This document shows, piece after piece, positions 1 through 64,000 of a stretch of DNA of 64,000 bases. How positions within the stretch are numbered: position 1 is the stretch's first letter; each line of letters begins with the position of its first letter. The position numbers and the translations under genes are program-made. The notes below the pieces were generated by a model, which was given only the letters and a program-made list of their open reading frames with translations, made no database searches and was not told the DNA's origin. The DNA comes from Dawidia soli (GTDB lineage: Bacteria; Bacteroidota; Bacteroidia; Cytophagales; Cyclobacteriaceae), in the NCBI RefSeq assembly GCF_018598185.1, contig NZ_JAHESC010000005.1, positions 124,001-188,000 on the forward strand, written 5' to 3'.

Positions 1-1654
1 TAAACGACGATGCCGGAGTTACCGTGATGGCGGCGGTGGCCGTCTTGCCGCCACTTACCGTCGTGGCGGTAATGGTTGCGCTGCCGGTCGATACTCCTGT
101 TACTAAACCGCTGCTGTTGACCGTTGCCACGGCGGTATTGCTCGACGCCCAGGTAACGGACTGGTTGGTGGCATTTGCAGGACTGACCGTGGCCGTAAGC
201 TGCTGGGTAAGCCCCACCTTGATGCTGGCGCTTGTCGGGCTGACCGCCACCGACGCGACGGGCACGTCCGGCACATTGGCGTTGGTAAGCACCCGGTATT
301 GAAAGTTCGACAGCGACTGTGTGGCGCCCGCCGTGAGCGTAACGGCCGCGCCCGTATAGGCATCGACATAACTGCCGGCCAGCGCCGCCGGGATCACATA
401 GCTCGCACCGTTGTTCCGCAGGTTGGCCAGCACGACAACCTTCTCCGTGCCCGATACTTTGGTAAAGGCGCATACATCGTTATTGGAATACGTCGTGAGC
501 GTGCCCCGGCGTACGGCGGTACTGTTGGTGCGGAAGGTCAGGATTTTGGTAAAATCGGCCGCCGCCGTTGGGTTGGCGCTCCAGTTGATCTTGACGGTAG
601 TATACGGCCAGGGTATAGCCTGGTTAAAATCCACCTCCTGGCCGCTGGTCAGGAACGGCACGCCTCGCATATAGGCCGAAACCACGAAGTTCACGACGAC
701 GCCCGCATGGTTCTGAAACAGCTGAAAGGGCAGGAAGCCGTCCGTGCGGGTTTCGGTGTCGTGGTTCGCGGTGTAACGCACTACCTGTTGGGCGGCGCCG
801 GCATACGTATACTCGGTGTTGGTGACGGATTGAAACAAGGATACAGATCCGCCCTTGGCGACATCCTCCAGCGCATCGTAAAACCATTTATCGCCGAAGT
901 TCATGTCAAAGCCCGCCTGGAAGTTCTCGATCCGGTCGCCTTCGGCAAACATCAGCAACTTGTGCGATGTGATGCCGCGCAGGTTGTTGATGACCGCCGT
1001 CCAGAAGGGCAGGGGGGCATTGTTGGCAAAGTCGCATCGGTAGCCGTCGATGTTGGCGGCAAAGATCCAGTAACGCATCGCGTCGATCATCGCGGCACGC
1101 ATCGTGGTATTGTTCATGTCGAGCGCGGCTACGTCGCTGAACTCCGCGAGCTGTTGAATGACGCCATTCACGCGTACGTACCAGTCGGGATGTTGGGTGA
1201 TCCACGGATGGTCCCACGACGTTTGGTTGACGACAAAGTCCAGCATGACCGCCATGCCCCGGCTGTGGGCGCCGTCTACGAGCGTACGCAGGTCGGTTAA
1301 CGAGCCATACTCCGCGCCAACCGCCTTGAAGTCTTTTACACAGTACGGTGATTGTGAGCTGCGCGCATCGGTGCCGTGCGGATAGAGGGGCATGAGGTAG
1401 ATCACGTTGGTGCCAAGGGCCTTGATCTGGTCCAGGCGGCTGATGACACCCTGCAGGTTGCCGGCCGCGCTGTAGGGGCGGATGTGTACCTGGTACATGT
1501 TCACATCGCGGGCATCGGGCACGCCCGAAAACGGGGTGCCGTATGGGGGCGGGTCCTGGGCGTATAGCGCCTGTGCCAGCAGCATCAGGAGTACTGCCAA
1601 CCCCTGGAGCCGGATTCGGAAAAGGGCGTAAAACAAGGGGAAACGTTCTTTCAT
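1..1654 (-). CDS. secreted alpha-amylase family GH13 with Ig-like domain, 3' end beyond window
   Basis: Predicted endo-acting alpha-glucan hydrolase, exported by an N-terminal signal peptide (about residues 1-32, ending LAQALYAQ). The frame is open from ATG 1654 to base 1, giving 551 visible residues and no stop, so the gene is 3' truncated by the window. GH13 landmarks lie in one frame: region I DFVVNQTS, region II GYRCDF with nucleophile D208, region III FAEGD with acid/base E238, and region IV ANHD with D299. The beta-sandwich C domain (about 380-455) is followed by a bacterial Ig-like Big_2 domain (about 460-550). More domains, perhaps a secretion tag, may follow. Region I carries Gln144 where most GH13 enzymes have His. 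No other starch gene adjoins it. Fold and family are confident; exact specificity is not. Confidence 0.93.
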   Translation of the reverse strand, partial: MKERFPLFYALFRIRLQGLAVLLMLLAQALYAQDPPPYGTPFSGVPDARDVNMYQVHIRPYSAAGNLQGVISRLDQIKALGTNVIYLMPLYPHGTDARSSQSPYCVKDFKAVGAEYGSLTDLRTLVDGAHSRGMAVMLDFVVNQTSWDHPWITQHPDWYVRVNGVIQQLAEFSDVAALDMNNTTMRAAMIDAMRYWIFAANIDGYRCDFANNAPLPFWTAVINNLRGITSHKLLMFAEGDRIENFQAGFDMNFGDKWFYDALEDVAKGGSVSLFQSVTNTEYTYAGAAQQVVRYTANHDTETRTDGFLPFQLFQNHAGVVVNFVVSAYMRGVPFLTSGQEVDFNQAIPWPYTTVKINWSANPTAAADFTKILTFRTNSTAVRRGTLTTYSNNDVCAFTKVSGTEKVVVLANLRNNGASYVIPAALAGSYVDAYTGAAVTLTAGATQSLSNFQYRVLTNANVPDVPVASVAVSPTSASIKVGLTQQLTATVSPANATNQSVTWASSNTAVATVNSSGLVTGVSTGSATITATTVSGGKTATAAITVTPASSF

Positions 1655-1710
1655 AAAGTGTGGTGTTTAGTTTTTTTAGGACGTGGAATTAACGTTTGAA
1701 TGGCTATATA

Positions 1711-1720
1711 CAAACGTTTG
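1711..1720. promoter_or_regulatory. palindrome CAAACGTTTG upstream of the amylase
   Basis: A perfect 10-bp palindrome with the central ACGT typical of LacI-family operators lies 57 bp upstream of the amylase start. A second AACGTTTGAA stands at 1691-1700. Sugar genes are often under LacI regulators, but none is encoded in the window, so the assignment is inference from base pattern alone. Confidence 0.35.
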
Positions 1721-1845
1721 CGTGCGCACAATCAAAGCACGTCCATCACGCTGCCGGAATCAATTTGTCGGTAAAAAATCTAGAAATAAGATGCGCGATA
1801 AATGGCTAAGCGGTTCAGCCAGAGCGCGTTGCTGCCGGGGGCGAT

Positions 1846-2637
1846 CTAATGGCGATTAAGAGTGCTCGGATCGTTCACGGCGGGGTAGCCGGTCAGCGTT
1901 TGCAAACACTGCGCATTTTGCAGCGCATCGCCCAGGGTGTTGTTGAAGTATACATAGACGTCCTGGCCGGCCTTCAGACTGGCCCCGATATAGGTCGCAT
2001 ACTCGTGCAGTGTCGGGGTATTGTAGCCACCTTTATAGTCACCCGCCGGGCCGTGAAAACGCAAGTAAACTACCGGTCCGGGCACCACGGTACGCGGAGG
2101 TTTCGAGCGGGGCATATCGTGAAGGACAAACGAAATGCGCAGCCGCTGCAAGAGCCGGGCGACGGCCTCGTGCGCATACCAGCTTGCATGGCGGAACTCG
2201 ACACATACATGCCAGGCCGGCGACGTGTTGAGCGTCGTGACACATTCGAGGATCTCCTTCACCCAGGCAAAGCTGGTCATCGTTACGCTCGCCGGAAATT
2301 GTATCAGCAGGCAACCCTTCTTACGCCCTACGCCTTCGGCGATCTCCATAAAGCGCTCGATATGCTCCGGGGTGAACGTGAGGTGCCGGTTGTGGGTGAT
2401 TTCACGCCACAGCTTGATAGTAAACGTAAAATCATCCGGGACATCGGCCGCCCATTTTTCCAACGTAGCGGCCAGCGGCAACTTGTAAAAGGTACTGTTC
2501 ACCTCCAGGCTGTTGAAGAGGCTGCTGTAATAATGAAGCCGGCTGCCCGCCCGGAAAGCTTCCGGAAAGGTGGCCTTCGGTCCGGGTAATACGATATTAC
2601 TCGTACCGATGTATAGGGTGCCGGGGGTTTTATACAT
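1846..2637 (-). CDS. DUF72 (YecE-like) family protein
   Basis: A 263-residue cytoplasmic protein of the DUF72/YecE family, a TIM-barrel-like group with no settled reaction. Family hallmarks are the opening LYIGTSN, YSSLFNSLEVNSTFY at about 40-54, the FTIKLWREITHNR stretch (family form F.K..r.iTH), the CLLIQFPAS segment, CVEFRHASWY and the late VYLRFHGPAGDYKGGY. The size fits the family (about 240-290). ATG 2637 is preferred; a TTG 30 bases upstream at 2667 would add ten residues that match nothing in the family. It stands alone, facing the amylase promoter region downstream. Family assignment is firm, function unknown. Confidence 0.9.
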   Translation of the reverse strand: MYKTPGTLYIGTSNIVLPGPKATFPEAFRAGSRLHYYSSLFNSLEVNSTFYKLPLAATLEKWAADVPDDFTFTIKLWREITHNRHLTFTPEHIERFMEIAEGVGRKKGCLLIQFPASVTMTSFAWVKEILECVTTLNTSPAWHVCVEFRHASWYAHEAVARLLQRLRISFVLHDMPRSKPPRTVVPGPVVYLRFHGPAGDYKGGYNTPTLHEYATYIGASLKAGQDVYVYFNNTLGDALQNAQCLQTLTGYPAVNDPSTLNRH

Positions 2638-2993
2638 ACGGAAAAGCGTCGGAACATCCGGTTTCAAAAACTGTACCCGGCCGGAACACCCTTGGTGGCA
2701 CTGTGAAAGGCGTAAATTCTACCATTCCCGTAACATTTCGTACCTCGTAAGATACAGGCTTCGCCTACCTGCCCGGAAGCCGGGAGTACGGGGGTGGCCG
2801 TGAAAAACAAGCCGTCGTGCACAACGCACGGCCCCGGCGTAGCATGGCTTCCGATTTCTGCAAGCGAGACAAAATACGCGACGGAGTGCGTGAGGAAATA
2901 GTTAAACGGATTCTGTAGACTGACGGAATTTCATACATCCTCTCGGGAATTCCCGGAATACTAAACAGATTTGCAGCCCCAATATCCTCTACC
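2638..2993. other. divergent intergenic region
   Basis: About 356 bases between the divergent DUF72 and M48 peptidase genes. No convincing gene or RNA. The only structure seen is a perfect 12-bp palindrome CGGGAATTCCCG at 2944-2955, 38 bases before the peptidase ATG, a possible operator or chance. No TAnnTTTG box was found on either strand. Confidence 0.5.
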
Positions 2994-5105
2994 ATGAGAT
3001 GTATACTAACGGTTGCCCTTGTTGCACTATGTTGTACGCCGGCCTTCCTGCAAGACTTTAATCACTATAGAACGGTGCAGTCGCAAGGCCCGGTGCCGAA
3101 AGACTTCACAGACCGTTCGGCGGCCAAATATGCCCAGGAGCTTACCAACATGACGCACGACAAGGAGGAGACACGTCGTGAACGCAAGGGGCGGAAGAAA
3201 TTTTATCTGGAAAGCACTTTCAACCTCGACGAATTTCTCGGCAGCGGAAACGTACTCTTTAACGATGAGATCTCCACGTATACCAACAGCGTTTTACAGG
3301 AGGTGTTAAAACCGTACCCCGCCCTGCAAAGCAAGCTGCGCGTATATACTGTCAAGTCGCCGGTCACGAACGCTTTCACGACCAACAATGGTATCGTCTT
3401 CGTCAACCTGGGCCTGCTGGCACGCCTGGAAAACGAAGCGCAGCTGGCGTTTGTCCTGGGCCACGAAGCGACCCACTACGAAAAGAAACATGTCATCAAC
3501 AGCTATGTCAATAACGTCGTGATCGAAGAGTCGCGCGATTATCGCAAGTTGTCTTCGTCCGATAAGGCCTTTGCCAAGAGCTCGTATTCGCGCGAGCTGG
3601 AGACCGAAGCCGACCAGGGTGCCATCGACATTTATATCCGGTCGGCCTATAGCAAAGATTCCGTCGGCTCTATCTTCGACGTGCTGCGCAACGGCGATCA
3701 CCCGATCTTCTGGACACGCTTTGACAAGCGCACCTTCGAGTCGGCCCGCTATATCTTCCCCGACACACTGGTGGCCAAGTCTGTCAAGAGCACCTATCCG
3801 CAGGAGGACAACGACGATGAGCTGAGCACGCACCCCGACGTGCGTAAACGCAAGCGCATTGTCGCCCGCAAGTTCCGCGACGGCGGCCCCGGCGACTTAT
3901 ACCGCGTTTCCAAAACAGGATTTGAAAAGGTGCGGAAGATGGCCCGCTTCGAGCTCTGCCGGCTGTACTTGCTCGAACACCTGTACTTTGATGCCCTGGC
4001 CCTGGCCATCAGCCTGCAGGAGCAAGACCCGACTTCGGTATACCTGAAGGAAACAGTAGCGAAGGCGTTATACGGCCTGGCCAAAGCCAAGCTGGCGGAT
4101 GACGAATACCAGCGCCAGGAAAACTGGGCCAGCACCGAGGCCTACCTGGCCGAGTTCTTCAGCCGCCAGACCGCGTATGAGACCAGCGTTACCGCTATGC
4201 GCGAATTGAACAAATGCCTGGAAGCAGCGCCCGAAAATAAGGAGATCGCGCTGATGCTCAGTGATATTATCCGCTCGCTGGCCGCCGAGCAAGATGACCT
4301 GGAGGAAAGCTTTCTGCGCACGGCCACCGAAAAAGAGATCCCCGAGCTGGAGTATCCCTATACACAGTATGCGTTCCTGGATTTTAAAGACAACGACGAG
4401 TTCTTTGAACGGTTTGACAAGCAGATCGCCATCGTCCGCAAAGAGATTGCCGAAAGCAAAAAGATCACCCGGAAGAAAAAGAAGATAAAAGTTAAAGAGA
4501 AGCCGCTGGATGTAAACAAGATCGTGGTGGTAAACCCGATCTATAAGAAGATCGACACGCGAAAAAAACAACGGGTGCGTCACATCGAGGCCGAAGAGGT
4601 CATGCTGGACATCGATGAAAAGATCGGTGTGGCCGCCGGGCGACTCGACCTGAGCTCCGAGGTGATCAACCCCAACAACGTGACGTCGGGCAGCATCCGC
4701 ACGATGCAGGCCAACAGCATCCTGAACGACTGGATCGATGAGCAGATGCGTTCCGAAAAACTGCAGGTGAGCCCGATCTATAATGAGATCACAGCATTGG
4801 CGGACTCCTATAAAACAGACCACTTTGTATGGATGGGTGGCATCAGTGTTACCCGCAAGCGCCGTGGTAAGGTGTGGCTGGTCATCGCCAGCGCGGCGGC
4901 TCCACCCGCGGCACCGTTGCTGATACCGCTGGTGTTTACGCCAAAGGGCCGCAGCATGTATTTCAGCCTGGTCTTTAATGTGCGCACACAGGCGTTGGAA
5001 GTTGTCGATGTACGCGCCATGTCGGTGCGTGACAATGCCAACATCCTCCAGTCCAATATCTACTACACACTCCTGAAACTTAAAAAAACCAAAGTAAAAG
5101 TATGA
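2994..5105 (+). CDS. exported M48-family zinc metallopeptidase
   Basis: Predicted periplasmic or membrane-associated zinc endopeptidase of the M48 (Ste24/HtpX/BepA-like) group. An N-terminal signal peptide (residues 1 to about 20) precedes the catalytic domain. The zinc motif HEATH is at residues 157-161 (ligands H157 and H161, general base E158), and ETEAD at 203-207 supplies the third ligand. At 703 residues it is much longer than a bare M48 domain. The second half (about 320-700) looks helical and repeat-like, as in the TPR-bearing BepA proteins, with a Lys-rich stretch near 490-500 and a C-terminal region of unknown fold. Its stop overlaps the next start by four bases (ATGA), so translation is coupled with the following outer-membrane protein. 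An envelope quality-control role is inference. Confidence 0.88.
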   Translation: MRCILTVALVALCCTPAFLQDFNHYRTVQSQGPVPKDFTDRSAAKYAQELTNMTHDKEETRRERKGRKKFYLESTFNLDEFLGSGNVLFNDEISTYTNSVLQEVLKPYPALQSKLRVYTVKSPVTNAFTTNNGIVFVNLGLLARLENEAQLAFVLGHEATHYEKKHVINSYVNNVVIEESRDYRKLSSSDKAFAKSSYSRELETEADQGAIDIYIRSAYSKDSVGSIFDVLRNGDHPIFWTRFDKRTFESARYIFPDTLVAKSVKSTYPQEDNDDELSTHPDVRKRKRIVARKFRDGGPGDLYRVSKTGFEKVRKMARFELCRLYLLEHLYFDALALAISLQEQDPTSVYLKETVAKALYGLAKAKLADDEYQRQENWASTEAYLAEFFSRQTAYETSVTAMRELNKCLEAAPENKEIALMLSDIIRSLAAEQDDLEESFLRTATEKEIPELEYPYTQYAFLDFKDNDEFFERFDKQIAIVRKEIAESKKITRKKKKIKVKEKPLDVNKIVVVNPIYKKIDTRKKQRVRHIEAEEVMLDIDEKIGVAAGRLDLSSEVINPNNVTSGSIRTMQANSILNDWIDEQMRSEKLQVSPIYNEITALADSYKTDHFVWMGGISVTRKRRGKVWLVIASAAAPPAAPLLIPLVFTPKGRSMYFSLVFNVRTQALEVVDVRAMSVRDNANILQSNIYYTLLKLKKTKVKV

Positions 5106-5839
5106 GGCTCGGTTGTCTGATCGTATTCATCCTGGGCGCGCTGAGCAGCCAGGCCCAGGTACCCGGCTTTGTGGGAAAACGTTTTTCAGTATTCCTCGAC
5201 GCCAATCCGTCACCGGCCGTATTTGCGCAGTCGCCCGGCAATAAGCTGATGGTCGACCTCGATGCCGGCACCAACATGGCGACGACAAACCGGTTTGCCT
5301 TCAACACCCGTCCGCAGGTAACGGCCGAATACCAGCTCTTTAAGCGCCACGCCATCGGTGTTTCCTACAGCCGGGCCAGCTTTGGCACGACACGGGGCTA
5401 CTACACGTCGCCACCGGTCGAAGGGCAGGAGTACAGCTATCAATACGATCCGGATGTGGTCAAAGGCGATGCGTTGGGCCTGCACCTGAAGTTTTATTAC
5501 AGCACTACCGTGGCGCCCATCGGGTACTACCAAACATTGTCGGTGTATTACACACGCCTGAACACCTATGACACAAAAAGCTCCGGCGCCAAACAATTCC
5601 GCGACGACTTTAAATATCCCGTGGTGACGATGCAAATGGGCCGCCAGAGCATGCCGTTGAAGAACCTGCTGGTGCGCGCCGGGTTCGAGTTTGGCTGGGC
5701 CTTTGTACCCGGTAACTTTTTAACCGAAAGCGAGAGCGACTGGAACGCCGACGATTTCTCGGGCTATAAAGTGCACCAGAGCCTTATGGGATACTATTTG
5801 TTCAACCTTACCCTGGGCGTAGGTTACGTTCTGTTCTGA
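5102..5839 (+). CDS. predicted outer-membrane beta-barrel protein of unknown function
   Basis: A 245-residue protein with a clear signal peptide (cleavage likely after LSSQAQ, residue 19 or so). The rest alternates short aromatic-rich strands (for example VTAEYQLF, IGVSYSRASF, LHLKFYYS, FNLTLGVGYVLF) and ends in a strand with a terminal Phe, as outer-membrane barrels do for BAM insertion. I recognise no family. It overlaps the upstream peptidase by four bases and is followed six bases later by a lipoprotein, so the three are surely one transcript. It may be a substrate or partner of the peptidase; that is inference. Confidence 0.7.
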   Translation: MRLGCLIVFILGALSSQAQVPGFVGKRFSVFLDANPSPAVFAQSPGNKLMVDLDAGTNMATTNRFAFNTRPQVTAEYQLFKRHAIGVSYSRASFGTTRGYYTSPPVEGQEYSYQYDPDVVKGDALGLHLKFYYSTTVAPIGYYQTLSVYYTRLNTYDTKSSGAKQFRDDFKYPVVTMQMGRQSMPLKNLLVRAGFEFGWAFVPGNFLTESESDWNADDFSGYKVHQSLMGYYLFNLTLGVGYVLF

Positions 5840-5844
5840 TCAAT

Positions 5845-6444
5845 ATGCGTAAACGTTTATTCTATATTATTTTGGTGGCGCTGGCCGGCGCCTGTACCCC
5901 GGAGGAACAGGACAATCCGTGGATCGGACCTACCTGCTATGATGGCATTCGCAACCAGGATGAAGAAGAGATCGACTGTGGGGGCCGGTGCATGCAATGT
6001 GAAGTTTTTGTCCCGGTCGTATCGCCTTGCACCAGTGCGTTAAGTGACAATACGCTTAGAATTAATGATCGGAACGTGGTGGCGGCCATCAGCGATTATT
6101 CCTGCGATATCAGCACGGTAGGCTATACTATTGCCATCCTGATCGACGGCGTCGATAGCTTTGTTGTTCACCTGGGCGGATCGGGCAAACCTACCAAAAG
6201 CGGTACATACACGATCGTGTCGGATATCTATTCCGTTGGCACGACCGAAGCCGCGATCCACTATGAGGAAAGCGGTTATGATTATCCGTTTACCAACTAT
6301 GGTGGTACAATATATGTGACGGTGACGAAAGATAAGAAGATCACCGCCGAGTTTTGCAGTGTAACCCTCAACAGCCGGGACTATTGGGGCTATGAAGTAT
6401 ATTACCGCATCGTCTCCGGACGCATCAGCGGGTGCCTGCAGTAA
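5845..6444 (+). CDS. Cys-rich lipoprotein with DCGG motif
   Basis: A 199-residue lipoprotein: the signal sequence ends in lipobox LAGAC with the acylated Cys at residue 17. Next comes a compact cysteine motif at about 32-52, CYDGIRNQDEEEIDCGG then RCMQC. This resembles the calcium-binding-like DG.xN..E...DCGG..C motif seen in many Bacteroidota surface proteins. The remaining 140 residues look all-beta and are unknown to me. It is the last gene of the M48 unit and ends 20 bases before a strong hairpin terminator. Surface location and export are supported; the role is not known. Confidence 0.72.
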   Translation: MRKRLFYIILVALAGACTPEEQDNPWIGPTCYDGIRNQDEEEIDCGGRCMQCEVFVPVVSPCTSALSDNTLRINDRNVVAAISDYSCDISTVGYTIAILIDGVDSFVVHLGGSGKPTKSGTYTIVSDIYSVGTTEAAIHYEESGYDYPFTNYGGTIYVTVTKDKKITAEFCSVTLNSRDYWGYEVYYRIVSGRISGCLQ

Positions 6445-6464
6445 ACCGGTTATACGTATCGGAC

Positions 6465-6502
6465 CGTGGGCGAGTGGCTTCTATTGAAGCCGTTCGCCCA
6501 CG
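6465..6502. terminator. bidirectional intrinsic terminator between convergent genes
   Basis: Two 17-base arms (6465-6481 and 6486-6502) pair except at two positions around a TATT loop. They form a very stable GC-rich hairpin followed by CTGTTTT on the plus side. The hairpin covers the last codons and stop of the minus-strand LytTR gene and lies just past the plus-strand lipoprotein stop, so it should stop transcription from both directions. Confidence 0.75.
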
Positions 6503-7176
6503 ACTGTTTTATAGAAGATCTCGCTATATGATTCGCCAATGGGGATATACCGGTTCTTGATATAGACCTTGGAGTTTCGGAACGAAATGATCTTGTCGAT
6601 CGAGATCATAAACGATCGGTGGATCCTTTGAAAGTTATCGGGTAACAGATCTTCCATGGATTTGAACGTTGTCAACGTCAGAATGGGGTTAGGCTTGTCG
6701 GTGTGGATCTTGAGGTAATCTTTATACCCTTCGATGTAATAGATGGATTCCAGCGGAACCTTGACGATGTTGTGTTCGACCTTGACAAAGATGTAATCGT
6801 GTTGTTGTGCGATCTTGTTCTTCAGCACGTCGAGTGCCCGCTCGGCGCCCAGTAAAAAACGGTTGAACGGCACCGGCTTTAGCAAGTAGTCGATGGCGTT
6901 GACTTCAAATCCCTGAAACGCGAAATGCTCGTGGGCGCTGACAAAGATCACACGTGGTGGATGCGCCAGGCTTTTGAGAAACTCGATGCCGGAAAGGTCG
7001 GGCATGCTTACATCCAGGTAGATCAGGTCGATCTTGCCGGTGTTGAGCACGGTCATCGCGTCCATGGGCCGGAAGAACGATCCCTTTAATTGCAGGTAGG
7101 GTACTTTCTCAACGTAGCCGGTTAACAGGTCGATGGCAAGCGGTTCGTCATCGATAATAATACAGTTGATCTTCAT
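6481..7176 (-). CDS. LytTR-family response regulator
   Basis: Two-component DNA-binding regulator, 231 residues. The receiver domain (about 3-120) has the acidic pair DD near residue 9-10, phospho-acceptor D55 in IYLDVSMPDL, and the conserved Ser/Lys region ending SAHEHF...LLKPVPF. The C-terminal LytTR domain (about 130-230) shows FVKVEHNIVKV, IYYIEGYKDYLKIHT and FQRIHRSFMISI, the hallmarks of this non-HTH DNA-binding fold. The gene sits six bases downstream of the LytS-type kinase, so the two form a cognate pair. Target genes are not evident; the neighbouring SusC/SusD pair is one candidate. Confidence 0.95.
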   Translation of the reverse strand: MKINCIIIDDEPLAIDLLTGYVEKVPYLQLKGSFFRPMDAMTVLNTGKIDLIYLDVSMPDLSGIEFLKSLAHPPRVIFVSAHEHFAFQGFEVNAIDYLLKPVPFNRFLLGAERALDVLKNKIAQQHDYIFVKVEHNIVKVPLESIYYIEGYKDYLKIHTDKPNPILTLTTFKSMEDLLPDNFQRIHRSFMISIDKIISFRNSKVYIKNRYIPIGESYSEIFYKTVVGERLQ

Positions 7177-7182
7177 GACAAC

Positions 7183-8295
7183 TTATGTTGCAGTAGGGGT
7201 TAATAATTCGGTCCAGTCATCCTCTTCGGTAAGGTGTATCTGGAGCGTTATGTGAAAGCATTCGGCCGTCTCGCGGATCTCGAGCGAATACCGGTTGCCA
7301 TAAATGAGGTCTAACCTCCGTCGGGTATTGGCCAGGCCGATACCACTATAGTGCGTATCAAATTGCCGCCGGTTTTCGGCGTACGGCAGCTTGCTGTTAC
7401 TGACAGTGAAGAGCAGGGTGTCGCCCGCCAGTTGCAGGTCGATCAAAATGCTGCTGCGGTGATAGTAAGAGATCCCATGCTTGAACGCATTCTCCACAAA
7501 CATCACCAGCAGCGACGGCTCTATGCGCGCCCGGCGCAGGTCGCCGGCATACGTAAAACGGATCTCGATATTGCCGGTGTCGGGTATGCGCAACCGCTGC
7601 AGCGAGATGTAGTCTTCGATGTGTGTGAGCTCCTTCAGCAGTTGCACCCGGTCGCGTTTGGTTTCGTACAATACATACCGCATAATGGATGAAAGCAGCA
7701 GGATCGCCCGGCCGGCCGATGGCGACTTCTTTTCGGTCAGCGAGAAGATGGTATTGAGGGCGTTGAATAAAAAATGTGGATTGACCTGGTTCTTGAGCAG
7801 CGTCAGCTCCGTACTGATCTTTTCTTTTTCGATCTGCTCTTCGCGCCGGCGTTGTACTTCCCACCGCAGGATCATTTCGAAGCTCGTACCCATGCCAAAC
7901 AACAGGAGCAGCGGGAATACATGCATCGGCCAGGTATAATTGCCGTTGGGAATGATCGGCGACCCCGGCATCAGACCCATGGAATTGAAGCAATCTTTCA
8001 GGATGGTGTTGACGAACATACACACAATCAGCAACACGGCATATGTACCATACTTACGGTTGGTCAGGTAGAAGGGCACAAGCAGGTAGGTATTGACGAA
8101 ATAAAAGGGGATGGTCAGCAAACCCAGGAGTAGCCAATACTGCCCCTGACTCACCAGCAGGAAATGCGAATCGTGCCGCATCAGGATGGGCCAGGGCATA
8201 ATAAAGACCACGGCCATGGTGCCATGAAACAGGTGCCGGTATGTATTGGCATTTAACGCGAACCGTATTGGTCTCATCTTCATATTATTGCCCAT
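7183..8295 (-). CDS. LytS-type membrane sensor histidine kinase
   Basis: Membrane histidine kinase of the YehU/LytS class (His_kinase PF06580 plus HATPase). About four hydrophobic segments occupy residues 15-150, then a short coiled linker, then the phospho-acceptor motif LLKNQVNPHFLFNALN, and a degenerate ATPase domain with MFVENAFKHG (N box) and GIGLANTRRRL (G box). The chosen start is ATG 8295 (MGNNMKMRP); an upstream TTG at 8316 lies inside a 13-bp inverted repeat and is unlikely. ATG 8283 is also possible. It is translated with the LytTR regulator downstream and lies 39 bases after the marR stop, so all three may be co-transcribed. The stimulus is unknown. Confidence 0.93.
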   Translation of the reverse strand: MGNNMKMRPIRFALNANTYRHLFHGTMAVVFIMPWPILMRHDSHFLLVSQGQYWLLLGLLTIPFYFVNTYLLVPFYLTNRKYGTYAVLLIVCMFVNTILKDCFNSMGLMPGSPIIPNGNYTWPMHVFPLLLLFGMGTSFEMILRWEVQRRREEQIEKEKISTELTLLKNQVNPHFLFNALNTIFSLTEKKSPSAGRAILLLSSIMRYVLYETKRDRVQLLKELTHIEDYISLQRLRIPDTGNIEIRFTYAGDLRRARIEPSLLVMFVENAFKHGISYYHRSSILIDLQLAGDTLLFTVSNSKLPYAENRRQFDTHYSGIGLANTRRRLDLIYGNRYSLEIRETAECFHITLQIHLTEEDDWTELLTPTAT

Positions 8296-8303
8296 CGATA
8301 TAA

Positions 8304-8316
8304 TTGACGACGTCAA
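8304..8316. promoter_or_regulatory. inverted repeat TTGAC-GAC-GTCAA
   Basis: A perfect 5-3-5 inverted repeat in the 39-base gap between the marR gene and the kinase start, nine bases before ATG 8295. Its place and size would suit a dimeric wHTH regulator such as the adjacent MarR protein. No footprint or second copy supports this, so it is only a candidate. Confidence 0.3.
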
Positions 8317-8334
8317 CTATACATCCAAAAAAAA

Positions 8335-8778
8335 TCAATCTCTTCCGTTCCGTTGGATCTTGTGTAATACGCTTAGGAAAACGTCCAGTTCCTGATCGGT
8401 CACGCCCGCCAGGAGTTTGGTCAATACGTCGGCCTCCACGGCCAGGGCCTTGACCATAATCTCGGTACCCTTCTCGGTCAGGACAAGCGACTTCTTGCGG
8501 CGGTCCTGGGTATCGGCCTGGCGGACTACGAGCTTTTTACGCTCTAGCTCATCCGTTAGCCGGAGAATGCCCGACTTGTCCTTGTGTAAGATCGACGAGA
8601 GCTCTTGCTGGGTAGATTCCTTTGTCTGGTTGATGACGTGCATCAGGGAAAGTTGCTCCTGGGTCAGGTCTACTCCCCGGGCCGGTAGCGCGGTCGCGAA
8701 ATGTTTGCCGACAAGTTTAAAAGTTTCTCCCATCAATAAGTCCCTCGATAATCGGTGCTCTGCTAAAACTTTGTTCAT
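8335..8778 (-). CDS. MarR-family transcriptional regulator
   Basis: A 147-residue winged-helix dimeric regulator. The central wHTH (about 35-105) reads LTQEQLSLMHVINQ, TQQELSSILHKDKSGILRLTDELERKKLVVRQ, then the wing DTQDRRKKSLVLTEKG with the family's D.R.k....LT.kG signature. Flanking helices form the dimer interface. MarR proteins usually repress transport or stress genes and respond to small aromatic ligands. The position directly upstream of the LytS/LytTR genes on the same strand suggests it controls them or shares their transcript. The ligand cannot be told from sequence. Confidence 0.95.
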   Translation of the reverse strand: MNKVLAEHRLSRDLLMGETFKLVGKHFATALPARGVDLTQEQLSLMHVINQTKESTQQELSSILHKDKSGILRLTDELERKKLVVRQADTQDRRKKSLVLTEKGTEIMVKALAVEADVLTKLLAGVTDQELDVFLSVLHKIQRNGRD

Positions 8779-8876
8779 TATTGGGCTTTTTTCTTAAAAG
8801 ACTCTGACATTTTACATGGACACCACTTTTACGATGTCTTAGTGGATAATTATCCGGTGAAACGTCAAAAAGCGGA

Positions 8877-8911
8877 AGCGGTCCCGCAAGCACTCTGCGC
8901 ACGGAACCGCT
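8877..8911 (-). terminator. likely terminator after the susD gene
   Basis: Imperfect hairpin read on the minus strand from 8911 to 8877: AGCGGTTCCGTGCGCA pairs with TGCTTGCGGGACCGCT, and five T residues follow after a short spacer (8871-8867). It lies about 20 bases past the susD stop and before marR. Confidence 0.5.
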
Positions 8912-8932
8912 ACACTATCCTGTCTGTCAGTG

Positions 8933-10732
8933 TCAGTACAGGTCATTTTGGGTTAACGCCGACTCGCCATTCGAGGTGCTCAGGTCGATTTGACGTTGAG
9001 GAATGGGGAAGTGCTCATTCTTACCGGCGATGAACTTTCCTCCCTGGATGTCGGTCGTGATGGTGCTCTCATAGGTAAAGAACGCAGTCAATGCATCCTC
9101 GGCAATTTCCCAGCGCACCAGGTCGAAGAAACGGTGGCCTTCCATTGCCAGCTCCAGCTTGCGCTCGAAGTAAATGGCCTTCAGACTGAACTCCCGGCCA
9201 CCGGCCGTAAAGGCGCCGGCAGGGTATTCTGCTATCTCGTAGGTCGCCGCCGGCGTTGTAGTATAACCGTCGAGTGGCTTGCTGGCGTCTATATACTCGT
9301 AGACGAAGTTTTGCGGATCGGCCGCGCGTGCACGTACCTGATTGACATATCCCTGTGCGATGTTATAGTTACCCAACTGCGCTTCCACTTCGGCAGCCAT
9401 CAGCAATACGTCGGCAAAACGGATCACATTCAGGTTGATGGCCGTACCCGGTGCCCACACACTTTGATCGGAATACTGGTTCTGCGTGGCTTGCATGTAA
9501 ATGTTCTTTTTCGGCGAGTACGGACCGGCATAGGTTTGGCCCGGGCTGCGGATCCAGTTAGCCCCCGGGTGGTGACCCCAGTCCAGGTAGGGGAGGCCGC
9601 GGCGACCAACCGTCCAGTCCAGGCGCGGATCGAGGTTGCCCGTGTCTTCGGTGAACGCCGTGTTGGATGCAACGCCCTGGTCGCTTTTCACCGGGTGGTT
9701 GTTGTACTCGTCCAGGTAGGGCAGGCCGTCGTCATCCGTGCGGTACGAGTTTACCAGGTCCTGTGTAGGTTGGAAGAAACCACAGCAGCGGAAGGGGCTG
9801 TCGCCATACGGGAAGTTGAGCATGTCGCCCTGGTTGGCGTTGGCAATGCTGCCCGAACCATCGTTGGCAACCATCTGGATGGCAAATACCGACTCGGAGT
9901 TGTTCTCCGTAGCGGCATCGAAGTTGTCGTGAAAATGTGCCACCAGCGCATACTTCAGACCGTTGCTGGTGACACCCTGTGACACAACCTGGTCGAAGAG
10001 CGCTTTGGCTTCCGGATACTTCTTTTGATAGAGGTACGTTTTGGCCAGGTACGTCATCGCCGCCCACTTGTTCACGCGGCCCACATCGGACTGCGTCGGG
10101 GGCAGGTTATCGACTGCGTACTGAAAATCATCTTCGATCTTGGGCCACACGTCTACCGTGTTCACAACCTTGCCCGCTTCCGCAGATGGAATGGTCTCGT
10201 CGATCCACGGAATGTTGCCAAAGATCTTCTTCAGTTCAAAGTAAAAGTGCGCCCGCAGGAAACGGGTCTCGGCAGCAACGACCTTTTTCTCGTCTTCGGT
10301 CATGTCGGTCGTTTCCGCCATAACCTTCAATACGGAGTTGGTACGATTGATCCCCTCATATACCGTGCGCCACTTACTGTTAAAGTAGGAGTTCGTCGGG
10401 TCGGCGGTAAACTTCGCAATGGCGTCCACGGCAGCCTGGTCGCTACCGTCGCTGCCTTTGTGCGCATCGCCGCCCGCGATGGAGCCGAATACCCAGTTGC
10501 TCGGAGAAGCCTCCCACGCATTGCTGCCCGACAGATTCTGCACCGAGTTGTTTACATACTGTTGCCCGTCCAGTGCCGCATAGGCCGCCAGCAGCAGTGC
10601 ATTGACACCCGCCTTCGTCGCCAGCTGGTCTTCGCTCAGCGCACCTTGCGCCGGTATATCGAGCTCGTCCTTACAGCCGCCCAGCAAAAGCCCGGCTGCG
10701 ACGAGGGAGAGAATAATTTTATGAAATCGCAT
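8933..10732 (-). CDS. SusD/RagB-family nutrient-binding lipoprotein
   Basis: Surface lipoprotein that caps a SusC transporter and binds substrate, about 599 residues. The signal peptide ends in lipobox LLGGC (Cys about 20). The TPR-like helical core shows the usual SusD N-terminal YVNNSVQNL and WRTVYEGINRTNSVL segments, then RFLRAHFYFEL, AAMTYLAKTYLYQKKYPEA and the C-terminal NLNVIRFADVLLMAAEVEAQLG and ERKLELAMEGHRFFDLVRW motifs that define the family. ATG 10732 is preferred over a TTG two codons upstream. It follows the SusC gene by 26 bases. No glycoside hydrolase adjoins the pair, so the substrate is unknown. Confidence 0.95.
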   Translation of the reverse strand: MRFHKIILSLVAAGLLLGGCKDELDIPAQGALSEDQLATKAGVNALLLAAYAALDGQQYVNNSVQNLSGSNAWEASPSNWVFGSIAGGDAHKGSDGSDQAAVDAIAKFTADPTNSYFNSKWRTVYEGINRTNSVLKVMAETTDMTEDEKKVVAAETRFLRAHFYFELKKIFGNIPWIDETIPSAEAGKVVNTVDVWPKIEDDFQYAVDNLPPTQSDVGRVNKWAAMTYLAKTYLYQKKYPEAKALFDQVVSQGVTSNGLKYALVAHFHDNFDAATENNSESVFAIQMVANDGSGSIANANQGDMLNFPYGDSPFRCCGFFQPTQDLVNSYRTDDDGLPYLDEYNNHPVKSDQGVASNTAFTEDTGNLDPRLDWTVGRRGLPYLDWGHHPGANWIRSPGQTYAGPYSPKKNIYMQATQNQYSDQSVWAPGTAINLNVIRFADVLLMAAEVEAQLGNYNIAQGYVNQVRARAADPQNFVYEYIDASKPLDGYTTTPAATYEIAEYPAGAFTAGGREFSLKAIYFERKLELAMEGHRFFDLVRWEIAEDALTAFFTYESTITTDIQGGKFIAGKNEHFPIPQRQIDLSTSNGESALTQNDLY

Positions 10733-10758
10733 AATCAAAGCGTTGTATTTTTAAACGA

Positions 10759-13700
10759 TTAGAACGTGATGTTTACACCCACCAGGTATTGGCGCTGGTT
10801 GGGATAGACCCCTTCGTCGATGCCGAACGATGTGGTCGTAGAGAACGACTGGTTCAAGCTGCCGCCCGACTGGTTGTTGGTATTGGCCGTCACGCCGATC
10901 TCCGGATCCAGGCCCGAGTAACCGGTAATGGTAAAGAGATTGGCGGCTTGTACATAGATACGGGCCCGCTCGAGGTGGAGCTTGCTGAGCGTCGATGCCG
11001 GCAGTGTATACCCTATTTGTACATTCTTGGCACGCAGGTAGGACCCGTCTTCTACGAAGTATGAGTTCGGTACGCTGGCAGAGCTGAAAGAACCGACGTT
11101 CTCCTGGATCGGAGCCTTGGCATTTCTGTTGGTCTCGGTCCACGAGTCGTACAGTGCCGTCTGACTTTTCGCGCCCTGGAAGCTCGACTGGAAGTCGGTC
11201 CACCATTTCACGTTGTTCCAGATGTCATTGCCAAAGGTGCCGTACAGGAAGATACTGAAGTCCCACGCTTTATAGGTAGCCCCCAGGTTGATACCCAGGC
11301 TGAAGTCGGGGTTCGGGTTGCCCAGGAACGTGCGGTCGTCTTCGGTGATCTGGCCATCGCCGTTGATGTCCGCATAGCGGAAGCGGCCCACGGCCACGTC
11401 GGACTGATACACGGCGTTGGTGTTGCCGGTCGCTTCACGCGCTACGGCGTTGGCGTCGTTGATCTCGTTTTCGTCGTCCCAGAAGCCGGCGACCTGATAA
11501 CCAAAGAACTGGCCGATGGAGTGGCCGATCGCGTTGCGCACGATGTTGCTGCCGCTAAATCGGCGACCTTCCTGGTCGAAGTAGTCGAAGCCGTCTGTCA
11601 GCGTCAGGATCTTGTTGCGATAGGAAGTAAAGGCCACCGACGCATTGAGCTTCAGATCGGGTGTCACGTCGAAGTTCGTCGCGATGTTCAGGTCGATACC
11701 CTGGTTGCGCATCTTGGCAACGTTCACAAAAGGTACGGTGCCCATACCCGCCGTACCGGCCAGCTCGGGGTTGTAGAGCAGGTCGCGGATCTCCTTGCGG
11801 AAGTAGTCGACCGTTACCTCCAGCTTGCCGTTCCACAGGTTCGCGTCGACGCCGATGTTGGAGTTGATGTTCTTCTCCCACTTGGCGTCGGGGTTGCCGA
11901 TACGCGTACGCTGAATACCCTCCGACGTCGTGCTGTTGGAACCACCGATGGGATAGTAAGACGACGTACGGTTACCGGCATAGGTAGTATAGGCGTTGGC
12001 CGCGTCTACGTTCAGCTGATTCCCCATCACACCGTAACCGCCGCGGATCTTGAGATCGTCCAGCCACGTAATCGATTTCAGGAAGCTTTCTTCGGAAATA
12101 CGCCAACCCGCGCTTACCGCCGGGAACCATCCGTATTGATAGGTCTTGAAGCGTGACGAACCGTCGCGACGGATCGTTGCACCCAGCAGGTACTTGTCGC
12201 TCAGGTTATAGTCCAGGCGACCGATGTACGAGAACAACGCGTCTTCAAAACGGGCGCTGGAGTTTGTCTGCGTGCCCGAACCCGTCGACAATGTCGTTAC
12301 ATCGGGGTTGAACGAAAAGTAGTTTTGTGTGGTCGCCTGGGCATAGGTACCCTGGTTCTTATAGAACTCGGTACCGGCCAGCAGCTTCACCGTGTGTTTG
12401 GTGTTGAACGTGTGCTCGTAGCTGACCGTGTTGGTCCAGGTATAGTTGTGACCTGAAAACGAGTTCTCCGTATACGAGTTTGTCGTCGTGTTCTCCTGGT
12501 TCTCATACTCCGGGAAGCTGAACGACCGGAAGTTACCGAAGTATAATTCGCCACCAAAGCTGGTGCGTACCGTTACGTCGCGCAAGATGTCGGCCTCGGC
12601 AAACATGTTACCAAACAGGCGGCGACTCAGGCCTTTGTTGTTCTTCGTACGCTCTTGTATCGCCACCGGGTTGTCGGCATTGCCCAGGCCCTGGCCGAAG
12701 CCGCCGGCGAAGTTGCCCATGATGTCGTACACCGGAATGATCGGCTGCTCGCGGAAGGCCATGCCGATGGCGCTGCCTTCTGTCAACGCGTTGACACGGG
12801 GGTTGTCGGTTACCGAGAACGCCAGGTTCTCGCCCACACGCACATGCTCGCTTACGTTATACTGGCTGTTGGACCGCACGGTATAACGCTTGAGGTACGT
12901 GTTCATGAGCGTGCCCTGCTGGTTGAAATAGTTTACCGAGAACAGGTAGCTGCCCTGGTTGCCGCCACCGCTCAGCGCCAGGTTGTGGCTGGTGATGGGG
13001 GCGGGCTCGAAGATCTCGTGGAACCAGTCGGTGCCGCCTTTGTTGGCGCGGTTGATCCGGTAGAAGCTGTTATACTCGCCCGAGCTGGTATAAAAAGGAT
13101 TGACCCTGTAGCGTGACGGGTCGACTTCCGGGTCGCCTTCGCTATAGCCTTGTGGAGCGATATAGTCGGGTAGCACCGGCGTTTGACCGTCGCCGTACAG
13201 CGGGTCGTCGATCGGCGTGCCGGGCGAGGTGTTGCGTGCCGCCTGGAACTTGAGCTCGGCCATTTCCTGCGGGCTGAGCAGATCCCACACGTTGCCGCTC
13301 TTCGGCCGCTGCGTGCCGTAGTATGCATCGTATTGTACTTTCACACGGTCCTTGCCACGCTTGGTGGTGATGATGATCACACCGTTGGCCGCGCGGGAAC
13401 CGTAAATGGAAGCCGAACCCGCGTCTTTCAACACCTGCATGCTCTCGACGTCGTTCGGGTTGATATCGTTGATATTCTGCGTAGGCACACCGTCTACCAC
13501 GTAGAGCGGCGCGTTGTTGCCAAAGGTGTTCAAACCGCGGATGCGGATCTGCGGAGCCTCTCCCGGCTGGCCCGAGCCCAGCACGGTCACACCCGGAGCG
13601 CGGCCCTGCATCTGGCTGGTCAGCTGGGGCGACGGCTGCAGCGCCATCTCGTTCATGTTGATAACGGCCACAGCACCGGTCAGGTCCTTCTTCAACTGCG

Positions 13701-14028
13701 TGCCGTAACCTACCACCACTACTTCTGAAAGAGAGGTGATCTCGGGCACCAATGAAATGTCGACGGTCGTGCGGGCACCCACCGGCACTTCTTGTACCGT
13801 GTAGCCGATAAAGGAGACCACCAGCACGTCGCTGTCGGTCACCGCCAACTGAAAGTTGCCTTGCTCGTCAGTGGCCGTGCCGTTGGAAGTCCCTTTTACC
13901 AGAATGTTCACCCCCGGTAGGGGCGAGTTGTCGTCAGAGGAGGTCACCTTACCGGTAACCTGCCTACCCTGTGACCACCCCACGACGGAGAGGCAGGATA
14001 AAAACCATAACAGGTATATCTTTTTCAT
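10759..14028 (-). CDS. SusC/RagA-family TonB-dependent outer-membrane transporter
   Basis: A 1089-residue TonB-dependent importer that moves oligomeric nutrients across the outer membrane with its SusD partner. Order: signal peptide (1-20), CarboxypepD_reg-like domain (about 22-105, RQVTGKVTSSDDNSPLPGVN), TonB-box-like LSEVVVVGYGTQ near 102-113, plug (about 115-225, with VDGVPTQNINDIN and SIYGSRAANGVIIITTKRG), and a 22-strand barrel ending RQYLVGVNITF. Length is normal for SusC. The upstream 270-base gap holds an 18-bp near-palindrome (14138-14155) that may bind its regulator. The nearest regulators are the MarR and LytTR genes downstream. Substrate not predictable. Confidence 0.96.
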   Translation of the reverse strand: MKKIYLLWFLSCLSVVGWSQGRQVTGKVTSSDDNSPLPGVNILVKGTSNGTATDEQGNFQLAVTDSDVLVVSFIGYTVQEVPVGARTTVDISLVPEITSLSEVVVVGYGTQLKKDLTGAVAVINMNEMALQPSPQLTSQMQGRAPGVTVLGSGQPGEAPQIRIRGLNTFGNNAPLYVVDGVPTQNINDINPNDVESMQVLKDAGSASIYGSRAANGVIIITTKRGKDRVKVQYDAYYGTQRPKSGNVWDLLSPQEMAELKFQAARNTSPGTPIDDPLYGDGQTPVLPDYIAPQGYSEGDPEVDPSRYRVNPFYTSSGEYNSFYRINRANKGGTDWFHEIFEPAPITSHNLALSGGGNQGSYLFSVNYFNQQGTLMNTYLKRYTVRSNSQYNVSEHVRVGENLAFSVTDNPRVNALTEGSAIGMAFREQPIIPVYDIMGNFAGGFGQGLGNADNPVAIQERTKNNKGLSRRLFGNMFAEADILRDVTVRTSFGGELYFGNFRSFSFPEYENQENTTTNSYTENSFSGHNYTWTNTVSYEHTFNTKHTVKLLAGTEFYKNQGTYAQATTQNYFSFNPDVTTLSTGSGTQTNSSARFEDALFSYIGRLDYNLSDKYLLGATIRRDGSSRFKTYQYGWFPAVSAGWRISEESFLKSITWLDDLKIRGGYGVMGNQLNVDAANAYTTYAGNRTSSYYPIGGSNSTTSEGIQRTRIGNPDAKWEKNINSNIGVDANLWNGKLEVTVDYFRKEIRDLLYNPELAGTAGMGTVPFVNVAKMRNQGIDLNIATNFDVTPDLKLNASVAFTSYRNKILTLTDGFDYFDQEGRRFSGSNIVRNAIGHSIGQFFGYQVAGFWDDENEINDANAVAREATGNTNAVYQSDVAVGRFRYADINGDGQITEDDRTFLGNPNPDFSLGINLGATYKAWDFSIFLYGTFGNDIWNNVKWWTDFQSSFQGAKSQTALYDSWTETNRNAKAPIQENVGSFSSASVPNSYFVEDGSYLRAKNVQIGYTLPASTLSKLHLERARIYVQAANLFTITGYSGLDPEIGVTANTNNQSGGSLNQSFSTTTSFGIDEGVYPNQRQYLVGVNITF

Positions 14029-14137
14029 ACGCAGAAAATTTTCAGGCTAAGAAGGACCTTTGCCTACGAATTCATTTAAAGAATAGACTAACCCCCGGGT
14101 TATTGTCGACTAACAGGGCATCTCAACCGTCAGCGCA

Positions 14138-14155
14138 AACATTTCCGGAAACGTT
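14138..14155. promoter_or_regulatory. 18-bp near-palindrome upstream of susC
   Basis: AACATTTCC joined to GGAAACGTT gives two 9-base half-sites with one mismatch, about 110 bases upstream of the susC start. A third GGAAATGTT (minus strand) follows at 14158-14166, so half-sites recur. The pattern suits an operator; which protein binds is unknown. The rest of the 14029-14301 gap shows no gene. Confidence 0.4.
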
Positions 14156-14301
14156 GTAACATTTCCCCAAAACGGACTGATTGGTCGTGTGGATAAATCT
14201 AACGGAATGAATAGGTGTTGATAATCAAGGGTATATAAAAAAGTAATGCACCGCAGACGGTGCATGTGAATGTTTAAAAAATGGAAAAACCTTCTTGAGA
14301 T

Positions 14302-14625
14302 TTACTTGAGACGCCAGACACCAAACTTCCGGGTCTTTTTTCGCTTGCGCAGGCGGATCACCTGGCTGCGGTCCTGATCGATGCGCACTTCAATGTGCTC
14401 GCGCAGGACCATATCGTTCTTGATCTGTACAATGAGCCACGGTATGTCGGCGTGAAAGGTGTCGCCCAGCTGTGATTCGCCCACCTCGATCAGCCGGCTC
14501 AGCGATACTTCCTGTTCCCATGACAGGACCGAGAGGATCATGGCGTGAATCGCATCGTATTTTCCCTTCTCGATCTTTAGTTTCTTGCCGCGTTTCGACA
14601 ACGTATAGATTTCAACCATCTCCAT
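14302..14625 (-). CDS. small conserved-type protein, possibly DUF6958-like
   Basis: A 107-residue soluble protein with no signal peptide or membrane segment. It opens with a short beta strand and a Lys-rich KRGKKLKIEKGKYDAIHAMILSVLSW stretch, has an acidic middle, and ends in a very basic tail (RLRKRKKTRKFGVWRLK). The layout, a lead strand then KYDAI-type helix then a short wHTH-like fold, reminds me of DUF6958 proteins, but I cannot confirm this. The start could be ATG 14625 or 14619. It is a single gene between the susC promoter region and the iron locus. A 7-bp inverted repeat (GTACCAC/GTGGTAC, 14669-14702) lies 44 bases upstream. Confidence 0.6.
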   Translation of the reverse strand: MEMVEIYTLSKRGKKLKIEKGKYDAIHAMILSVLSWEQEVSLSRLIEVGESQLGDTFHADIPWLIVQIKNDMVLREHIEVRIDQDRSQVIRLRKRKKTRKFGVWRLK

Positions 14626-14668
14626 AGCTTCCCAGGTTAAGACCCTTCAGGGCACACATACACCGTCC

Positions 14669-14702
14669 GTACCACGAAAAATTTTAAGGAAAGATGTGGT
14701 AC
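14669..14702. promoter_or_regulatory. spaced inverted repeat GTACCAC/GTGGTAC
   Basis: Perfect 7-base arms (14669-14675 and 14696-14702) separated by 20 AT-rich bases, 44 bases upstream of the small minus-strand gene. It may be an operator or part of its leader. Evidence is symmetry and position only. Confidence 0.25.
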
Positions 14703-14841
14703 ACGAGAGGTGAAAAGAAATGATTTAATCCTGCCGCCACACTGATTATAGACAAAATCAATAATTCAATGGACGGAACGCCCAATTGCCTCGATCAACA
14801 TAACATCGTATGGATCGGCAGCGTGTGGATGGGAGGATTTC

Positions 14842-15021
14842 CTATTTCTTAGCCTGCGGCTTCAGGGCGTACCACAGTCCCGCCACAAGCGGCATGCTCA
14901 ACGTTAACCAGGAGGCAACATGCCAGAAACCCGTTCCGAGCAGTGCCGCCAGCAAACCGAACAATGTCAATGCTCCCAACAGCAAGGGAGTCTTCCAGAT
15001 GTGTAAAAAAGTAGAACGCAT
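14842..15021 (-). CDS. 59-residue two-helix membrane protein of the PepSY operon
   Basis: A short open frame from ATG 15021 to TAG 14842. It begins MRSTFLHIWKTPLLLG and has two hydrophobic helices (about 13-29 and 31-49, LLLGALTLFGLLAALLG and VASWLTLSMPLVAGLWY) and a basic end KPQAKK. It starts only seven bases after the PepSY gene stop on the same strand, so it is the last gene of that transcript. A small two-helix membrane protein after a PepSY_TM gene is, from memory, a common arrangement in Bacteroidota iron loci. Function unknown; an accessory subunit for the PepSY protein is a reasonable guess. Confidence 0.75.
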   Translation of the reverse strand: MRSTFLHIWKTPLLLGALTLFGLLAALLGTGFWHVASWLTLSMPLVAGLWYALKPQAKK

Positions 15022-15028
15022 AGTGAGA

Positions 15029-16189
15029 TCAGGATACAGAGGTTACTTCTTCTGCTACGACTTCGCGTCGCGTAAGCTGTTCGCCCTGCGCCTTGCGTCG
15101 CGCAAACCACAGGTATAGACCACTGCCCAGCACCACGAGCGTGATGATGTCAAACACCGCCCAGAGGATCTTGAGCGGCAGGCCTCCATAGTCGCCGAAG
15201 TGCAACGGCTGCGATACAAACAGGGTGTTGACATACCAGGGCATCGTGCGCATGTCGGTAAGTTCACCCGTCTGTGCGTCGATCAGCGCCGGCTTGATCA
15301 TGCGCGAGGTCCACGGCGTCGTGCCACGCATAAACACCGCGTAGTGATGCTGGCTGGTGAACATCGTGCCCGGGAAGGCAACGATCCGAACGTCCATGTC
15401 GGGGGCCGCGCGGCGTGATGCCGCGATCGCATCGTCAAACGAGCTGAGCGGACCTGCGATGGGCGGTGCCTCCTTATACGGCGCGGTCATTTCGGCCAGC
15501 TGGCCCATTTGCCACAGCGCTAAGACTGTTTCCGAAAGCGTATTGATCACACCGGTAACGCCTACCACCAACGCCCACACCACAGTGACAACGCCCAGCA
15601 GGCTGTGCAGGTCGAGCCACTTCAGGCGACGCGACTTCTCCGTGCGCACCATGCCGAAATCATACTTGCGCATAATGGGACCGTATAGCATCAGCCCCGA
15701 AACGATCGAGAATACAAACAGCAAGCCCATCAGGCCCAGGAACAGCTTACCGCCGATGCCGGCAAACATATCGACATGAAGCTTGTAGACAATGTACATA
15801 AAGCCTTCGTCAAATCGGGGCTGGTCCAGTACCTCACCCGTCCGCTCGTCGAGCGCCACGAAGTACGCTACATCGGGCGGCGCGTCAATGGAATCGGCCA
15901 GGCTCATCGTGACCACGTTGGGATGGTCTTCGCTCCAGAATACATACCGGATAACGTCGTGGGGACGCTGCGCCTGTCCGGCCGCGAGCACCTTGTCAAG
16001 ATCCATCCGGGGCGTGTCGGCCGGCATCACCGGTGCTTCCGGCTCCTTGCCCATCAGGTGGTCGATCTCTTCGTGAAAGATCAACGGCAGCCCCGTGAGG
16101 CAAAGCATAAACAGAAAGAGCGTACAGATCAGGCTCGTCCACTTGTGGATCGAAAACCAGATACGGACCGCGGTGTTAGATAGGCGCAT
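15029..16189 (-). CDS. PepSY-associated transmembrane protein (siderophore-iron reductase type)
   Basis: A 386-residue inner-membrane protein of the PepSY_TM family. It has an N-terminal helix with the His-bearing IWFSIHKWTSLI, a periplasmic PepSY-like region (about 45-135), two or three more helices with LDLHSLLGVVTVVWALVVGVTG (conserved His), a second periplasmic region and a last helix near 350-375. Family members with conserved helix histidines are thought to bind haem and reduce ferric-siderophores in the periplasm. Start ATG 16189 (MRLSNTAVRIWF) is chosen; a reading from 16258 would add a proline-rich non-homologous lead. It lies 76 bases downstream of the DUF4374 gene in the TonB-receptor operon, which fits an iron-uptake role. 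Confidence 0.9.
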   Translation of the reverse strand: MRLSNTAVRIWFSIHKWTSLICTLFLFMLCLTGLPLIFHEEIDHLMGKEPEAPVMPADTPRMDLDKVLAAGQAQRPHDVIRYVFWSEDHPNVVTMSLADSIDAPPDVAYFVALDERTGEVLDQPRFDEGFMYIVYKLHVDMFAGIGGKLFLGLMGLLFVFSIVSGLMLYGPIMRKYDFGMVRTEKSRRLKWLDLHSLLGVVTVVWALVVGVTGVINTLSETVLALWQMGQLAEMTAPYKEAPPIAGPLSSFDDAIAASRRAAPDMDVRIVAFPGTMFTSQHHYAVFMRGTTPWTSRMIKPALIDAQTGELTDMRTMPWYVNTLFVSQPLHFGDYGGLPLKILWAVFDIITLVVLGSGLYLWFARRKAQGEQLTRREVVAEEVTSVS

Positions 16190-16265
16190 AGGATATAGAA
16201 TAGGAAAGAAAAACAGGCGAAGCCCCGGAGCAGTATGTCCGGGACCCCGCCCTAACAAACCAGGA

Positions 16266-17468
16266 CTAATTATTCTGCAGCTTCACAAAACCCCAGGTAA
16301 AACCATCGTGGTCTACGTTGAAGGCTTGCGTGGCGCTCGTGCCATTGTTGTCCAGTACATAGTAGCCGTCAACGCCTTCATCGGGGTTGTGTACCCAGAA
16401 ATAGATGCGGCCGTCTATTTCCGTGATCCCTTGCTCGTTCGCCCATACATAGTGGTGCTGCGGTATGCCGGTGATCTTCGTTGCCTCGCCCGTGGCAATG
16501 TCGATGGCGTAGTAGTCGAAGATAATGGCTTCGAAGTTGCTGAAGTCGTTGTTCAGTGATGAGGAAGGCAACTCGATATACAGCTTGCCGTCGCGCACCA
16601 GGCCAATAGCGATCGAAGAATTTACATCGTAATCCGTTACACGTATGATCCAGTCTTCGTCCACCTCGGTAGCACCCTTTTTGATACGGATCACAGCAGA
16701 CTTTGAAAAGTCGCCGCCCAGACCGGGGCTATAAATATACAGCGCACCGTCGTCGCCCAGGGTCCACATCTTGTTGGCGGAAGAGCCCCAGCCGACGGCG
16801 TTCACACCGTCGTAAGTAATGACTTTGTCAAGCTTGTTGTCGGCCATGTTAATCACCGCCAGCTCGATGTGATCGATCTGGTCATCGCCGTAGCCCTGAC
16901 CCTGCGTGGTACCGTAGGTGATGCTGGCATAGAGCTTTCCCTCTTTGGCCGCCAGGATGTGTTTGCCGATCACCTGGTATGCCGCCACCTCTTCTTTGCG
17001 CAGGTCGGCGAAGTCGATCTCGCCGGTGCGCTGCATGGTGGTGGGGTTAAAGAGCTGCAGCTTCATGGTGCCGCGGATCTCGTCCTGGTAATACCCGTGC
17101 GTGTCGTCCACGATCAGGAATTGCGTAGCGTCGGCAATAAAGCCGTCCTCCTGAATGCTGCCGTCGGCCGTCACCGTGTATCGCTGCAGGCCGGTAGTGC
17201 CGGTCGGGCTCGTACGGCTGAAGAGCCAGTTCTTATAGGCGCGGAAGCCGAATGCGTCGGTCACGCTCTTGGACTGAGACGATACGCTCGCCACCGTGCC
17301 CGTAGGTTGATCTTTAAAATTGGTGATATAGCCGGCGCCGAACTTTTCAATCGCCGTCAGGATCACGTACTGCCCGCCGGCATCCGATGAATCGTCGTCG
17401 CTACACGCAGTAAACAACAAGGTAACCGCCAGGAAGCATGCGCTTAGCTTGAAGAGAGATTTAGTCAT
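16266..17468 (-). CDS. DUF4374 lipoprotein of the iron-uptake locus
   Basis: A 400-residue lipoprotein: signal peptide with lipobox LLFTAC (Cys about 22) then an acidic linker SDDDSSDAGG. The rest is a beta-propeller-like DUF4374 domain: FRAYKNWLFSRTSP, GYYQDEIRGTMKLQLFNPTTMQRTGEIDFADL and the closing GITEIDGRIYFWVHNPDEGVDGYYVLD fit this Bacteroidota family. DUF4374 proteins are nearly always encoded beside a TonB receptor and a PepSY membrane protein, as here. They are presumed to take part in ferric-siderophore capture, though no activity is established. It is 25 bases downstream of the receptor gene. Confidence 0.88.
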   Translation of the reverse strand: MTKSLFKLSACFLAVTLLFTACSDDDSSDAGGQYVILTAIEKFGAGYITNFKDQPTGTVASVSSQSKSVTDAFGFRAYKNWLFSRTSPTGTTGLQRYTVTADGSIQEDGFIADATQFLIVDDTHGYYQDEIRGTMKLQLFNPTTMQRTGEIDFADLRKEEVAAYQVIGKHILAAKEGKLYASITYGTTQGQGYGDDQIDHIELAVINMADNKLDKVITYDGVNAVGWGSSANKMWTLGDDGALYIYSPGLGGDFSKSAVIRIKKGATEVDEDWIIRVTDYDVNSSIAIGLVRDGKLYIELPSSSLNNDFSNFEAIIFDYYAIDIATGEATKITGIPQHHYVWANEQGITEIDGRIYFWVHNPDEGVDGYYVLDNNGTSATQAFNVDHDGFTWGFVKLQNN

Positions 17469-17493
17469 AGAACAGTAGAATTTAATAGTTAGC

Positions 17494-19890
17494 TTATAAA
17501 AATATATAGGTCAATTTCAGGTTCAGACTGCGGCCGGCGTTCTGGATCCGGAAGTTGTCGTAGATATCGGCATCCAGGAGATTGCGCGCTTGCGCGCTTA
17601 CCGAGAATTTTTTCACCGGGAAGTAGGTGAGACCCACCGTGTGCACACTTTGGTTGGGAATGATGTTGTCGGTAGCGAACTTGGCTTTGCCCCACAGTCC
17701 CAGTAGTCCGCCCGGCTCGCGATCCCTGGGCACATAGTCCAGGTAATACTCCCGCACAAAGCTGTAATACCAAAATGCCTGGAGCTTGTCCCCCGGTCGG
17801 AACACGTTGGTGTGCGCGGTGGTCAGCCCCAGGTTGGCAAAGAAGAATGGCGTATTGCGCAGGCGCGCATCTTCCGTCAGCTTGTTATGGGTATCAAACA
17901 TGCGGAAATCCTGATAGGTAAAGTTTCCATTGACCTTAAGCCATGACAGGACCGATACGGTCGCGTCGGCTTCGAAGCCCAGGCCGCGTACGTCGTTTAC
18001 GTTCTCGTACCGGTTCAACAGCAGGTTGTAAGGCACGTTCAGGATCAGGTCGTGGGTAATGCGATAGAAAGAGTTGAGCTCAAGCGTATAGCGATGACGT
18101 TTTTCCAGCCGGTAGCCCAGGTTGAAATTGGTGCTGCGCTCAGGCCGCAAAGCAAAATTGGAAACACGCAGGTTACCGTCGCCAAAAAGCTCGCCTTGCT
18201 CGGGCAGACGTGTCGACACCTCGGCCGAGAACCGTATGAACGAGTTGCCACGAAAGGTATACCGAATGGCCTCGGCAGCGCCCCAGCGCTCGCGTGTTAG
18301 TGAACGATTGATCTCGTCGCCCTCATAGTCGGCGTCCAGGGCACGCGTTTCATAGCGGTAGAATTTACCCGATAGCTCGTGGGTGATGCGCCCGTCGAGA
18401 AAGCGCGATTCCCATCCGGCGGCAGCCACCAGCTTATCGTAGTCTGCCGGCACCGAGAGAATATCACGACCGGATGCGGCAAAGGTCAGCCCCAGCGGGT
18501 CTCTGCCGATGCGTCCCAGGGTCATATATACTACGTTCAACTCCAGGCGGTGCCGGTCGTTTACCCGATACGCCAGGTTTGTACGCGACGTAAAGTAGGA
18601 GAACTCGGTGTCGGCCCGTGTACCTTGTGGCGTCATCTCGCCACGGCGTGCGGGATTCGGTTTAAACACGCCATGCCAGGTATACGTTCCGCGTACGGTG
18701 TCCACTTGCTCGGTATAGATCGTGTTGCTGACCAGGAACTGGTCCAGCTGAAGTCGTTTGTTCAGAAAGCTCTTCTTGTAGCGCAGCGTCGGGATCACCG
18801 AATATTGCCGGCTGGTTGCGGCGCCAAAGGCCTGGTCCATCGTGGCACCATATTGATTGTCGCGGTGGAGCCAGAACCCCGTAATGCTGAGCCGTAGCTC
18901 GTCCGCCCACCGGGTACCGGTCACGCCGCCGTATACCTCGCCGTAGTAATGCTTGAAGGTGTTGTGAAACAGCTTGACCTCTTCTTTGCGCTGGGTAGAG
19001 GTCTCTTCGTCTGTTACATCGACGGTGACGTCGTAGTTGTTGTCGGAGTAGTTCACGAACAGGTCGGCGCCGGCAAAGAACTTACGGATAGTGTCCTGGT
19101 AATACAGGTTGACCGAGGCCCGGTGTGTATTGAAGGAACCGATCTCATACGACGCTTCGGCATGCTTGGCGTAAGAGCGTTTGGTGATCATGTTCACGGC
19201 GCCGCCCAGCGCATCGGCACCCAGCCGCACCGGTAGCACGCCTTTGTAAATCTCGAGGCGCTCCAGCATGTTCACCGGCACCAGGGCGAAGTTGTAGCCT
19301 GCGCCCAGGTAGTCCATGGGAATGTCGTCGCGAAAGTATTTGATGGCCTGGCCCTGGAAGCCGTTCAGCATCAGGTTGGCATATGAGCCTAGCCCCCCCG
19401 TTTGCCGCACGCGAATGCCGGCGGTGCGGTTCATCAGGTCTGACAGGGTTGCTGGTTGCATGGCAAAGGCACGGGTGCTGATGATCTCAGCCTTGATGGG
19501 CTGCTCCCGGGCCAGCTGCGTGTCGGTCTTGCCGACAATCTCCACTTCCGACAACTCGCGGGTGCTTTCCTGCAACACAAAATGGGCGTGTGTCGTCTGG
19601 TGGCTGACCGTAACGGTTTGTACCGCGTCCTCATGACCCACGTACCGCACCGTCACGGTGTATGATCCCGCCGGCACCTCCGTCAGCTGAAAAGCACCCC
19701 GCGCATCTGTCAGCGTAAACTGGTTTAACGCGGCAATTCCCACCGTGGCACCTACCAGGGCCTCGCCGTTTGAATTTTTGACAAAGCCCTTTATACTAGC
19801 AGGAGAGGATGGCTGAGCAGGTGACTCGGTCAACGACAGGGAAAGGGAAACGCTCAAAATGAGCAGAAAAGGGCACTTGCGGGCGGGCAT
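17494..19890 (-). CDS. TonB-dependent receptor, siderophore type
   Basis: A 798-residue outer-membrane receptor. Order: signal peptide (1-26), CarboxypepD_reg-like domain (about 32-115), plug (about 120-240) with LSDLMNRTAGIRVRQTGG and MLERLEIYKGVLPVRLGADALGGAVNMITKRS, then a 22-strand barrel ending LNLKLTYIFL with no SusD partner. Length and the absence of susD separate it from SusC proteins and fit a siderophore or haem receptor. It leads an operon with the DUF4374 lipoprotein, PepSY protein and a small membrane protein, and is divergent from an AraC regulator 129 bases away. No clear Fur box was seen in that gap. The metal-siderophore role is inferred from context. Confidence 0.92.
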   Translation of the reverse strand: MPARKCPFLLILSVSLSLSLTESPAQPSSPASIKGFVKNSNGEALVGATVGIAALNQFTLTDARGAFQLTEVPAGSYTVTVRYVGHEDAVQTVTVSHQTTHAHFVLQESTRELSEVEIVGKTDTQLAREQPIKAEIISTRAFAMQPATLSDLMNRTAGIRVRQTGGLGSYANLMLNGFQGQAIKYFRDDIPMDYLGAGYNFALVPVNMLERLEIYKGVLPVRLGADALGGAVNMITKRSYAKHAEASYEIGSFNTHRASVNLYYQDTIRKFFAGADLFVNYSDNNYDVTVDVTDEETSTQRKEEVKLFHNTFKHYYGEVYGGVTGTRWADELRLSITGFWLHRDNQYGATMDQAFGAATSRQYSVIPTLRYKKSFLNKRLQLDQFLVSNTIYTEQVDTVRGTYTWHGVFKPNPARRGEMTPQGTRADTEFSYFTSRTNLAYRVNDRHRLELNVVYMTLGRIGRDPLGLTFAASGRDILSVPADYDKLVAAAGWESRFLDGRITHELSGKFYRYETRALDADYEGDEINRSLTRERWGAAEAIRYTFRGNSFIRFSAEVSTRLPEQGELFGDGNLRVSNFALRPERSTNFNLGYRLEKRHRYTLELNSFYRITHDLILNVPYNLLLNRYENVNDVRGLGFEADATVSVLSWLKVNGNFTYQDFRMFDTHNKLTEDARLRNTPFFFANLGLTTAHTNVFRPGDKLQAFWYYSFVREYYLDYVPRDREPGGLLGLWGKAKFATDNIIPNQSVHTVGLTYFPVKKFSVSAQARNLLDADIYDNFRIQNAGRSLNLKLTYIFL

Positions 19891-19913
19891 TTTACGGCAA
19901 GGGGTGAATTAAT

Positions 19914-19921
19914 TACCTTTG
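19914..19921 (+). promoter_or_regulatory. -7 box TACCTTTG for the AraC gene
   Basis: Exact match to the Bacteroidota -7 consensus TAnnTTTG on the plus strand, about 100 bases before the AraC-type regulator start. No matching -33 TTTG is evident, so the promoter call is tentative. Confidence 0.4.
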
Positions 19922-20019
19922 TTTAGACTTATTAAAAATAGGGGACCCAAAAGTGGGCTGATTTAAGAGGGGTTGGATAACGCGAAAAGCAGAATGAATA
20001 CCGCAAAACACATTATCTG

Positions 20020-21018
20020 ATGAAGCTCCGGTTCTCGTCTGACGACATCCAGGAGCTGAACTTCGTGCGCGAGTATGAAGAGGGCTTTGGGGTGGACACC
20101 AGCATCGGCATAAAGGAGGTCAGGTCGTCCTTTTCGTACAAAGGCATCGAATCAAACTCTCACCGCATCTATTTGCCCGGGGTGATCGTCTCTCTGTTCG
20201 ACGGGGTACGCTCCACAGGCTACGAATATGGCCTGGAAAGTGACTTTCCCTATATGCAGATGCACTTCGAGATCACAACCGGCGGCTGCGAGTATTTTCC
20301 CAACGCCGGGGCCGAACCCGAAACGCTCATCTATACCGGCCAGCATTCTTTATTATTCTACCCCGCGCTCAAGGGCCAGCTGAAATACCTGCCCATGGCC
20401 AATGCCTTCAGCGTCGAGATCGAGCTGACCATCGATTTCCTGCGCCGCATTTTCAACAACGACCTGGGCGTACTCCGCACCTTTGGCGAGAGCATAGAAA
20501 AGCTACAGCCGTCAATCATGGGCAACCGCAGCTATCCCATTACGCCGCGCATAAAAGAGGTGATCTTCGAGATCCGCCGTTGTCCCTATACAGGGTCGCT
20601 CAAAAAGATTTTTGTCGAAGCCAAGGTTATCGAGCTGCTTACCCTGCAGATCGATCAGATCAACACCCGCCAGGACAATCCCACGAGCTCGTTTAAACGC
20701 GAAGACATCGACAAGCTGCACGAGGTACGCGACCGCATTCTGCAAAACCTGGTGACACCCTATTCCATCGAGCAACTGGCGCGCATGGCCGGGCTCAACC
20801 GGACCAAGCTGCAGGAGGGATTTAAGGAAGTATTTGGAAGTACGGTGTTTGCGTATATCACGCAGGCGAGGATGGAGCAGGCCAAGGAGTTGATCATGGA
20901 TGGCAAGTATGCTTCTATCGCAGAAGTCGCTTCGTTGATCGGATATAAGAACCCGCAGCATTTCACCGCGGCGTTTAAGCGCACGTTCGGGTATCTGCCG
21001 AAGGATCTGAAGTATTAA
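20020..21018 (+). CDS. AraC-family regulator, PchR-like
   Basis: A 332-residue regulator with a long N-terminal sensing region (about 1-220) and a C-terminal AraC/XylS double HTH (about 235-330). The HTH shows PYSIEQLARMAGLNRTKLQEGFKEVFG and a second helix pair ending EVASLIGYKNPQHFTAAFKRTFG, the family signature. The FKEVFG, KLQ and LNRTKLQ features match the PchR-type regulators of siderophore genes, which bind the ferric siderophore itself. Its gene is divergent from the TonB receptor operon, the classic place for such an activator. Ligand and exact targets are inference. Confidence 0.92.
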   Translation: MKLRFSSDDIQELNFVREYEEGFGVDTSIGIKEVRSSFSYKGIESNSHRIYLPGVIVSLFDGVRSTGYEYGLESDFPYMQMHFEITTGGCEYFPNAGAEPETLIYTGQHSLLFYPALKGQLKYLPMANAFSVEIELTIDFLRRIFNNDLGVLRTFGESIEKLQPSIMGNRSYPITPRIKEVIFEIRRCPYTGSLKKIFVEAKVIELLTLQIDQINTRQDNPTSSFKREDIDKLHEVRDRILQNLVTPYSIEQLARMAGLNRTKLQEGFKEVFGSTVFAYITQARMEQAKELIMDGKYASIAEVASLIGYKNPQHFTAAFKRTFGYLPKDLKY

Positions 21019-21085
21019 AATCGGGCCTGCACCTTCACTACGCGTTATATTAGCTTTTCCAGTGTATAGCTTTTAACTTGGCGGC

Positions 21086-21982
21086 ATGCTCCGTCGCATT
21101 GTATACCTTGTATTGTGTTGTCTGTCGCTTGTGACACTGGCGCAGCCTCCGAAAAATACCATTACGGCGGTGGCGATCAACCACGTGCCCATTGCGGTGA
21201 CGGATCTGGCCGCGGTAAAAAAGGTTTTTTCCTCGTTAGGATTTACGATCAAAGAGGGACGCGCACACGTCGGGACCACCAACTGCTTTGTAAAATTCTC
21301 CGACGGCACGTACCTGGAGTTTGTACAGCCGCTGGACTCTACCCAGGAGATCGGCCGCTTTTACCACGACTTTCTCAAAACGCGCCCCGGAGGTTCGGAA
21401 CTGGTCATCGAAGTAGAATCGGCCGACAGTGTAGCACACTACCTGCAACGCAAGCAGATCCTCTTTGCGCGGGATCATAACCGCGTCTGGAAAAACGTTA
21501 CCCCCACACAGCCCGGTGCCGGCGTCTTTTATACGGAATACGCCGACAAGAATTGGCGCGACAAACCCGAATACACCACGCACGTCAACAATGCCACCGG
21601 CCTCGGCCCGGTCTATTACCTGGCGGCCGACCAGGACGATGCCACCCGCCATTTTGAAAAGCTCGGCTTTACCGACGCCGGCCCGACAACGTCGCTGCAG
21701 GCACCGGTGCGGGCCATGACCATCGGCCGCAGCCGGCTCATGATCCTGGACGCCGCCGAGCCGGGGCGCATGGCCGACTTCTTTGCCAGCCGTGGTCACA
21801 CCGGCATTTGTGGCCTCTCCATTACCGTATCGTCGTTGGATGTACTGGAAAAACGACTGCGTACGCTCTCCAAACGCGGCATGCTCACGCTGCGCAAAGA
21901 CGATAAGCTTTACGCGCTGCTTCAGCCATATGCCCTCTTCCTGGAATTTTCCACCCCGGGAACGCCACAAACACACCGGTAG
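21086..21982 (+). CDS. exported VOC (glyoxalase-like) superfamily protein
   Basis: A 298-residue protein with a signal peptide (about 1-20, VTLAQ) and a two-module vicinal-oxygen-chelate fold. The first module begins INHVPIAVTDLAAVKKVFSSLGF at about 33-55, and the second has PVYYLAADQDDATRHFEKLGF near 172-192. It resembles the Glyoxalase_3-like VOC proteins (PF13468), whose activity is mostly untested. Metal ligands cannot be placed with confidence beyond His34 of the first module. It lies 67 bases after the AraC gene and 47 before ligD on the same strand, but no functional link to either is apparent. Confidence 0.82.
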   Translation: MLRRIVYLVLCCLSLVTLAQPPKNTITAVAINHVPIAVTDLAAVKKVFSSLGFTIKEGRAHVGTTNCFVKFSDGTYLEFVQPLDSTQEIGRFYHDFLKTRPGGSELVIEVESADSVAHYLQRKQILFARDHNRVWKNVTPTQPGAGVFYTEYADKNWRDKPEYTTHVNNATGLGPVYYLAADQDDATRHFEKLGFTDAGPTTSLQAPVRAMTIGRSRLMILDAAEPGRMADFFASRGHTGICGLSITVSSLDVLEKRLRTLSKRGMLTLRKDDKLYALLQPYALFLEFSTPGTPQTHR

Positions 21983-22029
21983 GCCGGCAGTAGTGTAGCG
22001 CCGGGCATGGAATTTTCCCCACTCGCCGC

Positions 22030-24741
22030 ATGACCCTCACACGCTACAAACAAAAGAGAACTTTCAGCGCCACGCCCGAGCCGGCCGGAGGCAAGGCAAC
22101 GGGTACACGACTGCGGTTCGTGGTGCAAAAGCACCAGGCCTCCCACCTGCACTACGACTTCCGCCTGGAAATGGACGGCGTATTGAAAAGCTGGGCCGTG
22201 CCGAAGGGACCCAGCATGGATACAGCCGTCAAGCGGCTGGCCATGATGGTAGAAGATCACCCTTACGACTATCGCACCTTTGAAGGCACCATCCCCGAAG
22301 GCAACTACGGCGCGGGTACGGTCATCGTATGGGATGAAGGCTACTATAAACCTGCCGAAGGTACCTTCAAAACAAAAGCGGAGGCCGACAAAGCGCTTCG
22401 CCACCAGCTCTACGGTGGCAAGCTGAAATTCGTACTGCAAGGCAAAAAGCTGAAAGGAGAATTTGCGCTGGTCAAGGCCAAGGGGCGTGGAGAGAACGCA
22501 TGGCTGCTCATGAAGCTCGCAGACGACCATGCAACACACGAAGATATACTCTGGCACGATAAGTCCGTGGCCTCCGGCAAAACGGTGGAGGAGATAGCAG
22601 CCGGAAAGTCCGCAAAAAGCAGACCTGTAAAAAAGAAAGTCTCTGCTCCCGGCAAGAAGACCCTCGAAAAGGTAGCCCGTGCTACGCACCCTGAAAAAGT
22701 AAAACGCCCGACACGTCGCGCCGATAAAAAAAAAGTCCGGCCCGTTGACGGCCTGATCAGGAGCGCGCCGAAACAAGCCTTTGATGCACGGCTAAAACCC
22801 ATGCTGGCCACACTGGTCGATAAACCGTTCGACGAGCCCGGTTGGCTGTATGAGATCAAGTGGGATGGCTACCGTGCCCTGGCCTGCATGAACAAAGGCG
22901 AGGTCATGCTCAAATCCCGCAATGACAAATCCTTTAACGACAAATTCTATCCCGTATACCGGGCGTTGCTGGACTGGAACATCAACGCCATTGTCGATGG
23001 CGAGATCATTGTATTGAAAGAAAGCGGCATTTCTGATTTTGGCGCGTTACAGAACTGGCGGAGCGAAGCAGACGGCGATCTTATGTATTATGTATTCGAT
23101 ATACTCTGGCTGGACGGCCACAACCTGTGCGGGCTGCCGTTGTCGGCGCGACGGCAGATCTTACAAAACATCGTGCCCGCAGCGGGCATGATCCGCCTTA
23201 GCGATGCGTTTGACGTAACCGGTACCGAATTTTTTCAGGCGGCACAGTCCATGAGCCTGGAGGGAATCATCGCCAAAAAAGCCGAGGCGGAATATATACC
23301 CGGCGAACGCACCCTGCAGTGGCTCAAGATCAAAGCCAACAAACGCCAGGAGATGGTCATCGGGGGCTTTACTAAAAACGAAGGCTCCAGCAAACCGTTT
23401 TCATCCTTACTGGTGGGCGTCTTCGAGGGTAAGGAATTGGTCTATACCGGCAAGGTGGGCACAGGGTTTAATCAAAAGCTGCAACGGGAAATGGTAGCGC
23501 AGTTCAAGCCCCTGATCATCGACCGCGCACCGTTTGCCGAAGAGCCGGACTATAACAAGCCCTCGCGGTTTAACCCACGCCCCGCAAAAGCCACAGCCAC
23601 CTGGCTCAAGCCCATACTGGTATGTGAAGTGAGCTTTGCCGAGATGACCAGCGACGGCGTCATGCGCCATCCTTCGTTTGAAGGCATGCGCACGGATAAA
23701 AAAGCAGGAGAGGTGGTACGCGAAAAACCGAAGCCCGTGCAGAACGCCGTCAGACAAGCGGATCAGGAAGAGAAAAAGAGCATTGTCAGGCCCACGGCAA
23801 AACGTGCCCGCAACACTTTATTGAACCCTACGGACGAGACACAGGTCCGCGAGATCGCCGGCCACACACTGAAGTTCACCAACCTCAGCAAAGTCTATTG
23901 GCCGGACGACGGTGTGACGAAACGCGACATGCTCAACTACTACTACCAGGTAGCGCCATACCTATTGCCGTATCTCAAAGACCGGCCCCAGTCGCTTAAC
24001 CGGTTCCCCAACGGCATCCGCGGCAAAAGCTTTTATCAAAAGGACGTAACCGGCAAAGTGCCCGACTGGGTGGCGACATATCAGTATCACAGCAGCGACG
24101 AGCTGGACGTGGATAAACACTTTCTGGTGCCCAAAAGCGAAGCCGATATATTGCTCATGGCTTCCCTGGGTTGCATCGAGCTGAACCCGTGGAGCAGCCG
24201 CATCGACAAACCCAATCATCCGGATTGGTGTATCATCGACCTCGACCCGGGGCCGACCAACACCTTTAAGCAAGTTATCGAGGCTGCGCTCGTAACCCGG
24301 CAGGTACTCGACAGCGTAGGCATACCGTCGTACTGCAAAACGAGCGGCTCGACCGGTTTGCACATTTATATCCCACTCGGCGCGAAGTACACGTATGAAC
24401 AATCCAAGGAGTTTGCCCGTGTGATCGTGACGCACGTGCACCACGAGATCCCGCGATACACCAGCATCGAGCGTCTGGTAGGAAACCGCGGCGGCAAGAT
24501 GTACCTCGACTTTTTACAGAATCGCCCCAAGGCTACGCTCGCCGCGCCCTATTCCCTGCGTCCCAAGCCGGGTGCGACCGTGTCCACACCGCTGCTGTGG
24601 GAGGAAGTTACGCCGAAACTGAAAATGAAAGATTTCACCATCCACAATGTGGTGCAGCGTCTGCGCGAGGTGGGCGATCTTTTTAATCCCGTATTAGGCA
24701 AAGGCATTCAATTGAGCGCGGTGAAGAAGATGAATGAATGA
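22030..24741 (+). CDS. ligD: multifunctional DNA ligase D
   Basis: ATP-dependent non-homologous end-joining enzyme, 903 residues, with domains in the order phosphoesterase-ligase-polymerase. The 3'-phosphoesterase domain (about 10-185) has HLHYDFRLEMDG and VPKGPSMD plus DHPYDYRTFEG. A Lys-rich linker (190-245) follows. The ligase domain (about 255-545) has adenylated K277 in EIKWDGYRAL, then DGEIIVL and EGIIAKK. The polymerase/primase domain (about 600-890) has WPDDGVTKRDMLNYY, the metal-binding IIDLDPGP and TSGSTGLHIYIPL. This order is that of Pseudomonas LigD. Its partner Ku is not encoded in the window. It precedes an oxidative-stress cluster, fitting repair in resting or stressed cells. 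Confidence 0.97.
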   Translation: MTLTRYKQKRTFSATPEPAGGKATGTRLRFVVQKHQASHLHYDFRLEMDGVLKSWAVPKGPSMDTAVKRLAMMVEDHPYDYRTFEGTIPEGNYGAGTVIVWDEGYYKPAEGTFKTKAEADKALRHQLYGGKLKFVLQGKKLKGEFALVKAKGRGENAWLLMKLADDHATHEDILWHDKSVASGKTVEEIAAGKSAKSRPVKKKVSAPGKKTLEKVARATHPEKVKRPTRRADKKKVRPVDGLIRSAPKQAFDARLKPMLATLVDKPFDEPGWLYEIKWDGYRALACMNKGEVMLKSRNDKSFNDKFYPVYRALLDWNINAIVDGEIIVLKESGISDFGALQNWRSEADGDLMYYVFDILWLDGHNLCGLPLSARRQILQNIVPAAGMIRLSDAFDVTGTEFFQAAQSMSLEGIIAKKAEAEYIPGERTLQWLKIKANKRQEMVIGGFTKNEGSSKPFSSLLVGVFEGKELVYTGKVGTGFNQKLQREMVAQFKPLIIDRAPFAEEPDYNKPSRFNPRPAKATATWLKPILVCEVSFAEMTSDGVMRHPSFEGMRTDKKAGEVVREKPKPVQNAVRQADQEEKKSIVRPTAKRARNTLLNPTDETQVREIAGHTLKFTNLSKVYWPDDGVTKRDMLNYYYQVAPYLLPYLKDRPQSLNRFPNGIRGKSFYQKDVTGKVPDWVATYQYHSSDELDVDKHFLVPKSEADILLMASLGCIELNPWSSRIDKPNHPDWCIIDLDPGPTNTFKQVIEAALVTRQVLDSVGIPSYCKTSGSTGLHIYIPLGAKYTYEQSKEFARVIVTHVHHEIPRYTSIERLVGNRGGKMYLDFLQNRPKATLAAPYSLRPKPGATVSTPLLWEEVTPKLKMKDFTIHNVVQRLREVGDLFNPVLGKGIQLSAVKKMNE

Positions 24742-24782
24742 CCGCGCCCGCCGCGTGGGGCGAATACTGCCCATCTATACTA

Positions 24783-24790
24783 TACTTTTG
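24783..24790 (+). promoter_or_regulatory. -7 box TACTTTTG upstream of the stress cluster
   Basis: Exact TAnnTTTG match in the 202-base gap between ligD and the DUF892 gene, about 150 bases before its start. It implies a long leader and a stress-cluster promoter separate from ligD. No -33 TTTG is obvious. Confidence 0.4.
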
Positions 24791-24943
24791 ATCCGGGAAT
24801 CCCCGCAGTGCTGGGGAAGCACGGAAGATGAGTGAGTAATACCCGCCCCCGGTGCTCCGCTTGTGACCCAGCGCTTCCGTCTTTTCGATAGGCATTATTT
24901 TTTTGCCGTTCTACAAAATTTCAACCCAACAAACATTAACACT

Positions 24944-25522
24944 ATGGCAAAGACAGCGAAGAAAGCAGCGGGCAGATCATCCCGCGCCAAAGCATCTGCA
25001 ATACCTTCCGATCCGAAACCTGCACTGCTCGAACTTTTCAAAGACCAGATCAAAGACATTTACTGGGCCGAAAAGCACCTGACCAAAGCCCTGCCGAAGA
25101 TGAGAAAGGCGGCCACATCGCCCGAGCTGCAGGAAGCCTTTGAAACCCACCTCGAGCAGACCCAGGAGCACGTAGCGCGCATCGAGCAAGTGTTTGAGCT
25201 GCTGGAAGCCAAAGCACAAGCGAAGAAATGTGATGCCATGGAAGGGCTGGTGCAGGAAAGCGAGAGCATCATCGAAGAGACCGAGAAAGGCACCGCTACC
25301 CGTGACGTTGGGCTTATCATCGCCGCACAGAAAGTAGAGCACTACGAGATCGCCGCCTATGGCAGCCTCGCCCAACTGGCCCGCACACTCGGCCTCGAAG
25401 AAATCGCCGACATTCTGGGCGAAACGCTGGAAGAGGAGAAAGAGACCGATGAGCTGTTAACCGGCATTGCCGAGAACGACATCAATTACGAAGCGGCCGA
25501 AGAAGAAGAGGAAGAAGCCTAG
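24944..25522 (+). CDS. DUF892 (YciF-like) ferritin-like stress protein
   Basis: A 192-residue protein with a Lys/Ala-rich N-terminal tail (MAKTAKKAAGRSSRAKAS) and a four-helix ferritin-like DUF892 domain (about 28-180). It has LFKDQIKDIYWAEKHLTKALPKM, EAFETHLEQTQEHVARIEQVFE and KVEHYEIAAYGSL, where the spaced Glu and His residues (E..H..Q, E..H) form the expected di-iron or dimer site. It ends in a Glu run. ATG 24944 gives the lysine-rich tail typical of the family. YciF-type proteins are induced by osmotic and general stress; the precise reaction is unknown. It lies four bases before the catalase start, so they share a transcript. Confidence 0.93.
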   Translation: MAKTAKKAAGRSSRAKASAIPSDPKPALLELFKDQIKDIYWAEKHLTKALPKMRKAATSPELQEAFETHLEQTQEHVARIEQVFELLEAKAQAKKCDAMEGLVQESESIIEETEKGTATRDVGLIIAAQKVEHYEIAAYGSLAQLARTLGLEEIADILGETLEEEKETDELLTGIAENDINYEAAEEEEEEA

Positions 25523-25526
25523 GCCT

Positions 25527-27713
25527 ATGTGTGCAAAGAACATGGACAAGATCCCTTTGCCGAATGAGAACGACAAAGTGAAAGACCTCGCGCCCGACAC
25601 CGAAGTAAGCACCGGTGAATTCATGACCACCAACCAGGGGGTAAGAATAAACGACGACCAGAATTCGCTCAAAGCCGGCGACCGGGGGCCTACGCTGCTG
25701 GAAGACTTCATCATGCGTGAAAAGATCACGCATTTCGACCACGAGCGTATCCCAGAACGTATAGTACACGCCCGGGGCTCTGCCGCACACGGCGTCTTTA
25801 AAGTATATAAATCGCTGGCGCCGTACACCCGCGCGGGGTTCCTGCAGGACCCCGGCAAAGAGACGCCGGTATTTGTCCGGTTCTCGACCGTGGCAGGCTC
25901 CCGGGGCTCGACCGACCTGGCGCGCGATGTGCGGGGTTTTGCCGTAAAGTTCTATACCGAGGAGGGCAACTTCGACCTGGTAGGAAACAACATGCCCGTC
26001 TTCTTTATACAAGACGCCATGAAGTTCCCCGACCTGATCCATGCCGTCAAGCCGGAACCCGACAACGAGATCCCGCAAGCCGCCTCGGCGCACGACACGT
26101 TCTGGGATTTTATCTCCCTGATGCCGGAGTCTGCGCACATGGTCATGTGGGCGATGAGCGACCGGGCCATTCCCCGCAGCTACCGCATGATGGAAGGCTT
26201 TGGCGTACATACTTTCCGCCTGGTCAACGACAGGAACGAGACGCACTTTGTCAAATTCCATTGGAAGCCGTTGTTAGGTGTACACTCCGTGGCATGGGAT
26301 GAAGCGCAAAACATCTCGGGGAAAGATCCTGACTTTCACCGGCGAGACTTGTGGGATGCGATTGCCAGCGGAAACTTTCCCGAGTGGGAGCTCGGTCTGC
26401 AGATCGTACCCGAAGCCGACGAACATACATTCGACTTCGACTTACTCGACCCCACCAAGATCATCCCCGAAGAGCTGGTACCCGTACAACGGGTTGGCAA
26501 GCTGACGCTGAACCGTAACCCCGACAACTTCTTTGCCGAGACCGAGCAAGTGGCCTTTCACATCGGTCACATCGTGCCCGGCATCGACTTTACCAACGAC
26601 CCGCTGTTACAAGGCCGGCTGTTCTCCTATACCGACACACAACTAATACGCCTCGGCGGCCCCAATTTTCACGAATTACCCATCAACCGTACCATTGCCC
26701 CGCTGCACAACAATCAACGCGATGGGTACGGGCGGCACATGATCAATCGCGGCAAGTCGAGCTATAGCCCCAATACCCTGGGGGGAGGCTGTCCCTTCCA
26801 GGCGAAGTTCGCCGAAGGCGGATTTACATCGCACACGGAACGCATCGAAGCAAATAAAGTACGCGAGCGTAGTCCCAGCTTCCGCGATCACTTCAGTCAG
26901 GCCCGCCTGTTTTTCCACAGTCAGTCCGAACCGGAAAAGAACCACATCGTCGATGCCTTGCGCTTCGAGCTCGGCAAGGTCAAGACCGTCGCGATACGCG
27001 AGCGTATGCTCGTGATCCTGGCCAATATCGACATGGGCCTTGCCACGGAAGTAGCGTTTGGGTTGGGACTCTCCATTCCCAAAGAGCTGCCCGGTACGAT
27101 CAACCAAAGTATACCGGCAGACGCCGACCCGAAAGCCTACGAGTCGGTCAACGTAGAAGGTAAGCTGGCGCGCTCCGAGGCGCTCAGCATGGCCAACACC
27201 GTCAAAGACAGCATCCGCACACGCAAGGTAGCTTTCCTGGCGGCGGACGGATTTGACGATGCGGCCGTCTCGATCGTGCGGGCGGCGTTGGAAAACGAAG
27301 GTGCCGTGGTCGAGATCATCGCCCCCAAACAAGGGTTTATTCAAAGTGAAGATGAAAAACAGCTCGAAGTACACCATAGCTTCCTCACCGGAGCATCGGT
27401 GTTATACGACGCTGTATATGTACCCGGTGGTGTAAACAGCGTGGCTACCCTGGCGGCAGAAGCCAACGCCGTGCACTTTCTCAACGAAGCCTTTAAACAT
27501 TGCAAACCCATCGCGGCCGACGAAGCCGCCCGGCAGGTGCTCGAAGCGACCTACTTCCACAAGAAGTTACCGCCCGATGCCAACGAAGATACCGTGCTGC
27601 GCGAAGGTGTGGTGATCGAGCAGGACCTGAAGGCACTGTCCGACAAATTTATACTCGCCATGAAACAACACCGCTTCTGGGAACGCGAAAAGCCCAGACG
27701 GGTGCCGGCGTAA
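25527..27713 (+). CDS. katE: large-subunit haem catalase (HPII clade)
   Basis: Hydroperoxidase converting H2O2 to water and oxygen, about 728 residues from ATG 25527 (25542 is also possible). The core (about 40-550) has catalytic His81 in [13 protein letters not shown], the [19 protein letters not shown] haem-pocket stretch, and the proximal ligand Tyr in [16 protein letters not shown]-terminal DJ-1/PfpI-like domain (about 575-720, [15 protein letters not shown]...) marks the large-subunit clade II, as in E. coli KatE. The first codons of a longer upstream frame overlap the DUF892 gene and are not used. Together with DUF892 and dehydrogenase genes it forms a stationary-phase type stress cluster. 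Confidence 0.97.
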
Positions 27714-27745
27714 ACAATCGATGGAAATAAAAAAACTTGTAAACT

Positions 27746-28561
27746 ATGAAAGCGAACAATCAATATGCCGTCGTTACGGGCGGCACCAGCGGCGTCGGCT
27801 ACGAGCTTGCCCGGCTGCTGGCAAAAGATGGGTATAACCTGATCCTGGCCGCACGCCACGAGCAGGACCTGGTGCGCGTAAGCAACGAGCTTAAGAACGA
27901 GTTCGGTGTAGAGGTGACATACATTTCGAAAGACCTCTTTGTGCCCGATCACGCGTTTGATCTGTACAACGACATCAAAACGAAGAACCTGCAGATCGAA
28001 ATCCTCATTAACGACGCCGGCCAGGGGCAATACGGCGAGTTCCTCGACACAGACCTGCGGCGTGAGCTGGATATCATCAACCTGAACATCTCCAGCCTGG
28101 TGATCCTTACGAAGCTCTTCCTGCGCGACATGGTGGCGCAGGGACACGGCCGCATCATGAACCTTTCGTCGATCGCCAGCAAGATGCCCGGCCCCTGGCA
28201 GTCGGTATACCACGGCACCAAGGCCTTTGTGCAGTCGTTTACAGAAGCCGTGCGCAGCGAAGTAAAAGACAAAGGCGTCACCGTCACGGCCCTGCTACCC
28301 GGTGCCACCGACACCGACTTCTTCAACAAGGCCGACATGAACAGTTCGAAGATCGTACAGGAAGGCGACCTCGACCTGGCGGCCGATGCCGCGAAGGATG
28401 GCTACGAGGCCATGATGAAGGGCGATGACATGGTGGTATCCGGCATGAAGAACAAAATGCAGGTAGCCATGAGCAACGTCACGCCCGACGGCGCGCTGGC
28501 CGACAAAATGAAAAAGCAGCAAGGTCCCGCACGGGAGAAAAAGGAAAGACAGATCCATTAA
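27746..28561 (+). CDS. short-chain dehydrogenase/reductase
   Basis: A 271-residue NAD(P)-dependent classical SDR. It has the Rossmann glycine motif TGGTSGVG at about 11-18, INDAGQGQYG (NAG motif variant) near 90, catalytic Ser in IMNLSSIASK and the YHGTK Tyr/Lys pair at about 153-157, then the PGATDTDFF segment. The C-terminal tail is charged (KKQQGPAREKKERQ). It lies 32 bases after katE and 12 before the alcohol dehydrogenase, on the same strand. Substrate unknown; DltE/YqjQ-like SDRs of this size act on varied alcohols or ketones. Confidence 0.92.
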   Translation: MKANNQYAVVTGGTSGVGYELARLLAKDGYNLILAARHEQDLVRVSNELKNEFGVEVTYISKDLFVPDHAFDLYNDIKTKNLQIEILINDAGQGQYGEFLDTDLRRELDIINLNISSLVILTKLFLRDMVAQGHGRIMNLSSIASKMPGPWQSVYHGTKAFVQSFTEAVRSEVKDKGVTVTALLPGATDTDFFNKADMNSSKIVQEGDLDLAADAAKDGYEAMMKGDDMVVSGMKNKMQVAMSNVTPDGALADKMKKQQGPAREKKERQIH

Positions 28562-28573
28562 TCCCGCAGAAAT

Positions 28574-29743
28574 ATGAAAGCAGCACGCATTCATGGACCT
28601 CGCAGCGTTACATGCGATACCGTTGACGATCCTGTTATAAAAGAAAACAGCGATGTCATTCTCAAGGTTACGTCCACAGCCATCTGTGGCTCCGACCTGC
28701 ATATTTACTCCGGCGGATTGCCACAGCCTCGCCCCATGGTGCTCGGCCACGAGTTCATGGGCATTGTAGAGGAAGTGGGCTCCGCGGTCACCAAACTAAA
28801 ACGAGGCGACCGTGTAGTAGTACCGTTTCCGATTGCCTGCGGTCACTGCTTCTTCTGTTCGCACCACTTGCCCGGGCATTGTGAGCACAGTAACCCGGAG
28901 CACTATGGCCCCGAAGGTGGTATCCTGAAAGAAAAGGGCGGCGCGCTTTTCGGTTATACCGATCTGTATGGCGGCTATGATGGCGGCCAGGCTGAATATG
29001 TACGTGTGCCCTATGCCGACGTCGGTCCCCGCCGTGTGCCCGATAGCCTGACCGATGAGCAAGTGCTCTTTCTGACGGATATATTTCCCACCGGCTATAC
29101 CGGTGTGGACTGGGGCGAAGTAAAAGGAGGGGAGACCGTGGCCATCTTTGGCGCAGGCCCCGTGGGCATCATGGCCGCCAAGAGCGCCTGGCTGCGCGGT
29201 GCCGGCCGCGTGGTGATCGTGGATACCCTGCCCTATCGCCTGGCCAAAGCGCAAGCCACCGCGGCGTGTGAGACGATCCTCTGGGACGATGATGCCAAAG
29301 ATGTGATCGAAAAGATCCGCGAAATGACCCAGGGTCGCGGCGCCGATGTGTGTATCGACGCCGTGGGTTTCGAACCCGACCGCAATCTGCTCGATCGTGC
29401 CAAAGCCGTCATCAACCTGGAGAAGGGATCGCCGAAGGTACTGGAGGCCTGTATGAGTGCCGTTCGCCGAGGCGGCATTGTGTCGGTATTGGGCGTATAC
29501 CCGGTGCATTATGACAACTTCCCCGTCGGACAGTTCTTCGACAAGGGCATCGTATTGAAAGGTGGCCAGGCTCCTGCACACAAATACATCGACCAGCTGC
29601 TGCAGTACGTGGTAGAAGGCAAAGTAAAGCTCGATGATATCATCACACACCGGTTGCCGCTGTCCCAGGTATCGCACGGTTACAAAATATTCAAGGAGAA
29701 AGAAGAGGACTGCGTCAAGGTAGTGCTCGATCCCTGGAAGTAA
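28574..29743 (+). CDS. zinc-dependent alcohol dehydrogenase, formaldehyde-dehydrogenase-like
   Basis: A 389-residue medium-chain dehydrogenase. Catalytic-zinc features are C38 in AICGSDLH and GHEFMGIVEEVG (His-Glu). A structural zinc lobe follows with four Cys in CGHCFFCSHHLPGHC. The NAD-binding Rossmann motif is VAIFGAGPVGIMAA near 190-203. The insertion after the zinc lobe and the long C-terminus match glutathione-independent formaldehyde dehydrogenase-like enzymes that occur in stress islands. It ends the catalase-SDR-ADH run and is followed by a strong terminator. The true substrate is not deducible. Confidence 0.92.
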   Translation: MKAARIHGPRSVTCDTVDDPVIKENSDVILKVTSTAICGSDLHIYSGGLPQPRPMVLGHEFMGIVEEVGSAVTKLKRGDRVVVPFPIACGHCFFCSHHLPGHCEHSNPEHYGPEGGILKEKGGALFGYTDLYGGYDGGQAEYVRVPYADVGPRRVPDSLTDEQVLFLTDIFPTGYTGVDWGEVKGGETVAIFGAGPVGIMAAKSAWLRGAGRVVIVDTLPYRLAKAQATAACETILWDDDAKDVIEKIREMTQGRGADVCIDAVGFEPDRNLLDRAKAVINLEKGSPKVLEACMSAVRRGGIVSVLGVYPVHYDNFPVGQFFDKGIVLKGGQAPAHKYIDQLLQYVVEGKVKLDDIITHRLPLSQVSHGYKIFKEKEEDCVKVVLDPWK

Positions 29744-29767
29744 GGATTGGGGAAAATTATACTAAAG

Positions 29768-29799
29768 AGAGCGTCTCACATGAGGGACGCTCTTTTTTT
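29768..29799 (+). terminator. intrinsic terminator of the stress cluster
   Basis: Stem AGAGCGTC (29768-29775) pairs with GACGCTCT (29786-29793) and a run of T residues follows. It lies 24 bases past the dehydrogenase stop, a textbook rho-independent terminator. Confidence 0.9.
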
Positions 29800-30108
29800 A
29801 CCCTATTGTAGCGCACGTACCACAATTGATGCCGCTCATGTATTAGAATGACATTAGAAATAAAACCTTACCGACACTTCTTCCAAATACGACCAATTAT
29901 AGTTTAACTTTAGTTCACTAAATGTGTTGACGGGTTAGTATTGAAGGGTTAGCAACGTATTATTATAATCTTTATAGCTCCCAGGTCGATACAACGGGCA
30001 GTATATACCTGGCGAGTTTCAATGCAAGTATTGAATGCAATAGCGGGATGACTTACATATTCCGCCGGTCTGTGCTTTATTCTTTTTTCAACCTAAATAT
30101 CACTGTCT
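29800..30108. promoter_or_regulatory. AT-rich upstream region of the orphan lipoprotein
   Basis: About 309 bases without a gene, clearly more AT-rich than the flanks. Seen here are an inverted repeat TTTAGT-TC-ACTAAA (29909-29922), a GGGTTAG direct repeat (29932-29938, 29946-29952) and another inverted repeat TTCAAT-N6-ATTGAA (30018-30035). These are plausible operator elements for the lipoprotein gene that follows. No exact TAnnTTTG box was found. Confidence 0.35.
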
Positions 30109-31536
30109 ATGAAAAAATCCCTTTTGCTTTTTACCTTGTTTGTGACACTGTTGTGTGTCACGCAGTCTTGTAGCGATGAACAGCAGCAAGCGGTTACCCC
30201 GCGCGATGTGAGCTTTTCCCTGGGGTTGCCGGGGGGCGATAATACCCATGGAAGGATGGCTGCAGAGATTCCCGATGGCGCCGCCGTCCTGATCACGCTG
30301 ACGAAACCCGATGGCACGCCCGTGTTATCGCAAGAGCGCATCAATATTCTACACCTTGGCAACGGCTTGGTGACGGAGCCCCTGCGACTGGAGCCGGGTG
30401 AGTACACGATCACCGATTTTTGGATCGTACAGGATTCGTCGGAGGTATTATTCCTGATACCCCAGGCAGGTTCTCCGTTGGCCACGCATGTTTACAGACC
30501 GGTGCCGTTTAACTTTTCCGTCAATGTCGATGGTGTCACCAACATTAGCGTGCAGGTAGTCTCTACCGAAAACCAGGAGCCGGAAGATTTTGGGTATGCG
30601 TCGTTTGGCATTAGCATAGCGCCTGCGCCAAGCTATTTCCGCATCGCGGTCTTTGTAGCAAGCGAAGGAGGATTGACAATGACGGATGCAGAGGCAGTTT
30701 TTATTGAAACATTCGGCCCCTTTGCCGCGCGCCAACTAGCGGCTAAGATCAATACGATCGAAGAAAGCAGTGACTTGAAATGGGGGCGGGGCTTTGTGCT
30801 TCGGATCAACAAGCCTGGCTATGTTTCAATCGAACGGACGATGAATTTGTCGGATCTCGCGCTCCACAAAGATACTCCCCTGGAGATCGTGTTAGAGCAG
30901 GGGCCTCCTGCCGGCAGCCCTGCCATGATTCTGAGTGGAGCCTGGATGACCGGGCCTGCTCCGGAATTGAATTTTCGCATGGAGGGCAGCGGGGTGCTCT
31001 ATGCGGAGTGGGGCAATGGCTTTATGGAAAAATTTACATTCAACAGCGGCCTCTTCGGAGAACGATACAACTTTGATTACAGTAGCCTGCACACGATTAC
31101 CGTTCAGGGAGACCTGGATAAGATTGTGTCCATGACACTCATCTCCTTATGCGACCCGGGATTAAAAGCCATGGATATCCATGCGTTGACCAACCTGCGG
31201 CATTTTATATTTGGTCAGGACTTTATGACCCACCGTGGAACCGTAGTAGACCTCGATCTTTCCAGCCAAACCAAGCTGGATAGCATTTCACTGGAATTTC
31301 ATACGGCGCATGTAATTTTGCCGTCACAGCACAACCTGCATTATGTCAACGTGTATCATTGGGTCGATGATTACAGTGTTTTTGTAGGGAATATTTACAA
31401 CAACGCTGTGGCAAAAAACATTCGGAACGGGTTCTTCCATTATGGATACCAAACGAACAACCAGCTACCGCAAGATGTTGTAGAGAAGCTGGAAAGCTTG
31501 CGAGAAGACCTTGGCTGGGATGTAAGTTACCATTAA
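30109..31536 (+). CDS. orphan lipoprotein of unknown family
   Basis: A 475-residue lipoprotein: signal sequence with lipobox VTQSC (Cys about 21). A first beta-rich domain (about 35-160) reads VLITLTKPDGTPVLS and YTITDFWIVQDSSEVLFL, resembling the carboxypeptidase-regulatory or fimbrial-type sandwich of Bacteroidota surface proteins. A second similar segment follows near 170-260. The C-terminal half (about 280-475) resembles irregular leucine-rich or beta-solenoid turns (LTNLRHFIFGQDF, LDLSSQTKLDSISLEF). I do not recognise the full protein. It is monocistronic, flanked by terminators, and has a more AT-rich codon use than its neighbours, which hints at later acquisition. Confidence 0.72.
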   Translation: MKKSLLLFTLFVTLLCVTQSCSDEQQQAVTPRDVSFSLGLPGGDNTHGRMAAEIPDGAAVLITLTKPDGTPVLSQERINILHLGNGLVTEPLRLEPGEYTITDFWIVQDSSEVLFLIPQAGSPLATHVYRPVPFNFSVNVDGVTNISVQVVSTENQEPEDFGYASFGISIAPAPSYFRIAVFVASEGGLTMTDAEAVFIETFGPFAARQLAAKINTIEESSDLKWGRGFVLRINKPGYVSIERTMNLSDLALHKDTPLEIVLEQGPPAGSPAMILSGAWMTGPAPELNFRMEGSGVLYAEWGNGFMEKFTFNSGLFGERYNFDYSSLHTITVQGDLDKIVSMTLISLCDPGLKAMDIHALTNLRHFIFGQDFMTHRGTVVDLDLSSQTKLDSISLEFHTAHVILPSQHNLHYVNVYHWVDDYSVFVGNIYNNAVAKNIRNGFFHYGYQTNNQLPQDVVEKLESLREDLGWDVSYH

Positions 31537-31552
31537 TACATATACAAAGATA

Positions 31553-31590
31553 AAGAGGCTGCCTCGATAGGAGGGAGCCTCTTCTTTCTT
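31553..31590 (+). terminator. intrinsic terminator after the lipoprotein gene
   Basis: AAGAGGCT (31553-31560) pairs with AGCCTCTT (31576-31583) followed by CTTTCTT. It lies 17 bases after the stop of the orphan lipoprotein. Confidence 0.8.
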
Positions 31591-31688
31591 ATAGATCACA
31601 AGTTATAAACTTTGTACACGTCTGATTCTAAAACAGATTATAGATCATTAAAAGTTCCCCGGTTAGTATAAATTTCTTCGTGGCGAAA

Positions 31689-31724
31689 TTGTCCTATACA
31701 CAGTCCTTTTTGTCCTATATTTTG
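31689..31724 (+). promoter_or_regulatory. direct repeats TTGTCCTATA over a promoter-like site
   Basis: The 10-mer TTGTCCTATA occurs at 31689-31698 and 31710-31719, exactly 21 bp (two helical turns) apart. The second runs into TATATTTTG (31716-31724), one base longer than the -7 consensus. This lies about 60 bases upstream of the AhpD-like gene. Direct repeats two turns apart fit an AraC-type activator site; the regulator is unknown. Confidence 0.45.
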
Positions 31725-31779
31725 CATGTCTCTTTTTGATGCTGGGCTCGTATAACGGAGTAGAAAATTAAAATATAGT

Positions 31780-32316
31780 ATGAAAACCATTCAAGTTCCC
31801 CTCACCGCAGAAGTGAGTCCCGTATCGCAAGCACTCTTTGATCAAATCAAAAAGAAAGTTGGCAAGCTGCCCAACCTGTATGCCACCATCGGTTATTCTG
31901 CATCGGCCTTAAAAGGCTTCCTTGACTTTGAAGCATCGCTGAACAGCGGCGTCTTTACACCCAAAGAACGCGAAGCCATCGCCCTGATCGTGTCTGAAAT
32001 AAATCAATGTGCGTACTGTTTAGCCGCCCACACCATTCTCGCCACCTCCAAAGGTTTTACGAAAGCCGAAACGCTGGACATTCGCCGTGGCCACACCGGC
32101 GATGAACGGTTAAACGTCATTCTTCGTCTCGCCAAATCGATCGTTGAGGATCACGGCCATGCCGATCAGGCCCTGGTGGATGATTTCTTTGCCGCGGGAT
32201 ATCCGCAAGCTGCCCTGGTGGAATTGACGGGTCTGGTTACCGCGCGGATCTTCACCAATTATGTTTACGCCCTCACCGACGTGCCGGTCGACTTCCCCAC
32301 TGCTGAAGCGCTGTAA
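31780..32316 (+). CDS. AhpD/carboxymuconolactone decarboxylase-family protein
   Basis: A 178-residue alkylhydroperoxidase-like protein. The core shows the redox motif NQCAYCLAAHT (CxxC with downstream His) at about 74-84, preceded by FTPKEREAIALIVSE and followed by AETLDIRRGHTGDERLNVILRLA, the CMD/AhpD signature. Members reduce peroxides with thiol donors or act on small cyclic acids. It is a single gene between the lipoprotein terminator and the imuA promoter and is preceded by paired direct repeats. Antioxidant duty is likely but not proven. Confidence 0.92.
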   Translation: MKTIQVPLTAEVSPVSQALFDQIKKKVGKLPNLYATIGYSASALKGFLDFEASLNSGVFTPKEREAIALIVSEINQCAYCLAAHTILATSKGFTKAETLDIRRGHTGDERLNVILRLAKSIVEDHGHADQALVDDFFAAGYPQAALVELTGLVTARIFTNYVYALTDVPVDFPTAEAL

Positions 32317-32359
32317 TCGACTATTTCGGGCCAGATTCCGCGTAAAGTCTAGCGATAAA

Positions 32360-32410
32360 CTAATATTATTAGATTTAATAGCTAATTAAGTTAGTTTTTA
32401 GCTAGCTTTG
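32360..32410 (+). promoter_or_regulatory. promoter and twin operators of the imuA-imuB-dnaE2 cassette
   Basis: Two 13-bp inverted repeats of the form CTAA-N5-TTAG, at 32360-32372 and 32382-32394, have centres 22 bp apart, so they lie on one DNA face. They directly precede an exact -7 box TAGCTTTG at 32403-32410, and the imuA ATG follows at 32445. The second repeat covers the place of the -33 element. That layout is what a repressor of an SOS gene would need. No lexA gene is present nearby, so the binding protein is unknown. Confidence 0.6.
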
Positions 32411-32444
32411 CTCTTCCCAAACAGAATGAAAAAAAGAGCCCACC

Positions 32445-33170
32445 ATGTCTGCGGAAAAAGCCGATATCATTGCCACGTTGCAACGCGAGATCCTTCGCCT
32501 CGAAGGGTTCCGGCCCGGCAGTCATGCGGCAGGCGATGTTAGTCTGGGACCTTTTCAGGAAGCTTTTCCCAATGGTACATTCCCCGTGGGGGCCGTACAC
32601 GAATTCCTTTCGGCCAGCATGGAACAAGGTGCAGCCACCAGTGGTTTCATGGCCGGCCTGCTGGCACCGCTCATGGGCGACAAAGGCGTCGCCCTGTGGG
32701 TCAGTGCTGCACGCAGGCTTTTTCCACCGGCCTTGCAAGGGTTTGGTATATCGCCGCATCGCTTTATCTTTTTAGACCTGAAAAAAGAACGCGACGTATT
32801 GTGGGCCATGGAAGAAGCCCTCAAATGCGGCGCCCTGGCGGCCGTCGTGGGCGAAGTAGGAGAGATGAGCTTTACCGCTTCCCGCCGCCTGCAACTGGCG
32901 GTGGAGCAGAGCCGCGTAACCGGCTTTGTTCTGCGGCACGCTAAACGCAACGTGGGCACTACAGCCTGCGTGTCGCGGTGGCGCATCACACCGGTGGCCA
33001 GCGAGCCCGATGCGGGTTTACCCGGACTGGGATTTCCGCAGTGGCAGGTCGAGCTGCTGCGCATGCGCAACGGCAAGACCGGTGTGTGGAACATACGGTG
33101 GGAAGACAACAAATTCACACCGGTATATAAAACGGAGTCGGTGCACGAACAACAACAACAGGTGGGATGA
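32445..33170 (+). CDS. imuA: ImuA-type RecA-like mutagenesis accessory protein
   Basis: A 241-residue RecA-fold protein of the ImuA family that partners ImuB and DnaE2 in damage-induced mutagenesis. FPNGTFPVGAVHEFL and ATSGFMAGLLAPL occupy the positions where RecA has its N-terminal core and Walker A, but no GxxxxGKT is present, as is usual for ImuA. LWVSAARRLFPPAL and FIFLDLKKERDVLWAMEEALKCGALAAVVGEV match the RecA-like middle strands, and GFVLRH and SRWRI follow. It is the first gene of a three-gene cassette and ends one base before the imuB start, so translation is coupled. Confidence 0.92.
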   Translation: MSAEKADIIATLQREILRLEGFRPGSHAAGDVSLGPFQEAFPNGTFPVGAVHEFLSASMEQGAATSGFMAGLLAPLMGDKGVALWVSAARRLFPPALQGFGISPHRFIFLDLKKERDVLWAMEEALKCGALAAVVGEVGEMSFTASRRLQLAVEQSRVTGFVLRHAKRNVGTTACVSRWRITPVASEPDAGLPGLGFPQWQVELLRMRNGKTGVWNIRWEDNKFTPVYKTESVHEQQQQVG

Positions 33171-33171
33171 T

Positions 33172-34671
33172 ATGGCGGGCAGGTATGTATCGGTTTGGTT
33201 CCGGCACTTGATGACGGATTGGTTCTCGCTCCAGGAGCCCGAACGGCGCAAGCAACCTTTTGTACTCACCGCGCCGGTACACGGCCGCGTAATGATCGTA
33301 GCCGCCAACGCCGTGGCCGAAGCCCGCGGCATTCATGTCGGCATGGCATTGGCCGATGCCCGTGCAGTAGAGCCTACGTTGCAGGCACTGCCCGAAAGAC
33401 CGGGGCTGGCCCGCAAGCTGCTGCACCGCCTGGCCGAGTGGTGCATCCGGTTTACACCGGTCGTTGCCGTAGACCTGCCCGATGGATTACTCCTGGACGT
33501 ATCGGGCTGTGCCCACCTGTGGGGCGGCGAAACACCCTACCTGCAGGCAATTGTCAGGAAGTTACAGGCCCGTCAGTATGATGTGCAGGCTGCCATGGCC
33601 GATACCCCCGGGCGGGCCTGGGGCGTGGCGCGCTTTGGCCGCGCGCCGTGGGTGATCGAACCCCAGCGCCACCTCGACACGCTGCTGACATTGCCGCCCG
33701 AAGCGCTGCGGCTCGAAGCCGACGCTGTTGCCCGCATGCACAAGCTGGGACTGCACCAGGTCCGGCAATTTATACACCTGCCGCGCCCATCGCTGCGCCG
33801 CCGCTTTGGCGAGTCCTTCTTGCAACGGCTGGGCCAGGCACTCGGCCACGAAGACGAAGTGCTGGCGCCCGTACAACCGGTCGAAGCCTACCAGGAGCGC
33901 CTGCCTTGCCTGGAGCCGATCGTCACCGCGACGGGCATCGCCATAGGACTGGAGCAATTGTTACAAACCTTGTGTAAACGCCTGCAGCAAGAGCAGAAGG
34001 GCCTGCGCGCCGCAGTGTTGAAAGGATACCGCGTCGATGGCAAAGTAGAGCAGGTGTCGATCGGAACCCATCGCCCGTCGAACAGCCCGCAACATTTGTT
34101 TAAATTATTCGAAACATCCCTGCCCACCCTCGAGCCGGCCCTCGGTATCGAGCTGTTCATACTCGAAGCGTCGAAGGTGGAAGAGCACTACGACCACCAG
34201 GAGAAGTTATGGGAAGGTCATGGCGGCCTCGATGACCTGCGCCTGTCTGAATTGATCGATCGCCTCTCGGGCCGCTTAGGCCCGGAGGTCATACACCGGT
34301 ATATGCCGGACGAGCATTACTGGCCGGAGCGCTCGTTCCGCCGCGCGGTCTCCCTGCAAGAGCAACCCACCGCGCCCTGGTGCATAGGCCACTTGCGCCC
34401 GGTGCAATTGCTGGCAATACCCGAACGCGTCGAGGTCTCGGCGCTGACACCCGACCATCCCCCCATGCTGTTCCGCTACAAGGGACAACTGCACACCATC
34501 GTACGTGCCGACGGTCCCGAGCGCATCGAGCAGGAGTGGTGGCTGCAGCAAGGCCAGCACCGCGACTATTACCGCGTGGAAGATGATGCAGGACGTCGCT
34601 ACTGGTTGTTCCGCCTGGGCCACTACCACGAAAAAATATACCAATGGTTTATTCACGGCTTCCTGGCCTGA
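33172..34671 (+). CDS. imuB: ImuB, catalytically dead Y-family polymerase paralogue
   Basis: A 499-residue Y-family polymerase-like protein that bridges DnaE2 and the sliding clamp. It opens RYVSVWFRHL where active enzymes have a metal-binding Asp, and the later pair that should be acidic reads PDGLLLDVSGC, so the catalytic acids are missing, as in known ImuB. Palm and thumb regions (about 1-235), a little-finger-like domain (about 240-355) and a C-terminal ImuB region with HLRPVQLLAIPERVEVSAL follow. The end RRYWLFRLGHYHEKIYQWFIHGFLA is typical. ATG 33172 is chosen since the longer upstream frame overlaps imuA. The next gene is dnaE2, 18 bases on. Confidence 0.94.
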   Translation: MAGRYVSVWFRHLMTDWFSLQEPERRKQPFVLTAPVHGRVMIVAANAVAEARGIHVGMALADARAVEPTLQALPERPGLARKLLHRLAEWCIRFTPVVAVDLPDGLLLDVSGCAHLWGGETPYLQAIVRKLQARQYDVQAAMADTPGRAWGVARFGRAPWVIEPQRHLDTLLTLPPEALRLEADAVARMHKLGLHQVRQFIHLPRPSLRRRFGESFLQRLGQALGHEDEVLAPVQPVEAYQERLPCLEPIVTATGIAIGLEQLLQTLCKRLQQEQKGLRAAVLKGYRVDGKVEQVSIGTHRPSNSPQHLFKLFETSLPTLEPALGIELFILEASKVEEHYDHQEKLWEGHGGLDDLRLSELIDRLSGRLGPEVIHRYMPDEHYWPERSFRRAVSLQEQPTAPWCIGHLRPVQLLAIPERVEVSALTPDHPPMLFRYKGQLHTIVRADGPERIEQEWWLQQGQHRDYYRVEDDAGRRYWLFRLGHYHEKIYQWFIHGFLA

Positions 34672-34689
34672 TCTGAAAACGGAGGAGAC

Positions 34690-37600
34690 ATGTCATATAC
34701 CGAGCTACAGGTTACAACGAACTTCAGCTTCCTGCGCGGTGCGTCACACCCCGAGGAGATGGTACAGCAAGCCGCCGCGCATGGTTATACAGCCATAGCC
34801 ATTACCGACCGCAATACCCTGGCCGGCATCGTCCGCGGGCACGTAGCCGCCAAAAATGCCAACATCCGGTATATACCCGCGTGTCGCCTCGATCTGCAGG
34901 ATGGTCCGCCGTTACTGGCATTTCCCACCACCCTGCAAGGCTATGCCAGCCTGTCGGGCCTGCTCACCACGGGAAACCTGCGGGCTGAAAAAGGCGACTG
35001 TCATCTCTATAAACACGATGTCTATACCCAGCTGAAAGCGTGTAAGCTGATCGTGTTGCCCCCGCCGCTCAACGAGCGCTTCGAGCTGGATGCCGGCTTT
35101 ATACAGGATGTGCAGGAATACCGCGAGGCACTGGGCGAAGCACTATACATCGCCGCCAGCCGCACCTACCGGGGCGATGATGCCAAGCGCCTGTTTCGCA
35201 TCGACCAGCTGGCGCGGCAGCTGCACGTCCCCATGGTGGCAACCAACGACGTACATTACCATGCCCCCGAGCGGCGCGAGCTGCAAGACATCGTTACCTG
35301 CGCGCGAGAGAAATGTACCATTCATACCGCCGGCTTCCGGCTGCATCCCAACGCCGAGCGGTATCTCAAGCCCGTAGACGAAATGGAGCGGCTGTTCCGC
35401 CAATATCCCGAGGCATTGCAACGCACCCAGGAGATCACCGCCGCCTGCACATTTTCACTCGACGAGCTGAAATATCATTATCCGCAAGAGCTTACCGAAG
35501 AAGGACGCACGCCGCAAGAGGAGCTGACCTACCTTACGTGGAAAGGCGCTCACGAGATTTTCGGCGAAAAGATCCCCGACAAGGTACAGGCGGCTATTCG
35601 CTATGAGCTGGCGTTTATGGAGCAGATGCGCTATGCTCCGTATTTCCTGACAGTGCACGACATCGTGCGCTACGCCCGCAAGCAGAAGATCCTCTGCCAG
35701 GGGCGTGGCTCCGCCGCCAACTCCACGGTATGTTATTGTTTGGGTATTACCTCGGTAGACCCCTCTAAGTTTGACCTGTTGTTCGAACGGTTCATTTCTT
35801 CCGCACGCAACGAGCCCCCTGACATCGACGTGGACTTCGAGCACGAACGGCGCGAGGAAGTGATGCAGTATATCTACGGCAAGTATGGCCGCGACCGTGC
35901 CGCCATTGTGGCCACCGTCACGCAGCAGCACCACCGGGGCGCTATCCGCGATGTCGGTAAGGCGATGGGCTTATCCGTCGATACCATCAATCGCCTGGCC
36001 GGACTGATCTGGAGCTTTCGCGAAGAAGGCTTCGACCGCGACCGCATTATCAGTCAGGGGCTCAATCCCGATGAGCCCACGATAAAAAAGGTATTAGCGC
36101 TCACCGCGCAGTTCATCGGTTTCCCCCGGCAGCTCGGGCAGCATACCGGTGGCTTTATTATCACACAGGGTAAGCTGTCCGACCTGTGCCCGGTGCTCAA
36201 TGCGCGCATGGAAAACCGTACGTGCATCGAGTGGAACAAAGACGATATCGAAGCGTTGGGGTTTCTGAAGATCGATGTGCTCGCGCTGGGTATGCTTACC
36301 TGTATTCGTAAAGCGTTTGTTTTGGCGGAGAAACACCACAATCTCAATCTTACGTTGGCAAATATTCCACAAGACGATGCTGAAGTATATAAAATGATCA
36401 GTCACGCAGATACCATTGGCGTTTTTCAGATCGAGAGCCGTGCACAGATGTCGATGTTACCACGCCTCAAACCCAATTGTTTTTATGACCTCGTGATCGA
36501 GGTGGCTATTGTACGGCCTGGTCCAATACAAGGTGACATGGTGCATCCCTACCTTCGCCGTCGCAACGGTGAAGAGAAGGTAGAATATCCTTCGCCGGAG
36601 CTGGAGGACATACTTAAACGCACCCTGGGAGTGCCGTTGTTTCAGGAACAGGCGATGAAGATCGCCATTGTGGCGGCTGGTTTTACACCCGCCGAAGCGG
36701 ATGAATTGCGTCGCAGCATGGCTACCTTTAAAGCCAAAGGCCAGGTTTCCTATTTTCGGGACAAGCTCATCCGTGGCATGATTGGGAAGGGATATCTGCA
36801 GGAATATGCCGAGCGGGTGTTCCGGCAGTTGGAAGGGTTTGGTAGTTATGGCTTTCCTGAAAGTCATGCTGCAAGCTTTGCGTTGCTGGTATATGTGTCC
36901 TCGTGGCTAAAATGTTATTACCCTGATGTCTTTGCCGGGGCCTTGCTCAACAGTATGCCCATGGGGTTTTACCAACCCGCCCAGATCATCATCGATGCGC
37001 GTAAGCACGGTGTAGAAGTGCGCCCCATCGATATCAATCACTCGCAATGGGACAATACACTGGAAGAACGTACCGATAAATATTGCGCCCTGCGTCTCGG
37101 CTTCCGGCAAGCCAGCGGCCTGCGCCAGGAAGATATGGAAGCGCTCGTAAAGCAGCGCAAGGGCGGATATACATCCATCCATACCCTGCGCGAGGTGGGC
37201 GTGCCGCAGGCAGCCCTCGAAGCATTGGCCGAAGCCGACGCCTTTCGCTCGGTAGGCCTCGACCGCCGCCAGGCGTTGTGGGAAGTATCGGTCAAAGATG
37301 GCCCGAAGGCATTGTTCCCCGGGCAGCATGCCTGCGAGGCGGTCGAAGAAAATATCACATTGCCGTCCATGGCGTTGTCCGAGCACGTAGTGCAAGACTA
37401 TGCCGCCACGTCGCTGTCGCTCAAAGCCCATCCCGTCAGCTTTGTCCGTGCACAACTGGATCAGCTGCGCGTTACACCCCTGGGTGGCTTGTCTGCCCTG
37501 AAAGACGGCGACCTGGTAAAAGTTGCCGGCCTGGTATTGGTACGTCAACGGCCCGGCACGGCGACCGGTATTTGTTTTATTACCCTCGAAGACGAGACTG

Positions 37601-37899
37601 GCCCGGGCAACCTGGTCGTCTTCCAGCGCTTGTTTGACAAATACCGTAAAGAGATCATCCAGTCCAAGCTGCTGATGGTACACGGCAAAGTGCAACGCGA
37701 AGGCGAGGTCATACACGTGGTCGTGCAACGCTGCTTTAACGTATCGGCCCTGTTACAGGGATTGGTCGGCCCCCGCGAAACGATGGCGGTAGGCCCACGC
37801 TCACGCGCCGACGAAACTACCGAACCCACGGCCGTCAGCAAAGACCGGCAAGCCGTGATCCAGGGAAGCATATTCCCCAAGGGAAGGAATTTTCATTAG
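34690..37899 (+). CDS. dnaE2: error-prone DNA polymerase III alpha, DnaE2
   Basis: A 1069-residue C-family polymerase that bypasses lesions with ImuA and ImuB. Order: PHP domain (about 4-220, YTELQVTTNFSFLRGASHPEEM and IAITDRNTLAGIVRGHVAA), palm with catalytic PDIDVDFEHERR (D378 and D380), GFPRQLGQHTGGFII, the fingers with YGFPESHAASFALLVYVSSWLKCYYP, then helix-hairpin-helix (about 800-860) and OB domain (about 930-1010). Start, length and downstream position are standard. The stretch from about 36290 to 36960 uses distinctly more A/T in third codon positions than either flank, so this gene looks mosaic. Confidence 0.97.
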   Translation: MSYTELQVTTNFSFLRGASHPEEMVQQAAAHGYTAIAITDRNTLAGIVRGHVAAKNANIRYIPACRLDLQDGPPLLAFPTTLQGYASLSGLLTTGNLRAEKGDCHLYKHDVYTQLKACKLIVLPPPLNERFELDAGFIQDVQEYREALGEALYIAASRTYRGDDAKRLFRIDQLARQLHVPMVATNDVHYHAPERRELQDIVTCAREKCTIHTAGFRLHPNAERYLKPVDEMERLFRQYPEALQRTQEITAACTFSLDELKYHYPQELTEEGRTPQEELTYLTWKGAHEIFGEKIPDKVQAAIRYELAFMEQMRYAPYFLTVHDIVRYARKQKILCQGRGSAANSTVCYCLGITSVDPSKFDLLFERFISSARNEPPDIDVDFEHERREEVMQYIYGKYGRDRAAIVATVTQQHHRGAIRDVGKAMGLSVDTINRLAGLIWSFREEGFDRDRIISQGLNPDEPTIKKVLALTAQFIGFPRQLGQHTGGFIITQGKLSDLCPVLNARMENRTCIEWNKDDIEALGFLKIDVLALGMLTCIRKAFVLAEKHHNLNLTLANIPQDDAEVYKMISHADTIGVFQIESRAQMSMLPRLKPNCFYDLVIEVAIVRPGPIQGDMVHPYLRRRNGEEKVEYPSPELEDILKRTLGVPLFQEQAMKIAIVAAGFTPAEADELRRSMATFKAKGQVSYFRDKLIRGMIGKGYLQEYAERVFRQLEGFGSYGFPESHAASFALLVYVSSWLKCYYPDVFAGALLNSMPMGFYQPAQIIIDARKHGVEVRPIDINHSQWDNTLEERTDKYCALRLGFRQASGLRQEDMEALVKQRKGGYTSIHTLREVGVPQAALEALAEADAFRSVGLDRRQALWEVSVKDGPKALFPGQHACEAVEENITLPSMALSEHVVQDYAATSLSLKAHPVSFVRAQLDQLRVTPLGGLSALKDGDLVKVAGLVLVRQRPGTATGICFITLEDETGPGNLVVFQRLFDKYRKEIIQSKLLMVHGKVQREGEVIHVVVQRCFNVSALLQGLVGPRETMAVGPRSRADETTEPTAVSKDRQAVIQGSIFPKGRNFH

Positions 37900-37910
37900 A
37901 AGAACAGACG

Positions 37911-38267
37911 CTACCGTTTCTTACGGGACGCCTTCGCATCGTCGTTAAAAGCCAGGGCCAGTGATACCCAATAATCCAGATCCTTCTTGGTTTTAGTACC
38001 TTCGGGATCGACCAACACAAAGCCTTTCAACACTTTTCCGGTAAAGTCCATCTGCCGGCAGCCTTTGCGCCGGAGAGAAGCATCGTATGCCTCGGGTGCC
38101 ACGCGCACCATCAGTGCATCCTTCATAATACCCACGCACATTTTACCATCGACCATAAACGCCAGCCCGCCCATCATCTTTTTTTCTTCGACATCTTTTT
38201 CACCAAGAGCCGGGTGGAAGGCTAGTGCTTCGCGCGTGCGGTCTGCCAGGGGTTCGTGATAGGCCAT
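37911..38267 (-). CDS. TfoX N-terminal domain protein
   Basis: A 118-residue protein with a complete TfoX_N domain: LADRTREALAFHP at the start, EKKMMGGLAFMVDGKMCVGIMKDALMVRV in the middle and KTKKDLDYWVSLAL near the end. It lacks the C-terminal TfoX_C domain that acts in competence regulation, as do most stand-alone copies. A basic tail (KASRKKR) suggests nucleic-acid contact. It is convergent with dnaE2, 11 bases from its stop, and is transcribed toward it. Function is uncertain in Bacteroidota, where such proteins are common. Confidence 0.9.
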   Translation of the reverse strand: MAYHEPLADRTREALAFHPALGEKDVEEKKMMGGLAFMVDGKMCVGIMKDALMVRVAPEAYDASLRRKGCRQMDFTGKVLKGFVLVDPEGTKTKKDLDYWVSLALAFNDDAKASRKKR

Positions 38268-38324
38268 GGGAATCTTATTAAAGTATTGAATGAAAGATAT
38301 CGGTTATATACGGGAGATACAAGC

Positions 38325-38681
38325 TTATCCGGCTACCGGCAAATGAAACGAGAACGTACTGCCTTTGCCAGGCTCGCTTTCCACCTGTACGCCGCCACCC
38401 TGCGCTTCGATAAACTCCTTCGAGATCGCGAGGCCCAGCCCGGTGCCCGTAGGCGTGCCGGGCAGTCCATCGGTCAGCGCGTGCGTCTCGCGCCGGTTGT
38501 GCGTTTCAATATAACCGATCTGTACATCCACGCCGTTGCGTACCAGGCCGTGCGCCTCTTGCAGCATGCGATACGTCTTGCCTACACCGGCGCTCATGCC
38601 GATGTATACCTTGAACTTGCCGCGCCGGGACTTCCGGATCAGGTTCAGAAAGTGCTGAACAGATTCTTCTTTTTCGCGCAT
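38325..38681 (-). pseudogene. kdpD: kdpD remnant: N-terminal sensor fused to kinase tail by deletion
   Basis: A 118-residue frame (from ATG 38681) made of two ends of a KdpD-type sensor. Residues 1 to about 67 are the KdpD N-terminal domain: [18 protein letters not shown] has the Walker A GxxxxGKT, followed by [15 protein letters not shown]. At about 68-74 it jumps straight into the end of a histidine-kinase ATPase domain: [12 protein letters not shown] (G2 box), then [21 protein letters not shown]. All of the central region (USP, transmembrane, HisKA and most of HATPase) is gone, yet the junction is in frame. Normal proteins are about 370 residues (sensor only) or 900. I read it as a large in-frame internal deletion; whether the stub is made is unknown. 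Confidence 0.8.
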
Positions 38682-38779
38682 AAAAGAGTCGGCTGGAATC
38701 ACGGCGTGGTGTTTAAAGAGTACAGAAGCACCCGGTGTGGGTGCTTCTGTGGTGGTGGTGGGCAGCGATATGACATGCC

Positions 38780-39865
38780 CTAAAAACTTATAGCCAGTGC
38801 AGTCGTTACAAAGGTATTGTTTTTTGAAACGTCGTTATCATCTTCGAAGATCGCGTCTTTGCTGGTGAAATGACGCACTTCTACCCGCCACAGGGCGTTG
38901 GCGTTGAGCTGATAATCGAAGTTGGCTGAAACGCCCGCGGTCTTAAAGCCGTTCGGTGTACCGGTGGCGATGATCACCCCGTGCGCATCGTGATAATATT
39001 CACCCCGCACCGCCAGGGCCAGCTTGTCGCTAACGGTGAACTTCGCAAGGATGATCGGTGAGATCCAGGGGTTGGTCGAGCTGGTCTCCGGGCTCTTTTC
39101 TTCTACCCCATAATCAAACCCTACGGTGATGCCCACGTTCTTCGACACCTGAAAGATGCCATAGAAGTCATGGAAATAGCGCATCTGGCGGGCGCTGTCG
39201 GGTTTGTCCGTGCCTACAAAGCTGCTGCTGTTCAGCGTAACCTTGTCGGATGGTTTGAAGGTGACCTGGGTGCCGAACGAAGGAAGCGAATTGCCGTCCA
39301 CCCGCTGAATGCGTTGCCAGCCGTTCAGGATCAGGCCCGACACAAACCATTTACCATTGTCGGTGGTATACGAGATCTTCGCACCCGCTTCGTAGTAGGG
39401 CGAATTCTCGGCCATAATGCTGCGCGTCAGCGACCAGCAGTCCTTGCCGACGGCGCTCTCAAAACCGATGTGTGAGCTGAAGATACCGGCATCCACCCAC
39501 AGGTTCCGCGTAGACGAAAGTCTGACACCGGCGTTGGCTTCGTAGATGTTTTTAAGCACACCCGGCTCCGCCGCCAGGTTGGCGTTGGCATACGTGCCGG
39601 TCATGATCGCCAGGTTGGCGCGTACATTTTCTGTCGTATAGGCACCCCGTATAAAACCCAGGTTGATGTTTACTTCGTTATGCCGGTTGTACGCGTATAC
39701 GAACGGCGGCCGTGTATTGCTGCCGGGTTGGTTAAAATCATACAGATAATAGGCCTCTATATAGCCGCTCACCGCAAAAGGCGAGGGCTTGAGTGTGTCC
39801 TGCGCCACATGCGCCCGGACGATGGTGGTGATACAAAGAAGGACGAGAATAAAAGTGTTTTTCAT
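38780..39865 (-). CDS. BBP2-type beta-barrel porin of the kdp operon
   Basis: A 361-residue outer-membrane porin with a signal peptide (about 1-21) and the BBP2 (putative beta-barrel porin-2, PF07642) pattern. It has [66 protein letters not shown], then regular barrel strands to the terminal TTALAISF. Bacteroidota often carry such a porin between kdpC and kdpD, which is exactly its place here, between a kdpC fragment and a kdpD stub. The gene itself is intact, so it may still be made although the pump genes are missing. Confidence 0.85.
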
Positions 39866-39886
39866 GAATATAGATTGGGTGAAAAG

Positions 39887-40273
39887 CTACGGGTTTATTT
39901 GATCAAGGGCAATGTTCAGGCGGAGTACATGCACCCGGGCCGGGCCGAACAAGCCCAGCAAGGGGGCCTCGGTGTACGTGTTGACCAGGGTTTCCAACGC
40001 CTGGGGCGTCACACCCCGCACGTGGGCGATGCGGGCAATTTGCACCCGCGCCGCTTGCGGCGAAATGTGTGGGGCAAGGCCGCTGCCCGAAGCGGTGACC
40101 AGGTCGGCAGGAATTTGTTCCTTCGTAACCCCCGGGTTATGCACCAGGAAGGTATCGATGCGTGCCTGGACGACCACCAGGTAATCGGGGTTGCCCGGAC
40201 CTTTGTTGCTACCGGCAGAACCGGCGGCGTTATAGTCTACCGCCGAAGGCGGCCCCAGAAAACTGGCGGGCAA
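39887..40273 (-). pseudogene. kdpC: kdpC remnant lacking its N-terminal half
   Basis: The frame encodes the C-terminal part of KdpC: PSAVDYNAAGSAGSNKGPGN, IPADLVTASGSGLAPHISPQAA and ARIAHVRGV, closing with VLRLNIALDQINP. The N-terminal membrane helix and about 70 residues are absent. Just upstream the conserved FWGR start of this domain is still readable in another frame, as if a base had been lost in the GCCGCC run near 40250. No kdpA or kdpB precedes it; a plus-strand NmrA-like gene does. The only initiation codon would be TTG. I call it a pseudogene left by deletion of kdpAB and part of kdpC. Confidence 0.82.
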
Positions 40274-40440
40274 GTTGGGCGTTGTCGTGGCCGGCGGGAA
40301 CTTCGCCCTCCAGCATTACCAACGCGATTTTTTCAGTGATCATAGTCGTTGTTGTTTACAATCGCAGTCCCTGGACCAAAGACTGTGCGGAATTTGTAAG
40401 GGCTTGTAAATCAGGGTTCTGATCATCGACGGCCCCGCGC

Positions 40441-40463
40441 CACCCTTCGGATTCCGAAGGGTG
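40441..40463. other. perfect hairpin CACCCTTCGG-ATT-CCGAAGGGTG
   Basis: Ten-base perfect arms around a three-base loop, 85 bases before the NmrA-like gene and about 100 bases upstream of the kdpC remnant. No T run follows on the plus strand. It may be a leftover terminator, an RNA stem or an operator at the deletion edge. Confidence 0.4.
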
Positions 40464-40548
40464 TATGCAAAAATGGAAGGGGAGGACGCGCCCCGGCGCT
40501 GGGAATGGTTTTTTATCGCATACGGTGGAAATACTAAACAGATCGCGT

Positions 40549-41424
40549 ATGCATATCATATTGGGAGCCACCGGACATATCGGATCGGTGTTGATCAGGC
40601 TGCTGGCGGAACGGGGCGAGCAGGTCACGGGTGTGACACGTAACCGGGACAATGTGGCACAGATCGAAGCCGCCGGCGCAACGGCCGCGGTCGTCGACGT
40701 GCAGGACACCGACGCGCTGCGCGCACTTTTCAAAAAGGGCACGCGCCTGTATTTACTCAACCCGCCGGGTAATTTTACCGGCGACGCCTCTGCCGACGAA
40801 AAGCAATCACTGAGTTCGATCCTGTCGGCCCTGGAAGATTCTTCGATTGAAAAGATCGTAGCCGAATCCACCTATGGTGCCCAGCCGGGCGATCAGCTCG
40901 GCGACCTCGACGTATTGTATGGCATGGAACAATCCCTCGCCATGACACAACGGTATGTCACCATCTTGCGCGGCTCGTACTACATGAGCAATTTTGATAT
41001 GGACCTGCGCACCGCCCGCTCGGTAGGAAAGATCTTCACACTGTTTCCAGTGGATTTCAAGATCCCGATGGTCGCTCCGGCCGACATCGCACACTTCGCC
41101 GCCGACCTCTTACTGGAACCCAAGGAAAGCACCGGCCTGCACTACGTCACCGGCCCCGGCGACTATACCCCGCACGATGTTGCCGATGCCTTCGGCAAAG
41201 CGCTCGGCAATCCTGTGAAAGCAGTGACCGTTGAGCGCAACAAATGGAAGGAGTTTCTCATGGGAGCAGGTTTCTCGGAAACTTCCGCGGTATCGATGAT
41301 GAACATGACAGACGTTACGTTGGAACAGAATTTCGAAGTAGCAAAGACCCCGAAGCGTGGTACCACCACCCTGGAAGATTACATCGACAACCTGGTGAAA
41401 AACCAGGAACATGAAATGGCATAG
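40549..41424 (+). CDS. NmrA-like NAD(P)-binding protein
   Basis: A 291-residue atypical SDR of the NmrA/SDR-a5 type. The Rossmann motif is IILGATGHIGSVL at residues 3-15, then VTGVTRNRD, ATAAVVDVQD, KIVAESTYGAQPG and VTILRGSYYMSNF, with no classical YxxxK. The family includes NADPH-sensing quinone reductase QorB-like and redox-sensor proteins. ATG 40549 is chosen because the frame upstream to 40465 runs through a hairpin and encodes nothing family-like. It is a single gene next to the decayed kdp region and is convergent with the hybrid kinase. Confidence 0.88.
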   Translation: MHIILGATGHIGSVLIRLLAERGEQVTGVTRNRDNVAQIEAAGATAAVVDVQDTDALRALFKKGTRLYLLNPPGNFTGDASADEKQSLSSILSALEDSSIEKIVAESTYGAQPGDQLGDLDVLYGMEQSLAMTQRYVTILRGSYYMSNFDMDLRTARSVGKIFTLFPVDFKIPMVAPADIAHFAADLLLEPKESTGLHYVTGPGDYTPHDVADAFGKALGNPVKAVTVERNKWKEFLMGAGFSETSAVSMMNMTDVTLEQNFEVAKTPKRGTTTLEDYIDNLVKNQEHEMA

Positions 41425-41534
41425 ATCTGACAGTGTCCCAACCAGGGGTATGGAAAGGAGGGCATCTTTCAATGTACTGAATAATCAAGGTTCTCTAAAG
41501 GAGAATATTTCGAAGAGATATTCAATATCTATAA

Positions 41535-41588
41535 AACTATTGGATATCTATTGGAAAAAGCTTGGTTAACTATTGGATATCTATTGGA
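41535..41588. repeat. 21-bp direct repeats 33 bp apart
   Basis: The same 21-mer, beginning AACTATTGGATATC and ending TATTGGA, occurs at 41535-41555 and 41568-41588, start to start 33 bp (about three turns). Inside and after it the 11-mer TATTGGATATC recurs. The repeats sit in the AT-rich 273-base gap between two convergent genes, where promoters are not expected. No coding sequence is present. Iteron-like protein binding or a local tandem expansion are both possible. Confidence 0.7.
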
Positions 41589-41697
41589 TATCCTGGAAGA
41601 TGGGCGAAACTATACCGAATTTTTCAGGGGTAGTTAGTATGCATCTGGCAGGTCTTAGCCCGCTCGCCAGCAGGCCTGTCTGGGGCGACGATCGCCG

Positions 41698-44427
41698 CTA
41701 CTCCACGGCATGCCGCAGCAGTTCGCCCTTGATCGTATTTGTGATCTCCATAAACTGATCCAGTGTCTCATCCAGCGCCCCATTTTTGTGCTGCAACGCC
41801 CTCCGGAGGTTTTCGATGCATTCGTCCAGTTCCTGGCTCTTCAGGATTTTCAGCGCGGTCTTCACCTTGTGGACCATCACGGCGAACTCTTCGACAGAGT
41901 CGAGACCCTCGCCTGCGTGCGACAGGGAGGCTTGCAGCTCCGTTAAATTGCCCGCGATCAGTTTCGACAGATTCGCTTTATACGATGCATCGCCCAGGGT
42001 AAAGGCGTCGAAGTTTTCCAGCCATTGCCGTGCGCCGGTGTCGGGTGGAAGGTATTGTGCTATGGCGTGCTTCAGCTCTTGCGGGTCGAACGGTTTGGAT
42101 ACATGTCCGTGCATGCCGGCCTCTTCGATCCGGGAGCGTGTCTCCGCCATGGCGTCGGCGGTAAGCGCGATGATGGGGAGCGTGTGAAAGTACTCGTCGG
42201 GTAGTTGGCGAATGGCCCGGGAGGCCGAATAGCCGTCGAGTACGGGCATTTGCAGGTCCATCAGGACGAGCTGATGCGATTTGTCGCGTACCCGTTGGAG
42301 GGCCTCCTGGCCGTTGTTGGCAATGGATACCTGGAGCCCCCACTTCTCCAGGAATGTACGGGCGATATATTGGTTGGTGTCGTTGTCTTCTACGAGTAAG
42401 ACTTTGCCTTTGAGGCGGGTGTCGAGCGCGTCGGGGCGGGCTTCGGTTTGCAGGCTCGTGCCGTGGGTGCTGTCGAGGGTAAGCGGTAGCGTGACGGTAA
42501 AGGTAGCGCCGCGTTGGTACTCGCTGGCGACGGCGATCTCGCCCTGCATGAGTAACACCAGGTTACGCGTTATGGCCAGCCCCAGCCCCGTGCCACCGAA
42601 CTTGCGTGTCGTGTCGGTGCTGGCCTGGGAAAAGCTTTCGAAGATGAGGTCGAGCTTGTCCGGTTCGATGCCGATGCCCGTGTCGTGTACCGTGAACGTT
42701 ACCTGGCTCAGGTCTGCCGACTTTTTCTCCGACGTTACGGTAATGTATACCTGACCTTGCTTTGTAAACTTGAGGGCGTTGCTTACCAGGTTGGTCAATA
42801 CCTGGTTGAGCCGCACGGGGTCGCCTACGACGAACGTCGGCACGGTGTTGTCTATCGTCAGCGTGAAGGCGATATTCTTTTCGCGGGCGCGGGGTTCGTT
42901 CAGGGCCTGGAGTTGCGCAAGCATCTCGCGCAGGTTGAAGGCAATGGACTCCAGGCTCATCTTGCCCGCCTCGATCTTGCTGAAATCGAGGATGTCGTTG
43001 ATGATCGCGAGCAGGTGGCTGCCCGAGAACTTCAGCAGCTTCAGGTTGGTGAGCTGGTCGGCACGCGGATCGTTGTCGAGCAGGATGTTGGTGAGGTTGA
43101 TCACCGCATTCATGGGCGTACGGATCTCGTGGCTCATGGACGACAGGAATTGAGACTTGATCTTCGTCGCCTCTTCCGCCCTTGCCTTGGCCTCTTGTAA
43201 GGCGATCTCGATCGCTTTGCGTTCGGTGATGTCGCGGTTGAGGGTTTGTATCCTGACCACCTCGCCGTGTTCGTTGAAAATGGGGTTGGAGTATGCTTCG
43301 ATCCAAACGTATCCGCCGTTCTTTTTGCGAAGCCGGAAGTGGGGGCTCTGCATTTCATTGCCTTGTTCGGCAATGGTGTCGGGCGGCGTGAGCTTGACAA
43401 TGTCCTCGGGGTGGATCAGGTCGATGCCCGGGGTGCCGATCAACTCGGTCGGCGTGTACCCCAGGCTCCGTTCCACGGCCGGCGACAGGTATTCGAACCG
43501 GTTTTCCCTGTCGAAGACCGCGATGATGTCAAGCGAGTTCTCGGCTAGCATGCGGTGGTGGGACTCGCTTTTCTCAAGCGCGTTCTTCAGCGACGTGATA
43601 TAGTCCAGGCTGGTGCGCACTTCTTCTTCCGACGCGCGCAGTTCTTCGTTCAGTGAAACCAGGTTATCGTTTGTGCGCTGCAGCTCCTGGTTGGTAGCCG
43701 TGATGCTGGCCGTTTGGGAAGCCACCCGGCTTTCGAGTTGTTTGTTGTTGTCTTCCAGCGATGCCAGCAGCGACATGTTGCGGCGCCGGGCGCGGAGGAT
43801 GACGCCATAAGCGATGACCATGACGGTGCTGATCAGGAGCAATGCGAGGTAAATGATCCGCTGCGCCCAGGAAGTGGCGAAGTCCAAATGCCCCTGGCGA
43901 GTGGCCAGGAGCCGCTGTTCTTCCTGCATCAGGGTTCGCAGGTGGTCGTCAACGGTCGAGTCCATTTTACTGCCTTCCCGGACGCGCTGGAGGTATACCG
44001 CCCCCGCAACGGATGTGCGGTCGAACATCCGGATCGTGTTCTCCATGTGGCGCAGGCGTGCCTCTATCGCCGGGATCAGCCGGCTGTCCAGGGTTCGGCT
44101 TTGCCTGTCATTATCCGAAATCAATAAACGTGTTTTGTTTAAAGTGTTAAAAAGACCTTTCAGGGACTCCTTGTTCAGGTTCAGAAAAGCGCTGTCTCCT
44201 GTTAATAGAAAAGCGCGTTGGTTGGTTTCGGCCTGGTGAAAGTTTACTTCGATACGCTGGGCATAATAGATCACCTGATTTGTATGCGATACCCATTCCT
44301 GCGCATCCCGCTTTTTGTCGTAGATCCGGTAAATCGTGATGCCGGTGAGAATACAAAGGCATACCGCAATGGCCAGCATCAGCAGGATAGCCTTTCCTTT
44401 AGCGTATTGCGATGATACAGAGGCCAT
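41698..44427 (-). CDS. hybrid sensor histidine kinase (CHASE3-PAS-HisKA-REC-Hpt)
   Basis: A 909-residue phosphorelay kinase. It has a transmembrane helix (about 10-30), a CHASE3-like periplasmic helical domain (about 40-185, YAQRIEVNFHQAETNQRAFLLTG), a second helix (about 190-210), a coiled coil (about 215-285), PAS/PAC (about 292-410), and HisKA with H433 in SSMSHEIRTPMNA. HATPase_c follows (about 535-655, [17 protein letters not shown]), then a receiver with D724 in LMDLQMPVLDGY and an Hpt domain with H853 in VMVHKVKTAL. It carries no output domain, so a separate regulator must receive the phosphate. It is divergent from the SusC gene across 431 bases. A link to the arabinoside/hydroxyproline locus is possible but unproven. 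Confidence 0.95.
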   Translation of the reverse strand: MASVSSQYAKGKAILLMLAIAVCLCILTGITIYRIYDKKRDAQEWVSHTNQVIYYAQRIEVNFHQAETNQRAFLLTGDSAFLNLNKESLKGLFNTLNKTRLLISDNDRQSRTLDSRLIPAIEARLRHMENTIRMFDRTSVAGAVYLQRVREGSKMDSTVDDHLRTLMQEEQRLLATRQGHLDFATSWAQRIIYLALLLISTVMVIAYGVILRARRRNMSLLASLEDNNKQLESRVASQTASITATNQELQRTNDNLVSLNEELRASEEEVRTSLDYITSLKNALEKSESHHRMLAENSLDIIAVFDRENRFEYLSPAVERSLGYTPTELIGTPGIDLIHPEDIVKLTPPDTIAEQGNEMQSPHFRLRKKNGGYVWIEAYSNPIFNEHGEVVRIQTLNRDITERKAIEIALQEAKARAEEATKIKSQFLSSMSHEIRTPMNAVINLTNILLDNDPRADQLTNLKLLKFSGSHLLAIINDILDFSKIEAGKMSLESIAFNLREMLAQLQALNEPRAREKNIAFTLTIDNTVPTFVVGDPVRLNQVLTNLVSNALKFTKQGQVYITVTSEKKSADLSQVTFTVHDTGIGIEPDKLDLIFESFSQASTDTTRKFGGTGLGLAITRNLVLLMQGEIAVASEYQRGATFTVTLPLTLDSTHGTSLQTEARPDALDTRLKGKVLLVEDNDTNQYIARTFLEKWGLQVSIANNGQEALQRVRDKSHQLVLMDLQMPVLDGYSASRAIRQLPDEYFHTLPIIALTADAMAETRSRIEEAGMHGHVSKPFDPQELKHAIAQYLPPDTGARQWLENFDAFTLGDASYKANLSKLIAGNLTELQASLSHAGEGLDSVEEFAVMVHKVKTALKILKSQELDECIENLRRALQHKNGALDETLDQFMEITNTIKGELLRHAVE

Positions 44428-44858
44428 GGGGTGGCATTAGTCTTTTTGCGAGGATTTGCGAGGAGTGTAAAGGGCCTCGCCGTTGCGGAACGCCGGTTGC
44501 GACGAGGCATGATCTTCCGGCCGCCGAAAAGGAGGGCATCAGGGAAGGGTTTCCAGCAATTTAGCACGAGAAAGGCCCTTTTTGCAAATGTTACACCCGG
44601 CGATTTTACGCCTATGTTCATGTATTTTTTTGCTTCCCGTTGCCCAGGACCTGGGAACCTATATCCGGACAGGCACGGCGGTATAGTATATATATTGAGC
44701 AACCTCCCGTGGTATGAGGTATATATTCCCATGCATGCCGGTATACACCGGGCATTTAGAATAAATCGTATTACGTCAGGATAATTTCTGGAAAAACGTG
44801 CGTGCGCGATTTCTCTACTTTCAATGTATCGTAACAGACCTAATTAAACCAAGATTAC
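44428..44858. other. divergent intergenic region, kinase to susC
   Basis: 431 bases with no credible gene; open frames here are short, basic or proline-rich and resemble nothing. Seen are a perfect tandem pair of TTTGCGAGGA (44445-44464) just upstream of the kinase start, and the shared 15-mer with a -7-like box toward susC (44759-44823). The middle, around 44680-44750, is rich in alternating TATA. Confidence 0.5.
44759..44823 (+). promoter_or_regulatory. susC promoter with 15-bp motif shared with the hydroxyproline operon
   Basis: GAATAAATCGTATTA at 44759-44773 is followed, 57 bp from its first base, by TACTTTCA (44816-44823), a seven-of-eight match to TAnnTTTG read as TACTTTC plus A. The same 15-mer and the same 57-bp offset occur before the DapA-family gene (49597-49661). 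The susC ATG is 36 bases downstream. The pairing argues for a shared activator. Confidence 0.6.
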
Positions 44859-47858
44859 ATGAGAAAGTATTTTACCAAACGCTTGATGGCGGTGTTGGCG
44901 CTTTGTGCGTCGGTGTTGCTGTATCAGCAGGCCGTGGCGCAGGTGGCGGTTTCCGGAAAAGTCGTTTCGGAAGACAACGAGCCGCTGCCGGGGGTGAGCG
45001 TGATGTTGAAGGGAACATCGCAAGGGACGACGACGGATGCCGGCGGACAGTTTACCTTGTCCGTGCCGGGGCCCGAGTCGGTATTGATCCTGAGTTTTGT
45101 CGGCTATCTCAGTGAAGAAGTCGTCGTGGGCACGCAGACCTCCGTCGAGGTGCGGCTCATGCCCGACCTGCAATCGCTGCAGGAGGTTGTCGTGATCGGG
45201 TACGGCACGCAAAAGAAGGAGAATGTTACCACTGCTATTGCCAGTGTAAAAGAAAAGGATTTTACCACGGGGGCTATGCGCGATGCTTCCGAGCTGATCA
45301 AAGGCAAGGTGGCGGGTCTCGTGATCGACAATGGCTCCGGCGATCCGGGCGCGGGGCCCAATATCTCGTTGCGCGGGATCGCGACGATCAGCGGGTCGAC
45401 CACGCCGCTGATCCTGATCAACGGCATCCCGGGTGATTTTAATACGGTGGCGCCGGCCGATATCGTGTCGATCGAAGTATTAAAAGATGCTTCCGCGGCG
45501 GCCATCTATGGTACACGGGGCGCCAATGGCGTAATCCTGATCACTACCCGTGGTGGCGAACGCGACCACGCCCCCTCGGTAGCCTACAACCACTACTCGG
45601 CGGTTTCCAATATTTACCGCAAACCCGAGTTCCTCGATGCGGGCGAATACCTCGAGCACGCCAAGACCTTCGACTTCGTCAGCAACTATGTGGAGGAGGC
45701 CGAAGCCAACGGCGGTGTGGGCGCCACCGACTGGCTGGACCTGATCACCCGCACCGCCTATACGCAGAACCACAACCTGTCGGTACAGGGCGGCGGTGCG
45801 TCGTCCACCTATTCGCTGGCCGTAAACTATATTTCGCAGGAAGGCATCTTTCTCAAGTCGGACAACGACGAGTTTCGTGTGTCGCTGGACCTGAACCAGT
45901 ACCTGCTGGAAGACAAGGTCAAGATCAACGTCAACTTGCTGCGCGGGGTGCAGAAGCGCGGGGCGCTGGGCGACGGCAGCTCGTTCAACCCGCTCATTTA
46001 CCGCAATGCCCTGATCAGGAATCCGCTGTTGAACGTGAAGGACGACGAAGGCAACTGGATCGATCCGGTCAAGTTCCAATATTACAACCCGCTGACCATG
46101 ATCGAAGAGACGAACGGTGAGCTCAACAATTCGTGGACACGTCTGACGTCCAACCTCACCGTGGAACCGCTGGCGGGCTGGAAGACCAACCTCATGGTGG
46201 CCCAGGAAATGAAGGACGGCTTTGCCGGCTATGCCGAAACCAAAAAGCACTATTCCACCACGCGCAACGGCCGCAACGGCTTTGCCTCGCGCAGCGACAC
46301 TCACAGCAAAACCAACTACCTGGAGCTGACCTCGCAGTATCAGCGGCTGATGGGCGACCACCATGTCACCGTATTGGGCGGCTACAGCTATCAGTACAAC
46401 CTGAACGAAGGGGGTTGGGCCAACAACTACGACTTCCCGACCGACAAATATTCGTATAACAACCTGGGCGCCGGCAATGCCATGCGCGACGGGCTGGCGC
46501 GGATGTCGAGCTACAAGGACGACAACACGCTGATCGGCTTCTTCGGCCGGGCGGCGTATACATTCCGCGACAAGTTCAACGTGCTGGCCAGTGTGCGGCG
46601 CGAAGGCTCGTCAAAGTTCGGCACGAACTATAAATGGGGTACATTCCCGTCGGCATCGGCCAGCTGGCTGATCAACCGCGAGCCGTTCCTGGCGAATGTG
46701 TCGGGTCTTACCCTGCTCAAGCTACGGGCGGGCTACGGCGTGACCGGTGTAATCCCCGCGGATTCGTATCGGTCCAAGACGGCGCTGGACTACTCGGGCA
46801 GCTTCTTCTATAACAACGGCAAGTGGGTACCGCCGCTGCAGAACAGCTGGAACCCCAATCCCAACCTGCGTTGGGAGAAATCGCAGGAAGTGAACATCGG
46901 CGTGGACTTCGAGCTGTTCAACCGTCGCCTGACCGGTAGCATAGACGGCTATTTCAAGAAAACCAAAGACCTGTTGTTCGAGTACCGTGTGCCCACGCCG
47001 CCCAACCTGGCCGACCGCACGCTGGCCAACGTGGGCGAGATGGACAACAAAGGTGTCGAGGTCCTGCTGCGCGGCACGCCAGTGCGTACGAGCAATTTCG
47101 AGTGGAGCTCGACGGTGACGATGTCACACAACCGCAACGAGCTGCTGAGCCTGTCCAACGACCTGTATAAGATCGAAGGTGACTATATCAACACCGGCGA
47201 CGCCGGCGACCCCATTTCCATGAGCACGCACCGCGTGGAGGTAGGACAACCTCTTGGTAACTTCTGGGGCCTGAAGTCGGTGGACATCAGCGAAGACGGC
47301 CTGTGGGTGATCGAGCTGCCCAACGGCGAGCGCCGCGTGATGGACGACAACGTACTGTCGCAGGATCCCAACCGCCAGATCCTGGGCAACGGCATTCCCA
47401 AATACCGGGTGGGTTGGACCAACACTTTCCGCTACAAGAATTTTGACCTGAGCGTGGTGATGAACGGCGCCTTCGGTTTCCAGATCCTGAACTTCCAGCG
47501 CATGTTCTATGAAAATCCCAACATCAACTACAACGTGCTGGAGTCGGCCTTCGATAATGTATACGGCAAGCGGCTGCTGGGCTATACGCGCCAGGCATAC
47601 GTGAGCTATTACATCGAAGACGGCGATTACCTGAAGGTAGACAACGCTACGCTGGGGTATAACGTCAATGTATCGAACCTCAAGTTTATCCGGGGCGTGC
47701 GGCTGTATGTCTCCGGCTCGAACCTGGCGACCATTACCGGGTATAAAGGGGTGGACCCGGAGATCCGGCGCGACGACCTGTTGTTCCAGGGCAACGACAA
47801 CCGGGATAAGTTCCCGTCCATCCGGACCTATACCGTGGGGGTGAATGTAAACTTCTAA
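44859..47858 (+). CDS. SusC/RagA-family TonB-dependent transporter of the arabinoside/hydroxyproline locus
   Basis: A 999-residue outer-membrane importer. It has a signal peptide (about 1-27, LLYQQAVAQ), CarboxypepD_reg-like domain (about 30-110, GKVVSEDNEPLPGVSV), TonB-box-like LQEVVVIGYGTQ (about 107-118), plug (about 120-230, AAIYGTRGANGVILITTRGG) and a 22-strand barrel ending RTYTVGVNVNF. Its SusD partner follows after 20 bases. The pair opens a same-strand run of hydroxyproline catabolism and arabinofuranosidase genes, so it probably imports Hyp-containing glycopeptides, Hyp peptides or L-arabinooligosaccharides; that is inference from context. It is set off from the kinase gene by a divergent promoter. 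Confidence 0.96.
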   Translation: MRKYFTKRLMAVLALCASVLLYQQAVAQVAVSGKVVSEDNEPLPGVSVMLKGTSQGTTTDAGGQFTLSVPGPESVLILSFVGYLSEEVVVGTQTSVEVRLMPDLQSLQEVVVIGYGTQKKENVTTAIASVKEKDFTTGAMRDASELIKGKVAGLVIDNGSGDPGAGPNISLRGIATISGSTTPLILINGIPGDFNTVAPADIVSIEVLKDASAAAIYGTRGANGVILITTRGGERDHAPSVAYNHYSAVSNIYRKPEFLDAGEYLEHAKTFDFVSNYVEEAEANGGVGATDWLDLITRTAYTQNHNLSVQGGGASSTYSLAVNYISQEGIFLKSDNDEFRVSLDLNQYLLEDKVKINVNLLRGVQKRGALGDGSSFNPLIYRNALIRNPLLNVKDDEGNWIDPVKFQYYNPLTMIEETNGELNNSWTRLTSNLTVEPLAGWKTNLMVAQEMKDGFAGYAETKKHYSTTRNGRNGFASRSDTHSKTNYLELTSQYQRLMGDHHVTVLGGYSYQYNLNEGGWANNYDFPTDKYSYNNLGAGNAMRDGLARMSSYKDDNTLIGFFGRAAYTFRDKFNVLASVRREGSSKFGTNYKWGTFPSASASWLINREPFLANVSGLTLLKLRAGYGVTGVIPADSYRSKTALDYSGSFFYNNGKWVPPLQNSWNPNPNLRWEKSQEVNIGVDFELFNRRLTGSIDGYFKKTKDLLFEYRVPTPPNLADRTLANVGEMDNKGVEVLLRGTPVRTSNFEWSSTVTMSHNRNELLSLSNDLYKIEGDYINTGDAGDPISMSTHRVEVGQPLGNFWGLKSVDISEDGLWVIELPNGERRVMDDNVLSQDPNRQILGNGIPKYRVGWTNTFRYKNFDLSVVMNGAFGFQILNFQRMFYENPNINYNVLESAFDNVYGKRLLGYTRQAYVSYYIEDGDYLKVDNATLGYNVNVSNLKFIRGVRLYVSGSNLATITGYKGVDPEIRRDDLLFQGNDNRDKFPSIRTYTVGVNVNF

Positions 47859-47878
47859 CAGCGACAGACTAACAGACT

Positions 47879-49492
47879 ATGAACATGCTAACCATAAAAC
47901 GATTTTTAACAGGCGTGGCCTTTACGACGGCGATGTTTTCCTGTACTGATCTGAACGAGAACCTGTACGACATCATCACGGCGGAAGAGACCGAGCTGAC
48001 GGCAGACGACCTGACCACGATCATCGCGCCGGCCTTTACCCGATTCCAGACGGTATACTGGGGATGGAACGGCCTCTTTGACGTATACGAAGAATCATCC
48101 GACCTGATCGTGACGCCGTTCCGCGTCGGCAACGGGTGGGGCGACCTGTACCTGGATCTGCACAAGCACGCGTGGGGTCCCTTTATCGAGCACGCCAACA
48201 ACCTGTGGGTAAACGTTTACAACGGCATTACCTATACGAACAAGGCCATGCTCACCATCGAGGGCCTTGCCGACGTGGAAGGCAAAGACACAGCGCTCGC
48301 AGAGCTGCGGGCGTTGCGTGCGATCTACTATTACATTTTGTTCGACAACTTCCGTGGTGTGCCGCTGGTGACGCGGTTCGATTTACCGCAGGGCTACCTG
48401 CCGGAACACAACACGGGCAAGGAAGTGTACGACTTTGTTGAAAGCGAGCTGACGGAGGTCATGCCGCTGCTGAGTGAAGTGACCGACGGCACAACCTATG
48501 GCCGGGTAACGAAGTGGGCCGCCAAGATGACGCTGGCCAAATTGTATTTGAACTCGGAGGTATACTTCGGCACGCCCCGCTGGGACGATGCCCAAGCGCA
48601 GGTGCAGGATATTATTGAAAGCGGCGAGTTTGCCCTGCAGGCAAATTATGCAGACAACTTTAAGGTAGCGAACGATGCAGCGTCTAACCTGGAGCAGATC
48701 TTCTCGATTCCCTTCGACGATATCAATGCGCCGGGATCGTATTATCCGTACAAGACGCTGCATGCGTTGAGCCAGTCTACGTACAATATGCGGGAGTCGC
48801 CGTGGGGCGGAAGCTGTGGGATTCCGCAGTTTATCGATACCTATGACGCAGACGACAGCCGGTTGGCCGAATGCTGGCTGGGCGGTCCGCAGTTTACGAG
48901 TGGTGGCGCGCCGATCATGGCGGGGGAAGATGTGCAGTTCGAGTATATCAACTACATGACGAGTGCGGATGCGGCCGAGTTTAATGAAGGCTTCCGGTTT
49001 ATCAAGTACCAGATCGCGGGGTTGGATGGTAAGGGCAACGATGTGCCGTTCTACCGGTATGCGGATGCGCTGATGATCAAGGCGGAGTGTTTGCTGCGCA
49101 CGGGCGCCGCCGATGAGGCCGCGGCGATCGTGACGGAGGTAAGGAAGCGGAACTTCCGCAGTGAACCGGAGAAGGCAGAAGTGACGGGGGCGGAGCTACT
49201 CGAAGGAAGCCGGTATCACTACGGGCCGTATGAAGCCGGGGTGATCAAAAAAGAGGAAGGCGGCGATGATATACTCTACGGTCGCTTCCTTGACGAGCTG
49301 GCGTGGGAGTTTGTGGGTGAGCACCATCGTAAACAGGACCTGATCCGCTTCCAGACGAATAAAGGTAAGTCGGTGTATATCTCGAAGTCGTGGTTGACGC
49401 ACGCGCCGAGCGAGAAGTTCCGGGAGGTATACCCCATACCGCAGCCCCAGCGGGAGACGAACTCGAATCTGGGACAGAACGACGGATATTGA
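47879..49492 (+). CDS. SusD/RagB-family lipoprotein of the arabinoside/hydroxyproline locus
   Basis: A 537-residue surface lipoprotein with lipobox TAMFSC (Cys about 22). It has SusD landmarks NNLWVNVYNGITYTNKAM, ELRALRAIYYYILFDNFRGVPLV (TPR-like), RVTKWAAKMTLAKLYLNSE, the C-terminal FYRYADALMIKAECLLRTG and LDELAWEFVGEHHRKQDLIRF, and the closing SNLGQNDGY that is common in this family. It follows susC and is closed by an intrinsic terminator, so the pair is transcribed separately from the catabolic genes behind it. The ligand is unknown; glycopeptide or arabinoside binding is inferred. Confidence 0.95.
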   Translation: MNMLTIKRFLTGVAFTTAMFSCTDLNENLYDIITAEETELTADDLTTIIAPAFTRFQTVYWGWNGLFDVYEESSDLIVTPFRVGNGWGDLYLDLHKHAWGPFIEHANNLWVNVYNGITYTNKAMLTIEGLADVEGKDTALAELRALRAIYYYILFDNFRGVPLVTRFDLPQGYLPEHNTGKEVYDFVESELTEVMPLLSEVTDGTTYGRVTKWAAKMTLAKLYLNSEVYFGTPRWDDAQAQVQDIIESGEFALQANYADNFKVANDAASNLEQIFSIPFDDINAPGSYYPYKTLHALSQSTYNMRESPWGGSCGIPQFIDTYDADDSRLAECWLGGPQFTSGGAPIMAGEDVQFEYINYMTSADAAEFNEGFRFIKYQIAGLDGKGNDVPFYRYADALMIKAECLLRTGAADEAAAIVTEVRKRNFRSEPEKAEVTGAELLEGSRYHYGPYEAGVIKKEEGGDDILYGRFLDELAWEFVGEHHRKQDLIRFQTNKGKSVYISKSWLTHAPSEKFREVYPIPQPQRETNSNLGQNDGY

Positions 49493-49503
49493 TCAAAATA
49501 GTA

Positions 49504-49529
49504 AAAAAGGCGCCGCAGGGCGCCTTTTT
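49504..49529 (+). terminator. intrinsic terminator of the susCD pair
   Basis: AAAAAGGCGCC (49504-49514) pairs perfectly with GGCGCCTTTTT (49519-49529) around a GCAG loop, 11 bases after the susD stop. The symmetric A and T runs allow termination on either strand. Confidence 0.9.
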
Positions 49530-49596
49530 ACTACCGTTCATCCCAGTGGGATCGATACCGAATATTCTTTCGATTGGGGAAAGTGGAGGTAATTGG

Positions 49597-49661
49597 GAAT
49601 AAATCGTATTAGTAGTAGGTAATGGCGTACAATCCAGGGGGGTGTTCGTGCCCTATTTTTG
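49597..49661 (+). promoter_or_regulatory. hydroxyproline-operon promoter with the shared 15-bp motif
   Basis: GAATAAATCGTATTA at 49597-49611 and an exact -7 box TATTTTTG at 49654-49661, 57 bp from motif start to box start, the same offset as at susC. The operon's first ATG is at 49689, 27 bases past the box. The rest of the spacer is unlike that of susC, so conservation is limited to the two elements. Confidence 0.65.
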
Positions 49662-49688
49662 TCAACAGGTATTTTAACCATATTCATC

Positions 49689-50624
49689 ATGATCACATGG
49701 AAAGGCGTGTTTCCTGCGGTAACGACCAAGTTTACGGCAGATGACAAACTGGATTTCAAGGCGTTCGAGAAGAACGTAGAGGCACAATTAAAGGCCGGTG
49801 TACACGGCATCATCATAGGCGGAACGCTGGGAGAGTCCAGTGTGCTGTCGCCGGCAGAAAAGCAGGAGCTGCTGAAGTTTACGGTGCAGACGGTGGCAGG
49901 CCGCGTGCCGGTGGTGCTTAATATTGCCGAAGGCGCTACGCGCGATGCCGTGCAGATCGCCGAAAGCGCGCAGAAGAACGGCCTGAACGGCCTGATGCTG
50001 CTGCCGCCGATGCGGTATAAATCCGACCACCGCGAGACGGTCACCTACTTCAAGACCATCGCGAAGGCCACCGATCTGCAGATCATGATCTACAACAACC
50101 CCGTCGACTACAAAGTAGAGGTGACGCCGGATATGTTTGAAGAGCTGACCGAAAGCAAAAACATCGACGCGGTAAAAGAGTCGACGCGCGACGTGGTGAA
50201 TGTCACGCGCATGGTGAATCGCTTTGGCGATCGCTTCAGCATCATGAGCGGTGTGGATACGCTGGCGATGGAAAGCCTGGTGGTCGGGGCCAACGGCTGG
50301 GTGGCCGGTTTGGTGTGTGCGTTTCCGGAGGAAACGGTGGCCATCTATAACCTGGTCAGGGAAGGCCGCATCCAGGAAGCCGTGGAGATCAACCGCTGGT
50401 TTATGCCGCTGCTGGAGCTGGACACATTTGCCAAACTGGTGCAGTATATCAAATTGGCGGAAGCCGAAGTGGGCCTGGGTACCGAGACGGTGCGCGCGCC
50501 GCGGCTGGTGCTGGCAGGCGAGGAGCGTACACAGGTATTGCACGTTATCCGCGAAGCGTTGAAGAAACGGCCGGTGCTGCCGCGCAGCAATGGGCAATCC
50601 GTGAGACCTACCGCGACAGTATAA
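49689..50624 (+). CDS. DapA-family lyase, probable 1-pyrroline-4-hydroxy-2-carboxylate deaminase
   Basis: A 311-residue class I Schiff-base lyase of the DHDPS/NAL family. It has IGGTLGESSVLSPAEKQEL, the Tyr motif IMIYNNPVDYK near 138-148 and the Schiff-base lysine K163 in DAVKES. In hydroxyproline degradation the DapA-like enzyme deaminates and dehydrates 1-pyrroline-4-hydroxy-2-carboxylate to 2-oxoglutarate semialdehyde. Its place before the semialdehyde dehydrogenase, epimerase and FAD dehydrogenase genes supports that over lysine or sialate duty. ATG 49689 is used because the longer frame crosses the -7 box. Its TAA overlaps the next ATG by one base. Confidence 0.88.
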   Translation: MITWKGVFPAVTTKFTADDKLDFKAFEKNVEAQLKAGVHGIIIGGTLGESSVLSPAEKQELLKFTVQTVAGRVPVVLNIAEGATRDAVQIAESAQKNGLNGLMLLPPMRYKSDHRETVTYFKTIAKATDLQIMIYNNPVDYKVEVTPDMFEELTESKNIDAVKESTRDVVNVTRMVNRFGDRFSIMSGVDTLAMESLVVGANGWVAGLVCAFPEETVAIYNLVREGRIQEAVEINRWFMPLLELDTFAKLVQYIKLAEAEVGLGTETVRAPRLVLAGEERTQVLHVIREALKKRPVLPRSNGQSVRPTATV

Positions 50625-52096
50625 TGGAACAGCAACAGATCGATACTATTTTACAACAGGCCGCCGCGGCATTTGATCGTTACCGCTGGGTAACCGGCGC
50701 GGGCAAAGCGGCCTTCCTGTTTAAAATTGCCGATGATATCGCCGCGATCACAGACGAGCTGGTAGCCCTCGCGCAAGCGGAGACGAACTTGCCGGAGGCA
50801 CGCCTGCGGGGTGAGATCGGACGCACAACGAATCAGCTACGCGAGTTTTCCGCGCTGGTCGACCAGGGCACCTGGGTGCAGGCCACCATTGATACGGCCT
50901 TGCCGGAGCGCAAGCCTTTGCCGAAGCCCGACCTGCGCAAGATGCAGGTACCCATCGGGCCGGTGGTGGTGTTTGGTGCCAGCAACTTCCCCTTCGCTTT
51001 CTCTACGGCGGGAGGTGACACGGCGTCGGCGTTGGCCGCGGGTTGCTCGGTCATTGTGAAGAGCCATCCCGCCCATCCGCGCACGTCGGCACGTGTAGCG
51101 GCGGTGATCGGCGCGGCGGTGAATGCCACCGGCATGCCGCAGCATGTGTTTCAACACATCGAGGACTCCAGCATCGAAGTGGGGCAGCAACTTGTCCGGC
51201 ATCCGCTGACGCAGGCTGTGGCCTTTACGGGCTCGCAGCAAGGCGGCATGGCGTTGTATCACCTGGCGGCACAGCGGCCGAACCCGATACCCGTGTTTGC
51301 CGAGATGGGCAGCGTCAACCCGGTCATTGTGCTGCCCGAGATCATGAAGACGCATGCTGCGTTGCCCGCTACCCTGGCGGCCTCCATCGTACAGGGCGTG
51401 GGCCAGTTCTGTACCAACCCCGGCTTGCTGTTTGCCCTGCGTGGCGACGGGCTGGGTAATTTCCTCACGGCGTTGGGCAATGCTATTCACGGCAGCGCAC
51501 CGGCGAAGATGTTACACCCCGGCATTGCCAGGAACTATAGTATAAAAAAGGCGCATGCCACGGCGCAAGCCGGTGTATCGGTCGTGGCCACGGCGATGGA
51601 TACCGACGACGATACGCAGGGCGTGCCTGCGGTGGCGCGGGTACATGCACGTGATTTTATCCGCAATCCTGCGCTGCACGAAGAGGTCTTTGGCCCGTTC
51701 TCCCTCGTGGTCACCTGCGACAACGCCGACGAGCTGGGCGACGCGCTGGCCGCCTTGCCGGGGCAGCTTACGACTTCGCTGTTCGGCACGGCAGACGAGC
51801 TGAAACACTATACGAACCTGGTGCTGGCGTTGCAAAAGCAGTGCGGACGTATGATCTTTAACGGCGTGCCCACGGGGGTGGAAGTATGCAAGGCGATGCA
51901 GCATGGCGGACCGTTTCCGGCGACGACCGATGCGCGGTTCACGTCTGTCGGTACGGATGCACTATACCGGTTTGTGCGGCCGTTCTGTTACCAGGATGCG
52001 CCGGAGGCGTTGTTGCCTGCCGAGCTGCGGAACGCGAACCCCTTGCAGATCCTTCGCTGTGTGAACAACCGGTGGACCACGGACGACGTGGCATGA
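50624..52096 (+). CDS. 2-oxoglutarate semialdehyde (2,5-dioxovalerate) dehydrogenase
   Basis: A 490-residue NAD(P)-dependent aldehyde dehydrogenase. It has the cofactor region FGASNFPFAFSTAGGDTASALAAGCSVIVKSHPAHP, FTGSQQGG, the general base in VFAEMGSVNP and catalytic C263 in GQFCTNPG. The KSHPAHP and SVNPV features are those of the clade of 2-oxoglutarate-semialdehyde dehydrogenases that serve hydroxyproline, arabinose and glucarate breakdown. It makes 2-oxoglutarate for the TCA cycle. It overlaps the DapA-family gene by one base, and the epimerase follows after 28 bases. The same enzyme could also end an L-arabinose oxidative route, of note beside arabinofuranosidases. Confidence 0.92.
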   Translation: MEQQQIDTILQQAAAAFDRYRWVTGAGKAAFLFKIADDIAAITDELVALAQAETNLPEARLRGEIGRTTNQLREFSALVDQGTWVQATIDTALPERKPLPKPDLRKMQVPIGPVVVFGASNFPFAFSTAGGDTASALAAGCSVIVKSHPAHPRTSARVAAVIGAAVNATGMPQHVFQHIEDSSIEVGQQLVRHPLTQAVAFTGSQQGGMALYHLAAQRPNPIPVFAEMGSVNPVIVLPEIMKTHAALPATLAASIVQGVGQFCTNPGLLFALRGDGLGNFLTALGNAIHGSAPAKMLHPGIARNYSIKKAHATAQAGVSVVATAMDTDDDTQGVPAVARVHARDFIRNPALHEEVFGPFSLVVTCDNADELGDALAALPGQLTTSLFGTADELKHYTNLVLALQKQCGRMIFNGVPTGVEVCKAMQHGGPFPATTDARFTSVGTDALYRFVRPFCYQDAPEALLPAELRNANPLQILRCVNNRWTTDDVA

Positions 52097-52124
52097 ACCT
52101 GATCTTTATTTTGTAGACCTGAGC

Positions 52125-53129
52125 ATGAAGAAGACATTTTTTTGTATCGACGCCCATACCTGTGGCAACCCGGTGCGGCTGGTAGCCGGCGGGGGACCTG
52201 TCCTGGAAGGAAAAAACATGAGCGAGAAGCGGCAACACTTCCTGCGTGAATATGACTGGATCCGCCAGGGGCTGATGTTCGAGCCGCGCGGGCACGACAT
52301 GATGAGCGGCAGTATACTCTATCCGCCCTGCGACCCGCAGAACGATGTGGCGGTGTTGTTCATTGAGACCAGCGGCTGTCTGCCGATGTGTGGCCACGGT
52401 ACCATCGGCACGGTGACCATCGCGATTGAAGAGGGCCTGGTGACGCCCCGGCAACCGGGCGTACTGAATGTAGAAGTACCCGCGGGCCTGATCCGCATTG
52501 AATATACCCAGCGCGAAAGCGATAACAAGGTAACGTCGGTCAGGATCCGGAATATCAAATCGTTCCTGGCCGCCGAGAACCTGACTGCCGAGTGCCCGGA
52601 CCTGGGCGAGTTGACGCTCGATGTATCGTACGGCGGGAACTTCTACGCCATCGTCGACGTGCAGCAGAACTTTCCGGGGCTGGAGCATTTCCGCGCCGAG
52701 CAACTGATCGGCTGGAGCCGCGCGCTGCGCAAGAACATCAACGCCAAGTATACCTTTGTACATCCCGAGAATCCCACGATCAACGGCTGCAGCCACATTC
52801 TGTGGGCGGGGCAGGTGATCGACCCGGCTTCTACGGCGCGCAACGCGGTGTTTTATGGTGACAAGGCCATCGACCGCTCACCCTGCGGTACCGGTACCTC
52901 GGCGCGCCTGGCGCAGTGGTACGCCAAGGGCAAGCTCAAACCGGGTGAGCCTTTTATACACGAAAGCATTATCGGCTCGAAGTTCATCGGCCGGGTGGAG
53001 GAAGCGACCACGTTGGGTGACAAGCCTGCCATTGTGCCCAGCATCGAAGGATGGGCCGTGGTGACGGGGTATAACACCATCATCATGGACGACAACGATC
53101 CCTATAAACACGGCTTCCAGGTAATCTAA
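52125..53129 (+). CDS. 4-hydroxyproline 2-epimerase (proline racemase family)
   Basis: A 334-residue cofactor-free epimerase. Both catalytic cysteines are present: C89 in PMCGHGTIG and C254 in RSPCGTGTSA. The Cys/Cys pair marks 2-epimerases that convert trans-4-hydroxy-L-proline to cis-4-hydroxy-D-proline, whereas the dehydratase branch has Thr at the second site. FFCIDAHTCGNPVRLVAGGGP opens the domain, as in the family. It lies between the semialdehyde dehydrogenase and the D-amino-acid dehydrogenase genes on one strand, an order widely seen in bacterial hydroxyproline operons. Length is normal. Confidence 0.95.
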   Translation: MKKTFFCIDAHTCGNPVRLVAGGGPVLEGKNMSEKRQHFLREYDWIRQGLMFEPRGHDMMSGSILYPPCDPQNDVAVLFIETSGCLPMCGHGTIGTVTIAIEEGLVTPRQPGVLNVEVPAGLIRIEYTQRESDNKVTSVRIRNIKSFLAAENLTAECPDLGELTLDVSYGGNFYAIVDVQQNFPGLEHFRAEQLIGWSRALRKNINAKYTFVHPENPTINGCSHILWAGQVIDPASTARNAVFYGDKAIDRSPCGTGTSARLAQWYAKGKLKPGEPFIHESIIGSKFIGRVEEATTLGDKPAIVPSIEGWAVVTGYNTIIMDDNDPYKHGFQVI

Positions 53130-53145
53130 CGGCGCGACGCACGGC

Positions 53146-54393
53146 ATGAAAGATATAGCAGTCATTGGCGGGGGTGTCATCGGACTCAGCACCGCCTATT
53201 ATTTACAACAGGCGGGGCACCGCGTTACGATTTTTGAAAAAGGCCGGCTGGACGACACGTGTTCCATCGGCAATGCCGGTATGGTGGTGCCCAGTCACAT
53301 CGTGCCGCTGGCCGCACCGGGCATGATCGCCAAGGGCATCCGGTGGATGTTCAATGCCCGAAGTCCGTTCTATGTGCGTCCGCGGCTGAGCGGCGACCTG
53401 ATCAAGTGGGGCCTGAAGTTTTACCACCATGCCAACGCCGACCACGTGCGCCGGTCCGCGCCGTTGCTGAAGGAGATCAGCCTCCTGAGCAAAGATCTGT
53501 TCCGGCAATGGAAACAAACCGGGGCGTTCGACTTCGGCTACGACGAGCGCGGTCTGCTCATGTTATATCAAACCGCGGAAACCGAAAAGGAGGAGATCGA
53601 AGCGGCTCACCTGGCCAACCGCCACGGCGTGCAGGCCGAGATCCTGCGCCCGGCCGACGTGCAAAAGCTGGAGCCCGATGTGCGGGTCACGGCACGCGGG
53701 GGTGTATATTTTCCGGGCGATGCGCAGCTCATACCTCAGCAGCTGATCGCCGGTCTCGCCTGGCACGCGCGGCAAAACGGTGTAACGATCCATACCGACC
53801 AGGGTGTGGAAGCGATCCGCACCGAGCAGGATCGGATCGCCCATATCGTAACGGGGGGAACAGCGCGAACGTTTGACGAGTATATCATTGCCGCCGGCGC
53901 CTGGTCCGGCGAAGTATGCGGGCAACTCAACCTGGGGCTGCCCATGCAGTCGGGCAAGGGGTATAGTTTTACATTACCGGATGTTCCGAAGAATATTAAA
54001 ATCCCCACGTTGCTGCTGGAAGGCCGCGTGGCGGTAACACCGATGGGCAACGCCCTGCGCTTTGGCGGCACGATGGAGATTGCGGGCACCGATCGTTCGG
54101 TGAACATGAACCGCGTCAAGGGCATCGTGGAGGCCATTCCGAAGTATTACCCCGAAATGAACGTGGGTGTGCCCGATGTCAGATCGGTGTGGAGCGGACT
54201 CCGTCCGTGCTCGCCCGACGGCCTGCCCTATATCGGCCGCACGAAGCGGTATAAGAACCTGGTGCTGGCCACGGGGCACTCCATGATGGGCGTAAGCCTG
54301 GCGCCCGCTACGGGCAAGCTGGTGGCGGAGATCGTAAACGGCCAACCGACCAGCATGGACATCACCGCATTTGATCCCGAACGATTCGACTAA
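53146..54393 (+). CDS. FAD-dependent D-amino-acid dehydrogenase, probable cis-4-hydroxy-D-proline dehydrogenase
   Basis: A 415-residue DadA-like flavoprotein. The FAD motif is IAVIGGGVIGLSTAYYL at residues 4-20, with IFEKG for the ribose. The C-terminal VWSGLRPCSPDGLPYIG and VLATGHSMMGVSLAPATG form the second FAD segment. In hydroxyproline pathways this enzyme oxidises cis-4-hydroxy-D-proline to 1-pyrroline-4-hydroxy-2-carboxylate, passing electrons to the respiratory chain. It follows the epimerase by 16 bases and precedes the peptidase by 10. General D-amino-acid dehydrogenase activity is the alternative, less likely here. Confidence 0.92.
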   Translation: MKDIAVIGGGVIGLSTAYYLQQAGHRVTIFEKGRLDDTCSIGNAGMVVPSHIVPLAAPGMIAKGIRWMFNARSPFYVRPRLSGDLIKWGLKFYHHANADHVRRSAPLLKEISLLSKDLFRQWKQTGAFDFGYDERGLLMLYQTAETEKEEIEAAHLANRHGVQAEILRPADVQKLEPDVRVTARGGVYFPGDAQLIPQQLIAGLAWHARQNGVTIHTDQGVEAIRTEQDRIAHIVTGGTARTFDEYIIAAGAWSGEVCGQLNLGLPMQSGKGYSFTLPDVPKNIKIPTLLLEGRVAVTPMGNALRFGGTMEIAGTDRSVNMNRVKGIVEAIPKYYPEMNVGVPDVRSVWSGLRPCSPDGLPYIGRTKRYKNLVLATGHSMMGVSLAPATGKLVAEIVNGQPTSMDITAFDPERFD

Positions 54394-54403
54394 CCTTTTT
54401 TCT

Positions 54404-56650
54404 ATGAAATCCTGGCTGCTGATTCCCGCATGTATCGTTTTATCTCTGGCAGCACGCGGCCAGGGCACCGTTGAAGACTACCGCCGTGCCGTGGCCAGCC
54501 ACAAGGCCTATCGTGACAAGGTATGGCATGCGCCCGATAAGTTTACGTGGCTCGAGCGCGACGCGGCGTTCTGGTATATCGATCAATCGGCGCAGGGGCG
54601 TACGTATATCCTGGCCGATGTGGCGAAGAGAACACAAAAGCCGATGTTCGACCACGCGGCCATGGCGCGGGCACTCTCGGCCCAATTGCACAAAACCATC
54701 CTCGCTACCAACCTGCCGCTGAAGGCGGTGGTCCTGGCAGCCGATAAAAGATCCATCACGTTTGAAGCAGACAGCGCCCGTATGGAGTGCCAGTTGCCGG
54801 CGTGCCGATGCGCGGTCAAGGGGGTGATCACCCCGCCGGGAAAAGGTGGGTACTGGAATGATCCCTTCGATGAGCGCAACGGGAAACCGGTGCGGTCGCC
54901 CGACAGCGCATGGGTAGCATTTATCCGCGACGACAATGTTTTTATCCGGTCGCGCAAGACGCAGGAGATCTTCCGGCTGAGCTACGACGGCAGCGGCGGT
55001 AACTTTTATGCATCGCATATGACCTGGTCGCCCGACAGCAAGAAGCTGGTGGCGTATACGGTGCGGCCGGGGCAGGAGCGAACCATGTACCTGCTGGAAT
55101 CGACCCCTTCCGACCAGCTGCAGCCGCGGTTGCAGCAGCGCCACTATCTCAAGCCGGGTGATGCCCTGCCGCACAAGCGACCGCAGCTGTTCCTGATCGA
55201 CAGTAAAAAGCATGTGCCGGTGTCGGACAGCTTGTTCCGCGATCAATATGCGCTGGAGGAGATCCGCTGGACGCGGGACAGCCGCTATTTTACCTTTGAA
55301 TACAACGCGCGTGGCCACCAGGTATACCGGGTGCTGCAGGTGGACGGGCAAACCGGCCGGGTGCACACCGTGGTGGACGAGCGCAGCGATACGTTTATAG
55401 ACTACAGCGGCAAGCGGTTCCGCCACGACCTGGCCGACGGCACGCAGCTGTTCTGGGCGTCGGAGCGCAGCGGCTGGAACCACCTGTATCGCTACGATGT
55501 GGCTACGGGCAAGGTGATCAATGCCGTGACCTCCGGTCACTGGGTACTGCGCGAGGTCGTGCATGTAGACGAAGCGCGGCAGCGGATCATCTTCCGCGCG
55601 CTGGGCATGGACCCGGGGCAGGATCCGTACCTGGCGCAGTATGCGGTTGTGAACTTCGACGGCACGGGGCTGCGCCGGTTGACTTTGTCGGATGCCAACC
55701 ATGTGGCGTCCTTTTCCAAAGACTATACATATTTTGTCGACCATGCTTCGCGGGCCGACCTGCCGCCGGTAAGCCGGGTGTACGACATCGAAACGGGCCG
55801 GGAAGTGATGCCCGTACAGCAGGCCGACATCACAGCGTTGCAGCAGGCGGGCTGGCGTGCGCCGGAAGTATTTTCCGCCAAGGGGCGCGACGGGCAGACA
55901 GACATCTGGGGTGTGATCATACGGCCTTCGAAGATGGATGAGGGCCGGCAGTACCCGGTGATCGAAATGATCTATGCGGGCCCGCAGGACTTTTATGTGA
56001 ACAAGTCGTTCAACAAAGACTATATGCGGTTGCACGTGCTGGCGGAGCTGGGCTTTGTGGTGGTGCAGCTGGACGGTATGGGGACCTCGTGGCGGTCGAA
56101 GGCCTTTCACGACGTATGCTGGAAGAACCTGAAGGATGCGGGCTTTGAGGACCGGATCGCCTGGATCCAGGCGGCGGCAAAAAAATATACGTACATCGAC
56201 GCCCGGCGCGTCGGCGTGTTCGGAGGCTCCGCCGGTGGACAGAATGCCGCGGGGGCGGTGATCTTCCACCCGGAGTTTTACCGGGCGGCGGTGGCGTCGT
56301 GCGGGTGTCATGACAACCGCCTCGACAAGATGTGGTGGAATGAGCAGTGGATGGGGTATCCGATCGGTCCGCAGTATGCGGCCTCGTCCAATGTGGTGCA
56401 TGCCGGCAAGCTCGGCGGCAAGCTGCTGCTGATCGTGGGCGAGCTGGACGACAACGTAGACCCGGCATCGACCTACCAGCTGGCGGATGCGCTGATCAAA
56501 GCGAATAAGGATTTCGAGCTGGTGACGGTGCCCGGCATGGGGCATTCGGGCGGCGGTGAGTTTGGCGAGCGCAAGCGGTGGGACTTCTTTGTGCGGCACC
56601 TGTTGCAGCGTGAGCCGCCAGCCTGGGAGGATTCTTACCCCGGAAAATAG
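54404..56650 (+). CDS. exported S9-family dipeptidyl/prolyl peptidase
   Basis: A 748-residue exported serine peptidase of family S9 (dipeptidyl-peptidase IV type). It has a signal peptide (about 1-20), a beta-propeller DPPIV_N domain (about 100-440, with WVAFIRDDNVFIR, YFTFEYNARGHQVY and WASERSGWNHLYRYD), and a peptidase domain (about 500-745) with S609 in FGGSAGG, the Asp pair D682-D683 in ELDDNVDP and H714 in MGHSGGG. Start ATG 54404 gives a clean signal sequence. Enzymes of this type release dipeptides after Pro or similar residues. Next to hydroxyproline genes, it may act on Pro/Hyp-rich peptides, an inference. It ends the operon. Confidence 0.93.
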   Translation: MKSWLLIPACIVLSLAARGQGTVEDYRRAVASHKAYRDKVWHAPDKFTWLERDAAFWYIDQSAQGRTYILADVAKRTQKPMFDHAAMARALSAQLHKTILATNLPLKAVVLAADKRSITFEADSARMECQLPACRCAVKGVITPPGKGGYWNDPFDERNGKPVRSPDSAWVAFIRDDNVFIRSRKTQEIFRLSYDGSGGNFYASHMTWSPDSKKLVAYTVRPGQERTMYLLESTPSDQLQPRLQQRHYLKPGDALPHKRPQLFLIDSKKHVPVSDSLFRDQYALEEIRWTRDSRYFTFEYNARGHQVYRVLQVDGQTGRVHTVVDERSDTFIDYSGKRFRHDLADGTQLFWASERSGWNHLYRYDVATGKVINAVTSGHWVLREVVHVDEARQRIIFRALGMDPGQDPYLAQYAVVNFDGTGLRRLTLSDANHVASFSKDYTYFVDHASRADLPPVSRVYDIETGREVMPVQQADITALQQAGWRAPEVFSAKGRDGQTDIWGVIIRPSKMDEGRQYPVIEMIYAGPQDFYVNKSFNKDYMRLHVLAELGFVVVQLDGMGTSWRSKAFHDVCWKNLKDAGFEDRIAWIQAAAKKYTYIDARRVGVFGGSAGGQNAAGAVIFHPEFYRAAVASCGCHDNRLDKMWWNEQWMGYPIGPQYAASSNVVHAGKLGGKLLLIVGELDDNVDPASTYQLADALIKANKDFELVTVPGMGHSGGGEFGERKRWDFFVRHLLQREPPAWEDSYPGK

Positions 56651-56725
56651 CGCAGCCCCTGTTTGAGAGGTAAAATCCTACCGGCAGTTGATAATATCGA
56701 CCAAAACCGGTGTCGGGATTCGGGG

Positions 56726-56733
56726 TAAGTTTG
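56726..56733 (+). promoter_or_regulatory. -7 box TAAGTTTG for the arabinofuranosidase genes
   Basis: Exact TAnnTTTG match 22 bases upstream of the GH127-like ATG 56755, in the 104-base gap after the peptidase. It suggests the two DUF1680 genes have their own promoter besides readthrough. No copy of the 15-bp motif was found here. Confidence 0.5.
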
Positions 56734-56754
56734 GAATACCATCCAATAGAACCT

Positions 56755-59166
56755 ATGCGTTATTATACCATGAAAGGCAGCAGTATACTGGCCATGCTAC
56801 TCTGGCTCGGCACGCGGACCGCCACCGCGCAAACCGCCCCGCTGCAAGCGGGCGATTATCCCATTCAACCGGTGCTGTTCAATGCAGTAAAACTGCAGGA
56901 CCACTTCTGGGCGCCGCGCATCAAGACCAACCATGAGGTGACCATTCCCTTTACGCTCGGAAAATGTGAGTCGACGGGACGGATCAAGAACTTTGAGATC
57001 GCTGCGGGGCTCAAGACCGGTGTATTCGGTACGGAGTTTCCCTTCGACGATACGGATGTTTACAAGATCATCGAAGGTGCCAGCTATTCGCTGCAAATCT
57101 TTAAAGATCCCGCGCTGGAAGCCAAAGTCGATACGCTCGTGGCGCTTATCGGCAAAGCCCAGGAGCCTGACGGCTATATTTATACCAACCGTACCATCAT
57201 GGGCGCGAAGGGCCACGAGTGGGCCGGTACCAAACGGTGGGAAAAAGAGTCGGACCTCAGCCACGAGCTGTATAACATCGGTCACCTCATCGAAGCGGGC
57301 GTGGCGCACTATCACGCCACCGGTAAACGTGCGTTGCTCGACATCTCCATCAAGGCGGCAGACCGCGTATGTGCCGACTTCGGCCCCGACAAGCTGCATA
57401 CCTATTCGGGACACCAGATCATCGAGCTGGCCATGGCCAAGCTGTACAAGGTCACGGGCAACAAGAAGTACCTGGACATGGGCAAGTTCCTGCTGGATGT
57501 GCGGGAAGGAGGTAATGATTACAACCAGGCACACAAGCGCGTGGTGGACCAGCACGAGGCCGTGGGCCACGCGGTACGCGCGGCCTATATGTACGCCGGC
57601 ATGGCCGACATCGCGGCGCTGACGTCGGATGCGCGGTATATCAAAGCGATCGACGATATCTGGGAGGATGCCGTCTACAAGAAGATGTATGTTACCGGCG
57701 GCATCGGCTCGACGGGGAATGGCGAGGCCTTTGGCGCGGCGTACGAGCTGCCCAACATGTCGGCTTACAACGAGACGTGTGCGTCCATTGCCAATGTATA
57801 CTGGAACTACCGCTTGTTCCTGCTGCACGGCGAGGCCAAATACTACGATGTCCTGGAACGCACGCTGTACAATGCTTTTTTGTCGGGCGTGTCGTTGACC
57901 GGCGACCGGTTCTTTTATCCGAATCCGTTGGAGTCGCATGGGCAGCACCAGCGCAGTCCGTGGTTTAGCTGTGCCTGTTGTCCCAGCAACGTGACGCGCT
58001 TTGTGCCGTCGGTGGGCGGCTATTTCTATGCCCAGAAGGATCGGTCGCTGTATGTAAATCTGTATGGCGAAAGCTCCGCTGACTTTACCGTGGGCAAGAC
58101 GTCCGTAACGCTGAGGCAGAAAACGAACTACCCGTGGGAGGGAGCGATACAGATCGACGTGGCACCGGCCCAGGCTGCGACATTCGATATCCGGGTGCGG
58201 ATCCCCGGCTGGGCGCAAGACACGCCCATGGCGGGCGATCTGTATAGCTTTCGCGACAAGGCTACCGCAAAGCCCCAGGTGGCGGTAAACGGCAAAGCCG
58301 TGCCGTTGATGACCGATAAGGGATACGTCGTCTTACAACGCCAGTGGAAGAAAGGCGATGTCATTCAGGTGACCCTGCCGATGCCCGTGCGGCGGATCGT
58401 CGGCAATACACACATTGCTGCCGACCAGGACAAGTATGCCTATCAGCGCGGTCCATTAGTATATTGTGCCGAGTGGCCCGACAACGCCGACAAGAAAGTA
58501 TTAAACCTTGTCGTGGCCGACGATGCTCCGGTAAAGGCCGTTTATACGCCCGATCTGTTTAACGGCGTATACCGGCTGCAGACCAAGGGTCAGGCCGCCG
58601 CGCGCGCCTCCGAGACGGAGATCAGGACGCAGCCCGTAGACGTCACGCTCATACCGTACTTTGCCTGGGCCCACCGCGGGGCGGGGGAGATGACGGTATG
58701 GATTCCGCGCAAGGCCGGCGCGGCGCAACCTACACCGGCGCCGACGATCGCGTCGAAGAGTAAACTTTCGGCCTCGCACAAAGCGCGTACGCTGATGGCG
58801 CTGAACGACCAGATGGTGCCGAGCAGCTCCAACGATCAGCGGATCATCTTCTACCACTGGTGGCCCCTGAAAGATACCGTGCAGTGGGTGCAATACGACT
58901 TTGAAAAACCGGCGCGCGTTGCGGGTTCGCAGGTGTACTGGTTTGACGATAGCCCGTTCGGAGACTGTCGCCTGCCGCTGGGGTGGCGACTGTTATACCG
59001 GCAGGGCGAGCAGTGGCTGCCGGTGAAAAACACGGCTCCTTACGGCGTGGACAAAGACCGCTATTCGGGCGTGTCGTTCGAGCCGGTCACGACCGATGCC
59101 TTGCGCATGGAGGTCACGTTGCCCAAGGAACATTCCGCCGGGATCCTGGAATGGTCCGTGCAGTAA
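56755..59166 (+). CDS. exported GH127-type beta-L-arabinofuranosidase
   Basis: An 803-residue DUF1680 enzyme close to HypBA1, which releases beta-L-arabinofuranose from beta-Ara-Hyp and oligosaccharides. Signal peptide about 1-25. In an (alpha/alpha)6 barrel the zinc-site residues are E340 and C342 in YNETCAS and C408-C409 in SCACCPSN, with C408 the expected nucleophile, and E324 in GNGEAFG as acid/base. These match the E338/C340/C417/C418 and E322 set known in Bifidobacterium longum. The C-terminal 130 residues form an added discoidin-like beta domain (WWPLKDTVQWVQYDFEKP) not in HypBA1. Start 56755 or 56770 is possible. The paralogue starts 34 bases on, so both are co-transcribed. Confidence 0.93.
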   Translation: MRYYTMKGSSILAMLLWLGTRTATAQTAPLQAGDYPIQPVLFNAVKLQDHFWAPRIKTNHEVTIPFTLGKCESTGRIKNFEIAAGLKTGVFGTEFPFDDTDVYKIIEGASYSLQIFKDPALEAKVDTLVALIGKAQEPDGYIYTNRTIMGAKGHEWAGTKRWEKESDLSHELYNIGHLIEAGVAHYHATGKRALLDISIKAADRVCADFGPDKLHTYSGHQIIELAMAKLYKVTGNKKYLDMGKFLLDVREGGNDYNQAHKRVVDQHEAVGHAVRAAYMYAGMADIAALTSDARYIKAIDDIWEDAVYKKMYVTGGIGSTGNGEAFGAAYELPNMSAYNETCASIANVYWNYRLFLLHGEAKYYDVLERTLYNAFLSGVSLTGDRFFYPNPLESHGQHQRSPWFSCACCPSNVTRFVPSVGGYFYAQKDRSLYVNLYGESSADFTVGKTSVTLRQKTNYPWEGAIQIDVAPAQAATFDIRVRIPGWAQDTPMAGDLYSFRDKATAKPQVAVNGKAVPLMTDKGYVVLQRQWKKGDVIQVTLPMPVRRIVGNTHIAADQDKYAYQRGPLVYCAEWPDNADKKVLNLVVADDAPVKAVYTPDLFNGVYRLQTKGQAAARASETEIRTQPVDVTLIPYFAWAHRGAGEMTVWIPRKAGAAQPTPAPTIASKSKLSASHKARTLMALNDQMVPSSSNDQRIIFYHWWPLKDTVQWVQYDFEKPARVAGSQVYWFDDSPFGDCRLPLGWRLLYRQGEQWLPVKNTAPYGVDKDRYSGVSFEPVTTDALRMEVTLPKEHSAGILEWSVQ

Positions 59167-59200
59167 GTTTTGTTTATACCATACCCATTACCCAAAACCT

Positions 59201-61585
59201 ATGTCCTTTTGTTTGTTTACCATAGCCCGCCGCGGTGTGGCATTATCCCTGGGCGTATTGTCGGCCTGGTGCGCCGGTGCGCAGTCCTATATTCCTGAAG
59301 ACGCTAACCCGCGGGTAAAGGTCGCCGACAAGATGCCGGTGGCCGTCTACCCCTTTCCGTTGCAAGCGGTCAGCCTGTTGCCGAGTGTGTTTACCGAGGC
59401 GCGGGATGCCGACCGGCGTTACCTGCTCAAGCTTTCACCGGACCGTTTGTTGTCACAGTTCCGGTCGCATTCGGGGCTGACGCCGAAAGCGGATAAATAT
59501 GGCGGCTGGGAAAGCGATGGCCTGGCCGGCCATACCCTGGGGCATTATCTGTCGGCCTGTGCGTTGGACTATGCCGCCTCGGGCAATCCGGAAATGCTCA
59601 AGCGTGTCAACTACATCGTAGACGAGCTGCATGCATGCCAGGTGGCCCGTAAGACGGGCTATGTGGGCGCTATACCCCGCGAGGACTCCGTGTTCCTGGA
59701 GGTATCACAAGGTGATATCCGCTCGCGCGGCTTTGACCTGAACGGCAGCTGGTCGCCGTGGTATACCATTCACAAAGTGATGGCCGGGTTGCTCGACGCC
59801 TACCTGTATTGCCACAACGACCGGGCGCTGCTGGTGGAGAAGGGCATGGCCGACTGGACCGGCACGGTGCTAAAAGACCTGAACGACGCCCAGATCCAAA
59901 AGATGCTGCTGTGCGAGTACGGCGGCATGAACGAAGTGTTGGTGAACACCTATGCCTTTACGGGCGACAAGAAGTACCTCGACCTGTCGTATAAATTTCA
60001 CGACCGGGTGATACTCGACTCGCTCGCGCACGAGGTGGATATTCTCCCGGGCCGGCACTCCAATACGCAGATCCCCAAAGTAATCGGCACGGTGCGCCGG
60101 TACCAGCTGACCGGTGACCGCAGCGACCTGATCACCGGCGACTTCTTTTGGAAGACCGTGGTGCAGCATCATTCCTATGCACCGGGCGGCAACAGCAACT
60201 ACGAATACCTGGGTGAGCGCGACAAGCTGAACGACAAGCTGACGGACAACACCATGGAGACCTGCAATACCTACAATATGCTGAAGCTGACGCGGCATCT
60301 GTTTGCCCTGCAACCGGCTGCCGGTCTGATGGATTTCTACGAGAAGGCGTTGTATAACCACATTCTGGCGTCGCAGCATCACAAGACCGGTATGATGTGT
60401 TACTTCGTGCCGCTGCGCATGGGTACCATCAAAGAGTTCAGCGACGAGTTTAATACGTTTACATGCTGTGTGGGGTCGGGGATCGAGAACCATGTGAAGT
60501 ACGGCGAGAGCATTTATTTCCGCGGCAAGGACGGCAGTGTCTATGTCAATCTGTTCATCCCCTCGGTGTTGGATTGGAAGGAGAAGGACTTTCGCGTAAC
60601 GCTGAACAGCCGGATCCCGCAGGCAAAGACTATTCGCCTGACGGTGGGCACGCGCAAGGCACAGGAACGCACCCTGCGCATCCGGAAACCGCAATGGGCG
60701 CCTGCCGCGGTGGCGGTGCGGGTCAATGGCAAAGCAGTGCAGGCGCCGGTGGATGCCGCGGGGTATCTCACGCTGCGTCGTACCTGGAAGGACAAGGACG
60801 TTGTGGAGGTAGACCTGGAATCGTCGCTCTACACCGTGGCCATGCCCGACAACGCCGCGCGGCAGGCCTTCTTCTATGGGCCGGTGTTGCTGGCCGGCAA
60901 CCTGGGCAAGCAGGAGCCCGATCCGTCCGCCGGGATACCGGTGCTGGTCGCGGCCGACGCGGCGGCGGACAAGATGCTGGAGAAGCTGCCGGGCGATTCG
61001 CTCACGTTCCGCACCCGGGGTATCGGTATACCCACCGATGTGACGCTCCAGCCGTTCTACAATCTCGACGACGAGTATTATTCGGTCTATTGGGATGTCT
61101 TCACCCCCACAGCGTGGAAGGACGAGCAGCAGCGTTACGAAGCGCGCAAGCGGGAAGTTTATGCGCTGGAGAAGAGCACCGTCGACATCCTGCGGGTGGG
61201 CGAGATGCAGCCGGAGCGCGACCACAACTTTACGGGTGAAAAACTGGAGACGGGCGAGTCGCATACACGCAAGTTCCGCGTGGCGAACGACGGTGGGCAT
61301 TTCAGCTTTACGATGAAGGTGATCCCCGGGTTCTCGTACAACCTGGTGGGCACGTACTGGGGCATGGACAACCGCGGGCGTAACTTCGACATCCTGGTGG
61401 ACGGCGAGAAGATCGCCGGCGTCGACCTGAACAAGTTCAAGGAAAGTAAGTTCTATGATATCGCGTATCGGATTCCATCACACCTCGTGGCGGGCAAGAC
61501 GAGCGTGAAAATAACGTTTCAGGCGAAACCCAGGAACCAGGCCGGGCCTGTCTATGGGGTGCGGCTGGTCAAAGAATCACAATAG
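59201..61585 (+). CDS. exported GH146-type beta-L-arabinofuranosidase (DUF1680)
   Basis: A 794-residue exported enzyme of the DUF1680 clan, different from its neighbour. Signal peptide about 1-27. In the alpha-barrel are GGWESDGLAGHTLGHYLSA and the zinc-site residues E353 and C355 in METCNTYN, then C422-C423 in FTCCVGSG. The SCACC form of GH127 is replaced by a bare CC, as in the GH146 enzymes (BT0349-like). A beta sandwich and a C-terminal domain with MQPERDHNFTGEKLETGESHTRKFR (DUF4986/DUF6805-like) follow, ending YGVRLVKESQ. ATG 59201 is chosen; an upstream frame overlaps the GH127 gene. Family call from memory of motifs; linkage specificity is unproven. Confidence 0.88.
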   Translation: MSFCLFTIARRGVALSLGVLSAWCAGAQSYIPEDANPRVKVADKMPVAVYPFPLQAVSLLPSVFTEARDADRRYLLKLSPDRLLSQFRSHSGLTPKADKYGGWESDGLAGHTLGHYLSACALDYAASGNPEMLKRVNYIVDELHACQVARKTGYVGAIPREDSVFLEVSQGDIRSRGFDLNGSWSPWYTIHKVMAGLLDAYLYCHNDRALLVEKGMADWTGTVLKDLNDAQIQKMLLCEYGGMNEVLVNTYAFTGDKKYLDLSYKFHDRVILDSLAHEVDILPGRHSNTQIPKVIGTVRRYQLTGDRSDLITGDFFWKTVVQHHSYAPGGNSNYEYLGERDKLNDKLTDNTMETCNTYNMLKLTRHLFALQPAAGLMDFYEKALYNHILASQHHKTGMMCYFVPLRMGTIKEFSDEFNTFTCCVGSGIENHVKYGESIYFRGKDGSVYVNLFIPSVLDWKEKDFRVTLNSRIPQAKTIRLTVGTRKAQERTLRIRKPQWAPAAVAVRVNGKAVQAPVDAAGYLTLRRTWKDKDVVEVDLESSLYTVAMPDNAARQAFFYGPVLLAGNLGKQEPDPSAGIPVLVAADAAADKMLEKLPGDSLTFRTRGIGIPTDVTLQPFYNLDDEYYSVYWDVFTPTAWKDEQQRYEARKREVYALEKSTVDILRVGEMQPERDHNFTGEKLETGESHTRKFRVANDGGHFSFTMKVIPGFSYNLVGTYWGMDNRGRNFDILVDGEKIAGVDLNKFKESKFYDIAYRIPSHLVAGKTSVKITFQAKPRNQAGPVYGVRLVKESQ

Positions 61586-61597
61586 CGTGGTGGCGCG

Positions 61598-62485
61598 TTA
61601 GCGCAGGACCATATCCATTTTATTCTCCTGGAGCTTCCGGAATTCCGTCGGGGTGATCGAACACACCGAACGGAATTTCCGGTTGAAGTTCGAGAGATTG
61701 TTAAATCCCACCTCCATCGAGATCTGCGAAATGCTCAGGTTGTTTTGCTGGAGCAGCTTGCGCGCATGGCCGATGCGGATCTCCGTCAGGAAATCCACGT
61801 ATGACTTGCGCGTACGTTTTTTGAAGTAGCGGCAGAACGAGTTTGTGGTCATGTGCGCCAGGTCGGCAACCTCGTCGAGCGAGATCTTGCGGTGGAACTC
61901 GTTCATCGTAAACCGGTAGATGTCGGCCAGCTTGCGGCCGTCCTGTTCATCGAAGTCGCTGTATACGCCGGACGATGCCAGGGGCTCCATATTTTTATTC
62001 GACGACAGGATGCTGAGGATCTTCAGCAGCACGATGATGCGGTCCATGCCGGTCTTCCGGAACATGTGTTTGATGAGCTGTGCCACGCGGCTCTTGACAG
62101 GCTCCTGGATGAACAGTCCGCGCGCGCTGCTTTTGGCGAGCTCGTTCAGGTGCGCCATCTCGGGCATGGAGAGAAATGTTTCGCCGAATGTTTTCCATTC
62201 GAAGAAGATCGACAGCGAATGCGCTTGCCCCTCCCGTTGGTTGTCATAATATTTCCGGTCGTTCCGGAATACATGCGGCAGGTTCGGACCGATCAAAAAT
62301 ATATCACCGGGTTTGAAGGCACCTATAAAATCGCCGACGATCACTTTGCCATCGCTTTCGAGGATCAACGTCAGCTGTATTTCCGGATGCTGGTGGAGGT
62401 TGTCGTAAAAGTGAACCTCATGGTCTTCCTGCAACCGAAAAGATTCCTGCGATGTCTTGGGAATTTTAAAGGGTAGAATTTTCAT
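61598..62485 (-). CDS. AraC-family regulator with cupin-like sensor domain
   Basis: A 295-residue AraC regulator. The N-terminal cupin-like region (about 15-110) has FYDNLHQHPEIQLTLILESDGKVIVGDF and FKPGDIFLIGPNLPHVF, typical of the AraC group that senses sugars. The C-terminal HTH pair (about 190-285) shows ISLDEVADLAHMTTNSFCRYFKKRTRKSYVDFLTEIRIGHARKLL and ISQISMEVGFNNLSNFNRKFR. It is convergent with the GH146 gene (12-base gap) and divergent from the GH51 gene, so it likely controls the arabinofuranosidase side of the locus, perhaps with L-arabinose as ligand. That is inference. Confidence 0.92.
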   Translation of the reverse strand: MKILPFKIPKTSQESFRLQEDHEVHFYDNLHQHPEIQLTLILESDGKVIVGDFIGAFKPGDIFLIGPNLPHVFRNDRKYYDNQREGQAHSLSIFFEWKTFGETFLSMPEMAHLNELAKSSARGLFIQEPVKSRVAQLIKHMFRKTGMDRIIVLLKILSILSSNKNMEPLASSGVYSDFDEQDGRKLADIYRFTMNEFHRKISLDEVADLAHMTTNSFCRYFKKRTRKSYVDFLTEIRIGHARKLLQQNNLSISQISMEVGFNNLSNFNRKFRSVCSITPTEFRKLQENKMDMVLR

Positions 62486-62512
62486 AAGGGTTGTGTGATT
62501 ACAATAATAAAT

Positions 62513-62528
62513 ATAATAAATTTATTAT
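62513..62528. promoter_or_regulatory. 16-bp AT palindrome between araC-type and GH51 genes
   Basis: ATAATAAATTTATTAT, perfect over 16 bp, 28 bases upstream of the AraC gene start, in the 233-base divergent gap. AT-only palindromes can arise by chance in such regions, so a regulatory role is only possible. Confidence 0.3.
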
Positions 62529-62634
62529 TAATTGTCCAGTTTACAATTAACGAAATTGTAGCGACTCGATTTTGCTTATGCATAATACTATTTTATTGAC
62601 GTTATCCGGTTGTTTTCCGCGCGTGCCGGCGTCG

Positions 62635-62642
62635 TATTTTTC
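62635..62642 (+). promoter_or_regulatory. -7-like box TATTTTTC for the GH51 gene
   Basis: Seven of eight bases match TAnnTTTG; a TTG at 62610-62612 lies 22 bases upstream as a -33 candidate. The GH51 ATG is at 62719, so the leader would be about 70 bases. Confidence 0.35.
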
Positions 62643-62718
62643 AGGTAAGATCGTATCGACAGCCGGCAATATCTATGAAACGCCTTTAGGGACGCCGGGC
62701 GTAATTTCAGGGGTATCT

Positions 62719-64000
62719 ATGAAGCGTTTTTGTTTAAGCATGTTGATGATCGCGTGTGTGCACGCAACGATGGCGCAGACCACGCAGATCTCGGTTTCGG
62801 GCGCCACGACGGGGGCGACGGTGTCGCCGGCATTGCACGGGATCTTTTTTGAAGAGATCAGTCATGGCGGCGAAGGCGGACTGTACGGTGAGCTGATCCA
62901 AAACCGTGGGTTTGAGGAAAGTAAAATACCCGAGGGCTGTACGCTCGACTCCGGGTTCATCCGGCCGCCCCGTACGCCGCACTATAGCGCGGGCCGTGTG
63001 GTAGACTGGGCGATGCCGTTTGAAGCGAAGAACGATTATCCCGCCTGGTCTCTTGCAACCGGTGGCGGTGCGGTGGCCCGCCTGGCGTTGGATCTTTCGC
63101 AACCGTTATACCCCGAGACGCCGCGATCGTTGAAAGTGGCTATAACGTCCGTACCGCATACCGGTAACGTTAGCGTGGTCAACGAAGGGTTCTGGGGAAT
63201 CTCCGTGCAGCAGGATGCGGCCTATACCCTGACCTTCTATAGCCGTGCGGAAAAGTATCACGGCAGTATTACCGCCCGACTGGTAGGGGCCAACGGCAAA
63301 ATGCTGGCAGAGCATGTTTTCGAACGCGCGCGGGGTGACGGGTGGAAGAAATATACCGCCACGTTGCGTGCCCGGGCGGGCGATGCACGGGCTACGTTTC
63401 AATTGTCGTTTTCCCGACCGGGCACGGTGTGGCTGGACTTTGTTTCGTTGTTCCCGGTGAAGACGTTCCGCGATCGTGCCAATGGCCTGCGGCCGGACCT
63501 GGCGCAATACCTGGCGGATCTGAAACCGGCGTTTGTACGCTGGCCCGGCGGATGTTTTGTCGAAGGCATCAGCCCCCAGAGCGCACCGAACTGGAAGAAG
63601 TCGCTGGGGCCGGTCGAACGGCGCCCGGGTACCTACAGTCCGTGGGGCTATTGGTCCAGTGACGGGCTGGGCTACCACGAGTTCCTGCAGTTCTGCGAAG
63701 ACGTTGGCGCCGACGCCATGTATGTATTTAACTGCGGCGTGTCGTGCGAGATGCGCAGCGGGGTATACGTGGAGGATGAGCACCTCGACACGCTCGTGAC
63801 CAGCACCCTCGACGCGATCGAATATGCCCTGGGGCCGCCGGACTCGCGTTGGGGCAGGGTACGCGCCCGGCAGGGCCATCCGGAGCCATTTCCGCTGCGG
63901 TATGTGGAGGTTGGCAACGAGCAGGCGGGCGAACGGTATGCCCGGCGCTTTAACATCTTTTACAAAGCCATCAAGGAAAAGTATCCGCAGCTGGAAGTGC
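62719..64000 (+). CDS. exported GH51 alpha-L-arabinofuranosidase, 3' end beyond window
   Basis: The frame from ATG 62719 is open to the right edge, 427 residues without a stop. The signal peptide (about 1-20, HATMAQ) precedes the GH51 N-terminal sandwich: LHGIFFEEISHGGEGGLYGE, then ELIQNRGFEE. A carbohydrate-binding-like domain (about 85-250, FWGISVQQDAAYTLTFYSRAEKY and DFVSLFP) is inserted, as in CBM4-containing GH51 enzymes. The barrel has KPAFVRWPGGCFVEGI and YVEVGNEQAGERY, where E401 in GNE is the acid/base; the nucleophile lies past the edge. It would remove alpha-L-arabinofuranose, the terminal unit of Hyp-linked tetra-arabinosides or arabinan side chains. Confidence 0.95.
   Translation, partial: MKRFCLSMLMIACVHATMAQTTQISVSGATTGATVSPALHGIFFEEISHGGEGGLYGELIQNRGFEESKIPEGCTLDSGFIRPPRTPHYSAGRVVDWAMPFEAKNDYPAWSLATGGGAVARLALDLSQPLYPETPRSLKVAITSVPHTGNVSVVNEGFWGISVQQDAAYTLTFYSRAEKYHGSITARLVGANGKMLAEHVFERARGDGWKKYTATLRARAGDARATFQLSFSRPGTVWLDFVSLFPVKTFRDRANGLRPDLAQYLADLKPAFVRWPGGCFVEGISPQSAPNWKKSLGPVERRPGTYSPWGYWSSDGLGYHEFLQFCEDVGADAMYVFNCGVSCEMRSGVYVEDEHLDTLVTSTLDAIEYALGPPDSRWGRVRARQGHPEPFPLRYVEVGNEQAGERYARRFNIFYKAIKEKYPQLEV

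Follow-up and report, generated by a model that had tools for sequence, protein, structure and literature searches.

A locus in Dawidia soli predicted to use arabinosylated, hydroxyproline-rich plant glycopeptides

The locus near the end of the analysed window (64,000 nucleotides of contig NZ_JAHESC010000005.1 of Dawidia soli) probably serves the utilisation of arabinosylated, hydroxyproline (Hyp)-rich plant glycopeptides, most likely of the extensin type. It contains a SusC/SusD pair with adjoining glycoside hydrolases, which is the arrangement of a PUL, together with Hyp catabolic genes and an S9 peptidase. The pairing of Hyp genes with beta-L-arabinofuranosidases is more than chance and recurs in four orders of Bacteroidota.

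The features of the locus are listed below, with family calls for the proteins from Pfam and NCBIfam profiles.

44760..44773, + strand: motif AATAAATCGTATTA, first copy, beginning 99 bp 5' of the susC ATG
44859..47858, + strand: SusC/RagA TonB-dependent outer-membrane receptor (TIGR04056, 743 bits, cut-off 368)
47879..49492, + strand: SusD-type lipoprotein, SusD_RagB (PF07980, PF14322)
49504..49529, no strand assigned: near-palindromic terminator-like hairpin 3' of susD, 11-pair stem, flagged on the - strand
49598..49611, + strand: motif AATAAATCGTATTA, second exact copy, beginning 91 bp 5' of the dapA ATG
49654..49661, + strand: TATTTTTG, Bacteroidetes-type -7 box ahead of dapA, read from the sequence
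49689..50624, + strand: dapA, DHDPS (DapA) family (PF00701, 208 bits; operon position)
50624..52096, + strand: aldehyde dehydrogenase, likely 2-oxoglutarate semialdehyde dehydrogenase (PF00171; nearest PDB entries 1eyy and 3v4c)
52125..53129, + strand: 4-hydroxyproline 2-epimerase, Pro_racemase (PRK13971, 596 bits, cut-off 376)
53146..54393, + strand: putative FAD D-amino-acid (D-Hyp) dehydrogenase, DAO (PF01266, 254 bits; operon position)
54404..56650, + strand: S9 peptidase of the DPP-IV/prolyl oligopeptidase type, predicted exported (PF00930, PF00326)
56726..56733, + strand: TAAGTTTG, -7-like box ahead of GH127, read from the sequence and the same in sister species G156
56755..59166, + strand: GH127 beta-L-arabinofuranosidase, signal-like N-terminus (PF07944, PF20736, PF20737)
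59201..61585, + strand: GH146 beta-L-arabinofuranosidase, signal-like N-terminus (PF07944, 397 bits; nearest PDB entry 5opj, 503 bits)
61598..62485, - strand: AraC-family regulator (PF12833, PF00165; Cupin_2 under its cut-off)
62719..64000, continuing to about 65265, + strand: GH51 alpha-L-arabinofuranosidase, ASD1_dom (PF22848 in the window part)

All of the genes named in the original prediction, from susC to GH51, are present as open frames. The stretch it delimited also holds, except that its start at 44759 falls in the region upstream of the susC frame, which begins at 44859. Beyond position 64000, the GH51 gene continues to its 3' end (whole gene, L002 220-2766, PF22848 and PF06964) and is followed by an M1 peptidase gene. 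Among the locus proteins scanned, there is no endo-acting polysaccharidase, and no endo-peptidase was identified at the locus.

The epimerase translation contains the Cys/Cys motifs MCGHGT and PCGTGT. Genes of the PF01266, PF00701 and PF00171 families are adjacent to it and co-directional, forming a Hyp operon at the family level. Among the matches listed, the DapA protein, the aldehyde dehydrogenase and the D-amino-acid dehydrogenase reach no NCBIfam equivalog cut-off. Their labels are family-level, and they are assigned a probable role in the Hyp pathway because of their operon context. The predicted export of the S9 peptidase follows from a signal-like N-terminus, judged by eye.

The only two PF07944 (GH127-type) genes found in the 7.48-Mb genome (98.5% complete) are both in this locus. 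The first protein best matches solved GH127 structures and the second solved GH146 structures. For the GH127 protein, the nearest structure is 6ex6, which we take to be BT3674; HypBA1 is only fourth. For the GH146 protein, the match to 5opj, presumably BT0349, scores 503 bits compared with 61 for the best GH127 structure, and the E-x-C and CC motifs are kept. When the GH127 protein is aligned with 3wkw, nine HypBA1 active-site positions all match by hand count (R273, H194, H142, Y145, E322, E338, C340, C417 and C418), the last five in what we take to be HypBA1 active-site numbering. The Cys nucleophile, the Glu-Cys-Cys-Cys zinc site, the acid/base Glu and the substrate residues are conserved. 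R273, H194, H142 and Y145 are among the active-site residues named in PMC10850190. The GH127 protein was rejected as an aceric acid hydrolase: NF049879 scores 482 bits against a curated 950, and a His occupies the H142 position, which is Phe in 5mqo.

According to the available text of PMC10850190, Araf-beta-Hyp is a substrate of the GH146 enzymes XeHypBA1 and Bll4HypBA1, the 5opj enzyme has reported activity on arabinan products and BT3674 helps larch arabinogalactan degradation. Because the nearest solved GH127 is 6ex6 and not HypBA1, Hyp-linked arabinosides are a putative substrate of the GH127 enzyme. Arabinogalactan and arabinan are also candidate substrates, since the two proteins have their closest solved homologues among enzymes for these polymers. 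The target may instead be arabinogalactan proteins (AGPs), with their beta-Araf caps removed and the Hyp-rich core used, a reading that we regard as credible but unlikely. AGPs bear beta-Araf (PMC10850190), are themselves Hyp-rich (PMC8012813) and would suit the activity of BT3674. Against this, no galactanase-type family is present among the 13 locus proteins scanned with Pfam, and a GH27 alpha-galactosidase gene adjoins GH127 in Mucilaginibacter-type loci. The GH27 gene of these relatives fits extensins better because extensins bear Ser-alpha-Gal, as reported in PMC8012813 and PMC5371791.

Other accessory genes vary among the related loci. Some contain additional peptide and amino-acid transporters. 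A DUF5695 protein recurs; its predicted model has a mean pLDDT of 38.7, too low to be of use, and a PDB sequence search with another DUF5695 member gave no match. An ornithine-cyclodeaminase gene is present in 13 of 140 loci, none of which is among the 24 with GH127/GH146; this is only suggestive of mutual exclusion, as the chance of zero overlap is 0.077 and the loci are related.

Of 48 named genomes (set A), 16 have a GH127/GH146 (PF07944) gene in the approximately 20-kb Hyp locus, against 0.46 expected. In set B, such a gene is at most 10 kb from the epimerase in 9 of 33 genomes (expected 0.26). Both counts are inflated by kinship, six of the nine genomes in set B coming from the single family f42. 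The two sets share one genome (L159, identical to G454), and set A shares another with the family set (L107, identical to L055). Set A comprises 48 of the 80 named loci and leaves out 18 loci shorter than 15 kb, L100, L179 and 12 more (L102, L106, L126, L128, L134, L136, L150, L151, L156, L157, L165 and L175); in these 32, only L164 and L175 contain GH127/GH146. Set B comprises genomes outside the family, drawn from 40 class-sample matches. PF07944 genes are absent from 62 of the 80 named Hyp loci and from 54 of 60 family loci, the latter selected from 146 matching genomes, nearest first and the rest by hand. A wider tally of 33/149 includes nine loci picked for their glycosidase; the figures used here are instead 18/80 and 6/60. 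The orders represented are the Cytophagales, Sphingobacteriales, Chitinophagales and Flavobacteriales. The pairing is therefore not restricted to one strain, so that the first of the refuting outcomes named in the original prediction, joint occurrence in this strain alone, does not apply.

The glycosidase label changes at least nine times, and most simply 14 times, on the epimerase tree (FastTree, 124 epimerases, eight of them included because a glycosidase is present). In four genomes, the glycosidase lies within or immediately 3' of the Hyp operon. The gene orders are EPI-DAO-DUF885-GH146 in L131 from Chitinophaga oryziterrae (8, 13 and 4 bases between successive genes as called), EPI-GH127-DAO in L122, EPI-GH146-DAO in L189 and EPI-APC-GH146-DAO in L117. 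L115 contains AraC-DapA-ALDH-APC-GH51-EPI-DAO-DUF885-M61-AraR-AraB-AraD-AraA.

A SusC subfamily and the AraC regulator appear to accompany the pairing. In a search of 61 genomes, in which the best 13 SusC candidates per genome were scored, 17 of the 22 homologues with 840 bits or more are within about 12.5 kb of a Hyp epimerase, as are none of the nine with 610-685 bits. Five genomes (G317, G334, G045, G302 and G333) were added for known SusC/GH genes at Hyp loci or neighbouring interest; excluding them, the count is 13 of 16. In each of the 11 family genomes searched, the best AraC homologue adjoins GH127, accompanied in 10 of them by GH146, and in G376 and G406 it adjoins dapA. We propose that a single AraC protein controls both the Hyp genes and the glycosidases.

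The 14-base motif AATAAATCGTATTA is common to the regions upstream of susC and the Hyp operon, and these are its only two exact copies in the genome (44760 and 49598); five one-mismatch copies are found elsewhere. Upstream of susC, it has the same position in G156. At -87 to -92 of dapA, it is exact in G156, G182 and G163 and has one mismatch in G136. It was not found ahead of dapA in G015 or G127, both of which contain glycosidases. Ahead of GH127, GH51, S9 and the APC gene, the best matches have at least three mismatches, and three-mismatch matches also arise in shuffled sequence. The Bacteroidetes -7 box has the consensus TAnnTTTG. The hairpin between susD and dapA and the promoter-like box of dapA suggest that susCD and dapA are on separate transcripts, and GH127 appears to be transcribed from a promoter of its own. 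A single operon starting at susC is unlikely, given the hairpin past susD and the separate motif and box ahead of dapA.

These boundaries also favour a division into two neighbouring systems, a Hyp peptide or collagen locus (SusCD, Hyp genes, S9) and a set for arabinan or arabinogalactan side chains (GH127, GH146, GH51). This division is improbable. It would agree with the pectin/arabinogalactan enzymes as closest solved homologues, with the majority of Hyp loci being without GH127/GH146, and with three sister species (G197, G074 and G177) in which the GH127-GH146 pair is about 22-38 kb from the epimerase. The Colwellia collagen cluster likewise unites Hyp genes with a collagenase and a TonB-dependent receptor, and its available description mentions no arabinofuranosidase (PMC7883544). 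Enrichment across several lineages, glycosidases embedded in Hyp operons, the AraC homologue on both sides and the SusC subfamily that tracks Hyp genes all argue against two systems, as does the absence of GH43 near the epimerase (81 genes in eight genomes picked for having the pairing, none within 10 kb, expected 0.27). A search for M9 collagenase gave 0 of 16 genomes, and the control genomes were also without signal.

It is very improbable that the two gene sets are close together only because both reside in carbohydrate-rich regions, since GH43 and GH78 are unenriched, although such loci abound in these genomes (18-180 candidate SusC genes per genome at first look). Of the GH78 genes in the 48 genomes of set A, 107 in all, none is in a Hyp locus (expected 0.36); eight GH78 domains served as queries, so that distant members could be missed. 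With expected numbers this low, the GH78 and GH43 controls are each weak taken alone.

Under the extensin-type reading, glycopeptides freed by other enzymes would bind SusD and pass through SusC into the periplasm. There, arabinose would be stripped in three steps, the outer alpha-Araf by GH51, the beta-1,2-Araf units by GH127 and the inner, Hyp-adjoining beta-Araf by GH146, and the S9 and M1 peptidases would cut the bared Pro/Hyp-rich peptide. Imported trans-4-Hyp would be epimerised, oxidised, deaminated and oxidised again to 2-oxoglutarate, and arabinose would enter araBDA elsewhere in the genome. The original prediction joined sugar removal, peptide cleavage and Hyp oxidation in one locus. 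The recurrence and the embedded glycosidases largely support this union; its substrate is a presumptive one. Calling the degradation complete is too strong here: araB-araD-araA are about 49 kb upstream of the locus, and the S9 gene is absent in G156, the closest sister species.

Literature searches found no description of Hyp genes combined with SusCD and GH127/GH146. The HypAA-HypBA2-HypBA1 cluster of Bifidobacterium longum and XeHypAA/BA2/BA1 of Xanthomonas likewise contain clustered beta-L-arabinofuranosidases for Hyp-linked arabinosides. They have a GH121 biosidase (with an ABC transporter in Bifidobacterium) and GH43, in contrast to SusCD and GH51 here, and their available descriptions do not name the Hyp catabolism present in D. 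soli. A further likeness is that xehypAA of Xanthomonas euvesicatoria has as its neighbour a gene, there a pseudogene, predicted to encode a prolyl oligopeptidase (PMC7263609, PMC6085000). The nearest published analogue, as far as its available text describes it, is the collagen cluster of Colwellia (Gammaproteobacteria), which also has a secreted peptidase, a TonB-dependent receptor and Hyp genes in about 21 kb. Unlike the D. soli locus, it has an M9 collagenase and an animal substrate; like some of the relatives' loci, it has an ornithine-cyclodeaminase gene (PMC7883544). Bacteroidetes PULs share the SusC/SusD pair, exported glycoside hydrolases and local regulator, but the D. soli locus adds a complete amino-acid catabolic set and peptidases. 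Ordinary trans-4-hydroxyproline operons share the epimerase, D-Hyp dehydrogenase, deaminase and semialdehyde dehydrogenase, but mostly lack the GH127 and GH146 present here, as in the 54 family loci.

Somewhat less firmly than for the D. soli locus, we favour the view that Bacteroidota have repeatedly assembled dedicated loci for consuming Hyp-rich glycoproteins of plants in their entirety. Under a shared AraC regulator, such loci would pair Hyp oxidation, and sometimes arabinose catabolism, with the uptake and cleavage of peptides, a SusCD subfamily of their own and glycosidases that act on Hyp-arabinosides (and on Ser-alpha-Gal). They would correspond, on the plant side, to the collagen cluster. 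Plant walls contain extensins and similar glycoproteins as structural components linked to defence, and their consumption by bacteria in soil and on plants is little known. If this view is correct, Hyp epimerase, GH127/GH146 and the SusC subfamily would form a gene signature for the use of protein plus sugar. The loci would be a source of enzymes for Hyp-arabinosides, with DUF885 and DUF5695 as candidate families, and the PUL idea would extend from glycans to whole glycoproteins.

The window (G000:C78:124001-188000) belongs to a genome of 7.48 Mb whose closest named kin by epimerase are mostly metagenome genomes of Cyclobacteriaceae, Flammeovirgaceae and Cytophagales. All members of the originally predicted gene set (SusC/SusD, four genes for trans-4-hydroxyproline (Hyp) catabolism, S9, GH127, GH146, AraC and GH51) are identified, mostly on one strand.

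Genes of the locus, in order from position 44859
susC, plus strand
susD, plus strand
DapA-type deaminase (dapA), plus strand
aldehyde dehydrogenase, plus strand
4-hydroxyproline epimerase, plus strand
FAD D-amino-acid dehydrogenase (DAO), plus strand
S9 peptidase, plus strand
GH127, plus strand
GH146, plus strand
araC, minus strand
GH51, plus strand; ends at about 65265, outside the window edge

The four Hyp genes almost abut, with gaps of -1 to 28 bases. A terminator-like hairpin lies between susD and dapA, and -7-like boxes lie upstream of dapA and of GH127. Because of the hairpin and these boxes, the genes ahead of araC probably form two or three transcripts. Downstream of GH51 are an M1-family peptidase and then an 864-aa protein (L002 4836-7430; window about 67335-69929). 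It carries a type IX secretion tail and matches F5/8 weakly; its translation contains an HEGIH motif, and it may be an unassigned metallopeptidase. Upstream, 22030-24741 encodes a DNA ligase D of the ordinary kind and 25527-27713 a long catalase; neither is related to the locus.

The pairing of Hyp genes with GH127/GH146, part of what the original prediction read as one utilisation locus, recurs in four orders of Bacteroidota and above expectation. Epimerase neighbourhoods from 60 same-family loci and 80 named loci were compared by matching their ORFs to the window proteins. GH127/GH146 homologues are present in 18 of the named loci and 6 of the family loci. The former include Mucilaginibacter, Pedobacter, Chitinophaga, Sinomicrobium, Galbibacter and Rufibacter; in the NCBI taxonomy, Mucilaginibacter, Chitinophaga, Sinomicrobium and Rufibacter represent four orders. 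A whole-genome search of 48 named genomes gives 136 genes with the GH127/GH146-type domain PF07944, of which 18 lie in 16 Hyp loci (0.46 expected). The GH78 control, of similar abundance (107 genes, same 48 genomes), was found in no Hyp locus. None of 81 GH43 genes in 8 genomes lies within 10 kb of an epimerase; three, in G513 and G406, lie at 11-16 kb. In a class-wide sample of 395 genomes, 40 contain the epimerase, and the 33 of these outside the family carry 62 PF07944 genes. Nine of the 33 (six from family f42, two from f37, one from f55) have PF07944 within 10 kb of the epimerase, against 0.26 expected. Since kinship among genomes inflates raw P values, the count of separate arrangements carries the weight here. 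In the tree of epimerases, the glycosidase label switches 14 times, and at least 9 switches are forced by well-supported branches.

The arrangements differ among genomes. In Chitinophaga oryziterrae (L131), epimerase, DAO, DUF885 and GH146 are separated by only a few bases, and in L122, L189 and L117 a glycosidase lies within the Hyp operon (starts called mechanically). The order SusCD-AraC-Hyp genes-S9-GH146-like-DUF885 is shared by Sinomicrobium (L142) and Galbibacter (L167), the latter with one extra ORF behind SusD. Seven Mucilaginibacter-type loci (L123, L135, L143, L149, L159, L164 and L177) contain GH127-GH27-Hyp operon, and the order in G376 is AraR-AraC-Hyp-S9-GH146-DUF885-GH127-SusD-SusC. 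A Chitinophaga MAG (L115, NZ_CABHOU010000101.1) adds GH51 and AraR-AraB-AraD-AraA to the Hyp operon. There, AraR, AraB, AraD and AraA (16241-20992) lie immediately behind the operon, which also contains a permease alongside GH51, and a 20-kb stretch combines sugar and amino-acid catabolism. L118 likewise has AraR, AraB and AraD homologues. Among the nearest relatives, G182, G163 and G136 also encode transporters (an amino-acid permease and a POT peptide transporter), an AraR regulator and an M24 resembling aminopeptidase P. The nearest sister, G156, conserves the window gene order without S9; its locus (L040 11770-11911) has no S9 between DAO and GH127 and a 3' flank like that of the window, and the difference would reflect a recent loss or gain. 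In G197, G074 and G177, about 22-38 kb separate the epimerase from a GH127-GH146-DUF885-AraC block; in G074 and G177 this interval holds S9 and GH51. In G213, the glycosidase block and the epimerase are on different contigs. A contig labelled Williamsia (L128, JADCRZ010000073.1) carries a Bacteroidota-type Hyp operon with a 76% identical epimerase and is probably misbinned.

Among unlabelled neighbours of the Hyp operon, DUF885 is the most frequent (45/149 loci; for example, L131 12266-13954 and L187 17390-19120), and it directly adjoins GH146 in several loci. Its PDB matches are weak (lipoproteins and one uncharacterised protein), and a peptidase is our guess. DUF5695 (about 920 aa) is found in 9/149 loci plus L211, several with GH146 (examples: L138 130-2895, L172 16779-19559, L191, L192 and L211); a PDB search with it gave no match.

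The window SusC was searched against 61 whole genomes, five of them added by choice. Matches of at least 840 bits number 22; for 17 of them an epimerase is no more than about 12.5 kb away (13 of 16 when the added genomes are left out). Of the other five, two (G302, G678) have a PF07944 gene within 5 kb. None of the nine matches of 610-685 bits in the same search is near an epimerase.

One copy of a 14-base motif, AATAAATCGTATTA, begins 99 bp upstream of susC and another 91 bp upstream of dapA; a search of the whole genome gives no third exact copy. The motif is kept upstream of dapA in four relatives from two genera and upstream of susC in one. It is absent upstream of dapA in G015 and G127 and upstream of GH127 and GH51. 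Seven same-genus genomes, including this one, each have one AraC homologue at the cut used. It adjoins GH127 in all seven, together with GH146 except in G127, and the best homologues in G376 and G406 adjoin dapA. The 20-kb Hyp loci L044, L046, L047 and L048, in which the Hyp operon is set apart, contain no AraC. This distribution, next to GH127 or dapA and absent where the operon stands apart, suggests that one AraC regulator may control both the Hyp genes and the arabinofuranosidase genes.

The epimerase scores above the NCBIfam cut-off for 4-hydroxyproline epimerase. For DapA, the aldehyde dehydrogenase and DAO, no NCBIfam model shown is matched above its equivalog cut-off; their Hyp roles therefore rest on family and operon. 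Among solved structures, GH127 is closest to 6ex6 (744 bits; presumably BT3674), followed by 4qjy (459), 5mqo (347; presumably BT1003) and HypBA1 3wkw (325). In the alignments, the acid/base Glu and the Glu-Cys-Cys-Cys zinc site of HypBA1 are conserved, as are its substrate residues H142, Y145, H194 and R273. The residue at the H142 position sets the window GH127 apart from 5mqo. GH146 best matches 5opj (503 bits), which we take to be BT0349, and its motifs are conserved.

According to excerpts of PMC10850190, the GH146 enzymes XeHypBA1 and Bll4HypBA1 are active on Araf-beta-Hyp, BT0349 is active on arabinan-derived sugars, and BT3674 with galactanases acts on larch arabinogalactan. Because characterised relatives act on such different substrates, Hyp-arabinosides and arabinan or arabinogalactan are both possible for GH127/GH146. 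Ara3-Hyp and Ara4-Hyp contain beta bonds, and Ara4 also one alpha bond (PMC7263609, in excerpt); GH51, GH127 and GH146 jointly could strip them. Extensin Ser bears alpha-galactose (excerpts of PMC8012813 and PMC5371791). A GH27 homologue is present in 13/149 loci, from 11 distinct and mostly Mucilaginibacter-type genomes, and could act on this Ser-alpha-Gal. In some loci (L123 4815-7052, L174 17109-19331, and similar elsewhere), GH127 and the Hyp operon have as neighbour an alpha-galactosidase of GH27 type that carries a putative Ig domain. The main rival substrate is collagen, the animal source of Hyp: in Colwellia, a collagen cluster likewise combines a TonB receptor with Hyp genes (PMC7883544, in excerpt), but collagen use would, in our reading, give the beta-L-arabinofuranosidases no evident job. 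An ornithine-cyclodeaminase gene is present in 13/140 loci (L060, L063, L065, L072, L075, L089 and seven more), six of which also have a second proline racemase-like gene. None of the 13 contains GH127/GH146, and they are maybe a collagen-type version.

Among the open-access matches listed, as far as their excerpts extend, no paper links Hyp catabolism to GH127/GH146 or to a polysaccharide utilisation locus, and the terms looked for are not found in the proline racemase genome-neighbourhood study (PMC4113996). Related parts are described. In Xanthomonas euvesicatoria, a predicted prolyl oligopeptidase pseudogene adjoins the Hyp-arabinoside genes (PMC6085000, in excerpt), and extensin use was inferred from GH127 in Latescibacteria (PMC4454575, in excerpt). 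The locus is therefore classed as a variant in which a polysaccharide utilisation locus would be joined with an amino-acid pathway, a reading well supported by genome comparison.
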